From a virus: 33,609 nucleotides of DNA. The position numbers and the translations under genes are program-made. This document shows, one piece after another, positions 1-33,609 of the stretch. The notes under the pieces were generated by a model, which was given only the letters and a program-made list of their open reading frames with translations, ran no database searches and was not told where the DNA came from. Each line of letters begins with the position of its first letter. Position 1 is the first letter of the stretch. The stretch lies in the IMG/VR virus record IMGVR_UViG_3300042540_000917, positions 1-33,609 of that record, one strand, 5' to 3'.

Positions 1-47
1 CAGGTCAAGAATAGAGGGGTCGTTCGGGGGTCTCGGGTGGCGTGACA

Positions 48-73
48 AGGGCCCCCCATTGCTGGAGGGCCCT
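48..73 (-). terminator. hairpin terminator after the leftmost gene
   Basis: A 7 bp GC-rich stem (AGGGCCC with GGGCCCT), with two more C-G pairs inside it, lies just past the stop of the gene at 106-630. It is placed to end leftward transcription of the head genes. The T-tract after the stem is weak (TTGTC). The rest of positions 1-105 holds no convincing gene. Confidence 0.6.
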
Positions 74-105
74 CATCGGCAAATATCCAAGGTAGCGCTT
101 GGAAC

Positions 106-630
106 TTAGGCAGTGGCAGGCTTCATCTTCCTGTCCTCACTACCGCCGACCGTAGTCACTTCAACCACATTGTTCGGTCGAAGCTCTGCGAGTCGGGCTT
201 CGATCGCATCGATCTGAGACACCTTCGCATCCTGGGCGGACGCCATCTGCCGGATCCGAGAGAGAACCGTGACGTTCTCGATCCCTTCGAGACGCTTCTT
301 GAAATGGTCAATGCGCTTCACATTGAAGAGCTCCGCCATCTCGGTCTCGGAAATGAAATTGGGATTGTCTTCGATCGCCTTGTACTCGGCACTGTCCACG
401 ATCTCTGGGTCGTCAATCAGACGAATAGGGGAAAGGGTGCCGTTACTGAAGAGGTCGCTTGCCGTGGAGCGGGCATAGTCCTGATTCAGACGCCGCTCAT
501 CCACAGTCAGGGTCACAGTCTTCCCGGGACGGACGACCGTGCCAACCTCATTGCCCTTCACATCAAACTTGGTGATGCCGACATTGCCGTTCGTCGCATT
601 CTTCCAAGTCTCCTTCTTGATCTCAGCCAT
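106..630 (-). CDS. head-region protein of unknown function
   Basis: A 174 aa soluble protein with no signal peptide or membrane segment. The first 50 residues look beta-rich, with alternating Gly/Val stretches (NVGITKFDVKGNEVGTVVRPG). Residues 85-150 look helical and charged. The start is supported by an AGAGGAG Shine-Dalgarno 5-6 nt upstream. It is the last gene of the leftward head module, downstream of the major capsid gene with an HNH gene inserted between them, and a terminator hairpin follows. Position suggests a virion or head-completion protein, but I recognise no family, so the role is inferred from neighbours only. Confidence 0.8.
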   Translation of the reverse strand: MAEIKKETWKNATNGNVGITKFDVKGNEVGTVVRPGKTVTLTVDERRLNQDYARSTASDLFSNGTLSPIRLIDDPEIVDSAEYKAIEDNPNFISETEMAELFNVKRIDHFKKRLEGIENVTVLSRIRQMASAQDAKVSQIDAIEARLAELRPNNVVEVTTVGGSEDRKMKPATA

Positions 631-651
631 GATAAACTCCTCTGATAGCCT

Positions 652-1113
652 TTAAAGTAAGTCTACTACACACCTATTGTGAGTAAACACATAGTTGTAG
701 GCAGCTAGCAGAACATCTTCGCTTTCGCCCAGCAACCCGAGAGCCGAGTTGCAAGACCTGCACAGAAGACCGCGTACCTGCCCAGTCTCATGATTGTGAT
801 CGACCACAAGTCGATCGTTCGGCACCTTGCCGCATATAGCACATCGGCTGTCCTGACCCAGAACTAAAGCCTCATACTCCGGTTCTGTCAGCCCGTACTT
901 CTTGAGCGTCTTGGCGCGATGGTTCTTGCGATCGTACTCACGGAACTTCTCACGGTTCGCCTCGCGGTATGCCTGGAGCCGAGCACGCTCATGCTCACGA
1001 TTGTCTTTGCGGTACTGGGCAAAGCACTCGCGGCACCAATTCTGCAGCCCATCCTTCTTCTTGGAGAAGGACTCGAATGGCTTATCAACCTCACACTTAG
1101 TACATGTCTTCAT
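652..1113 (-). CDS. HNH homing endonuclease (endonuclease VII-like), copy 1
   Basis: A 153 aa free-standing nuclease of the recombination endonuclease VII / HNH type. It begins with a treble-clef Cys pair (CTKC) and a second pair (WCREC). A basic helical linker follows, then the core CAIC, the catalytic VDHNHETG and LCRSCN, which together form the Zn-bound beta-beta-alpha-metal site. I chose the inner ATG at 1113 because GGAG lies 4 nt upstream and the Cys pair starts at once; the 19 extra upstream residues would run through the capsid terminator hairpin. It sits between that hairpin and the next head gene, a typical site for a mobile intronless homing endonuclease. Two relatives lie at 10801 and 20538. 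Confidence 0.88.
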   Translation of the reverse strand: MKTCTKCEVDKPFESFSKKKDGLQNWCRECFAQYRKDNREHERARLQAYREANREKFREYDRKNHRAKTLKKYGLTEPEYEALVLGQDSRCAICGKVPNDRLVVDHNHETGQVRGLLCRSCNSALGLLGESEDVLLAAYNYVFTHNRCVVDLL

Positions 1114-1132
1114 GTCGCTCCAGATGCCAGAA

Positions 1133-1156
1133 GGGGAGGGCATTGCTGCCCTCCCC
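1133..1156 (-). terminator. hairpin terminator after the major capsid gene
   Basis: A perfect 9 bp stem (GGGGAGGGC with GCCCTCCCC, 6 nt loop) followed on the minus strand by TTCT. It lies 24 nt after the capsid stop and before the HNH gene. It could set capsid-gene mRNA level or stabilise its 3' end. Confidence 0.75.
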
Positions 1157-1180
1157 AGTCTAACGGTCATGTGTCAAGTC

Positions 1181-2122
1181 TCACGACTCAACAATACGAC
1201 GCACCCTCTCGGGCCGATGGACGGTGCCACCAAAGTCCCGACGGGTCATGAAGTGCCAGTACCAGTTGTCCGACTCAACCCACTCACGGCTCATCATCCC
1301 ACCGAAGAACGCGAACTTAGACGCGTCAGTCGACATGATGAACAGCTCGTTATCGGGGAAGAACGCCGCACCAGTGTCATCCTTGTAGTTCTTCAGGGTG
1401 ACAATGTTGGCACCACGGTACGTACCGAGGATACCCTGGCGAACCATCTGCTCGTTGGTCGCGGGGATGAACCCAGCGCCATTGGTAGAACCAAGCAGCA
1501 GGTCCAGGATCTTCTCGGTCATCGGCGCGCGGCCGACGATCGTCACCTGGTTCGAGTTGGTCTCATCGCGAACCTCAGAGAGGGCCGTGTTAAGATCAGC
1601 CAGAGTGAAGTTCGAGGTGGGGATGTACGAAGGCGACATCGAATCAATCGCAGCCTGGAACACGGCCAGAACGCGGTTGTTCACCTCAGCGTCCATACGC
1701 TGGATGCCGAGCTCGATCATCGTAGCCTGGGTCTCAGCAAAGTTGGTGATGAGCTTGTCTTCAAACTCGTACACCTGGAAGCCGAGCGTATCGCGCTCGA
1801 TCTCCATGACCTCACTGTGAACCGTGCTCGCCTCGATGTAGCCACCACGGGCCACCCAGAATGCGCGCAGACCGCGAGTCTCCTTCACGAACGAACGACC
1901 CTCGAAGGGGAGGTTCTCCACCTCGGCCAGAAGGCTGAGGAGGTTCTCGTGCTGGAAACCTTCAAAAATGGTCTCCGTCATCTGCTGCGCCATCTCGGCA
2001 CGCCACTCGGTATTCCGCCAGTTCTGACGGGCCTCCTCGTTGACGCGGCGGACCAGCTCGCGCTGAGCAGCCTTATCGCCGTTCTGGCTGTTATAGGGAT
2101 CAACAACACTTGTATTAGGCAT
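1181..2122 (-). CDS. major capsid protein (HK97-fold type)
   Basis: A 313 aa protein that would form the icosahedral shell. The N-terminal 40 residues are polar and helical. The middle (about residues 85-165) has the mixed E-loop/P-domain character of phage capsid proteins. The C-terminal part contains IMSTDASKFAFFGGMMSREWVESDNWYW-type sequence (quoted in two pieces: IMSTDASKFAFF at about 267 and REWVESDNWYW at about 284), typical of actinophage capsid proteins. Length and the order portal, protease, scaffold, decoration, capsid support the call. A GAGAGGGGG Shine-Dalgarno precedes the ATG. No separate prohead cleavage site can be named. Expected to be among the most abundant proteins in infection; a strong hairpin follows the stop. 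Confidence 0.88.
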   Translation of the reverse strand: MPNTSVVDPYNSQNGDKAAQRELVRRVNEEARQNWRNTEWRAEMAQQMTETIFEGFQHENLLSLLAEVENLPFEGRSFVKETRGLRAFWVARGGYIEASTVHSEVMEIERDTLGFQVYEFEDKLITNFAETQATMIELGIQRMDAEVNNRVLAVFQAAIDSMSPSYIPTSNFTLADLNTALSEVRDETNSNQVTIVGRAPMTEKILDLLLGSTNGAGFIPATNEQMVRQGILGTYRGANIVTLKNYKDDTGAAFFPDNELFIMSTDASKFAFFGGMMSREWVESDNWYWHFMTRRDFGGTVHRPERVRRIVES

Positions 2123-2138
2123 CTTTAGACACCCCCTC

Positions 2139-2708
2139 TCAGAAGTTCAGGAGAGCTTCGAGCTCTCCACGGTTAGTATCGACCTTGGTCACGACCAGCC
2201 AGTAGTCAGCCTCAGTCGAGGTCTTCTTCCAGTAGCCGTCGGTGTCGTCACCGGCGCCAGGGCACAGCTTGTCGCCGACCTCAACAGGAGTAAGACCAAG
2301 ATCCGAAGGAAGAACCATGGCGCGGCCGTCGTAGTCGCGGGTATGCAGGAACGTGCTGTCCTCGGTGTTGCGCAGCACGATCTTGACCGTGGTGCCCGAA
2401 ACAACCTGGACTGCCTTACCGGCAGGGGCGAGACCCTTGTCGGAGTAGGTGGTCAGGAGAACGTCGTCACCCGCGTAAGCGGACGGGGCGTGCTCGTACA
2501 CCAGGATCCCACCCTGACCGGGCAGCGGCTTGTTGGCGTCAGCGGCGGCAAGTGCCACCTCAAGGCGACCAAGATCATCGGTATCACCCGTCACAACGAC
2601 GGGTGCCCCGATAACGAGATCGGTAGAGCCAGCAATGCTGTATCGGCCACCTCGCTCCGAAGAGCGCGGAGGAGCGCGGAACTCAAAATTACGTCCATAA
2701 GTAGACAT
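2139..2708 (-). CDS. head decoration / capsid-stabilising protein candidate
   Basis: A 189 aa beta-rich protein, Gly- and Thr-rich with no membrane segment. Repeated short strands (VIGAPVVVTG at about 32, GDDVLLTTYSDKGLAPAGKAV at about 79-99) resemble small beta-barrel capsid decoration proteins. It lies directly upstream of the capsid gene, 16 nt away, between scaffold and capsid, where many siphophages place a decoration gene. A GGGGAGG Shine-Dalgarno lies about 9 nt before the ATG. Structure and position are suggestive; a direct family match was not recognised. Confidence 0.65.
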   Translation of the reverse strand: MSTYGRNFEFRAPPRSSERGGRYSIAGSTDLVIGAPVVVTGDTDDLGRLEVALAAADANKPLPGQGGILVYEHAPSAYAGDDVLLTTYSDKGLAPAGKAVQVVSGTTVKIVLRNTEDSTFLHTRDYDGRAMVLPSDLGLTPVEVGDKLCPGAGDDTDGYWKKTSTEADYWLVVTKVDTNRGELEALLNF

Positions 2709-2726
2709 TGATGTTTACCTCCCCTC

Positions 2727-3419
2727 TCAAAGGGCTCGGGGGTCAAAACCGCTGCGAAGGGCCGCATGGACCTCTGCAACAGCACTGCCACCATTGTTGT
2801 TAGTAGTACGGGTGCTCATCGCGGTCTCCGCAGGGAGACCGGTGGGAACCTCGGTCGAACGAGCTGCCGTCGACAGCTCCTTCCAGCCCTCAACGAGCTG
2901 ACCGAAGGTCTCATCATCCATGGCGACCCAGCGATCGAGATTTGCCTCAATGTGAGCCTCGCTGAACAGCGACGCCGCGGAAACCACGGACTTACGCTCT
3001 TCCTTGCGAGCCTCCAGCGCAGCAGCCTCTTCGACAGCGGCAGCCTCGGCATCGAGCCACGCGACAATCTCGTCACGCGTACGCTCAGCCTCAGTTGCAC
3101 GAATCTCAGCAGCGTCAAGAGACGCCTGAAGCTCAGCAATCTGCGCCTCAACCTCGGCACGAGCAGCACTGATGCGCTCCTCGACCTCACCCTCAGCGAG
3201 GGAATTCCGAAGCGTATCCAGCTCCGCCTGCACGGGGGCGAGAGCCTCCTTGACGGCAGAGGTCAGTTCATCCTCAGTATAGGTATTCATGTCACCCCCT
3301 CGTGATGGGTTGGTTGTGTTGGTTGTTTCATTACACACGGCGCAATTGGCTGCGTCATGCTCGACATCGTCAGGCTTCTCAGCGAGCAGCTTGTCGTGAA
3401 TTTCAGTCATGCTGTCCAT
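2727..3419 (-). CDS. scaffolding-like protein with a second internal start
   Basis: A 230 aa protein, Ala/Glu-rich and strongly helical. Residues about 48-140 form a coiled coil (repeats such as AEVEAQIAELQASLDAAEIR). The C-terminal tail is basic/polar and could bind capsid protein, as scaffold C-termini do. It lies between protease and decoration genes. Two starts look usable: the ATG at 3419 (AAAGG 7 nt upstream) and an in-frame ATG at 3290 (GAGGGGG 4 nt upstream), which removes 43 residues including a CAVC pair. The shorter form (187 aa) begins right before the coiled coil and may be the main product. Confidence 0.7.
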   Translation of the reverse strand: MDSMTEIHDKLLAEKPDDVEHDAANCAVCNETTNTTNPSRGGDMNTYTEDELTSAVKEALAPVQAELDTLRNSLAEGEVEERISAARAEVEAQIAELQASLDAAEIRATEAERTRDEIVAWLDAEAAAVEEAAALEARKEERKSVVSAASLFSEAHIEANLDRWVAMDDETFGQLVEGWKELSTAARSTEVPTGLPAETAMSTRTTNNNGGSAVAEVHAALRSGFDPRAL

Positions 3420-3460
3420 AAAGAAGCCTTTCTTACATCTGCAAGAGACATCGACTTTGG

Positions 3461-4300
3461 TTACGGCTTAATTGAGTCTCGTGCGATGCGACGCCCGAGA
3501 ACATCAGCCGGAACCTTCTTTTCCTTTGCCTGCATGAGCAGAGCGAGCATCATTTGCTCAACCTGCTTCCAGGAAAGATGAGGCATTTCCTCGACCAGCT
3601 GATCATGCACCTGCTCTGCAGCAGCAGCATTCTCCTGAATGAGCTTCGAAAGCTCCTTCACCTCAGCGCCACCCCAACCCGGCTGAGCCGGAGGGATAAT
3701 GAGCGCGCCAGCAAGGAAATGAGGATCGTTGAGCTGCTTCACCGCAGAGGGGCCAAGCAGATGCTCGCAGTAAGAGGCCGATCGGGGGCCGTCATACTGG
3801 AACGTCATCCCGCAGCCGTCAGCTCCGGCGCACGTCACAGTTGAAGAAACGCACTCCATGCTCAGGAAGCACTCGCCTTCAGCGAATGCGCGCTCAACAA
3901 TGTCCAGCTCGTTCGGGAAGTAGTACTTCCAAAATGCGCCCAGCGTCTCAATGTATGGATGCTGCGAAACCTCAGCAGACTGAGCGTCCTCATTGAGCGC
4001 TCGGGGATACATCATCTCGGCAGCCACAAAAGCGCCGACGATCTTCTTTGCCTGATGGTTCATGTTCATCGGCGAATGCAGAATGGTCGGCTTCTTCATC
4101 TGAAGATCAGCGAGAGTCCAGAACTGCCCATTGTAATTAGCGTTGTCGGCCTCGACATACTTGCCGAGCACCCACTTGATCGCCTGGTTAGAAACAATGT
4201 GCTCACTCGCCCAAGAAGAAGCAACATCTCGGCTGTCATCCAACAGGAGAGCCTGAGTGCCCAAGAAGTATGAATTGTCACCCTCGACAAGAACAGTCAT
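3461..4300 (-). CDS. prohead maturation protease candidate with Cys/His insert
   Basis: A 279 aa protein between portal and scaffold, the usual place of the capsid maturation protease. The segment TILHSPMNMNHQ (His75, His82) and the later CFLSMEC (Ser147) resemble the catalytic His and Ser of the S78/U9-like prohead protease fold; the assignment of catalytic residues is inference. Just after Ser147 are C157, C163, C178 and H180 (ending YCEHL), which could bind zinc. The C-terminal 80 residues are helical (KQVEQMMLALLMQAKEKK) and may act as a scaffold-like tail. The start is supported by AGGAGG 7 nt upstream. A candidate WhiG-like promoter lies in the gap upstream. Confidence 0.68.
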   Translation of the reverse strand: MTVLVEGDNSYFLGTQALLLDDSRDVASSWASEHIVSNQAIKWVLGKYVEADNANYNGQFWTLADLQMKKPTILHSPMNMNHQAKKIVGAFVAAEMMYPRALNEDAQSAEVSQHPYIETLGAFWKYYFPNELDIVERAFAEGECFLSMECVSSTVTCAGADGCGMTFQYDGPRSASYCEHLLGPSAVKQLNDPHFLAGALIIPPAQPGWGGAEVKELSKLIQENAAAAEQVHDQLVEEMPHLSWKQVEQMMLALLMQAKEKKVPADVLGRRIARDSIKP

Positions 4301-4321
4301 AAGGCAGCCTCCTGAAATAAG

Positions 4322-4348
4322 CTATCGGGAATGTACTAACTCTGATTA
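4322..4348 (-). promoter_or_regulatory. candidate WhiG/FliA-like promoter before the protease gene
   Basis: On the minus strand, TAAT, a 15 nt spacer, then CCCGATAG, ending 21 nt before the protease ATG. The known consensus for FliA/WhiG-type sigma factors is TAAA-N15-GCCGATAA. The match is 3 of 4 and 6 of 8. The site fills a 60 nt gap between portal stop and protease start. Use by the phage sigma factor at 27795 is inference. Confidence 0.4.
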
Positions 4349-4360
4349 AGTGAAACTATC

Positions 4361-6040
4361 TCACTTGTCCTTGGCTGGACCTCGACCAGGACCAGACTTG
4401 ACGGACTGACGGTTCATTCCGCCGCCACCCGTCTTGCCTCCACCGCGACGACCGTCGCCCTTGGTGTTGCCAGGAAGCGGGTCTGTAGGCTGGTCTTCTG
4501 GATCATTCGGATCAGCCTGATCACCAGGAGCAGCAGAGAACGGCACGTTGACCGGCGTGAAGATGTCGTCGTACTTCTCGGCTTCCATCTCCCGCTTCAT
4601 TGCCTCATCAGCCTCATCGATGTCGATCTCGGCCAAGGTGGTGTAGCGAGAAATGTCACCGCGGTCACGCAGATCCTGCAGATACACAGCGAAGTTCGGA
4701 TCGAAGTCCAAGCTGATACGGCTCGGGTAGAACTTCAGGTTCGGCTCCGCCTTCAGCTGATCGTTCCGCTCGAAAGTGGGCATGATGACATGCTTCATCA
4801 CATGATTACGGATGGCGCCACGTCGCGCCTCCATAGAACGAGCCACAACCCTGACCAACTTGGTCGAGTCGTCAGAGCCGGTGCCAGCTGATGCACGACC
4901 GGTCACGAACATCTGATAAAGACGAGATGCGATTCGTGAATCCAAGACACCATACCTGCTGGGGTCAAGTGTCTTGTCAACGTCCGGTGTGATGATCTCA
5001 ATCTTCACACGGTGATCCGAAATGATAATCGGGATACGGGCAGCGGTCTTCACCTGGGCAGCCAGACGATCCACTTCGCCAGCCTTCGCAGGCAGCGTGT
5101 CAGTACCCTTGGTGACCAGAAGAATGAAGTTCGAAGCACCAATCAGATGCTGGCGGTCCATCTCGCGAAGCTGCGCCTTCATGTCCATAAGGTCGAAGAC
5201 CGACTTCATGCGAACAGAAGGGAACCGCTGATAGCTAGAACGAGTTGCAGTCAGGCGACTCACCGCATCCGGCCGCATGAGATACAGATTGTCGCGACCA
5301 ACAGCTCGGCGATCACCAGTCTCCTGCTGGAGAGAGGTCATCTCGGTCTCGGGCACCTCATACTTCTTCGAGATGATCTTCGAAAACAGAGGATCGGTGC
5401 CAGTCTCGATCGCCTCGATCTCATCGCGATCAGCGATATAGGCGAGCTGTTCCTGACCGAAGATGAAGTTGCCCACCGGCACAATCTTCAGAGGGTCCAT
5501 GATCGCGAGACCAAGCGGGACCTGAAGACCGTCGAACGTCTTCTTGCGCTTCGTGCCGGTATCGGAACGACCAGACACCTTGTACGGAGAAGCAGCCCTG
5601 CCGAAAAACACCATGGGGTGGACCATCGAAGCGATGAACATCTCTCGCCACATCTCGCGCATACGCGCCTCGATGTCGATGTCCTCCATGATCTGGCGCC
5701 AAATGTCCTGCTCGTCCTGGTCATCGCACTCAACGACAATTCGGTTGAAGGCGAGCTGTTCGGTGGTGTCAATGATGTTCGAAGCAACATCATCAGACTC
5801 TGCGATCTCCTGAGCAATAGAGATCTGCGGGAAAACTCCGTGAGGGGCAAGGAATCGGTCCCTCTTGATGAGACCAGAATCGCTTCGCGGTTCCATGCTC
5901 TGGGACCAGCGGGTCAGAGCGGCAAGCTCCGGGTACTGGCGATTGATGGCATCAATGACTTCACCGTCGGCGATATCGGTGTCGTTCATAATGGTGATGT
6001 TGGACCCGTTTTCTGGGTCAAACTGAATCTCGGAACCCAT
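4361..6040 (-). CDS. portal protein
   Basis: A 559 aa protein that should form the dodecameric DNA channel at one capsid vertex and dock the terminase. It follows the large terminase gene with two short genes between, has the usual portal length, and shows a helical crown-like region (about 255-330, FPSVRMKSVFDLMDMKAQLREMDRQ, given here as the region name rather than a motif) before a mixed C-terminal half. The last 60 residues are low complexity, rich in Pro, Asp, Gly and Lys (GRRGGGKTGGGG), likely disordered. GGGGAGG precedes the ATG, which overlaps the stop of the upstream gene by one base (TAATG). Confidence 0.85.
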   Translation of the reverse strand: MGSEIQFDPENGSNITIMNDTDIADGEVIDAINRQYPELAALTRWSQSMEPRSDSGLIKRDRFLAPHGVFPQISIAQEIAESDDVASNIIDTTEQLAFNRIVVECDDQDEQDIWRQIMEDIDIEARMREMWREMFIASMVHPMVFFGRAASPYKVSGRSDTGTKRKKTFDGLQVPLGLAIMDPLKIVPVGNFIFGQEQLAYIADRDEIEAIETGTDPLFSKIISKKYEVPETEMTSLQQETGDRRAVGRDNLYLMRPDAVSRLTATRSSYQRFPSVRMKSVFDLMDMKAQLREMDRQHLIGASNFILLVTKGTDTLPAKAGEVDRLAAQVKTAARIPIIISDHRVKIEIITPDVDKTLDPSRYGVLDSRIASRLYQMFVTGRASAGTGSDDSTKLVRVVARSMEARRGAIRNHVMKHVIMPTFERNDQLKAEPNLKFYPSRISLDFDPNFAVYLQDLRDRGDISRYTTLAEIDIDEADEAMKREMEAEKYDDIFTPVNVPFSAAPGDQADPNDPEDQPTDPLPGNTKGDGRRGGGKTGGGGMNRQSVKSGPGRGPAKDK

Positions 6041-6354
6041 TAGTGGCCTCCCCTAGAAATGTCCCACTCGGTGGCGATGACGGCAGCGATCCTGGACCAG
6101 ACCTTGAACTGTCGATCGACCTCCGTCAGGAACGGATCGATCTCCTTGATCCTGAAGGTTTCCGCCTGCTTGTTCGTGCTGCGCACCAGCTGATTCCTGA
6201 TGAAGGAGGCTCGCGCGCTGTACGAACTCAGAAGCTTCATGATCTCCAGAGGGTCCATCGTCTTGAAGAGGCACATTTCCTCCAGGTAACCCTGGATTTC
6301 CTTATGCCAAGTCGCAAGAAGGTCTGGCAAAGTCCTACCAACTACTTCACTCAT
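6040..6354 (-). CDS. small helical protein of unknown function before portal
   Basis: A 104 aa all-helical protein (LPDLLATWHKEIQGYLEEM; later IDPFLTEVDRQFKVWSRIAAV), without Cys pairs beyond a single Cys or any membrane segment. Its stop overlaps the portal start by one base, so the two are translationally coupled. Genes between terminase and portal can encode small assembly or regulatory factors, but no family is recognised here. Confidence 0.75.
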   Translation of the reverse strand: MSEVVGRTLPDLLATWHKEIQGYLEEMCLFKTMDPLEIMKLLSSYSARASFIRNQLVRSTNKQAETFRIKEIDPFLTEVDRQFKVWSRIAAVIATEWDISRGGH

Positions 6355-6364
6355 GGGATACCTA

Positions 6365-6640
6365 TCAGCTTTCTAGTTCCGGTAATGAACACCAGAACGA
6401 CAACAAGTACACAAAGACCGCCACTTCGGAGTCATCCATCCTGGGAACCTTCAAAAACTCAGCGGCGCCACCGGACACCACCTGCCCTCCATGCAACGCC
6501 GGGTAACAAAACGAGGTGTCATACATTTCGTTGAGGCACGACACACACGAAACCACAGACCACTTGCCCTCCATGCAGAACATGCGCGCAGGAGCACCAC
6601 AGACTACGCAACCAACGTCAGAGATCGAGGATGATCGCAT
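6365..6640 (-). CDS. small zinc-ribbon protein overlapping the terminase 3' end
   Basis: A 91 aa protein with CVVC (residues 11-14) and CVSC (32-35), the spacing of a four-Cys zinc ribbon, followed by a hydrophobic C-terminal stretch (VAVFVYLLSFWC). I start it at the ATG at 6640, which lies inside the last codons of the terminase gene in another frame (23 nt overlap); the longer upstream reading is antisense-like, Arg/Ser-rich and unlikely. No strong Shine-Dalgarno is visible, so coupling to terminase translation is likely. Function unknown. Confidence 0.6.
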   Translation of the reverse strand: MRSSSISDVGCVVCGAPARMFCMEGKWSVVSCVSCLNEMYDTSFCYPALHGGQVVSGGAAEFLKVPRMDDSEVAVFVYLLSFWCSLPELES

Positions 6641-9600
6641 CTGAAGGTTGGAACGTATCCTCTTGAGACTTGAAGAACTCTTCAATGCTTGCTTGCTTCC
6701 ACGCCAGAGCAGCCATCCGACAACCATCCAGGCTGTGAAACGAGCCAGCTGAGTAAGTCTTCTTTCGGCCGTACATGTCAAGCGCGGACTTGTCATATGT
6801 GAAGGTCTGGCCCTTGAACTCACCGATCAGCTCCCTGTCCCATGGAAGCCGCAGCTTCTCGTCATCAACCAAGCTTCGGAGACAGTCCGAGCTATTGCCC
6901 GTGTAGTAGATCGTCCCGCTTCTCCGAGCCAGCCATGTGCCGCTCTCGGTGGTCGGACACCACACGACACCGCGGTGGATGCGCCTCTTGGTCTTGCCTA
7001 AAACGGTCGGTCGCACGAAATCTCGCTTCAGGATCTGGACAAGCCACATTCCCGACTTAGCTTGAGTGACGCTCACGGGTCGACCAGCCAGGACGCAGGC
7101 ATGCGCAAAAGCCTCAGCATGATGACGCTTCTTCTGGAGTAGCTGCCCCGGCCCGCTGCCATCGGCAGCCAGGGTAACTCTGATGAACTCATCCAGCTGG
7201 TCTTGCGTCAACGACGAAAGAAAGCTCAGAGAAACTTCTTTCTCAGGATAGGACACCACCTCTTCGAGCCCTCTTGCCGATTCGGCATTCAGCCAGAAGT
7301 TCACCATGCCATTCTTGATTTCGGACTCAGAGAACCCGGAATCACCGAACGCACCAAGCAGGTCCGACCGGATCTCGTCCACCAAGCCCGGGTTCACCTT
7401 CGCTGACTGGGCTATACCGAACCCACACGAAGAACCCGTCCTCCCGTGACCCCACCAGCCCTCGGTGTAGGCCCAGGCGACCGTGCGGACAAAGTCGTCC
7501 GAATAAATTGACTTCAGGGCAGCGCCACCGGGACGGACATTCGGAACTCCCGAACCATTCACGAGGGTTTCCGTCGTCCTCCACTCCCACCCCTTCGTAT
7601 CGTGATGGGTGAACCAACGATGATTCAACGTAGAGACGCTCGACATACCGCGCTTGCCCACCTCCAGGACTTCGCGCTCACCGTCGAACCGATTCATCGA
7701 CAGGACCTTGTCCCATCTCGACCGACCCGAGATCGGATCGAGTGCCAGGATCTCATCACCTTCCAGAACTTCGTGGTGAGACCTCCAGCCCTCCCGGGTG
7801 AAGCACTGTGTCTCCTCGTCCACGCAGTACTCCAAGACGTTCCTCTTGATCTCAGCCTTCTCATATCCCTTGGGGTCGTTCTCGTCGATATCCACCACAT
7901 CGTCGAAGTCGACGACCAGCTTCTCGGAGAAGTTGTAGCCCTTAATGCGATCCAAAATGAACTTCAAACGATCGTTGTTGCGAACATGGTTCTGGATATC
8001 CTGGAAGAGCGGCAAACCCAGACCCGTCTTATCCATCGCGAACGCCTGCGGCCGGTAATGGTCCGCCAACCACATAATGATCTGGACCTGATTCTCATGG
8101 GCCACACGCTTCAACATGATGCGCCCAATCAACTTGAGCTCAGTCTTAGCAACCTTCTTCTTGACCGCCCTCGTGCCAGTCGAAGCAGCCGCAGCCCACG
8201 CATTGCGATCAGCCATCTCCGCCGCATCCGGCTTATGCTCAGCGAAAATCATGATTGCCGTCGGCGCCTGGGTATAACCGATGTCCGCGCCAATCCAAAT
8301 ACGCTTATACTTGTTATGAGACGGCGGAGGATCAAGCAGCATCAAGGCGTTGCCATCGTGATCCCGGATAGCGGCATCATCGATATGGCACTCCCAATAC
8401 TCGTTGATGTTGTACTCGCTCGAAGTATCGGCATCACAGCACTCCATGAGACGATGCAACACAAACAGTGGGCTCTGAGCGTCACCATGGAGCCCAAGCA
8501 CGTTGCGTCGATAATCGGGCGAATCCTTGTGGCCGTACAGCTGAACCTTCTCAGCGCGCTCATCGTCATCCCACGTAGGGCGGTACATAGCCGGGTAATG
8601 GTGGACCTCCCAACCAGAATCAGGCTGCGTGTACTCATAGAACTTGTCACGGATACCACGGGTCACGCCGTGGGCTCGCCACTGGGCCTTGGACTCGCCG
8701 CGCTTCACGGTCTCAATGATTTCCAACCAGCCTGCTTCTGGGTAATCCTGGCCCTCGTCCAACTCCAACCAGATCGGGTGGATGTTGTGGCTCATGATCG
8801 AACCAGAAAGGTAAGAGTGAGCGTCCGTGATGATATTCACTACCTCGCGAGGACCCACATCGGTCACCGACTTGACCTTGCCCAACAGGTAGTCATCTAG
8901 TTCTGCTGCCTTGCCTGCGCCTGGCGGATAGATACCAAATCGGTAAGAAGGCTTGGGCTTAGACTTCAGCTCGACGCCCATGATTTCGGTGACCTTTGGC
9001 TGCACAACACAGTGGCCGGAACACTTCAGTCCCAAGGTCTGAGCAAGCAGCTGAAGCCCGTGAGCCAGGAATTCTGATGCAGTGCCAACCTGCCAGCGCT
9101 GCCTTTCCTTGTTCCAGTGGCCGTCTCCAGCAAGGTAGCCATCGAGCAATGCGCTGCGAAACTCGTCCTTCATAGACAAGACGAAGGCTGGCAACCTCTT
9201 ACCGTCTGCAAGCTTGCCGAAGTGCTCCAGAAGCCAAGCGTTGAACTCCGCACAGCTGACTTCAACCACGTCTGCGCTGGAATGCTCACGCTCGATCCTG
9301 CGGTACTTCAATCCCAAGACATCGAGATGATCCTCTGGCCTCGCCTTATCTGGGTGCGCCACCCAGTTCACTCGCCCACGCGTTCCCTTCTCGTCTGTGA
9401 GGTACCCGTCAGCTAGATAGAGGCCGACGAGCCACCAGAATGAAGCGGACTCCGGCTCAAAGCGAGTCGTATCTGGATACACCACGTCAAGGTGATCGAA
9501 CTCTGTCGGCGTAGCCCAGTAGAACTGATCATCAAGCAAATCCTCGGTGATGCCCCACCACATGCCCTGTGAGAAGTCGCGCTTGTGCTTTGAGTCAGCC

Positions 9601-10277
9601 AGATTGGAGGCGCCGTAAAAGCGGTGGTCCCACGACACCGTGATCGGCCACGAACCCTGCCCATTCACCTCGTAGCAGGTATCGGCAGTGTCCTTCTGGA
9701 CAGAGGTGACTTCACGCCAACCTTCGTGAGTCCAGACGGTGTCACCAGGGGCGATTTCGCCCGCCCGCTTGTGCCCCTCGGTAGTCAAAATGGGCGTTTG
9801 AGAATCGCTGCAACCCTTGATTCCCTTGCCGTCACGCTGGGGGATGCGCCCCATGATGCGCGCACCGTTCCTGAAGTTCATGTGGAACGGGCGGTGCTTG
9901 ATGCCGTTACGCCCGTGAGTCAGCATCTCGGCAGGTAGCCGGTTGTTGATGAACACGTTCTCGATGTTGTCCGTCAGAGCATCCAGGTGGTTGCCCTCAG
10001 GGGCCGTGACAACCATCTCCTGGCCAGCGTGGATGAACGGGAATGCGAGCGCCCGGAACCTGACCGACAGTGACTTGCCCGAAGAACGAGAACCCATCTC
10101 GATCTGGCGGGCATTGCTGTTCCGCCACCACGGCCACTGGAACGGCCACGCCCTGAAGCAGCCGTCGTCCGTGGTCTCATCTGTCACCATAAACTCGGCT
10201 TGGTCCAACCCTGACGGATCAGAGAGGATCGCCCAGAGATAGCACTCGCCCTCATCTGGGATCGAAATCGCAGCCAT
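6618..10277 (-). CDS. terminase large subunit interrupted by two inteins
   Basis: A 1219 aa precursor. Removing inteins at residues 156-498 and 818-1128 leaves 565 aa, the normal size of a phage packaging motor. The ATPase half has Walker A GSRSSGKS (62-69) and, directly after intein 1, Walker B IWLELDEG (502-509). The RuvC-like nuclease half has GADIGYTQAP, AMDKTG and, after intein 2, HSLDGCRMA, carrying the catalytic Asp residues. The enzyme packages DNA into the prohead through the portal and cuts concatemers. I start at the ATG at 10277, which overlaps the upstream stop (TGATG). Both inteins interrupt conserved motor regions, as inteins usually do. Intein 1 has an abnormal downstream residue (see findings). 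Confidence 0.93.
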   Translation of the reverse strand: MAAISIPDEGECYLWAILSDPSGLDQAEFMVTDETTDDGCFRAWPFQWPWWRNSNARQIEMGSRSSGKSLSVRFRALAFPFIHAGQEMVVTAPEGNHLDALTDNIENVFINNRLPAEMLTHGRNGIKHRPFHMNFRNGARIMGRIPQRDGKGIKGCSDSQTPILTTEGHKRAGEIAPGDTVWTHEGWREVTSVQKDTADTCYEVNGQGSWPITVSWDHRFYGASNLADSKHKRDFSQGMWWGITEDLLDDQFYWATPTEFDHLDVVYPDTTRFEPESASFWWLVGLYLADGYLTDEKGTRGRVNWVAHPDKARPEDHLDVLGLKYRRIEREHSSADVVEVSCAEFNAWLLEHFGKLADGKRLPAFVLSMKDEFRSALLDGYLAGDGHWNKERQRWQVGTASEFLAHGLQLLAQTLGLKCSGHCVVQPKVTEIMGVELKSKPKPSYRFGIYPPGAGKAAELDDYLLGKVKSVTDVGPREVVNIITDAHSYLSGSIMSHNIHPIWLELDEGQDYPEAGWLEIIETVKRGESKAQWRAHGVTRGIRDKFYEYTQPDSGWEVHHYPAMYRPTWDDDERAEKVQLYGHKDSPDYRRNVLGLHGDAQSPLFVLHRLMECCDADTSSEYNINEYWECHIDDAAIRDHDGNALMLLDPPPSHNKYKRIWIGADIGYTQAPTAIMIFAEHKPDAAEMADRNAWAAAASTGTRAVKKKVAKTELKLIGRIMLKRVAHENQVQIIMWLADHYRPQAFAMDKTGLGLPLFQDIQNHVRNNDRLKFILDRIKGYNFSEKLVVDFDDVVDIDENDPKGYEKAEIKRNVLEYCVDEETQCFTREGWRSHHEVLEGDEILALDPISGRSRWDKVLSMNRFDGEREVLEVGKRGMSSVSTLNHRWFTHHDTKGWEWRTTETLVNGSGVPNVRPGGAALKSIYSDDFVRTVAWAYTEGWWGHGRTGSSCGFGIAQSAKVNPGLVDEIRSDLLGAFGDSGFSESEIKNGMVNFWLNAESARGLEEVVSYPEKEVSLSFLSSLTQDQLDEFIRVTLAADGSGPGQLLQKKRHHAEAFAHACVLAGRPVSVTQAKSGMWLVQILKRDFVRPTVLGKTKRRIHRGVVWCPTTESGTWLARRSGTIYYTGNSSDCLRSLVDDEKLRLPWDRELIGEFKGQTFTYDKSALDMYGRKKTYSAGSFHSLDGCRMAALAWKQASIEEFFKSQEDTFQPSDAIILDL
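6894..7826 (-). other. intein 2 in terminase (LAGLIDADG type)
   Basis: Encodes precursor residues 818-1128 (311 aa). It starts at Cys (CVDEETQCFTREGW), has a block B with TLNH, and ends RRSGTIYYTGN followed by Ser, a complete class 1 splice set (Cys1, final Asn, Ser+1; the penultimate residue is Gly rather than His). The middle has two degenerate LAGLIDADG helices, VAWAYTEGWW and VTLAADGSG, each keeping one acidic residue, so the homing endonuclease may still cut. It interrupts the nuclease domain between EIKRNVLEY and SSDCLRSL. Confidence 0.9.
8784..9812 (-). other. intein 1 in terminase (LAGLIDADG type, +1 residue Ile)
   Basis: Encodes precursor residues 156-498 (343 aa). It starts CSDSQTPILTTEG, has block B with SWDH, and ends YLSGSIMSHN. 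Two good LAGLIDADG motifs (LVGLYLADGYL and LLDGYLAGDGHW) make an active homing endonuclease likely. The insertion point is GKGIKG / IHPIWLELDEG, right at Walker B. The residue after the final Asn is Ile (ATC at 8781-8783), not Cys, Ser or Thr, which class 1 splicing needs. Confidence 0.88.
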
Positions 10278-10801
10278 CAGCCACGACCCTTCATCTTCAG
10301 ATACCAGACAGTCGCAGTCTCCGGCGAATCGCTCAGAAACTTGTCCATCGTCAGCAGCACGAAAGCGACCCTGTACTCCAAGAAGTAGGACGGGTCCTTG
10401 CGGTACGCCTTCGCGACCTTCTCCATCGTCTCGAACGTCGGAGGAACCGTGCCGTTCAACAGACGGTGGACATGATCCTTCTGAAGATCGCACTTGTTGG
10501 CGATACCTCGGATGGACCGACCGTGAGTCAACGCCTTGAAAGCGGTCTTGAAATCAGACTCCGAATAGCTAGAACCGCTGAGCTTTGCCAGTTCAGCCTC
10601 AGCCAAAGGACGACTCAGAGCAGGCCGCTTCCCAGGACGCGAACGCTTACCCTCCGCCTTGAGCAGATCGCCCATGACATGAGTGAACACATCGCCGTCA
10701 GAGTCGAGAGCCCGTGACCAGTCGATAGATTCGAGAGCCGGATATGTCTGCTTGACCTTGCGGAGGTTCTCTTCCCACACAGCCTTGCGATCAGACCCCA
10801 T
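10277..10801 (-). CDS. HTH DNA-binding protein, small terminase candidate
   Basis: A 174 aa protein. Residues 96-140 form a helix-turn-helix (SIRGIANKCDLQKDHVHRLL, then TMEKVAKAYRKDPSYFLEYR) of the XRE/Cro kind; residues 40-85 are basic. It directly precedes the large terminase with a one-base overlap (TGATG), the classic place for the small subunit that recognises pac/cos DNA. A GAGGGAG Shine-Dalgarno lies inside the end of the upstream HNH gene. The gene at 11425 is a rival candidate for small terminase, so the call is tentative. Confidence 0.55.
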   Translation of the reverse strand: MGSDRKAVWEENLRKVKQTYPALESIDWSRALDSDGDVFTHVMGDLLKAEGKRSRPGKRPALSRPLAEAELAKLSGSSYSESDFKTAFKALTHGRSIRGIANKCDLQKDHVHRLLNGTVPPTFETMEKVAKAYRKDPSYFLEYRVAFVLLTMDKFLSDSPETATVWYLKMKGRG

Positions 10802-11385
10802 CAGAGCTCCCTCACCCAGGACGACAAATAGCTCTCCGCTTCGGCTCGCCAGTCAGTGTTCTCCAATACGCCCAAACGGGTGTTGCAAGGGAAGCACAGC
10901 AATCCACGGACCTGACCCGTCTCGTGGTTGTGGTCGACATGCAGGGCCTGCTTGAACTCGTTGGCATGTCGATGACAGATAGCACAACAGTGATTCTGGG
11001 CATCGAACATTTCCTCATACTGATCCCTAGTAATCCCATAACGGCGCTTGATGTGAGCCCAGTTCAGCTGAGAACGAATACGATCGTAGTTCTCGCGATA
11101 GTAACGAGCGTCTTGCTCCTTCTTCTTCATGGCTTGAGTTTCGGCGGCCTCCGTTTCGCAGGGCTCGCAGTAGCGAGAGAGTCTCTTGGCCTTGCCCACC
11201 CGCCTAAATTCAGAAACGGGGCGACCGACCCTGCACCCCGAGCAATACTTCTGACCAGGCGGCAAGTTGTTCTTCATGCTCATGCAAGAACGACAATTGT
11301 GCATTAGTCCATCGGGGTAGTTGTTGTTCACAGAGAAATCCCCCAAGGGGAGATCCTCGCGGCAGTTGTAACAGGTCTTAGTCAT
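10801..11385 (-). CDS. HNH homing endonuclease (endonuclease VII-like), copy 2
   Basis: A 194 aa nuclease with an N-terminal Cys array (CYNC, CRSC, CSGC, CEPC), i.e. two zinc knuckles, a helical linker, then CAIC, the catalytic VDHNHETG and LCFPCN. It shares the core VDHNHETGQVRGLLC with the copy at 652. I use the ATG at 1-based 11385 (MTKTCYNC) because the Cys array starts there; no Shine-Dalgarno is visible and a CCGATAA box lies 7 nt upstream. It separates the two small-terminase candidates. Its last five residues (WVREL) repeat those of the gene upstream, a trace of its insertion (see findings). Confidence 0.87.
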   Translation of the reverse strand: MTKTCYNCREDLPLGDFSVNNNYPDGLMHNCRSCMSMKNNLPPGQKYCSGCRVGRPVSEFRRVGKAKRLSRYCEPCETEAAETQAMKKKEQDARYYRENYDRIRSQLNWAHIKRRYGITRDQYEEMFDAQNHCCAICHRHANEFKQALHVDHNHETGQVRGLLCFPCNTRLGVLENTDWRAEAESYLSSWVREL

Positions 11386-11392
11386 GTTAGAG

Positions 11393-11400
11393 TTATCGGT
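11393..11400 (-). promoter_or_regulatory. WhiG-like -10 box at HNH copy 2
   Basis: ACCGATAA on the minus strand, 7 nt before the HNH start codon; 7 of 8 matches to the FliA/WhiG -10 consensus GCCGATAA. The -35 position (TCTA) is poor. If used, the mRNA would be leaderless or nearly so. Confidence 0.35.
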
Positions 11401-11424
11401 CAACATAGGTCTCATTAGAGAAGT

Positions 11425-12069
11425 CTAAAGCTCTCTCACCCACAAAGCCTGCTCCTTACGGAACGCAGCGTCGATCTCTTCAAACTTCTCGTTCTGGTCC
11501 AAGATCCACTGCATGATGTCATCCGAGGTCCTGTTGAACTCGCGGCGCTCATCTTCTGTCGAGTTGTGATAGAAGGTGATAATCCCGATCAGCTCCTTCC
11601 ACAGAGTGACGGCCGCGACGGCTTGGTCGTTGCGCATGATGCCGAACTGCTTGGCGCGCAGCTTCAGATTGTGAATGAAGTCGCCGACCGACTCGGCAGA
11701 CTCCTTGTCGCGGGTCGCCTTGTCGAGACCCAGAGCCTTCTTGACGAGGCGGATCTCCTTGGAGTTCTCAATGATGTTCTTGCGGATCTCGTCCACATTG
11801 ATGAGTTCTCCAGCGTAATCCCTCTCCTCGGAGAGCCACTGGGACCAGCGGTAGACCATCAGCTCCATGATGAGCAGCCGGTCAAGCTCCTGGAAGTCGG
11901 TGATGTTCTGGAAGATGTTGTCGTCCAGATATCGCTGTGCGACCTGTTCGTAGTATTCCTTCTCGCCGTCGGACAGCACCTTGATGGTGGCTCCCGAGGG
12001 GCAGGTGACCATGACGAGGTCTCGAACTTGGTCGAGCAGGTCATCTAGGTTTTCTGATTCATCTGGCAT
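11425..12069 (-). CDS. helical protein, alternative small terminase candidate
   Basis: A 214 aa almost all-helical acidic protein with no membrane segment. The middle (IRLVKKALGLDKATRDK at about 105-121) resembles the linker of P27-type small terminases, and two long helices follow (GDFIHNLKLRAKQFGI; DQAVAAVTLWKELIGI). It was probably adjacent to the gene at 10277 before HNH copy 2 was inserted: both this gene and the HNH gene end in WVREL. It has no clear Shine-Dalgarno; GGGCGATAC lies 10-12 nt before the ATG. Small terminase or another packaging protein are both possible. Confidence 0.7.
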   Translation of the reverse strand: MPDESENLDDLLDQVRDLVMVTCPSGATIKVLSDGEKEYYEQVAQRYLDDNIFQNITDFQELDRLLIMELMVYRWSQWLSEERDYAGELINVDEIRKNIIENSKEIRLVKKALGLDKATRDKESAESVGDFIHNLKLRAKQFGIMRNDQAVAAVTLWKELIGIITFYHNSTEDERREFNRTSDDIMQWILDQNEKFEEIDAAFRKEQALWVREL

Positions 12070-12108
12070 GATAATTGGTGTATCGCCCGTTGAGACAAAG
12101 AAATGAAG

Positions 12109-12804
12109 TCAGTGCGGCTTCTTCTTGTACTTCGCCTTAAAGAAGTCGATGTTCGTCTGCTGCGTATCCTCCCAATTCGGGATGTACTTCTTGAAGGTCG
12201 TGCGATGGTAATGGATCACCGTCACATCAGTACGAAGCACCAGCTTGAAACCAGCGTTCTTTGCGCGCTCGCAGTAGTCATCATCGTCACCGAACCCCAA
12301 GCCGAACTCCTCTGAGAGGTAGCCGATCTTCGTGATCACATCACGCTTGATGACCACACAAAAGAAGGCGAGCATGCCGTTGATCTCACGGGTCTTCTGC
12401 CGGAAGAACGAAGCAGGAAGCTTGTCTCGATTCTGCCAGCTCGCGGCAAGCTCCGTTGTCGGACCCACCAGCCCGACAGCCGGATCATCAAAGCATTCCA
12501 GCATCTTGTCGAGCCACCCAGGCTCAACGATCGTGTCGTTGTTCTGCAGGACCACATAGTCCGCGGTGGAAGAAGCAATGCCCTGGTTAACGCCCTTGAT
12601 GAAGCCCAGGTTCTCGGGGTTACGGATCACGAAATGCGAATGATCCTCCAAAGCGACCATCGTGGCTTCGTATTCGTTCTGCTCGCTGCCGTTGTCAATC
12701 AGGATGATGCGGTAATCCTCGGTGCAATCCTTGATGCTCTCCAGCAGGTTAATCGTGTACTCGCAGTTGTTGAACTGCGGGATAATGATGTCCACCTTTG
12801 TCAT
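12109..12804 (-). CDS. family 2 glycosyltransferase A
   Basis: A 231 aa GT-A fold enzyme that transfers a sugar from a nucleotide-sugar donor. It has the N-terminal strand VDIIIPQFNN, IDNGS (36-40), NLGFIKGVNQG (65-75), QNNDT in the metal-binding DxD place (87-91), and the acceptor-side GFGDDDDYCERA (about 168-179), typical of rhamnosyltransferase-like GT2 proteins. No membrane anchor. Last gene of the sugar cassette; its ATG overlaps the stop of the deacetylase-like gene (ATGA). Acceptor unknown; virion proteins are likely given the head genes next door. Confidence 0.88.
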   Translation of the reverse strand: MTKVDIIIPQFNNCEYTINLLESIKDCTEDYRIILIDNGSEQNEYEATMVALEDHSHFVIRNPENLGFIKGVNQGIASSTADYVVLQNNDTIVEPGWLDKMLECFDDPAVGLVGPTTELAASWQNRDKLPASFFRQKTREINGMLAFFCVVIKRDVITKIGYLSEEFGLGFGDDDDYCERAKNAGFKLVLRTDVTVIHYHRTTFKKYIPNWEDTQQTNIDFFKAKYKKKPH

Positions 12805-13319
12805 ACGACGACCTCGCTCACGAACTGGAAAGAATCAGCCGAGGTGACCAGCTCAAAGACATGATCAAATGTCTCCTCAAGACCGTTTCCGCAGTCATTC
12901 TGAATATGACCATGCCACGAATCCCCGCGCAGCTTGTAAACAGGAAGCTCAGCCGGGCGGCGATCATCGTTGTACGCCTGATCCGCGACCCACCAACCAT
13001 GATCCAACAGCCACGAGAATGAACCGTCAGAGATCTGCCAACCAGGGGCCTTGAAGCCATTCACGAAGAACGGGGGCACCCGATTCATGTAGCTCCCCAT
13101 CTCCTCATAGGTCCAGTTCTCTGCCTCACGAGGATGAGGATGCTTCCAACCGTGAACAGCAAGCTCAATCCAGCCTGGAGTGCTGCTCCAGAAATCATCG
13201 CTACCGAGCCCAGGAACAGCGAACACTGTGCATCTGAAATCAGGATTAGCGTCCTTGAGTTGCTGCAAAAGGTCGAGCCTATGGTTCGTCTCGTGGTAGT
13301 CGTCCCAGTCGAGGATCAT
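12801..13319 (-). CDS. polysaccharide deacetylase-like protein
   Basis: A 172 aa protein with features of the NodB/polysaccharide deacetylase fold: an early metal-site candidate LDWDDYHE (residues 3-10), the second motif HGWKH (H56, H60, the H-x3-H metal pair), FKAPGWQI (89-96) and a late WHGHIQN (135-141). Such enzymes remove N-acetyl groups from sugars. It overlaps both neighbours by 4 nt (ATGA), so it belongs to the same cassette as the glycosyltransferases and may edit the sugar they add. It is shorter than most family members, so activity is uncertain. Confidence 0.7.
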   Translation of the reverse strand: MILDWDDYHETNHRLDLLQQLKDANPDFRCTVFAVPGLGSDDFWSSTPGWIELAVHGWKHPHPREAENWTYEEMGSYMNRVPPFFVNGFKAPGWQISDGSFSWLLDHGWWVADQAYNDDRRPAELPVYKLRGDSWHGHIQNDCGNGLEETFDHVFELVTSADSFQFVSEVVV

Positions 13320-13900
13320 GACTTCACACAGTCGATGAAGTGGTAGTCGCCGACCGTCGAGTACGTGGCACCATCACCGAAGAAGCCCAGAAGGTCCTTC
13401 GGCTCGAACTCCCAAATGTGCTCGGGATAGTCGCCGTGGAGCTTCGCGTTTTCGCAATGGGTATCGACAGTCGACAAGGTCACATGGCCGCCCGGCTTAG
13501 TGACACGCAACAGCTCTTCGCAGAAGGCAGTAGGATCCTCAATGTGCTCGATGATCTCACCAGCGATCACTACATCGAACATGTCGTCCTCGTAGGGAAG
13601 CTCCACGACATCGGAGAGCTTGTAGTTGATCTGAGGCGCCCGGTCCTTGACGATGTCGCGCGCAGTGTAGGACTGGTCAACCGCATGCAACTGGACCTTG
13701 AGCCGAGTCTCCTCCGCGATGTACTGGACAGCGCCGAAAACTCCCGCACCAACATCGAGCACCTTGTCGCCGTCCACCACTGGGGCGATCAAGGCGCGCA
13801 TACGCACCGCGTCGTAATAGGGCCGCGAGTTGTACTCTTCGCCCCAGATCTTCTCGTAGTACTTCGCGTCGTCAATCTTGTCCTTATGAAGTCGCTTCAT
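13316..13900 (-). CDS. SAM-dependent class I methyltransferase
   Basis: A 194 aa Rossmann-fold methyltransferase of the Methyltransf_11/25 type. Motif I is VLDVGAGVFG (47-56), the acidic loop HAVDQS follows, then DVVIAGEIIEHIEDP (motif IV region) and LLRVTKPGGHVTLS. The start at 13900 overlaps the upstream stop (ATGA) and has GGAGGAAGAG before it; an ATG five codons earlier is less likely. In a sugar cassette the likely substrate is a sugar hydroxyl or carboxyl; protein or small-molecule substrates cannot be excluded. Confidence 0.85.
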   Translation of the reverse strand: MKRLHKDKIDDAKYYEKIWGEEYNSRPYYDAVRMRALIAPVVDGDKVLDVGAGVFGAVQYIAEETRLKVQLHAVDQSYTARDIVKDRAPQINYKLSDVVELPYEDDMFDVVIAGEIIEHIEDPTAFCEELLRVTKPGGHVTLSTVDTHCENAKLHGDYPEHIWEFEPKDLLGFFGDGATYSTVGDYHFIDCVKS

Positions 13901-14580
13901 TTCTCTTCCTCCCACTTGCGCTCGAAATACTCGGGGTACCGATTTGCCTGCCCTGCTGTCGTCTCATAATGCTCAACCACGATGGGTTCCATGTAGCCAC
14001 ACTCACCACCCTGCTTTCGGAACCAAGCGCACACCTGCTGATCCTGGCCCTGAGCGAGCGGCAAGCTCTCGTCATAGCGAAACTGCTGGTAAGTATCGGC
14101 ACGCATCACGTGGAACAGCCCACCGATGATCCCAGTGATCCCAATCTCCACATCATCAACCATCGTCATTCGGGCTCGGTGAGGCTGGTTGACGATGCCC
14201 TCAACCCGAGGCGACAGGAACATGTCGCGGCGCAAAGGTGGCATATTCTCGTACAGCCTCACGATGCGAGCGATGATGCCGTCATAAACCACCTCGCAAT
14301 CGTTATCCATCTTGATGATCAAGTCATAGCCTGACCCGATGTAGTCAAGGGCCTGATTGCTCGCCACGCTGATTCCCAAGTTGCGGTCGTTCTTGATAAC
14401 GCGAACCGTGTCATGCTCCCACTGATACTCAGCGGTCAACCAACGTTGGGTATCGTCTTCGCTGCCGTTGTCGACAACGAAATGGTCGAACTCATGACCA
14501 GCCTTCTCACGAAGCTCGCCGAAGCAATGCTTCGTGTAATCCAAACGCTCACGAGTGAGTGTGTACAGGGCAACCTTCAT
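13897..14580 (-). CDS. family 2 glycosyltransferase B
   Basis: A 227 aa GT-A fold protein: VALYTLTRERLDYTK at the N-terminus, VVDNGSEDDTQ (35-45), KNDRNLGISVASNQAL (63-78) and the DxD-type IIKMDNDCE (about 88-96). A later GQDQQVCAWFRKQGG may be the acceptor/catalytic segment. Overlaps both neighbours by 4 nt, so translation is coupled. Donor and acceptor are not predictable. Confidence 0.87.
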   Translation of the reverse strand: MKVALYTLTRERLDYTKHCFGELREKAGHEFDHFVVDNGSEDDTQRWLTAEYQWEHDTVRVIKNDRNLGISVASNQALDYIGSGYDLIIKMDNDCEVVYDGIIARIVRLYENMPPLRRDMFLSPRVEGIVNQPHRARMTMVDDVEIGITGIIGGLFHVMRADTYQQFRYDESLPLAQGQDQQVCAWFRKQGGECGYMEPIVVEHYETTAGQANRYPEYFERKWEEEK

Positions 14581-15161
14581 AGTCCGTGCTTCTCCCTAAC
14601 CTTATCTCTTGCTGACTTCCAATTGTCATTGCCAGTAATGCCCGTATCAAGCCAGAACGCAATGAAGTTTGTGTCCTTCACATAGACGCCCGTGGACCCG
14701 TTCTCCACCATCGTAAGGAACATGTCCCAATCCTGGAGCCGCTCCAGGCTCTCATCGAAACCTGGGAAAGCCGAAGCGCGCACAAGGCTCATTGTTGAAA
14801 TGTAGTTCTGCCTGCGCAGAGCGGAGATATCAAACTCTCTAGCAGTGTGCTTCAGGAACTTTGGAGTTGGATGATTGGCAGCCAGGTAATCGCAGTACGC
14901 GAAGTCGGCACCATCGATGTCCCTCAACAGCTTCCTCAATATGTCCTTACCAAGGATGATGTCATCGTCGCAGAAGAAGAGAAATTCTTCCTGGGCGCGG
15001 CGAGCGCCTTGATTGCGCTTCCACTGCACGTGCTCAGGGCCGCTGTAAGTCAGGACCTCGCTTGGTTCGTTGGCCCAAATGCTCGGCAAACAGTAGTTCA
15101 TGTAGAACTCATCGCGACTATCCATATGAGGAACCACTACGGTGATCGGCAACTTAGCCAT
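14577..15161 (-). CDS. family 2-like glycosyltransferase C
   Basis: A 194 aa GT-A-like protein, ITVVVPHMDSRDEF at the start, QWKRNQGARRAQEEFLFFCDDD reduced here to its key parts: RNQGARRA and FFCDDD (about 61-67 and 74-79), the nucleotide-sugar and DxD regions. LQDWDMFLTM at about 146-155 corresponds to the catalytic ED region of GT2 enzymes (here QDWD). I start at the ATG at 15161 (MAKLPITV), overlapping the upstream stop by 8 nt; 19 further upstream residues are Ser/Pro-rich and unlikely. Confidence 0.82.
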   Translation of the reverse strand: MAKLPITVVVPHMDSRDEFYMNYCLPSIWANEPSEVLTYSGPEHVQWKRNQGARRAQEEFLFFCDDDIILGKDILRKLLRDIDGADFAYCDYLAANHPTPKFLKHTAREFDISALRRQNYISTMSLVRASAFPGFDESLERLQDWDMFLTMVENGSTGVYVKDTNFIAFWLDTGITGNDNWKSARDKVREKHGL

Positions 15162-15972
15162 ACTCAATCCCGTGGTTGTCGCAGAACTCTTCGAAGATGG
15201 CCTTGGAGGGCGCGACATGCTTCGACATGCTTCCCACGGTGCTCGACTTGTGCCACTCGTGAACCATCTCAGCCGAGCCCAGATACCAGACCTCGTAGCC
15301 GTGTCCCTGAACGTGGTACGCGTACCCGGTCTCCTCGTAGTAATGCTGGGTCAACAGAAACGCACCCTCGGCATCAGGGAACTGATCCTTGAAGATGTGA
15401 CACTCCCGCATCTCATCCCAGACAGCGCGCTTCGTAAAGAAGGCGGACCCGTTGATGGTGACCGCCTGCTTGTCGTCCTGGAGGCCGCCCTTCTTCCTGG
15501 CCTTGAAGCCGCGATGAATCGGCTTCGCCAGCGTCCCAAACGTCCCGGCCCACGTCACGAGACCTTCGCTGCTCACCTGCAAAGGCCCAACCGCAGCCAC
15601 CTCATCGTGGGCATCCAAGAACTCAACGCAGCGATCAATGCAATGACTATTCGTGAATCGAGTATCAGCATTCAGCAACACAAGATTGCGGCCAGAGGTC
15701 TGTGCGGCACCCAGGTTGCACGCCCTGGCGTAGCCGATGTTCTCCTGGACCAGGACGTACTCGTAATCCACCTTGACCGGCCGGACACGTCCGGGCCCAC
15801 GATGGTGCAGCGGCTTGGGGGCCCGCTCGAACGGCACGATGGGGTCAACATCAATGACAGTCACCGTGTAGGAGCAATCAGGCTCGTGCTCCGTGATCGA
15901 AAGCAGCAGAGCGCGCAGGAGGTCAGGAGTCCTGTAGTTCGTGATGATGAGATCAATATCCGCTACGGACAT
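15154..15972 (-). CDS. family 2 glycosyltransferase D
   Basis: A 272 aa GT-A fold protein and the largest of the set. It has DIDLIITNYRTPDLLRALL, VTVIDVDP, ENIGYARACNLGAAQT (77-92), LLNADT in the DxD place (98-103), and YEETGYAYHVQGHG near residues 216-229. The length and NIGYARACN motif match rhamnosyltransferase-type GT2 enzymes. Its start lies 20 nt inside the preceding gene. Substrate unknown. Confidence 0.87.
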   Translation of the reverse strand: MSVADIDLIITNYRTPDLLRALLLSITEHEPDCSYTVTVIDVDPIVPFERAPKPLHHRGPGRVRPVKVDYEYVLVQENIGYARACNLGAAQTSGRNLVLLNADTRFTNSHCIDRCVEFLDAHDEVAAVGPLQVSSEGLVTWAGTFGTLAKPIHRGFKARKKGGLQDDKQAVTINGSAFFTKRAVWDEMRECHIFKDQFPDAEGAFLLTQHYYEETGYAYHVQGHGYEVWYLGSAEMVHEWHKSSTVGSMSKHVAPSKAIFEEFCDNHGIEYG

Positions 15973-16648
15973 CTACCTGCTCCAGCTTAGAAGGCTTCAT
16001 GACATGCTTGCTGCAGTACCGACCGTCCCACAACAAGGCGCCACCGGCATTAGTGACACCCAATGACCATCCTACATCCTCGCCCTGCTTATGGAACACA
16101 TAATCAACCCCATAGGCAGAGCTTTTCATCATCTTGACGGCCATCAAAATGTCGACCTCCATCACGCCGTTGGAGTCCCGGCGATGAAACCCGGCCCATG
16201 GAGCCTTGCGCCCGTTATTGAAGATCGCGTAGGACGGGCAATCTCTACCTGGAGCCATGAATGCCTTGCCGCCAACAGCCCACACGTCAGAACGATTCAT
16301 GTGCTCCAACATGCCCTCGATGGCCTTGGGGTGCAGCAGAATGTCAGAATCAAGGCTCAAGAAATAGGTGGGCTCGATCTTGCGAACCTCACATAGAAGG
16401 AGATTTCTGAGCTCCACCATGTGCTGCAGGCGGTCGCTCCCCCATCTGCGAACATCCTCACGAGCTGGCTCATCTACAGCAATCACCGTTGAGTCATCCC
16501 AAGTGCAGCTCTCCAAATCGTCGACTCCGGCAACGAAGAGGAACTCTGGCACCAAACCAGCGTTCGCAGCAGATTTCAGGGCGTACTGCTTCCAGGTAGG
16601 CAGGATCCATTCCCGCTTACGCACCGGGCAACCGATCAGCAGCTTCAC
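15953..16648 (-). CDS. glycosyltransferase E (GT-A fold, DSD motif)
   Basis: A 231 aa protein starting at GTG (overlapping the upstream stop as GTGA). It has LLIGCPVRKREWILP, an ELRNLL helix, then YFLSLDSDILLHPKAIE, where DSD (118-120) is the metal/nucleotide motif, and GEDVGWSLGV (about 193-202) as a possible catalytic acid/acceptor segment. It resembles Anp1/GT62-like or generic GT2 enzymes more than the other four. First of the glycosyltransferases to be translated in the cassette. Confidence 0.8.
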   Translation of the reverse strand: MKLLIGCPVRKREWILPTWKQYALKSAANAGLVPEFLFVAGVDDLESCTWDDSTVIAVDEPAREDVRRWGSDRLQHMVELRNLLLCEVRKIEPTYFLSLDSDILLHPKAIEGMLEHMNRSDVWAVGGKAFMAPGRDCPSYAIFNNGRKAPWAGFHRRDSNGVMEVDILMAVKMMKSSAYGVDYVFHKQGEDVGWSLGVTNAGGALLWDGRYCSKHVMKPSKLEQVDVRSGY

Positions 16649-17199
16649 TGCTTAATCTCCCAGTTAGGGATGATGTCCTTGAACTCTCGCTCCATCGCCC
16701 GGTACTGCTTGTCATCCAAGATGACGAGAGTTTCCTTCGGGTAGTGGATGCCGAAGCGCTTGATCTTGATCTTGGACGGCTTGTCCATCCAACCCTTGAC
16801 CTCAAGCCAATAGTGGCTGCCGTCGGTGCGGGTGACCTTGAAGTCGGGCGTGTACTTGGTGATGCCACGCTTCACCGGGAAGTGAAACACCTCCGGCTCG
16901 TACTCCCAGAAAGAGATGTCGCCGGTCATAATAAGGATGTCGAGGAACCGGGCGGCGTTAGCCTCCCAACGGGAACGCATATAGATGTCACCAAGGTCCT
17001 CGCGCGCGCCCTTGACACCCCGGGCATGCGGGTTCACCCACTTGGAAGCAGGCTTCGTCTTGGGCCTATCGCCAAACGCACGCTGAAGATCAGCCTTGGT
17101 CTGCCGGGCGAGCTGCGCTTGGCACACCTTCGTGCAGGTCTTGCGGGTCGACTTGGCGGGCAGATCAAACTCGGTATCGCATATCACACAGGTAGCCAC
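16645..17199 (-). CDS. zinc-finger PD-(D/E)XK endonuclease
   Basis: A 184 aa protein with an N-terminal four-Cys finger (CVIC at 4-7; C22, C26) and a C-terminal restriction-endonuclease fold: RSRWEANAARFL (E79), YTPDFKV (D119) and WLEVKGWMDKPSK (E133, K135), followed by KIKIKRFGI. This E, D, E-x-K layout is the PD-(D/E)XK core. A terminator hairpin at 17242-17268 shows the gene must start after it, so I chose the GTG at 17199; a CAAA-N15-ACCGATG sequence just upstream may be its promoter. It may act in recombination, DNA processing or homing; overlap with the first glycosyltransferase is 4 nt. Confidence 0.72.
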   Translation of the reverse strand: MATCVICDTEFDLPAKSTRKTCTKVCQAQLARQTKADLQRAFGDRPKTKPASKWVNPHARGVKGAREDLGDIYMRSRWEANAARFLDILIMTGDISFWEYEPEVFHFPVKRGITKYTPDFKVTRTDGSHYWLEVKGWMDKPSKIKIKRFGIHYPKETLVILDDKQYRAMEREFKDIIPNWEIKQ

Positions 17200-17241
17200 A
17201 CGAGTACATCGGTGGCACCCAATCAGAGTTTGAATACGACA

Positions 17242-17268
17242 AAGACCCCACACGACGTGTGGGGCCTT
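17242..17268 (-). terminator. strong hairpin terminator
   Basis: A perfect 8 bp stem (CCCCACAC with GTGTGGGG, 3 nt loop), extendable to 12 bp, followed on the minus strand by TCTTTG. It ends the short operon 17282-18066 and separates it from the nuclease and sugar cassette. Confidence 0.85.
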
Positions 17269-17281
17269 GCCGCTCACTGCT

Positions 17282-17695
17282 TCAGCTCTCGGGCTGGAAC
17301 ACCTCGTCGGCCAGGATGCCGACAGTCTTCTCGGTGACTTCCTTGATGTCGAAGGAGGTCGCCTGATCGATGATCTGGATCTCCTTGTCGATCTCCGCAG
17401 CGAGGAAGTTGAACTCCACACGGACGTTCTCGCCCGTCTCGCTCATCGTCAACGCATCCGGCAGCCACTCTTCGACCTGATCGTGCATGACCGCCATGGC
17501 CCGCTTGATCTTCGAAACCAGCGCCTGCTTCTCTTCGCTTGTCATGTTCTCGTATACCTCCATCGACTTCATCATCTTCTCGTGCAACTCGTGGCGCTGG
17601 TCCCAGAAGTCCTTCGCCGAGATCTCCATCACCGAAACCGTGGTATCGGTGCCGTCGAACACGTGCTTGTCAGTGCTCAGAACATTGAACGCCAT
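17282..17695 (-). CDS. acidic protein of unknown function
   Basis: A 137 aa soluble protein, mostly helical in the middle (KDFWDQRHELHEKMMKSMEVY) with beta-rich ends. Its ATG overlaps the stop of the gene before it, and a strong terminator follows 14 nt after its stop, so the two form a short operon. No catalytic motif or family recognised. Confidence 0.78.
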   Translation of the reverse strand: MAFNVLSTDKHVFDGTDTTVSVMEISAKDFWDQRHELHEKMMKSMEVYENMTSEEKQALVSKIKRAMAVMHDQVEEWLPDALTMSETGENVRVEFNFLAAEIDKEIQIIDQATSFDIKEVTEKTVGILADEVFQPES

Positions 17696-18066
17696 CAGTC
17701 TTCCTCTTCTTCGTCATCGAGGTTCAGCAGAGAGGCACCCTCTGAACGAATGCGCTCCAACATGACCTCCTCTTCTGTCGGTGCGATCTTCTCAAACTCC
17801 TGATCCTGAGCGAACTGCTCGGGACGGAGAATGCGATCAGACCACGCCAGATCACCAATTCGGAACGTAGCCCGAATGTAGAACTCCTCACCCTCTTCCA
17901 TCAACTCACGAGGGGAGGTGCCAGCGGCAACCTGCTCCTCGCTCGCCGAGGACTGGATCATGCCAGATATGGCGTACAGGCCCATCTGCTCGCACGAATC
18001 CGTGAGCGTGGTCATCATCTCGTTGAACTCAGATGCACTATCCGGTGCTTCGTCGTCGAAATCCAT
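17695..18066 (-). CDS. acidic protein of unknown function, leaderless mRNA
   Basis: A 123 aa very acidic protein ending LDDEEEED. No membrane segment or Cys motif of note. A near-consensus promoter (TTGACA-17-TAATCT) ends 6 nt before its ATG, leaving no room for a Shine-Dalgarno, so the mRNA should begin at or next to the start codon. Acidic phage proteins of this size can be DNA mimics or regulators, but nothing here proves that. Confidence 0.78.
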   Translation of the reverse strand: MDFDDEAPDSASEFNEMMTTLTDSCEQMGLYAISGMIQSSASEEQVAAGTSPRELMEEGEEFYIRATFRIGDLAWSDRILRPEQFAQDQEFEKIAPTEEEVMLERIRSEGASLLNLDDEEEED

Positions 18067-18072
18067 GAGAGC

Positions 18073-18101
18073 AGATTAGGCCGCTGCCAAACTCGTGTCA
18101 A
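18073..18101 (-). promoter_or_regulatory. sigma-70-like leaderless promoter
   Basis: TTGACA (18096-18101), 17 nt spacer, TAATCT (18073-18078), then GCTCTC and the ATG at 18066. A consensus -35 and a good -10. One of several promoters in this window with the same 6 nt distance between -10 and start codon. Confidence 0.75.
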
Positions 18102-18346
18102 GCACTTTTTCTGACGACCCCGAACTCGGCCCAATCCTCGGCCGTGATCCGGTCGGGATTCTTCATCTGGAACTTGTGCCGGTACTTCTTCATGTACCCG
18201 GCCTTCTGGTACTCCGAACAGATCACACTGAGACGCTGGTAGGGGATGCCCAGCATCTCTGCCAAGTCATACTGGCTGTGCTTCAAGATCCCCAGCCTAT
18301 CGGTGTGTTCCCATAGCTGCATGTACAGCTCTTCACGGTTATGCAT
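18098..18346 (-). CDS. small winged-helix DNA-binding protein
   Basis: An 82 aa protein with a helix-turn-helix, HSQYDLAEMLGIPYQRLSVICSEY (helices about residues 23-31 and 35-46), followed by a basic wing (MKKYRHKFQMK). Start supported by GAGGAGTAG right upstream. It lies just downstream of the ribonucleotide reductase and could regulate that region; the target is not known. Confidence 0.7.
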   Translation of the reverse strand: MHNREELYMQLWEHTDRLGILKHSQYDLAEMLGIPYQRLSVICSEYQKAGYMKKYRHKFQMKNPDRITAEDWAEFGVVRKSA

Positions 18347-18393
18347 TCTACTCCTCGTAAACTGGCATCTCGGTACGATCAGAACGGGGCATT

Positions 18394-20424
18394 TCAGCTA
18401 CTCGGCAGAAGGCAAGTATCTGTCGTACAGAAGCGCTCACCTTCGGCTTCCATACCATGAGCATACAGCGAAGCGATGTCAAGAGGCTTGATGTTCTCCA
18501 TCATCGCCAAAGCATCCTCTTCAGAGATCGGCTCATACGGTGCCTGAGCATACGAAGTACCTGCATCGTCGATGGGCAGGAACGAGACAGTCTTCAGCTG
18601 ACCCTCAAGAGAACGCAGCAGAGGTGCGATCTCCTTCTTCTCCTCGGGCTTGAAGCTCACCGTCACCGAAACCATGTTGTCAGCCCAGTAGCGCTGCGCC
18701 ATGGCAGCCAGATGAGCCTTCTCCCAGATCGAGACATCCAGCTCGCTGCGGACATCCAGACCACGAGTGGGGAATGTGGCAACAACCGTTGAGGACGGGT
18801 CCATCACGTCAGGTTCGACATGGTAGCCAGCCTTCTCGACCAGAGCCACGATCGGATCAGTCTTGTGGAGCCGCAGACGGCGCAGGAACCAGCCGGTCGT
18901 CGTCGGCCAATGCACGCCAGCCGTAGTGCCAGCAATCAGGCTCGTGGTGCCAGCAGGCTTCACCGTCGTGATCTTGATCGAGTCACGAACACCCAGCCAC
19001 TCGCTATACTTCGTGTCAACCGCGTCCAGATACTGGTATCCGTCGTCCATCCAAGACTGCATCAGATCCCAGCCACGGGACTCCACGAACTCGACGATGC
19101 CCGTCATCGACACACCGATGCGACGGTTCCGGGTGATGACCTCGTTGGTCTCAGCCCAGGTGCTCGGCATCAGCGTCACAGCCTTGGCGTACATGTAGGC
19201 ATGCTTGATCGACTTCTTGAAGTCATCGAATGTCTCATGACGAGACGGGTACAGCTCCACGAGGCAGCAGAACTCGTGAGATTCAAGCGAGATCTCCGCA
19301 CATGGATTCACGCCCTGCACCCGGTAATCCTTGTTGTTGGCCGGGTCAGCCATGCGGCCATATGCGCGCAGGAGATCAAGCCAGACAACGCCCGGCTCGC
19401 CGTTGAGAGCGATGCGCTCCACGAGATGATCCAGAGAGTCACCAGCGTTCACCACAACGCTGTTGTTCGAAGTCCAAGCCCAGCCATCGGGACCGGTACG
19501 CTCAGCGTTCTCCGGCAGCTCCCAGTTCTTCAGGTTGACGTAGTCCTCGTCATCCGGCTCTCCCAAAGCGATCAGAGCAGATCGACGGGCGCCGCCCGCA
19601 ACCACGGCCTTGCCGATCTTGTTCATGATGTCCACGATATCTCGGGAGCTGAGCTTCTCGCCGTGGCGGCCAGCGAACTGCTTGTCAATCGACTCGTGAA
19701 CTTCCATTAGCGGCCCAGGACCACTTGCGGTGCCACCGAACGAGCTGAGCGGTGACCCTGCAGGACGCACGTTGCTGTAATCGAACACGACAGGCTGGCG
19801 GTTCTTGAAGAAGTACGTTTCCAGCTGCACAGCAACACTCTCGGCCCAACCCTCACGGGTATCTGGCACGACAAACACCTCAGGTTCGCCAGTGGGCTCC
19901 CAGATCGTCAGCCTGCCTGCACCCCGGGTATCGAAACCGACACCGACACCGTTCATGCTCTGCTCCATGAGCCGTGCGAACGGCATGGTGGCCTCGTAGG
20001 CAGAATGAGTGCTCAACTTGTCAGTTGAGATGAAGCTGCAGTTGTTCAGCGAACTGTTCTGTCGATTCTCGTGGACATACTCGGTCCCCATCGCCCACAT
20101 GCCACGACCGGGCGGCGTCCACTTGAACTTGAACATCCGGTCGAACGCATCCTGCGCTGCCTTCTGAGCCTTGAACTCGTTCCACGGCGTGCGCTGATGC
20201 TTCGCATGATCCTTCAGGATCGAGTACATGCCCTCGATGCAGCGCGCGCACACATCAGCCCAGGTTTCCTTGGAGCCGTCTGCCTTCTTGCGGCTGTACT
20301 TCGTGAGGAACACCAGCTCAGAGAGCGAGTTCCCTCCTCCGATACCAAACCCCCAAGGAACTTGCTGATCCTTGTAACCGTTCTTGAAGTCCTCGGGCAG
20401 ATGGAATGAGAGAAAATCGGACAT
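18394..20424 (-). CDS. class II (cobalamin-dependent) ribonucleotide reductase
   Basis: A 676 aa monomeric adenosylcobalamin-dependent ribonucleoside-triphosphate reductase, reducing NTPs to dNTPs for phage DNA synthesis. The active site is complete: C129 (NNCS) and C386 as the reducing pair, thiyl-radical C375 in NPCAE with N373 and E377, and C-terminal C666/C671 (CTTDTC) for re-reduction. The spacings 375 to 386 and 666 to 671 equal those of the Lactobacillus leichmannii enzyme (408/419, 731/736). No subunit gene is needed, and activity does not depend on oxygen, but cobalamin must come from the host. GGAGG precedes the ATG; a promoter region lies at 20458-20484. Works with the dCMP deaminase at 23610 in nucleotide supply. 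Confidence 0.95.
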   Translation of the reverse strand: MSDFLSFHLPEDFKNGYKDQQVPWGFGIGGGNSLSELVFLTKYSRKKADGSKETWADVCARCIEGMYSILKDHAKHQRTPWNEFKAQKAAQDAFDRMFKFKWTPPGRGMWAMGTEYVHENRQNSSLNNCSFISTDKLSTHSAYEATMPFARLMEQSMNGVGVGFDTRGAGRLTIWEPTGEPEVFVVPDTREGWAESVAVQLETYFFKNRQPVVFDYSNVRPAGSPLSSFGGTASGPGPLMEVHESIDKQFAGRHGEKLSSRDIVDIMNKIGKAVVAGGARRSALIALGEPDDEDYVNLKNWELPENAERTGPDGWAWTSNNSVVVNAGDSLDHLVERIALNGEPGVVWLDLLRAYGRMADPANNKDYRVQGVNPCAEISLESHEFCCLVELYPSRHETFDDFKKSIKHAYMYAKAVTLMPSTWAETNEVITRNRRIGVSMTGIVEFVESRGWDLMQSWMDDGYQYLDAVDTKYSEWLGVRDSIKITTVKPAGTTSLIAGTTAGVHWPTTTGWFLRRLRLHKTDPIVALVEKAGYHVEPDVMDPSSTVVATFPTRGLDVRSELDVSIWEKAHLAAMAQRYWADNMVSVTVSFKPEEKKEIAPLLRSLEGQLKTVSFLPIDDAGTSYAQAPYEPISEEDALAMMENIKPLDIASLYAHGMEAEGERFCTTDTCLLPSS

Positions 20425-20457
20425 CGCTACCTCCGCGAAACTTAAGCCGGTAAGTTC

Positions 20458-20484
20458 GTATCGGCTTGCTATCGCGTCATTATA
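20458..20484 (-). promoter_or_regulatory. promoter region of the reductase gene
   Basis: Minus strand TATA, 15 nt, GCCGATAC: 3 of 4 and 7 of 8 matches to the WhiG/FliA consensus, ending 34 nt before the ATG. The same stretch contains TATAAT (20479-20484), a perfect sigma-70 -10, but without a good -35 at 17 nt. Either reading gives a leader with the Shine-Dalgarno. Choice between the two needs a mapped start. Confidence 0.5.
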
Positions 20485-20537
20485 GCGCGTCAGAAAGTTC
20501 CCTCATCACAAAGCTGAGCCGTCACATCAGCGGAAAC

Positions 20538-21047
20538 TCAACTCGAAAGTTGGCTGGCGCCCAGAGAGCTGCCAACTTCACGTATCTTGAATCGAGACAG
20601 ATACCCCACTGCAGATTCCAGGATATCCAAATCATCCTTGAACAAACCCAACCCCGAATTACACTGTGTGCAGAGCAGTCCACGCACCTCTCCGGTGTCG
20701 TGGCAGTGGTCGACGCTGAAATACTTGCGCTTGACGCCCGGTTCATCGACTCGACAGATCGCACAACACCCGCCCTGACTAGCTAGCATGTTGTCATAGT
20801 CGGCCATGTCGATGCCGTACTGACTCCTCAACTGATACTGCCTTCGTTGCTCCGGGGTCTTCCTGGAGCGGTGCTTCTTGAAGTCCGCCTTGGCCTTCTC
20901 TGGGTTTTGTGCTCGGCGTTCGCGAGCCTCCCTCGTGGTCCTCCCATTGTAGCAAGGCTTGCAATCAAGCACCGGCTTCTTGGTGGCGCCCAAGTAGTAC
21001 TCAGAGAGAGGCTTCTCAGCTTGGCATGTTCTGCATCTTTTTGTCAT
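20538..21047 (-). CDS. HNH homing endonuclease (endonuclease VII-like), copy 3
   Basis: A 169 aa protein with N-terminal CRTC and CKPC pairs, a basic Arg/Lys linker, then CAIC, VDHCHDTG and LCTQCN. It has the catalytic His-Asn-His pattern of its relatives at 652 and 10801, with His-Cys-His at the middle position instead of His-Asn-His (DHCH). It overlaps the end of the gene at 21016 by 32 nt and precedes the reductase. No Shine-Dalgarno; ACCGATAA lies 8 nt before the ATG. A hairpin lies inside its 3' end. Confidence 0.86.
   Translation of the reverse strand: MTKRCRTCQAEKPLSEYYLGATKKPVLDCKPCYNGRTTREARERRAQNPEKAKADFKKHRSRKTPEQRRQYQLRSQYGIDMADYDNMLASQGGCCAICRVDEPGVKRKYFSVDHCHDTGEVRGLLCTQCNSGLGLFKDDLDILESAVGYLSRFKIREVGSSLGASQLSS
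20547..20578 (-). terminator. hairpin inside the 3' end of HNH copy 3
   Basis: An 8 bp perfect inverted repeat (AAGTTGGC with GCCAACTT, 16 nt loop) in the last codons of the HNH gene. It may end HNH transcription before the reductase promoter. No T-tract follows, so termination is uncertain. Confidence 0.4.
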
Positions 21048-21507
21048 GACTAACTTTATCGGTCCACTCGTCCTCGTACTGCACCTCTCGATAAATCAGC
21101 TTCTGCATGTCGTTGAGGTATCCCCACTGGAAGCCCGCCAGAGCTTCGGCACCCAGTATTCTGGCCTCCCAACGACCATTCTGAATGCGAAGCTGGAGAA
21201 TGCGGGCCCCGAAATCGGCGAACACAACATCGCCCTCCGCATACACAATCACTGTCTCAGGAGCGTCGACATCACGTAGCACCTGAGCTGCAAGCCACAG
21301 CAGCTCCATCGAGACGATGCCCGTCAGCAGCCCAAAGTCGTCCTGCACCGCCCCCGGGAGCTGAACCAGCGCAGCACGATAACCCTCCAGCACAGAGCGG
21401 GAGCGGTCATGCGACTTCGACTTGCCCTTGTAGCGGCGGTTGTGTTGACCCGGCAGCTTTCTACGAACACGACTCACATGCTCGCTCGGCCGACGGGATG
21501 GCGTCAT
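21016..21507 (-). CDS. protein of unknown function
   Basis: A 163 aa protein. The first 45 residues are strongly basic (RRKLPGQHNRRYKGKSKSHDRSRS), suggesting nucleic-acid or protein binding; shown here as a region, it is the only striking element. The rest is a mixed alpha/beta domain (TVIVYAEGDVVFADFGARILQL). I use the ATG at 21507, which overlaps the upstream stop by one base (TAATG). The 3' end overlaps the HNH gene, so the natural C-terminus may have been altered by insertion. Confidence 0.7.
   Translation of the reverse strand: MTPSRRPSEHVSRVRRKLPGQHNRRYKGKSKSHDRSRSVLEGYRAALVQLPGAVQDDFGLLTGIVSMELLWLAAQVLRDVDAPETVIVYAEGDVVFADFGARILQLRIQNGRWEARILGAEALAGFQWGYLNDMQKLIYREVQYEDEWTDKVSHDKKMQNMPS
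21056..21063 (-). promoter_or_regulatory. WhiG-like -10 box at HNH copy 3
   Basis: ACCGATAA, 8 nt before the HNH start codon on the minus strand, within the coding end of the gene at 21016. Same octamer and nearly the same distance as at HNH copy 2. The -35 place does not match. Confidence 0.35.
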
Positions 21508-21785
21508 TAGATGATGTACCAACCAGACCCAGAGGAAACCAAGGAGATGCGATCCCCTGGCCCCAGCACAATCATCGAGTCTCCCTCAATGAGATTGTGA
21601 CTTCCAGCGTTGATCTGGAAACTGCCAGACCCTTCGACGTTACGCAGGTGGATCATCGTCTCAGCGTTCATCGCTGGCGGCAGTTCCACCACCACGTCTC
21701 CAGCGGTCGTGTTCGCAGACACGCAGTTGATGTGCGGCCTGAGAATGCCTATGGGTGACCCAGCTCGCAAGTACAAAGCAGCCAC
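21507..21785 (-). CDS. small beta-rich protein of unknown function
   Basis: A 92 aa protein from a GTG start at 21785, preferred because AAGGGGG lies 5 nt upstream. A TTG at 21848 would place the start inside a hairpin and is unlikely. Gly- and Ser-rich beta strands and the ending SSGSGWYII resemble the C-terminal strand of phage fibre or capsid-associated beta domains, but this is weak evidence. Translationally coupled to the gene at 21016. Confidence 0.62.
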   Translation of the reverse strand: MAALYLRAGSPIGILRPHINCVSANTTAGDVVVELPPAMNAETMIHLRNVEGSGSFQINAGSHNLIEGDSMIVLGPGDRISLVSSGSGWYII

Positions 21786-21836
21786 ACGAACCCCCTTGGA
21801 TTCTTTTGGTATCGGTTGCGGTCTAAACGTTATCGA

Positions 21837-21859
21837 GGGCTGGCACAATCTGCCAGCCC
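21837..21859 (-). repeat. perfect 9 bp hairpin in the leader region
   Basis: GGGCTGGCA and TGCCAGCCC separated by 5 nt. It lies just after the expected start of the promoter at 21879-21908 and before the gene at 21507. It has no T-tract, so it may protect the 5' end or act as an attenuator rather than a plain terminator. Confidence 0.65.
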
Positions 21860-21878
21860 CCGAAACGGTCCAAGTTTA

Positions 21879-21908
21879 TCATTAGGTACGACTCGCGAAC
21901 TTAGTCAA
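21879..21908 (-). promoter_or_regulatory. candidate sigma-70 promoter in a 234 nt gap
   Basis: TTGACT (21903-21908), 18 nt spacer, TAATGA (21879-21884). It lies in the gap between 21786 and 22019, which otherwise holds only the hairpin at 21837 and no gene. It would drive the two small genes at 21507 and 21016. Confidence 0.5.
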
Positions 21909-22019
21909 GTTCTCAGGCGCTGTGCCCTCACATAGCCGCGGTGGACCGTGCTCGGGTTTTCCCTGGTCGCGATTCAAATCATATAGTTAGTTGTGACCAA
22001 TTGACTATCTTTCGGCTCA

Positions 22020-22250
22020 TCAGTCATCTGTATCAAGGATAGCCTCAAAGATGACTTGATTGTCATACCTAATTGTTGGAGGATGAAGGATCATTTCAAG
22101 TGAATCGGTAACCATATTCAAGAGAGAGATGGCGACCCAAGGACTGAGCGTCCCAAGGTCCACCTGAGCTGGTCCTTCTTCGTCCCACATGATAGTCACC
22201 ATGTGGATACTTGGCAAGTCCTCATCTGAGATTTCTTCGTCATCAGCCAT
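22020..22250 (-). CDS. small acidic protein of unknown function
   Basis: A 76 aa acidic protein (starts MADDEEISDEDL, ends LDTDD). The middle (LGTLSPWVAISLLNMVTDSLEMIL) is moderately hydrophobic, more like a packed helix than a membrane segment. AGAAGGAG lies 6-7 nt before the ATG. It follows the phosphoesterase by 12 nt. No family recognised. Confidence 0.72.
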   Translation of the reverse strand: MADDEEISDEDLPSIHMVTIMWDEEGPAQVDLGTLSPWVAISLLNMVTDSLEMILHPPTIRYDNQVIFEAILDTDD

Positions 22251-22262
22251 CTCGATCTCCTT

Positions 22263-23558
22263 CTACAGAGCGACTCCGTTTGAATCTAGGGTGGCCCTGA
22301 ACTCTCTCCCTCGGAAGAGCGCCCAGCCTCCCCATATACTTATCGGCTCCACAGCCACGAGTTGGTCCCCCTCAGGCTGCCACCAGAACACCCAGATGCC
22401 CTGCTGCCAGTTCTCATGCTTCTTCATGGCCTGTCTGCCCTTGGAGGTGATGCCCGTCTTAGCGGACGGCACAGCCCCATCGATCTTGCAGAGGCAGCCA
22501 GCTGAGCCAGCGAAACTTGTCCGAGGACCGCCCTTGGTATGTCGTGTGGTCTGCAGCATCTCCTGGCGATGAATGTGGCCGTAACCGACCGAGACGCCAG
22601 AGGGAAGATGCTTGGCTGCGGTCCCACCTGGGGTTGACGAGTACAACTGGCCGTGCTCGAACCGCAAATGCTCGTTCACCCAGTATTCTGCGTCCGGGTA
22701 CGGGTCCAAGAACTTGATGTTGTTCTCATCGAAGCGGCAAAGGTTCTCGATCGAGACCACCGGCTGGGTTTCCCCGCCGCGCGCCAAGCCCAAGATGTCG
22801 GGGGCCTTGTCCACCAGAAAGTTGGTGAGTCGAGCCTCGTGGTTGCCGGAGATCCACACGATCTCGGCATCAGGAGCGATTGCGCGCTGCGTGGCACCCT
22901 CGACGGTGGCACGGTCGATGGCCAGCTGGGTGGTCTTGAACCCTGGCGCATTTCTGTGACTGCCGAATGCAGGGAGGTCCAGATTGTCGCCCACATTCAT
23001 GATGAGGTCCAAGCCGTAGCGCGCTTCTACTTCGGCAGCGATCTGGTGTGCCACGTCGATAGCAGCCTCATCGTGAGTGCAGATCTTCTCGTTGCCGTCA
23101 GCCCAGTATCCGATCTGCATGTCGGGGAACTTGATGCCAACCTTCCAGCCCTCGGGCTTTGTCTCCGCCTTCGAAACCTTGTAGTTGAGCTTGATCTTCG
23201 GTACCGGGCCACGTTCCAGAACGGGAATGTTCGTTGACGGCGTAACTTCGATCATCGTCGAGGAGGTCTCGGCGCCAGCAGCGGTCACCGAGTTCCTGAC
23301 CGCAACCTTCTTGACGACACCGATCTTGCTCAGTTCCTGAAGCTGCCCGACGAGATCGTCGCTCGACTCAACTTCAACCTTGACCGTTTCGTCAGACCAG
23401 TAGCGTTGACCGTATCTGGCGAGGGTGCTCGTCTTCAGTGGAGCGTACCCGAGTCCTTCCAGCCACTCGTTGATGGCTGATGCCCGAGAGCCGTCACGCC
23501 ACATCTCCTCCATGATCTCCCGCTGAGGATGATCGGCCACGCCCTTAGATTCAGTCAT
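22263..23558 (-). CDS. calcineurin-like metallophosphoesterase with N-terminal HTH-like region
   Basis: A 431 aa enzyme. Residues 10-56 look like a helix-turn-helix of the kind found in phage regulators (REIMEEMWRDGSRASAINEWL). Residues 138-345 carry the dimetal phosphoesterase motifs: PDMQIG (D146), NVGDN (189-192), SGNHE (238-241), and GHIH (328-330). The first motif is DxQ rather than the usual DxH. Likely activity is on nucleic acid or nucleotides; a repair-type exonuclease or phosphodiesterase is possible. I start at the ATG at 23558 (GAGGAG 6 nt upstream); 53 upstream residues would run into the divergent deaminase gene. It is the first gene of the leftward block. Confidence 0.82.
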   Translation of the reverse strand: MTESKGVADHPQREIMEEMWRDGSRASAINEWLEGLGYAPLKTSTLARYGQRYWSDETVKVEVESSDDLVGQLQELSKIGVVKKVAVRNSVTAAGAETSSTMIEVTPSTNIPVLERGPVPKIKLNYKVSKAETKPEGWKVGIKFPDMQIGYWADGNEKICTHDEAAIDVAHQIAAEVEARYGLDLIMNVGDNLDLPAFGSHRNAPGFKTTQLAIDRATVEGATQRAIAPDAEIVWISGNHEARLTNFLVDKAPDILGLARGGETQPVVSIENLCRFDENNIKFLDPYPDAEYWVNEHLRFEHGQLYSSTPGGTAAKHLPSGVSVGYGHIHRQEMLQTTRHTKGGPRTSFAGSAGCLCKIDGAVPSAKTGITSKGRQAMKKHENWQQGIWVFWWQPEGDQLVAVEPISIWGGWALFRGREFRATLDSNGVAL

Positions 23559-23597
23559 ACACGTCTCCTCGACGTAGATTCGTCGCTGGATGCATGA

Positions 23598-23628
23598 TAA
23601 ACTATCGGCATGAACAATCATCACATAA
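23598..23628. promoter_or_regulatory. divergent promoter region between leftward and rightward arms
   Basis: Rightward: TAAACT (23598-23603), then ATCGGC, then the deaminase ATG, the 6 nt spacing of leaderless promoters; the -35 (TAGATT) is weak. Leftward: GCCGATAG (23602-23609), 7 of 8 to the WhiG/FliA -10, with TTAT 15 nt upstream (2 of 4), placed 43 nt before the phosphoesterase start. The two -10 elements overlap, so use of one should block the other. Confidence 0.45.
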
Positions 23629-24074
23629 AGTGGCTGCACGCATGCGACGCCATGGCGACGATCATGGGCAAATGTTCCAAAGCCCAGTATTTCGCCTTCG
23701 TTCTCGACAAAGACCATCGGGTACGAGGCTGCGGGTACAACGGGACACCGAGCGGCACCATTGACTGCATCGACGGTGGATGTCCTCGTGCGACCAGCGG
23801 CGTCGCACCATCAACCCCATACGATCACGGTGACGGGTTGTGCTGGGCGGTCCACGCAGAAGCGAACGCCCTGTCCGGTATCGACCGGTCGATTCTGACA
23901 TCCTCGACACTGTTCGTGAACGGCATGACTTGCCTTGGCTGCGCAAAAACCATTGCCAACTCGGGGCTCCGTGAGGTAGTCTGCTACGAAGAAAACCGTT
24001 CAGATACACCGCTTGTGAGAGATCTGTTCTCGCGATGCGGCATCCACATGACCAGCTACACGAAAGAGGCGTGA
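23610..24074 (+). CDS. deoxycytidylate (dCMP) deaminase
   Basis: A 154 aa zinc hydrolase that converts dCMP to dUMP, feeding dTMP synthesis. It has HAEANAL (H82, catalytic E84) and CLGC (C108, C111) binding zinc, with the upstream GYNGTPSG substrate loop (42-49) typical of the family. The usual Pro before the first Cys is Thr. Extra Cys residues at 53 and 58 may bind a second, structural zinc. It has no Shine-Dalgarno and a -10-like TAAACT 6 nt upstream, so a leaderless mRNA is expected. First gene of the rightward arm. Confidence 0.93.
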   Translation: MNNHHIKWLHACDAMATIMGKCSKAQYFAFVLDKDHRVRGCGYNGTPSGTIDCIDGGCPRATSGVAPSTPYDHGDGLCWAVHAEANALSGIDRSILTSSTLFVNGMTCLGCAKTIANSGLREVVCYEENRSDTPLVRDLFSRCGIHMTSYTKEA

Positions 24075-24079
24075 CCCAA

Positions 24080-24340
24080 ATGGTATTGAAGAAGAAGGAA
24101 GCGAAGTTCCAGCCCAGCGGCGAGATCAAGCGGATCGTGTCGCTCGGTGGCGGCTCTCACGCCTACGTGTTCGACCTCAATGGGAAGACGCATCGCTTGA
24201 AGACTGACAGCGACGAGATCGTCACGCTGCTCCGTGACATGAACGAGCAGACGGGTGGCAAGACCCGTGACGAACTGCTCAAGCTCGGCTGGACCGACCT
24301 CATCATGAAGATGGAAGCAGATGCCACAGAAGACGAATGA
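24080..24340 (+). CDS. small protein of unknown function
   Basis: An 86 aa protein starting 5 nt after the deaminase stop, with AGAGG about 10 nt upstream. The N-terminus is Lys-rich, followed by beta strands (AYVFDLNGKTHRLKTD) and an acidic helical end. No family recognised. An upstream in-frame ATG at 24035 lies inside the deaminase gene and is not preferred. Confidence 0.7.
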   Translation: MVLKKKEAKFQPSGEIKRIVSLGGGSHAYVFDLNGKTHRLKTDSDEIVTLLRDMNEQTGGKTRDELLKLGWTDLIMKMEADATEDE

Positions 24341-24497
24341 TGAGGACCTCATAACAGGGGTCTTCCTGCCACGAGGGCAGTGCGTTCTGCCCCGAGGCTT
24401 TGCGGACACCCGCGAGCAAGTCGCCTTCGATCGAGTCTCCGAGCGTAACCTCAACCAGTACCTCTGGCTACTCAACTACCTGCCGGTCTCATGCTAG
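24321..24497 (+). CDS. 58 aa protein of unknown function
   Basis: Starts at an ATG inside the end of the preceding gene (20 nt overlap) and fills an otherwise empty stretch. The sequence begins MPQKTNDEDL and ends WLLNYLPVSC. A GAAG-rich stretch lies upstream. Its fit into a tight chain of overlapping small genes is the main support. A 16-codon reading frame (24491-24541) then links it to the next gene by stop/start overlap. Confidence 0.55.
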   Translation: MPQKTNDEDLITGVFLPRGQCVLPRGFADTREQVAFDRVSERNLNQYLWLLNYLPVSC

Positions 24498-24537
24498 AGC
24501 TGGCGACACGACGCACCCACGTAAAGCTGATCAACAG

Positions 24538-24720
24538 ATGATCGACTACTACACGCTGAGTACCGTGTACTCAGGCAGCGAAGTGGTACTCCACATCACC
24601 ATACGCCACTCGACCCTCGAATCGTTCGCGAGACACAGAAGTACCTTCTACGTCGAAACCGAGTGGGCTCCCCGGTGGGAGGTCAGAGCCTACCGGAACT
24701 GGATGATCCTGGCAGCATGA
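24538..24720 (+). CDS. 60 aa protein of unknown function
   Basis: Starts MIDYYTLSTV at an ATG overlapping the stop of a 16-codon frame (ATGA). Predicted beta strands (EVVLHITIRHS; FYVETEW) and aromatic-rich. Overlaps the next gene by 4 nt. No family recognised. A longer reading from 24400 is in the frame but runs through the preceding gene. Confidence 0.58.
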   Translation: MIDYYTLSTVYSGSEVVLHITIRHSTLESFARHRSTFYVETEWAPRWEVRAYRNWMILAA

Positions 24721-24923
24721 TATTTCGGATACCCACTCGGTGGGACCTGAGCTGGGGACACGAAGTCAGCTGGTCGGTGCAGGAGATCACCGAGCTGGCA
24801 CCTGAGAGGCGAGGAATGTACAAGCTCAGGTACAAGTTCTTCGTCTTACCAGTTGGGTGGGACGAGTCGGCCGAAGACTTCAGACTGCCCGGCCAGTACA
24901 TGGTACTAGCAGTAGGAAGATGA
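24717..24923 (+). CDS. 68 aa protein of unknown function
   Basis: Starts MIFRIPTRWD with an ATGA overlap to the previous stop. Trp- and Arg-rich, with a beta-rich middle (MYKLRYKFFVLPVGW). A hairpin with a T-rich tail follows, marking the end of this run of rightward genes. Its last 18 nt overlap the convergent gene at 24906. Confidence 0.6.
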   Translation: MIFRIPTRWDLSWGHEVSWSVQEITELAPERRGMYKLRYKFFVLPVGWDESAEDFRLPGQYMVLAVGR

Positions 24924-25091
24924 ACCGGGTCTCTTAAGGCCCGTTCTTTCGTAATCCTCTGGAGTCGCTTCCCGAGTCGTCACCTCAGAGGACTCTCCTT
25001 CAAGCGCTCTCTTAAAGTTGAGAGAGCTGCGCTCTTGCTGCTTCTTGCGCCGCTTCTCACGACGAGTGGAATTCTTCTTCGGTACACCCAT
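24906..25091 (-). CDS. small basic protein with bL32-like N-terminus
   Basis: A 61 aa leftward protein. Residues 1-25 (MGVPKKNSTRREKRRKKQ) closely recall the N-terminus of ribosomal protein bL32 (typically MAVPKxKxSxxRRxxRR), but the Cys4 zinc ribbon of bL32 is absent; the rest is acidic/polar and ends GLKRPGSSSYC. AGGAG lies 5 nt before the ATG at 25091. Similarity is from memory of the bL32 pattern and could be chance in a Lys/Arg-rich peptide. Confidence 0.55.
   Translation of the reverse strand: MGVPKKNSTRREKRRKKQQERSSLNFKRALEGESSEVTTREATPEDYERTGLKRPGSSSYC
24926..24950 (+). terminator. hairpin terminator
   Basis: A 6 bp stem (CGGGTC with GGCCCG, one G-U pair, 6 nt loop) followed by TTCTTTC, 2 nt after the last rightward stop. 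It lies inside the convergent gene at 24906. Confidence 0.6.
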
Positions 25092-25109
25092 CAGGACTCC
25101 TGGCAGCAA

Positions 25110-25394
25110 GGATAAAGTAAGACGGACCTCTCCTTAAGCCTCGGAGTTCGTCTCTTTCTTCTTCTTCTCATCTTCGGGGCCTTCCAAGGCCCCCCGACTC
25201 GTTTCTCGTTCTTGCCGGGGTTCGTCTTAAGTCTAACAAGCCGTTTTCAAAACTCATCACAGAACCAGCATTTTCTTGCTGTCAGAGACAAGGATTCTGG
25301 CCGAGAGCCCTTTATTTGCAAGGGTTTCGGCTCCCAAGAAATTTCTTGCTGCCAAGGGATCGGAATCGGCCACGAACCAGCCGATATCCCTTGG
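25110..25394. other. 285 nt gene-free stretch rich in secondary structure
   Basis: No gene is supported here on either strand. It holds: an imperfect hairpin at 25122-25155 followed by a T/C-rich run; a perfect 8 bp stem GGGGCCTT/AAGGCCCC at 25176-25193; a perfect 14 bp palindrome CAAGAAATTTCTTG at 25335-25348; a hairpin at 25301-25331 (CCGA..CCCTT / AAGGG..TCGG); and a large hairpin at 25352-25394 whose 9 bp base stem (CCAAGGGAT/ATCCCTTGG) touches the next start codon. Two imperfect direct repeats begin TTTCTTGCTG at 25272 and 25342. Confidence 0.7.
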
Positions 25395-25625
25395 ATGAGG
25401 CCACTTTTCCACAACCGAGATCATGAGGCCGCTCCAGCGGTCGAAGTGGACGGCGTCTCATTTCATGTGCTGCCAGCGCCCGTGGCGTGGTGGTACGAGG
25501 ATCGCGCAGCCTGGGGTGAGCTCTCGGTGGGACCCATGAACGCAGTGTTCTGGTGGCTGCTCGCCAAAAACTACAGGGTTGTTGATTGTTCGGCGTTCTC
25601 GTCCGCGCGAACACTGAACTTGTGA
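25395..25625 (+). CDS. 76 aa protein of unknown function
   Basis: Starts MRPLFHNRDHEAAP. The 5' extension in frame (to 25212) covers the hairpin region and is not credible. The body (VDGVSFHVLPAPVAWWYEDR and later NAVFWWLLAKNYRVVDC) is Trp-rich. No Shine-Dalgarno; GCCGATAT lies 7 nt before the ATG, partly in a hairpin. No family recognised. Confidence 0.55.
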   Translation: MRPLFHNRDHEAAPAVEVDGVSFHVLPAPVAWWYEDRAAWGELSVGPMNAVFWWLLAKNYRVVDCSAFSSARTLNL

Positions 25626-25629
25626 TGAG

Positions 25630-25902
25630 ATGACAACCTTCCATGAGATGATCTGGTTGATGTCCGACTCGATCTTCTGCCTGCGATGCGCTGCCGACTC
25701 GCGCGAGAGCACGTTCTGCACTTGCCCGATTCCGATGGCGGACAACTGGCTTACCGACGAGGACAATCACATAACTGCGCTGCCAACGAACTGGGGATTG
25801 GTCCATTTCGTGAAGTCACCCACCGATAAGTTCTTCGATGGAAACTACCGAGTGGCTTCGACTGATGGACGCGACCGTGGAGACGGCGCGATTCTTCGCT
25901 GA
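25630..25902 (+). CDS. small Cys-rich protein of unknown function
   Basis: A 90 aa protein (starts at 25648 or 25660 are also possible) with CLRC at residues 17-20 and CTC at 29-31, a possible zinc ribbon, then GLVHFVKSPTD. It overlaps the DUF192 gene by 65 nt, an unusually long overlap, so one of the two boundaries may be wrong. Confidence 0.5.
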   Translation: MTTFHEMIWLMSDSIFCLRCAADSRESTFCTCPIPMADNWLTDEDNHITALPTNWGLVHFVKSPTDKFFDGNYRVASTDGRDRGDGAILR

Positions 25903-26245
25903 CTGCGATGTCATCGACATCAGCTTCAACAACGGGACCTCAATGGAGGTTTATGTAGCAGTCTCGGCAGAGCAGCGCTCACGCGGCCTCGCCAACATCT
26001 CATCGCTGGACCTGGATGGAATGCTGTTCTACTACCAGCGCCCGTCCTACGTTCCGTTCACAGCAGAGAAAATGCTGATGGATATCGATGTGGCGTGGTA
26101 CGACCGTGCGGGCACGCTGCTCCAGCAGATGACCGCCGAGGCTGGCATGGGCGCAATGTACTGCCCGAAGGCGTTCTCCTATGTGCTTGAAGCACCCGTT
26201 GGTTCCATCCCGGCCTCTGACCTGAAGCTGGAAACCAAATGGTAG
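25838..26245 (+). CDS. DUF192 family protein
   Basis: A 135 aa protein matching the DUF192 pattern: RSRGLANISSLDLDGMLFYY (the family's RxxGLM..D.GMLF core, about residues 48-67), a central FTAEKMLMDIDVAWYD and a late YVLEAPVG (family: vLE...G). The fold is a small beta barrel; members are usually exported or periplasmic in bacteria and their function is unknown. No signal peptide here, so this copy is cytosolic. A later start at 25865 is possible. Confidence 0.82.
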   Translation: METTEWLRLMDATVETARFFADCDVIDISFNNGTSMEVYVAVSAEQRSRGLANISSLDLDGMLFYYQRPSYVPFTAEKMLMDIDVAWYDRAGTLLQQMTAEAGMGAMYCPKAFSYVLEAPVGSIPASDLKLETKW

Positions 26246-26254
26246 GAGCAGCTA

Positions 26255-26419
26255 GTGCCGCGTGACCACGCTTTCTGGGAGACCGAAATTGAGGATGATT
26301 TCTGCTTGGGGTGTGGCGCTGACCATTACCGGCATTCGCGGACCCCGGGGCTCTGCCAAGAGTGTGCGACTCAGGCTTCCAACTCGGACGAGTTTCGACG
26401 CTCGGATCGCCATGACTGA
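26255..26419 (+). CDS. 54 aa zinc-ribbon protein
   Basis: Starts at GTG (MPRDHAFWET when initiated) with TAGGAG about 6 nt upstream. It has CLGCG (residues 18-22) and CQEC (34-37), a four-Cys zinc ribbon with a His-rich loop between (ADHYRHS). The stop overlaps the start of the next gene by 8 nt. Too small for enzyme activity; an adaptor or nucleic-acid binding role is possible. Confidence 0.65.
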   Translation: MPRDHAFWETEIEDDFCLGCGADHYRHSRTPGLCQECATQASNSDEFRRSDRHD

Positions 26420-26684
26420 CCCGCTCGACTTCTCGCTGATCGTCTCCGATGTGGAACCGATCAAGACGAGTGTCGAGTGGACAAGAGGCGTGCAGCGAGT
26501 CATGGTGTTCGGCGCACGGAGATTCATGGCGCTACGAGCGGTCTGCGACCACGGCGAGCTGGGTGTCATCGCGATGATCGACGCTGGCAGCTGGGATATG
26601 CTCTCAGAAGAGGCGGAGAAGTCGCTCAGCGAACTCAAGTCCCTGTATCTGGGCCCCAGGAACTACGCGCTGCTAGAGGTCTAG
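26412..26684 (+). CDS. 90 aa protein of unknown function
   Basis: Starts MTDPLDFSLIVSDV at an ATG overlapping the zinc-ribbon gene. Mixed alpha/beta, with a beta-rich middle (VQRVMVFGARRFMALRAV) and a Glu/Ser-rich helix (EEAEKSLSELKSLY). It ends 12 nt inside the convergent gene at 26673. The longer in-frame reading upstream is the zinc-ribbon gene out of frame. Confidence 0.7.
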   Translation: MTDPLDFSLIVSDVEPIKTSVEWTRGVQRVMVFGARRFMALRAVCDHGELGVIAMIDAGSWDMLSEEAEKSLSELKSLYLGPRNYALLEV

Positions 26685-26915
26685 CCAGTTCTTGCCGATC
26701 ATCTGCAGCCCACCGCTGAACCAGATCTCGACGCTGCCCTCGCTGCACACGGTCTCGAAGCCGATCTGGAGCCACACCTGCTCCGTCGTTTCCTGCCGAA
26801 ACCGCTTCTTATGGATTATCTTATCCGAATGACGGTTACATCCCACATCAGGGCCTTTGTCACACAAAAGGCAAAAACGCTGCTCAGAAGCAGCATAATG
26901 TGGTCGACCAGCCAT
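26673..26915 (-). CDS. small Cys/His protein of unknown function
   Basis: An 80 aa leftward protein with CLLC (15-18) and a later Cys/His group (C26, H29, H35), compatible with one zinc site, then a basic patch (HKKRFRQE) and a beta-rich end. TGTTATCAT, an extended -10 element, ends 7 nt before this ATG, suggesting a leaderless mRNA. An ATG three codons upstream is possible. Convergent with the gene at 26412. Confidence 0.6.
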   Translation of the reverse strand: MAGRPHYAASEQRFCLLCDKGPDVGCNRHSDKIIHKKRFRQETTEQVWLQIGFETVCSEGSVEIWFSGGLQMIGKNWLDL

Positions 26916-26976
26916 AAAAGTCATGATAACACGGTTGCATCATGAGAAAACACAAGCTTGAAATTTGAATTAAGGC

Positions 26977-27005
26977 TTGCCAAACCCCTTGCTCCGTCGT
27001 ATGTT
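26977..27005 (+). promoter_or_regulatory. sigma-70-like promoter of the winged-helix gene
   Basis: TTGCCA (26977-26982), 17 nt spacer, TATGTT (27000-27005), about 35 nt before the Shine-Dalgarno AAGGAG. The resulting leader is short but normal. Confidence 0.6.
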
Positions 27006-27047
27006 GCTCTCGACGGCAATCCAGCCGCGATGAGAACAAGGAGCAAT

Positions 27048-27500
27048 ATGGAGTCCCTAACCGAAGTCGCTGGGGGGATCGCCACCGGAAACGGTGGGGA
27101 GATTTCCAAGCACAAGAAGAACGCACGCCCCACAGCAGCCCAGATGAAGACCCGAGAGAAGCAGGTGCTGAACCTCCTTCGCAAGAACGGGACAGTCGAC
27201 ATGTACAGCATCGCTGATGCACTGAAGCTGTCCCACCCGCAGACGGGTACTCTGCTCGGCAACCTCCAGAAGACCGGAGTAGTCGAGCGGGCAGGACGAG
27301 AAGGGCGACGGCTCGTCTACCGGGTCACACCCAAGGTCGTCCCTGTGGACACAGTCCCCGTGACTGCACCTGTGGCGGTCGCCGCAGCACCAGTGCAGCT
27401 GGGGGCGCACCTGGAAGTCATCGGCATCCACATCACCAGCTCTGGCGTGGAAGTCGAGCTTCAGGACGAAGCACAAAAGACCCTGACTCTGGTCGCTTGA
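27048..27500 (+). CDS. winged-helix transcription regulator
   Basis: A 150 aa protein. Residues 36-95 form a MarR/ArsR-like winged helix (REKQVLNLLRKNGTVDMYSI, recognition helix around SHPQTGTLLGNLQKTG, wing RAGREGRRLVYRV). A Pro/Val/Ala-rich linker (100-122) leads to a small C-terminal beta domain. I use the ATG at 27048 because AAGGAG lies 6 nt before it; the TTG at 26958 is upstream of the promoter. A terminator follows. It is a monocistronic regulator and may control the early arm. Confidence 0.8.
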   Translation: MESLTEVAGGIATGNGGEISKHKKNARPTAAQMKTREKQVLNLLRKNGTVDMYSIADALKLSHPQTGTLLGNLQKTGVVERAGREGRRLVYRVTPKVVPVDTVPVTAPVAVAAAPVQLGAHLEVIGIHITSSGVEVELQDEAQKTLTLVA

Positions 27501-27523
27501 GTCACAACTGAAACACCCCTTTC

Positions 27524-27557
27524 AAAGAGGACCTGCCCAGATGGGTGGGTCCTCTTT
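27524..27557 (+). terminator. strong terminator
   Basis: A perfect 10 bp stem (AAAGAGGACC with GGTCCTCTTT, 14 nt loop) followed by GTCTCC, 23 nt after the regulator stop. Confidence 0.85.
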
Positions 27558-27581
27558 GTCTCCCTAGACCCCGGAGAACTC

Positions 27582-27761
27582 ATGGATCATCACCACGTAC
27601 GGCGGATGGAATACGAAGGAGAGCTATGGATCAATGTTAACGACCTGTTCGATGCCTGCGCCAAATTCAGAGACGCCCAATGGGCCGACAACTTTTGCGC
27701 AGATGCCATGTCCATGCAGGCGATATGCCACATGCTGGAATCACTGCGCGCTGTTGTGTGA
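27582..27761 (+). CDS. 59 aa protein of unknown function
   Basis: Starts MDHHHVRRMEYEGELWINVND and ends ESLRAVV (quoted separately); CCGGAG lies 6 nt upstream. Helical, with three Cys and several His/Met (CAKF, FCADAMSMQAICHM), so metal binding is possible. It lies between the terminator and the sigma gene. Confidence 0.65.
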   Translation: MDHHHVRRMEYEGELWINVNDLFDACAKFRDAQWADNFCADAMSMQAICHMLESLRAVV

Positions 27762-27779
27762 TGATTTTTATGCCATGCG

Positions 27780-27788
27780 TGTTACTAT
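27780..27788 (+). promoter_or_regulatory. extended -10 leaderless promoter of the sigma gene
   Basis: TGT followed by TACTAT (27783-27788), an extended -10 (TGn), then TCATGC and the ATG at 27795: again 6 nt. The -35 place (GATGAT) does not match consensus, as is common with extended -10 promoters. Confidence 0.55.
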
Positions 27789-27794
27789 TCATGC

Positions 27795-28544
27795 ATGGAT
27801 CACGAACGGCTGTGGCGCAAGTACAAGTCCACCGAGGACATCAAGTACCGGAACGAGCTAATCGTCCTGTACCAACCGCTGGTGCGCGCTGTTGCCAAGA
27901 AGATCAGCAACAAGCTGCCACCCAACGTCGAATTCGATGACCTCGTCGGATACGGCACATTCGGGTTGATCGACGCCATCAAGAGGTTTGACCTTGAACG
28001 GGGATTCAAGTTCGAGACCTTTGCCATGAAGAGGATCCAGGGCGCCATCTACGACGGCATCCGAGCCATGGACTGGGTTCCTAGAACCGTCCGTTCACAA
28101 AGCAAAGAGCTCGCTGAAGCCTACGCCGACCTCGACAGCGACGATCCGACCACTGACGACCATCTGCTGGAGCATCTTGGCTGGGATGCCGAGAAGCTCC
28201 AGCGGGTGCGTGACAAGTCAGCTGGGGACCGAGGCATGCTGTCGCTCGATGAGCCCTTCAGGGCCCCGGGAGGTGCGGAGATGGTCGACCGAGTGTCGCT
28301 CTCCGACGTGATTGCCGACGAGCAGCAGTCACCCGGTGGTCAATTCGAGCTGCAGGAACTCCAAGGCTCGTTGTCGGAGGCCCTGTCCAGCCTGCCGGAG
28401 AAGGAGCAGATCGTCCTGGCGCTCTACTACCACGAGCAGCTGAAGTTCTCTGAGATCGGTGAGGCGTTCGACGTGAGCGAGTCCCGGGTCTGCCAGATCC
28501 ACATGAATGCGATCGAGAGCATTCGGGAAGCGATGATGTCATGA
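27795..28544 (+). CDS. WhiG/FliA-type RNA polymerase sigma factor
   Basis: A 249 aa sigma factor of the sigma-28 group, close in pattern to Streptomyces WhiG. It has LWRKYKST at the start, region 2 with LPPNVEFDDLVGYGTFGLID (41-60) and FKFETFAMKRIQGAIYDGIR (71-90) then DWVPRTVR, region 3 around 120-170, and region 4 with LPEKEQIVLALYYHEQLKF and SESRVCQIH (228-236), the recognition helix. It should direct host core polymerase to phage promoters; candidate targets carry CCGATA boxes. No Shine-Dalgarno, leaderless promoter. No anti-sigma gene is obvious nearby. Overlaps the next gene by 4 nt. Confidence 0.93.
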   Translation: MDHERLWRKYKSTEDIKYRNELIVLYQPLVRAVAKKISNKLPPNVEFDDLVGYGTFGLIDAIKRFDLERGFKFETFAMKRIQGAIYDGIRAMDWVPRTVRSQSKELAEAYADLDSDDPTTDDHLLEHLGWDAEKLQRVRDKSAGDRGMLSLDEPFRAPGGAEMVDRVSLSDVIADEQQSPGGQFELQELQGSLSEALSSLPEKEQIVLALYYHEQLKFSEIGEAFDVSESRVCQIHMNAIESIREAMMS

Positions 28545-28732
28545 CCTCGCCTCTGGAGTTCTGGGACTGGCTACGCATCGGGATCGACGCCGGGTGGGTC
28601 AGCGAGCCGGTCTGCGCCACACACGAGGGAGTGCCCACCACCGTTGAGGGCATGAAGGAGTGGGACGAGGGCCATGACCCGTGTGAGCACATCGTGCGCC
28701 TGATACCTGACGACGAACATCTGTCGCAGTAA
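28541..28732 (+). CDS. small actinophage-type Cys/His protein
   Basis: A 63 aa protein with WVSEPVCATHEGVPTT, then GHDPCEHIVRL; the C-x2-H and C-x-H pairs suggest one zinc site. Proteins with this pattern are common and uncharacterised in actinobacteriophages. ATGA overlap with the sigma gene means they are translated together; it could act with the sigma factor, but that is only positional. Confidence 0.75.
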   Translation: MTSPLEFWDWLRIGIDAGWVSEPVCATHEGVPTTVEGMKEWDEGHDPCEHIVRLIPDDEHLSQ

Positions 28733-28736
28733 CGAC

Positions 28737-28767
28737 GAAGGCCCCCAGCCGAAGCCGGGGGGCCTTC
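28737..28767. terminator. strong bidirectional terminator
   Basis: GAAGGCCCCC paired with GGGGGCCTTC around an 11 nt loop. It lies between the rightward sigma operon and the leftward lipoprotein gene and can serve both strands. Confidence 0.85.
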
Positions 28768-28791
28768 TCCCTCGTCAAGGTCTAATACAAC

Positions 28792-29244
28792 CTAGTACAA
28801 CCTCCAAGGTGAGGTGCCTGCCGCCTGATACAGCGTGTACGCTGCCTTCGTGTTGCAAAGGGCGTCGTACTTCTGTGCTGGGGTGCAACCCACAGAGTAG
28901 TACCTGTGATCGTGCATCCGTAGCATCTGCCAACAACCAGCGGCGGTGCTGGAGGGGTTCTGCGCTGACGGGTTGTTGCCCGACTCACGCATGATGATGG
29001 CTGTACCCCAGTTCCATGTTGATGCGGGGAACACCTGCCTCATGGCAGACAGGCAGTCCGTTGGACGGGATTGTGCGGTGTGAACACCCACAAAGAAGGC
29101 GTGTTGCCGATCCTGAACAGCCTTGATAACCTTGGCCTGATCAGTTGGATTCAGCGTTTTGAAGATTGCCACTTCGGCTGGCGTGCAAGAAGAAAGCACT
29201 TGCAATGCGAGTACTGCTGCTATTACTGTCACAATTCGCTTCAT
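28792..29244 (-). CDS. lipoprotein lytic transglycosylase-like protein
   Basis: A 150 aa protein with a lipoprotein signal: basic MKR, hydrophobic IVTVIAAVLALQV, lipobox LSSC with C20. The mature part holds a lysozyme/SLT fold: IIMRESGNNPSAQN with catalytic E87, AAGCWQM, and the ending AAYTLYQAAGTSPWRLY, as in small actinobacterial transglycosylase/Rpf-like domains. It would cleave peptidoglycan from the outer face of the membrane. I use the ATG at 29244 (GGGAGAAG before it). A membrane-tethered cell-wall enzyme fits wall remodelling or local weakening rather than a free endolysin. Confidence 0.82.
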   Translation of the reverse strand: MKRIVTVIAAVLALQVLSSCTPAEVAIFKTLNPTDQAKVIKAVQDRQHAFFVGVHTAQSRPTDCLSAMRQVFPASTWNWGTAIIMRESGNNPSAQNPSSTAAGCWQMLRMHDHRYYSVGCTPAQKYDALCNTKAAYTLYQAAGTSPWRLY

Positions 29245-29341
29245 GGGCTTCTCCCAGTTCGGTGAATAAATCGTTGCCCAACGGTAACAGGTTCGCAACC
29301 GAAATGCAATAGAAGAGTTATCCGACCTTCAAGGAAACCAA

Positions 29342-29791
29342 TTGACGATTACTGATGTGACCAGTGACACCAAGCCAACTACGGACGAAGAGTGGCACGC
29401 CCTTCTCCACAACCGAATCCATAACAGGAACGACACCTACTGCACCTACGGGTGCCGCTGTAGCTGCTGTCGCACAGCCCACACCGAGTACAAGAAAAGC
29501 TACCGACCACCGAGCGCAGTCATGATCGCCAACACCGACACCAACTGGATGAAGACCACCAAGAAGAACTGCACGGGCCTGAACCCTGAGATCTTCTTCA
29601 CCACAGCAGGAGAGGGCACCAAGTCCTACGAAGACGCTGTCTGCTATGCGATCTCGATCTGCGAAGGCTGCTGCGTCAAGAAGCCCTGCCTCGACTACGC
29701 CCTCGCCACACGCCAAGAGGGAGTCTGGGGAGGGACAGACGACAAAGACCGCCGACGCATCAAGAGGCTTCGCCGTGAAAAAAGGTCTTGA
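29342..29791 (+). CDS. WhiB-like (Wbl) regulator with N-terminal Cys-rich module
   Basis: A 149 aa protein from a TTG start (AAGGA 7 nt upstream). Residues 77-149 form a Wbl domain: C77, then CEGCCVKKPC giving C107, C110, C116 for a [4Fe-4S] cluster, GVWGG (127-131), and a basic DNA-binding tail (RRRIKRLRREKR). Wbl proteins bind sigma region 4 and regulate transcription. Residues 34-54 (CTYGCRCSCCRTAHTEY) are a separate Cys-rich module seen alone in small actinophage proteins. The fusion is unusual. The extra C101 and C111 may affect redox response. Partner sigma may be host HrdB-type or the phage sigma at 27795. Confidence 0.87.
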   Translation: MTITDVTSDTKPTTDEEWHALLHNRIHNRNDTYCTYGCRCSCCRTAHTEYKKSYRPPSAVMIANTDTNWMKTTKKNCTGLNPEIFFTTAGEGTKSYEDAVCYAISICEGCCVKKPCLDYALATRQEGVWGGTDDKDRRRIKRLRREKRS

Positions 29792-29816
29792 CTCAAGAAG
29801 TGTCTTGATTTACCTT
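29788..29816 (+). promoter_or_regulatory. sigma-70-like leaderless promoter
   Basis: TTGACT (29788-29793), 17 nt spacer, TACCTT (29811-29816), then GGAGCT and the ATG at 29823. It starts within the last codons of the WhiB-like gene. 6 nt between -10 and ATG. Confidence 0.7.
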
Positions 29817-29822
29817 GGAGCT

Positions 29823-30242
29823 ATGGACATCAATCCAGCAACCCCAACACCAACCAAGAGCAAGACCCACGGCCCTCGCAGCGAAGAGGTCCGGGTGCAG
29901 ATGCGCCAGCGTCAGGAAGAGACTCGCATCGTCAAGGCGTACCTCGCCCAGCTGAGCGAGGCTTCCCATCGCCGACGCAGGGACAACCTGGAGCGCTACC
30001 TCGACTTGGCCGAAACCAAGCTCGCTGGGGATCTCCAGCCGATCGACCGCTTGACGCTCCTGCAGCGCAAGCACGATCTGGAGGCCATGCTCCAGCCCGT
30101 GGGGGCCGAGGATCACACCGAGGACTTCACGAAGGTCGCTGCCAACTACAGCGACCGCAAGGGCATCGCCTACCGCACGTGGCGAGAGGTCGGAGTCCCG
30201 GCAAGCGTCCTCAAGGCCGCTGGGATCAGGAACAACAAGTGA
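29823..30242 (+). CDS. basic helical protein of unknown function
   Basis: A 139 aa protein with a Pro/Thr-rich start and a long helical middle (RRRRDNLERYLDLAETKLAG; RLTLLQRKHDLEAML), then GIAYRTWREVGVPASVLKAAGI, which resembles a small DNA-binding or polymerase-contact segment. Leaderless promoter directly upstream. In phages of this type similar proteins are annotated without function. Overlaps the next gene by 4 nt (GTGA). Confidence 0.72.
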   Translation: MDINPATPTPTKSKTHGPRSEEVRVQMRQRQEETRIVKAYLAQLSEASHRRRRDNLERYLDLAETKLAGDLQPIDRLTLLQRKHDLEAMLQPVGAEDHTEDFTKVAANYSDRKGIAYRTWREVGVPASVLKAAGIRNNK

Positions 30243-30418
30243 AGAAGGGAGGCCACAAGGGGCGGGGGTCACGCACTCCCGCCCCTTTCCCACGTCCGTC
30301 CCCAGACGCCGCCAGTGACCGCTACACGGCCGATAGCCTCAACGAGTACCTGGACGACGTTCCGGTCTCAGACAAGCCTCTAGCGGCCCTTGAGTGGCTT
30401 CTGGGGCCACAGTGGTGA
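30239..30418 (+). CDS. 59 aa protein of unknown function
   Basis: GTG start overlapping the previous stop (GTGA). Basic, Gly/Arg/Pro-rich N-terminus (KKGGHKGRGSRTPAPFPRP) and an acidic C-terminal half (LNEYLDDVPVSDKPLAALEW). Probably intrinsically disordered at the start. Ends one base before the convergent gene's stop. Confidence 0.6.
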   Translation: MKKGGHKGRGSRTPAPFPRPSPDAASDRYTADSLNEYLDDVPVSDKPLAALEWLLGPQW

Positions 30419-30419
30419 T

Positions 30420-31064
30420 CTAGGCCCTGTTGCGGTCCGAGAACTGGGCTCTTCCAGAGCCATCGCCTCGAAGCTGCCAAGCACCGTTCCACGCCCAGCA
30501 GTACCCGCCATCAGCCAGAGCTAGAGGCTCAGCAACGTTGCTCTTGAAAGAGTACGGGCCTGCAGCGCCGCTGTACCATGCGGGGAGCACGAAATCGCTC
30601 ACGCTCACCTCGCTCAAGATATACGAACACGCATCCGTTGACACCGGGCTGCACACATCCAATCCGAGAATCCCGTCCACAGTCTCCATCAAGACGTTGA
30701 CGAACGAGTCAGCCAGCATCTCCAGCACGACAGCAGAAAAGCTCACTGTCCAGTTCAAACCAGCGTTGGCAAGTTCATCCAGATAGATCGCAACGTTCGG
30801 GCCACGAACCTCTGGCTCGAAACCGTCAGCCTCTGCCTGCTCACGGCTGTCATACAAGCTGACCGTCCAGCCCTTCGGCGGCGGCGGCACATAGCCCCGG
30901 ACAAGCCTCCCGGTAGGATTGGGTTCTACGGGGACATAGAGGTTCGCGTTCGAACCCCACGTAGGAGCGAAATCTCTCTTGACCTGGGTCGCAACAGCGC
31001 TCTTGGCACGATTGAACTCGTCGTAAGAAAGCGTAGCATTGTTGAGAACGGCGATTTTCAGCAT
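30420..31064 (-). CDS. metalloprotease-like pseudoenzyme candidate
   Basis: A 214 aa leftward protein starting MLKIAVLNNATLS. The middle SFSAVVLEMLADSFVN (about 112-127) resembles the SHExLEMLxDP stretch of a family of uncharacterised bacterial zincin-like proteins, but His and Glu are Ala and Val here. The rest also fits that family: VSDFVLPAWYSG, then GGYCWAWNGAWQL near the end. If the relation holds, the protein kept the fold but lost metal binding. The family likeness is from memory and needs a profile search. No signal peptide. The ATG at 31064 is close to the divergent gene at 31094. Confidence 0.6.
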   Translation of the reverse strand: MLKIAVLNNATLSYDEFNRAKSAVATQVKRDFAPTWGSNANLYVPVEPNPTGRLVRGYVPPPPKGWTVSLYDSREQAEADGFEPEVRGPNVAIYLDELANAGLNWTVSFSAVVLEMLADSFVNVLMETVDGILGLDVCSPVSTDACSYILSEVSVSDFVLPAWYSGAAGPYSFKSNVAEPLALADGGYCWAWNGAWQLRGDGSGRAQFSDRNRA

Positions 31065-31093
31065 GGTATGGTATCGTCCTGACAAGGAGAGAA

Positions 31094-31240
31094 ATGAGAG
31101 TCAGCGATAGCAGCCCAGACGAACAACCAGGAAAACCAAAGGTGACTTCGATCACGGTCACCAGTCAGCACATCCGAAAGGACGGCACCTGGAAGATCAC
31201 CTACCAGAAGACCATCAGGTCACCCGAAGAGCCAGCCTAG
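31094..31240 (+). CDS. 48 aa protein of unknown function
   Basis: Starts MRVSDSSPDEQPGKPKVTSI with a strong AAGGAG 5 nt upstream; ends TIRSPEEPA. Basic in the middle (HIRKDGTWKITYQK), two beta strands likely. The clear Shine-Dalgarno and the lack of any overlapping better gene are the support. Divergent from the gene at 30420. Confidence 0.65.
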   Translation: MRVSDSSPDEQPGKPKVTSITVTSQHIRKDGTWKITYQKTIRSPEEPA

Positions 31241-31248
31241 TGACCCAA

Positions 31249-31300
31249 GAAAGCGCGAATCCACTCGACTATGCTCAGACGCATATGTCTCAGCGCTTTC
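31249..31300. terminator. inverted repeat between convergent genes
   Basis: GAAAGCGC and GCGCTTTC, perfect 8 bp arms with 36 nt between that can pair further. It lies at the junction of convergent genes and its right arm enters the stop of the leftward gene. Leftward RNA would read TTTCTTG after the stem. Confidence 0.5.
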
Positions 31301-31730
31301 ATTCGGTAATGGTGAACTGATTGCTCTCAGCGCTGATCGTGTCGCTGTGAATCGGGTTGTACTGGCGTTGCACGTCAACTTCGTAACGGGCCTTGCCAGC
31401 TGGCGCAGTAGACGGGATCTGAACCTGGATGATCGCCTTGTCGCAGCCGGTGGGTCGATTTGATTCAATCGGTGCAGTGTAAAACGCTAGGCCGCTCTCT
31501 GTTTCGAGAGTGTAAGTGCTGACGGCTGGGCCATTGACCGTCTTGCAGTATTCGACCTCGGCATCAACGATCTCGCCTGCGGTCACGACATCGGGGAGAA
31601 CGATGCTCTTGATCTCCGTGCCAGGGGACACAGGCCAGATGATCAGCCAAGCAATGAACAGCAGAAAGGCTGTGGCTGTTGCAATGATCGCATATGCCGC
31701 GATGTGGAGGATCTTGCTCTGGAACATCAT
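31299..31730 (-). CDS. membrane-anchored two-Cys protein (paralogue 1)
   Basis: A 143 aa protein: one N-terminal membrane helix (about 10-33, AAYAIIATATAFLLFIAWLI) with a short inside tail, then an outside beta-sandwich-like domain with two cysteines (C62, C96) and the pattern EYC, later IPSTAPAGKARYEVDVQRQY and an ending NQFTITE. ATGA overlap with the gene before it. It shares layout and motifs with paralogues 2 and 3, so the three arose by duplication. Function unknown; surface exclusion, or a role with the holin-like protein, are possible. Confidence 0.78.
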   Translation of the reverse strand: MMFQSKILHIAAYAIIATATAFLLFIAWLIIWPVSPGTEIKSIVLPDVVTAGEIVDAEVEYCKTVNGPAVSTYTLETESGLAFYTAPIESNRPTGCDKAIIQVQIPSTAPAGKARYEVDVQRQYNPIHSDTISAESNQFTITE

Positions 31731-32338
31731 CTCGGCCTGTTCTCGTGGATGATGGTGAATGACGTGGTAATCCACGTTCTGGACACGCCTTCTTCCCCGT
31801 TCCCTCTGATCGGTATCTCGGTGCCGGTCAAATACCATTCTGATCGGGTGAAGCCTTCAGCGGTAAGCCTTGCAACCTCTGCCCGAACCTCTTCGGGAAT
31901 GGGATTACTGAAATCGTACTGCTGACAGCCTGGACCGCGATCGTTAGCTCCCTCAGCGACCTTGAGGAACCTGCCGGGGGGGTTATCGGACTGCCAGTAA
32001 AGGGTTCCCTTGATCTGCACAATGTCCTCTTCTGGCTTGACGCACTTAATGCCATTAGAGTGGATATCTTCATCAAGATAGAACTGGACACCTGACGATG
32101 TGGAGTTGTCATTCGACTCTGTGACAATTGAGCCGGGGTTGGAGTCATGGAGATCGATGATCCGAACTCCACCCTTTGTGGGGAACGGCGTAACATTCTG
32201 CACCGGGTACTCGCCTAGTGGATCCCACAGAGAGTTCTGGTACAGAGCATACACCCCAATTGACACAACCATAAAGATTGCTGCGGCAATGGCAACCAAA
32301 CCAAGTCGTTCTATGATACGTACAGATGTAGAGGCCAT
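31727..32338 (-). CDS. membrane-anchored two-Cys protein (paralogue 2)
   Basis: A 203 aa protein: membrane helix 11-33 (RLGLVAIAAAIFMVVSIGVY), then a larger outside domain with C99 and C138, the only cysteines. The end SRTWITTSFTIIHENRPR matches the last strand of paralogues 1 and 3. A Ser/Asn/Asp-rich segment (about 70-85) may be a flexible insert. Coupled to both neighbours (TGATG and ATGA). Confidence 0.76.
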   Translation of the reverse strand: MASTSVRIIERLGLVAIAAAIFMVVSIGVYALYQNSLWDPLGEYPVQNVTPFPTKGGVRIIDLHDSNPGSIVTESNDNSTSSGVQFYLDEDIHSNGIKCVKPEEDIVQIKGTLYWQSDNPPGRFLKVAEGANDRGPGCQQYDFSNPIPEEVRAEVARLTAEGFTRSEWYLTGTEIPIRGNGEEGVSRTWITTSFTIIHENRPR

Positions 32339-32907
32339 CAGTTCGCTCCTTCAGGAATCGCTTGACCTTGAGCGAGCAGTAGAAAAAGTTCTGTTGTGCT
32401 GGTTGCGGTGATCGTCCTTAGAGGGTTTGGCTGATAGCTCGTCTCTACCCGAAAACGGTAGTAGGCCCCAGCACTGACGTAATTAGGCAAAATCGCGTAG
32501 ACCTCTGTTGTGTCGCAGATGTCCTGATAGCCGTAGAAGACGATGCTGGGAATCTCGAAACTGGCAACACGTTCTTCTTTGTCCGCTGCTTCGATGGTTG
32601 CAAACCCTGCGTCGTTTGCCTGCCCATAGATGTCGGCCCACCGAGTAGAAAGCGTGTCCACTCCCCTATTGCAAAACTCCTGATCCCACACGAGAGCCTC
32701 TCCTTGTCGGATCACTGGGATTCCACTGCTGGTGAACTCGCTGGTCTTGATCGGTCCCGGTTGACCGTAGCTGTAATCGTCGTAAGGCCATGTAATGGCA
32801 AGCAGAGCCAATACAGCCACAACAATGGCTGCGGCAATGGTAACAAAAGCAAGAGCGTGGCCCAGTCTCGCTCTTCTGCCCAGTCTCGCTCTTCTGATGG
32901 GAGTCAT
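32338..32907 (-). CDS. membrane-anchored two-Cys protein (paralogue 3)
   Basis: A 189 aa protein: very basic N-terminus (IRRARLGRRARLG, from an 18 bp tandem duplication), membrane helix 17-40, and an outside domain with C79 and C131, EFCN, then SAGAYYRFRVETSYQPNPLR, close to AGKARYEVDVQRQYNPIHSD in paralogue 1. The positive-inside pattern puts the C-terminal domain outside the cell. TGATG overlaps with both neighbours. Confidence 0.77.
   Translation of the reverse strand: MTPIRRARLGRRARLGHALAFVTIAAAIVVAVLALLAITWPYDDYSYGQPGPIKTSEFTSSGIPVIRQGEALVWDQEFCNRGVDTLSTRWADIYGQANDAGFATIEAADKEERVASFEIPSIVFYGYQDICDTTEVYAILPNYVSAGAYYRFRVETSYQPNPLRTITATSTTELFLLLAQGQAIPEGAN
32861..32896. repeat. 18 bp perfect tandem duplication
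   Basis: CCCAGTCTCGCTCTTCTG occurs twice in direct contact. It is in frame inside paralogue 3 and doubles the RRARLG peptide in its inside tail. Confidence 0.95.
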
Positions 32908-33170
32908 CAGGACACCACCACGGTAGCGATAAGCGCTGTGACAACAGCAATGAGGATGAGCCCAACCATTCCGTACACAAGTCGCTCTAGCGGCTTGATT
33001 CGGTCGTCAAGGCGATCCTTCTGGGCTTCGAAAGCAATCTTCAACACATACTCGTTAAATTTCTTTTCGAGACGACCCTCGAACTCTGCAGCATCCTTCT
33101 CTATGCGCTGAATAGAATCCTTGAGAAGCGCCAGTCTCACTTCGTCATCAGGCTCCGCCATGACTGTCAC
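32907..33170 (-). CDS. coiled-coil plus C-terminal membrane helix, holin/XhlA-like
   Basis: An 87 aa protein: acidic/amphipathic helix (about 10-60, KDSIQRIEKDAAEFEGRLEK) then one membrane helix (65-87, LVYGMVGLILIAVVTALIAT) at the very end. This layout matches XhlA-type and other phage holin-associated membrane proteins. A GTG start at 33170 has AAAGGA 5 nt upstream; the ATG at 33161 would remove three residues. The Shine-Dalgarno can pair with upstream bases (GTCCT with AGGAC). First gene of the four-gene membrane cassette. Confidence 0.7.
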   Translation of the reverse strand: MTVMAEPDDEVRLALLKDSIQRIEKDAAEFEGRLEKKFNEYVLKIAFEAQKDRLDDRIKPLERLVYGMVGLILIAVVTALIATVVVS

Positions 33171-33283
33171 CTAGGTCCTTTCTGAGGACTAGAAATTCAC
33201 TTGCCCACGGCTAAGCCAATGCACTCGTCTCTGCCCTTTGAATCGGAGTGAGCTGCCTTCAAATTGATGCTGTGTTTGGCTTG

Positions 33284-33312
33284 TTGACAGCTTGGTTGGC
33301 TGATGTCATAAT
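33284..33312 (+). promoter_or_regulatory. sigma-70 leaderless promoter (best in window)
   Basis: TTGACA (33284-33289), 17 nt spacer, CATAAT (33307-33312), then GAGACG and the ATG at 33319. Full-consensus -35, 6 nt between -10 and start codon. The gap 33171-33318 otherwise holds the leader of the leftward membrane cassette. Confidence 0.85.
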
Positions 33313-33318
33313 GAGACG

Positions 33319-33549
33319 ATGACACCTGAACGAGCACTACAGAGGGCTGGGCACAATTACCCTGGCCAGATCACAGCGAACCTGCGTGACGCGGGTTTCG
33401 TGATCATCGACAAGGATCAGCTCCAGGCTTATGTCGATGAGCAGATCGCCGAGTTCATCAACGAGATCTATCAGAAGGACCCTGATCTCGTCTTGCGGAT
33501 CACTGAGACGGTTGGTAGGTCCACAACGATGATCGTGGATATCAACTGA
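33319..33549 (+). CDS. 76 aa protein of unknown function, leaderless mRNA
   Basis: Starts MTPERALQRAGHNYPGQI; helical, acidic (YVDEQIAEFINEIYQKDPDL). No membrane segment or Cys. The promoter at 33284-33312 leaves no space for a Shine-Dalgarno, so a leaderless message is expected. Its stop overlaps the next start by one base (TGATG). No family recognised. Confidence 0.78.
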   Translation: MTPERALQRAGHNYPGQITANLRDAGFVIIDKDQLQAYVDEQIAEFINEIYQKDPDLVLRITETVGRSTTMIVDIN

Positions 33550-33609
33550 TGGCTCTGCTGCCTGACGCTAAGCGCAAGTGGTATGTGTCAACGAGTGTGA
33601 ATGTTCGTT
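33549..33609 (+). CDS. start of a further gene, cut by the window end
   Basis: Twenty codons (MALLPDAKRKWY...) from an ATG coupled to the previous stop. Too short to identify. The start is supported only by the TGATG overlap and continued open frame. Confidence 0.55.
   Translation, partial: MALLPDAKRKWYVSTSVNVR

Follow-up and report, generated by a model that had tools for sequence, protein, structure and literature searches.

Does a sigma factor encoded by a phage read promoters on its own genome, and are the CCGATA boxes in front of the genes of this virus such promoters? The window, i.e. the whole stretch of DNA that was analysed, is the entire 33.6 kb viral record (GC 56%), which probably represents a genome fragment. 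An original prediction, made from the sequence alone, had proposed that the window encodes a WhiG/FliA-type sigma factor, that boxes just upstream of several starts are its promoters, and that the two make up a phage regulon built on a developmental sigma factor. Computational tests support such a regulon, and we assign a probability of about 0.85 to the reading in which the FliA/WhiG-family phage sigma brings host RNA polymerase to promoters on the phage genome with the structure T..A-N15/16-NCCGATA; there are no transcription-start, in vitro or other biochemical data, and the reading of the boxes by the window sigma is inferred.

Gene content and the sigma factor

Genes run leftward over roughly the first 23.7 kb, rightward between 23.6 and 30.4 kb and leftward again thereafter, as predicted with a simple home-made caller, from which 44 genes were used for the upstream counts. 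Three endonuclease-VII-like HNH genes and glycosyltransferases are encoded besides the genes in Table 1. The capsid assignment is putative and rests only on a match of the family profile to the Gp27 major capsid (6wkk, E 0.0054). AlphaFold models of this protein (pLDDT 34) and of the product of gene 3461-4300 (pLDDT 37) are unusably poor, and the latter gene's label as a protease could therefore not be confirmed. A search for the host, using the capsid against bacterial genomes, gave no match.

The sigma factor carries regions 2 and 4 and passes the family model TIGR02479 FliA_WhiG (216.8 bits, cut-off 189.6), with relatives scoring 221.8 and 217.1, and its closest solved structures are WhiG (6pfj) and FliA (6pmi). 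It meets neither the WhiG equivalog NF004935 (244.1 bits, cut-off 343) nor the FliA subfamily model PRK06986 NF005413 (196.8 bits, cut-off 201). The proposed type thus holds at the level of the FliA/WhiG family only, as the WhiG equivalog cut-off is missed. Residues D81, R84, R91 and R94 of FliA, which take part in -10 binding, are all kept in the window sigma and in the relatives G001-G007.

Bipartite sites in front of phage genes

WhiG and the flagellar sigmas recognize a published -35 element TAAA and a -10 element GCCGATAA (PMC8325347), and the E. coli consensus is TAAAGTTT-n11-GCCGATAA, with the start 6 bp past the -10 octamer (PMC2859248). All six boxes originally listed are present. CCGATA occurs 22 times in the window, 17 times leftward (about 15 had been estimated by eye), against 8.4 in dinucleotide shuffles, none of 100 of which reaches 22. 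Within the 60 nt upstream of the 44 predicted genes it lies six times on the coding strand and never on the opposite one, compared with a mean of 0.39 and a maximum of 3 in 2000 runs of a Markov null, and it is the top hexamer in these regions, above ribosome-binding sites (the runner-up is found 5 times). An additional upstream copy is counted if HNH-2 starts at ATG 11385; its box falls within the longest ORF, yet 8 nt 5' of this start, which is likelier because the protein then begins MTK..C..C as HNH-3 does. When motif discovery was run without constraints on only the 22 upstream sequences of the window, no clear motif emerged, the set being too small.

A -35 match at 15 nt had been noted at two boxes (TAAT, TATA), and this extends to all six, each of which has T..A at 15 or 16 nt. 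We defined a bipartite pattern T..A-N15/16-NNCGATA, with the spacing of 15-16 nt as published and with all reported counts using N15/N16. Upstream regions of the window hold seven such sites, whereas shuffles average 0.18 and none of 1000 reaches seven; of the seven, two are at N15, five at N16 and none at neighbouring spacings. The whole-window scan found 10 sites, eight of them directly 5' of predicted starts, including two absent from the original list, at 12081-12085 (leftward) and 25824-25828 (rightward). Conservation of the -35 is limited to its T and its A, and the -35 of the 21056 box is weak apart from them. The TAAA-N15-GCCGATAA type predicted for these promoters is accordingly borne out in its geometry and in the -10 CCGATA but not as a perfect copy, the exact consensus TAAA-N13-16-GCCGATAA having zero occurrences in the window. 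Two further proposed sites are present but weaker: CAAA-N15-ACCGATG before 17199 has neither the T nor the last A of the core, and the rightward box before 25395 (25381-25386) has no T..A -35.

Table 1. Genes and candidate promoter elements of the window (spacing given as N15 or N16)
Feature	Position	Strand	Details
Putative major capsid	1181-2122	-	3' of the 4322 promoter
Terminase-like gene	6618-10277
HTH protein	10277-10801
Class II (B12-dependent) ribonucleotide reductase	18394-20424	-	promoter target
Metallophosphoesterase	22263-23558	-	promoter target; phrog_20266, E 5e-54
dCMP deaminase	23610-24074
HTH protein	27048-27500
FliA/WhiG-family sigma factor	27795-28544	+	249 aa; Pfam regions 2 and 4 above cut-off
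-10 CCCGATAG	4322-4329	-	before 3461-4300 and head genes; -35 TTAA 4346-4349, N16
-10 ACCGATAA	11393-11400	-	C of CG 13 nt 5' of HNH-2 ATG 11385; -35 TCTA 11416-11419, N15
-10 core CGATA (GGCGATAC), extra	12081-12085	-	before 11425-12069; -35 TTCA 12104-12107, N16
-10 GCCGATAC	20458-20465	-	before ribonucleotide reductase; -35 TATA 20481-20484, N15
-10 ACCGATAA	21056-21063	-	C of CG 14 nt 5' of HNH-3 ATG 21047; -35 TGCA 21080-21083, N16
-10 ACCGATAC	21809-21816	-	before 21507-21785 (GTG after AAGGGGG); -35 TCGA 21833-21836, N16
-10 GCCGATAG	23602-23609	-	before metallophosphoesterase; -35 TTTA 23626-23629, N16
-10 ACCGATAA	25822-25829	+	before 25838/25865-26245 (start codon uncertain); -35 TCCA 25802-25805, N16
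Possible box GCCGATAT	25380-25387	+	C of CG 13 nt 5' of ATG 25395; without T..A -35; lower confidence

The distance between box and start codon suggests that the HNH-2 and HNH-3 mRNAs are probably leaderless, and four window genes, with the start codon 13-14 nt past the C of CG, may be so. In the related genome G016, six of 16 boxes of its GCCGAAG type lie exactly 13 nt from the start and none at nearby offsets. A general leaderless rule was rejected: the 13-nt offset, clear in G016, is weak in the pooled genomes because of codon-phase bias.

Relatives with and without the sigma factor

The sigma alone, used as a query against viral contigs, found nothing, and ribonucleotide reductase and capsid queries were needed. 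The reductase search yielded seven relatives with about 80% protein identity, whose sigmas are just 36-38% identical, and capsid and sigma profiles brought the total to 17 sigma-bearing records, near-duplicates included. These phages form a family sharing the capsid, the ribonucleotide reductase and a FliA/WhiG-type sigma; their genomes are related rather than independent, and several are fragments.

Sites recur at the same genes with altered letters. In place of the 4322 box the relatives have AGTCGTTTAG or AACCGTTTAC, at the reductase G(T/C)CGTAAA, and at the metallophosphoesterase gene (G/A)(T/C)CGTTA. When CGTTA-type boxes were picked in the seven relatives blind to the -35, 36 of 47 proved to have a T at 21 nt 5' of the C of CG and 33 of 47 an A at 18 nt 5' of it, which is exactly the TAAA-N15-GC-CGATAA register. 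Scanned over all spacings, T..A is raised at -20 to -22 only and is flat at intragenic copies: it accompanies 33% of the relatives' CGATA sites at -22 and 20% at -21, and 60% of their CGTTA sites at -21, versus about 6-8% elsewhere or at intragenic copies.

Counts of upstream hexamers made without any motif gave CCGATA as the top word in G042, GCCGAT/GATACA in G015, ACGTTA in G014, CGTTAA in G004 and TGCCGA/CCGAAG in G016. The scan of relatives that had been suggested as a check found the same geometry in most sigma-bearing genomes and only rarely in three long relatives without the sigma. A set of 14 sigma-bearing genomes holds 66 bipartite CGATA and CGTTA sites forward and six reverse (5.4 expected). 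The three long genomes, where a search found no sigma gene above the Pfam cut-offs, hold three forward and five reverse, and the upstream density is 1.79 versus 0.20 per kb. The correspondence is not complete. The sigma-bearing fragments G006, G010 and G044 have zero sites on the strict count, and the fragments G042, G026 and G018 have boxes with the sigma absent from the contig. G029, without a recognizable sigma, has three forward sites and one reverse where the pool expectation is 0.5, a slight excess that is unexplained; the motif TAACCGAA upstream of its genes comes without a -35 and is likewise unexplained. The complete genome GX15bay (MK557849), the only annotated public relative, has one site forward and one reverse, and no sigma was found in 50 of its 52 kb or in the annotation of the remainder.

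Box and sigma factor change together

Region 2.4 of the window sigma reads DWVPR, as it does in G010, G012, G015, G036 and G044 and also in E. coli FliA, whereas G001-G007, G011 and G014 have DWAPR and G016 has DPLSR. CGATA and CGTTA sites stand at 23:1 with DWVPR sigmas and at 7:35 with DWAPR sigmas (Fisher P 1e-10, but the test counts related genomes). The DWAPR sigmas form a single clade (support 93/98), and the switch to CGTTA therefore counts as a single event rather than as a correlation seen repeatedly. Within the DWAPR group the early branch G011 uses both box types, and G016 prefers GCCGAAG. We lean towards the view, with real reservation, that the family took over a sigma-28 developmental sigma to switch its own gene expression, and that the ancestral box CGATA moved to CGTTA in one clade along with DWVPR to DWAPR, and to GCCGAAG in the DPLSR lineage; that residue 89 caused the change of box is a guess. 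If true, the family would offer a natural series for a joint shift in specificity of a sigma and its regulon, bearing on the open question of how a sigma can change its promoter without breaking a whole regulon. The system can be tested with purified proteins; the regulon is small, at about 10 sites per genome, and the -10 element exists in at least two, probably three, versions with matching sigmas.

What reads the boxes

The alternative that survives best, although we consider it unlikely, is that the boxes are sigma-28 promoters read by a FliA/WhiG-type sigma of the host, while the phage sigma mainly reprogrammes host genes. The window boxes fit the bacterial FliA/WhiG consensus common to host WhiG (PMC8325347), sporulation-type sigmas of Bacillus phages alter host expression (PMC9429907), and the host, which is unidentified, might have a sigma of this class that is able to recognize these boxes. 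However, motif density tracks the presence of the phage sigma inside one capsid family, and the -10 letter changes with the phage sigma to CGTTA, which would be unsuited to a standard host FliA/WhiG. Much harder to sustain is the idea that the boxes are sites for another phage regulator, e.g. a helix-turn-helix repressor, instead of -10 elements: the window does encode two HTH proteins, but a one-sided T..A at exactly 15-16 nt and a fixed gene-ward orientation are promoter features, not expected of an operator. Least credible of all is that codon use or composition produced the CCGATA excess, with a few chance matches before starts. In favour of this, 13 of the 22 hexamers are intragenic on the coding strand and there is a codon-phase bias; against it stand the difference between the strands, the results with shuffles, the constant distance to the -35 and the recurrence in other genomes.

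With the phage sigma as the reader of the boxes, transcription of its own gene and of the early genes that run rightward would begin at promoters of the host's sigma-A-like class; TTGCCA-N17-TATGTT before 27048 is sigma-A-like, by consensus match only. Once made, the phage sigma would bind host core RNA polymerase, and the complex would move to the T..A / CCGATA phage promoters. These are predicted to drive the block of head genes, the genes for ribonucleotide reductase and phosphoesterase, two HNH nucleases that are free-standing, and a handful of small genes. Together, the boxes probably form a phage regulon of the middle or late class, a timing inferred from the need for the sigma to be made first. 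The phage would thus probably control its own genes with a type of developmental switch by which bacteria turn on flagella or spores. Uncultured phages of this group, whose genes are mostly unknown, gain from this both promoters and a predicted division into early and later genes.

Comparison with known systems

Phage-encoded sigmas drive middle and late phage promoters in SPO1 and T4. The phages 7-11 and phiEco32 likewise encode sigmas that drive middle/late promoters of their own (PMC4331800). Bacillus phages carry sporulation sigmas that act on sporulation of the host but whose use at phage promoters is unconfirmed (PMC9429907). A literature search for a phage sigma of the sigma-28 class together with its promoters found none, which is weak evidence of absence.

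The system described here resembles bacterial FliA/WhiG (E. coli FliA; Streptomyces and Rubrobacter WhiG) in the family model passed, the -10 CCGATA, the -35 T..A at 15-16 nt and the key region 2.4 arginines, and departs from it in that the sigma is phage-encoded and falls below the WhiG/FliA equivalog and subfamily cut-offs, the sites precede phage genes, the -35 is reduced to T..A and the sister clade has CGTTA as its -10. With phiEco32, 7-11, SPO1 and T4 it shares the order of a phage sigma first and phage-specific promoters for later genes thereafter, but those sigmas are not flagellar/developmental sigma-28 factors, while the window promoter is of the bacterial sigma-28 type. Like the Bacillus phages with sporulation sigmas (PMC9429907), it places a bacterial developmental sigma on a phage; their action has been shown on host sporulation, whereas the sites in the window lie on the phage genome itself.

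Terminators, promoters and sigma factors

Three viral relatives of the window's phage (G001, G003 and G004) have an intrinsic-terminator hairpin with a stability of -20 to -23 kcal/mol (z about -5) whose loop is itself the -35 element (TTTAAA, TTTAAT or TTAAAT). The -10 element CCGTTAT comes after the hairpin's T-run, so that the end of one gene block would coincide exactly with the start of the next. The sigma factor gene in relatives is followed by a terminator hairpin whose T-run overlaps the -35 element of the ribonucleotide reductase promoter.

Terminator hairpins and composite sites in the relatives
Feature	Genome	Position (kb)	Orientation
Composite terminator-promoter	G001	~45.2	reverse
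Composite terminator-promoter	G003	~30.0	
Composite terminator-promoter	G004	~43.2	
Terminator hairpin between sigma gene and reductase	e.g. G001	17.2-17.3	reverse

Within the window, a strong hairpin with a T-rich tail (GGCCCCACACG..CGTGTGGGGTCTTT) lies upstream of the gene at 16645-17199, immediately preceding CAAA-N15-ACCGATG and the GTG start at 17199.

Between the window and its relatives, sigma factor identity is only 36-38%, far below that of the reductase (80%) and the putative capsid protein (about 61%), and GC content also differs (56% versus 38-43%), from which the sigma factor is inferred either to evolve fast or to have undergone replacement.

Inserted sequences

The window's terminase-like gene (6618-10277; 1219 aa) carries two insertions, at about residues 156-499, with a LAGLIDADG match, and 821-1128; both are missing from 540-aa relatives and are probably inteins. 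Reductase genes are also interrupted in four relatives (G006, G012, G014 and G015).

Other upstream motifs, including a possible third promoter version

The 163-kb relative G029 shows upstream enrichment of the hexamers TAACCGAA, without a -35 element and with no recognisable sigma gene in that genome. A third promoter version is possible in G016 (35.6 kb, 63% GC), whose sigma factor has DPLSR in place of DWVPR in region 2.4 and whose genome has TGCCGAAG boxes, six of them followed by a start codon after exactly 13 nt.
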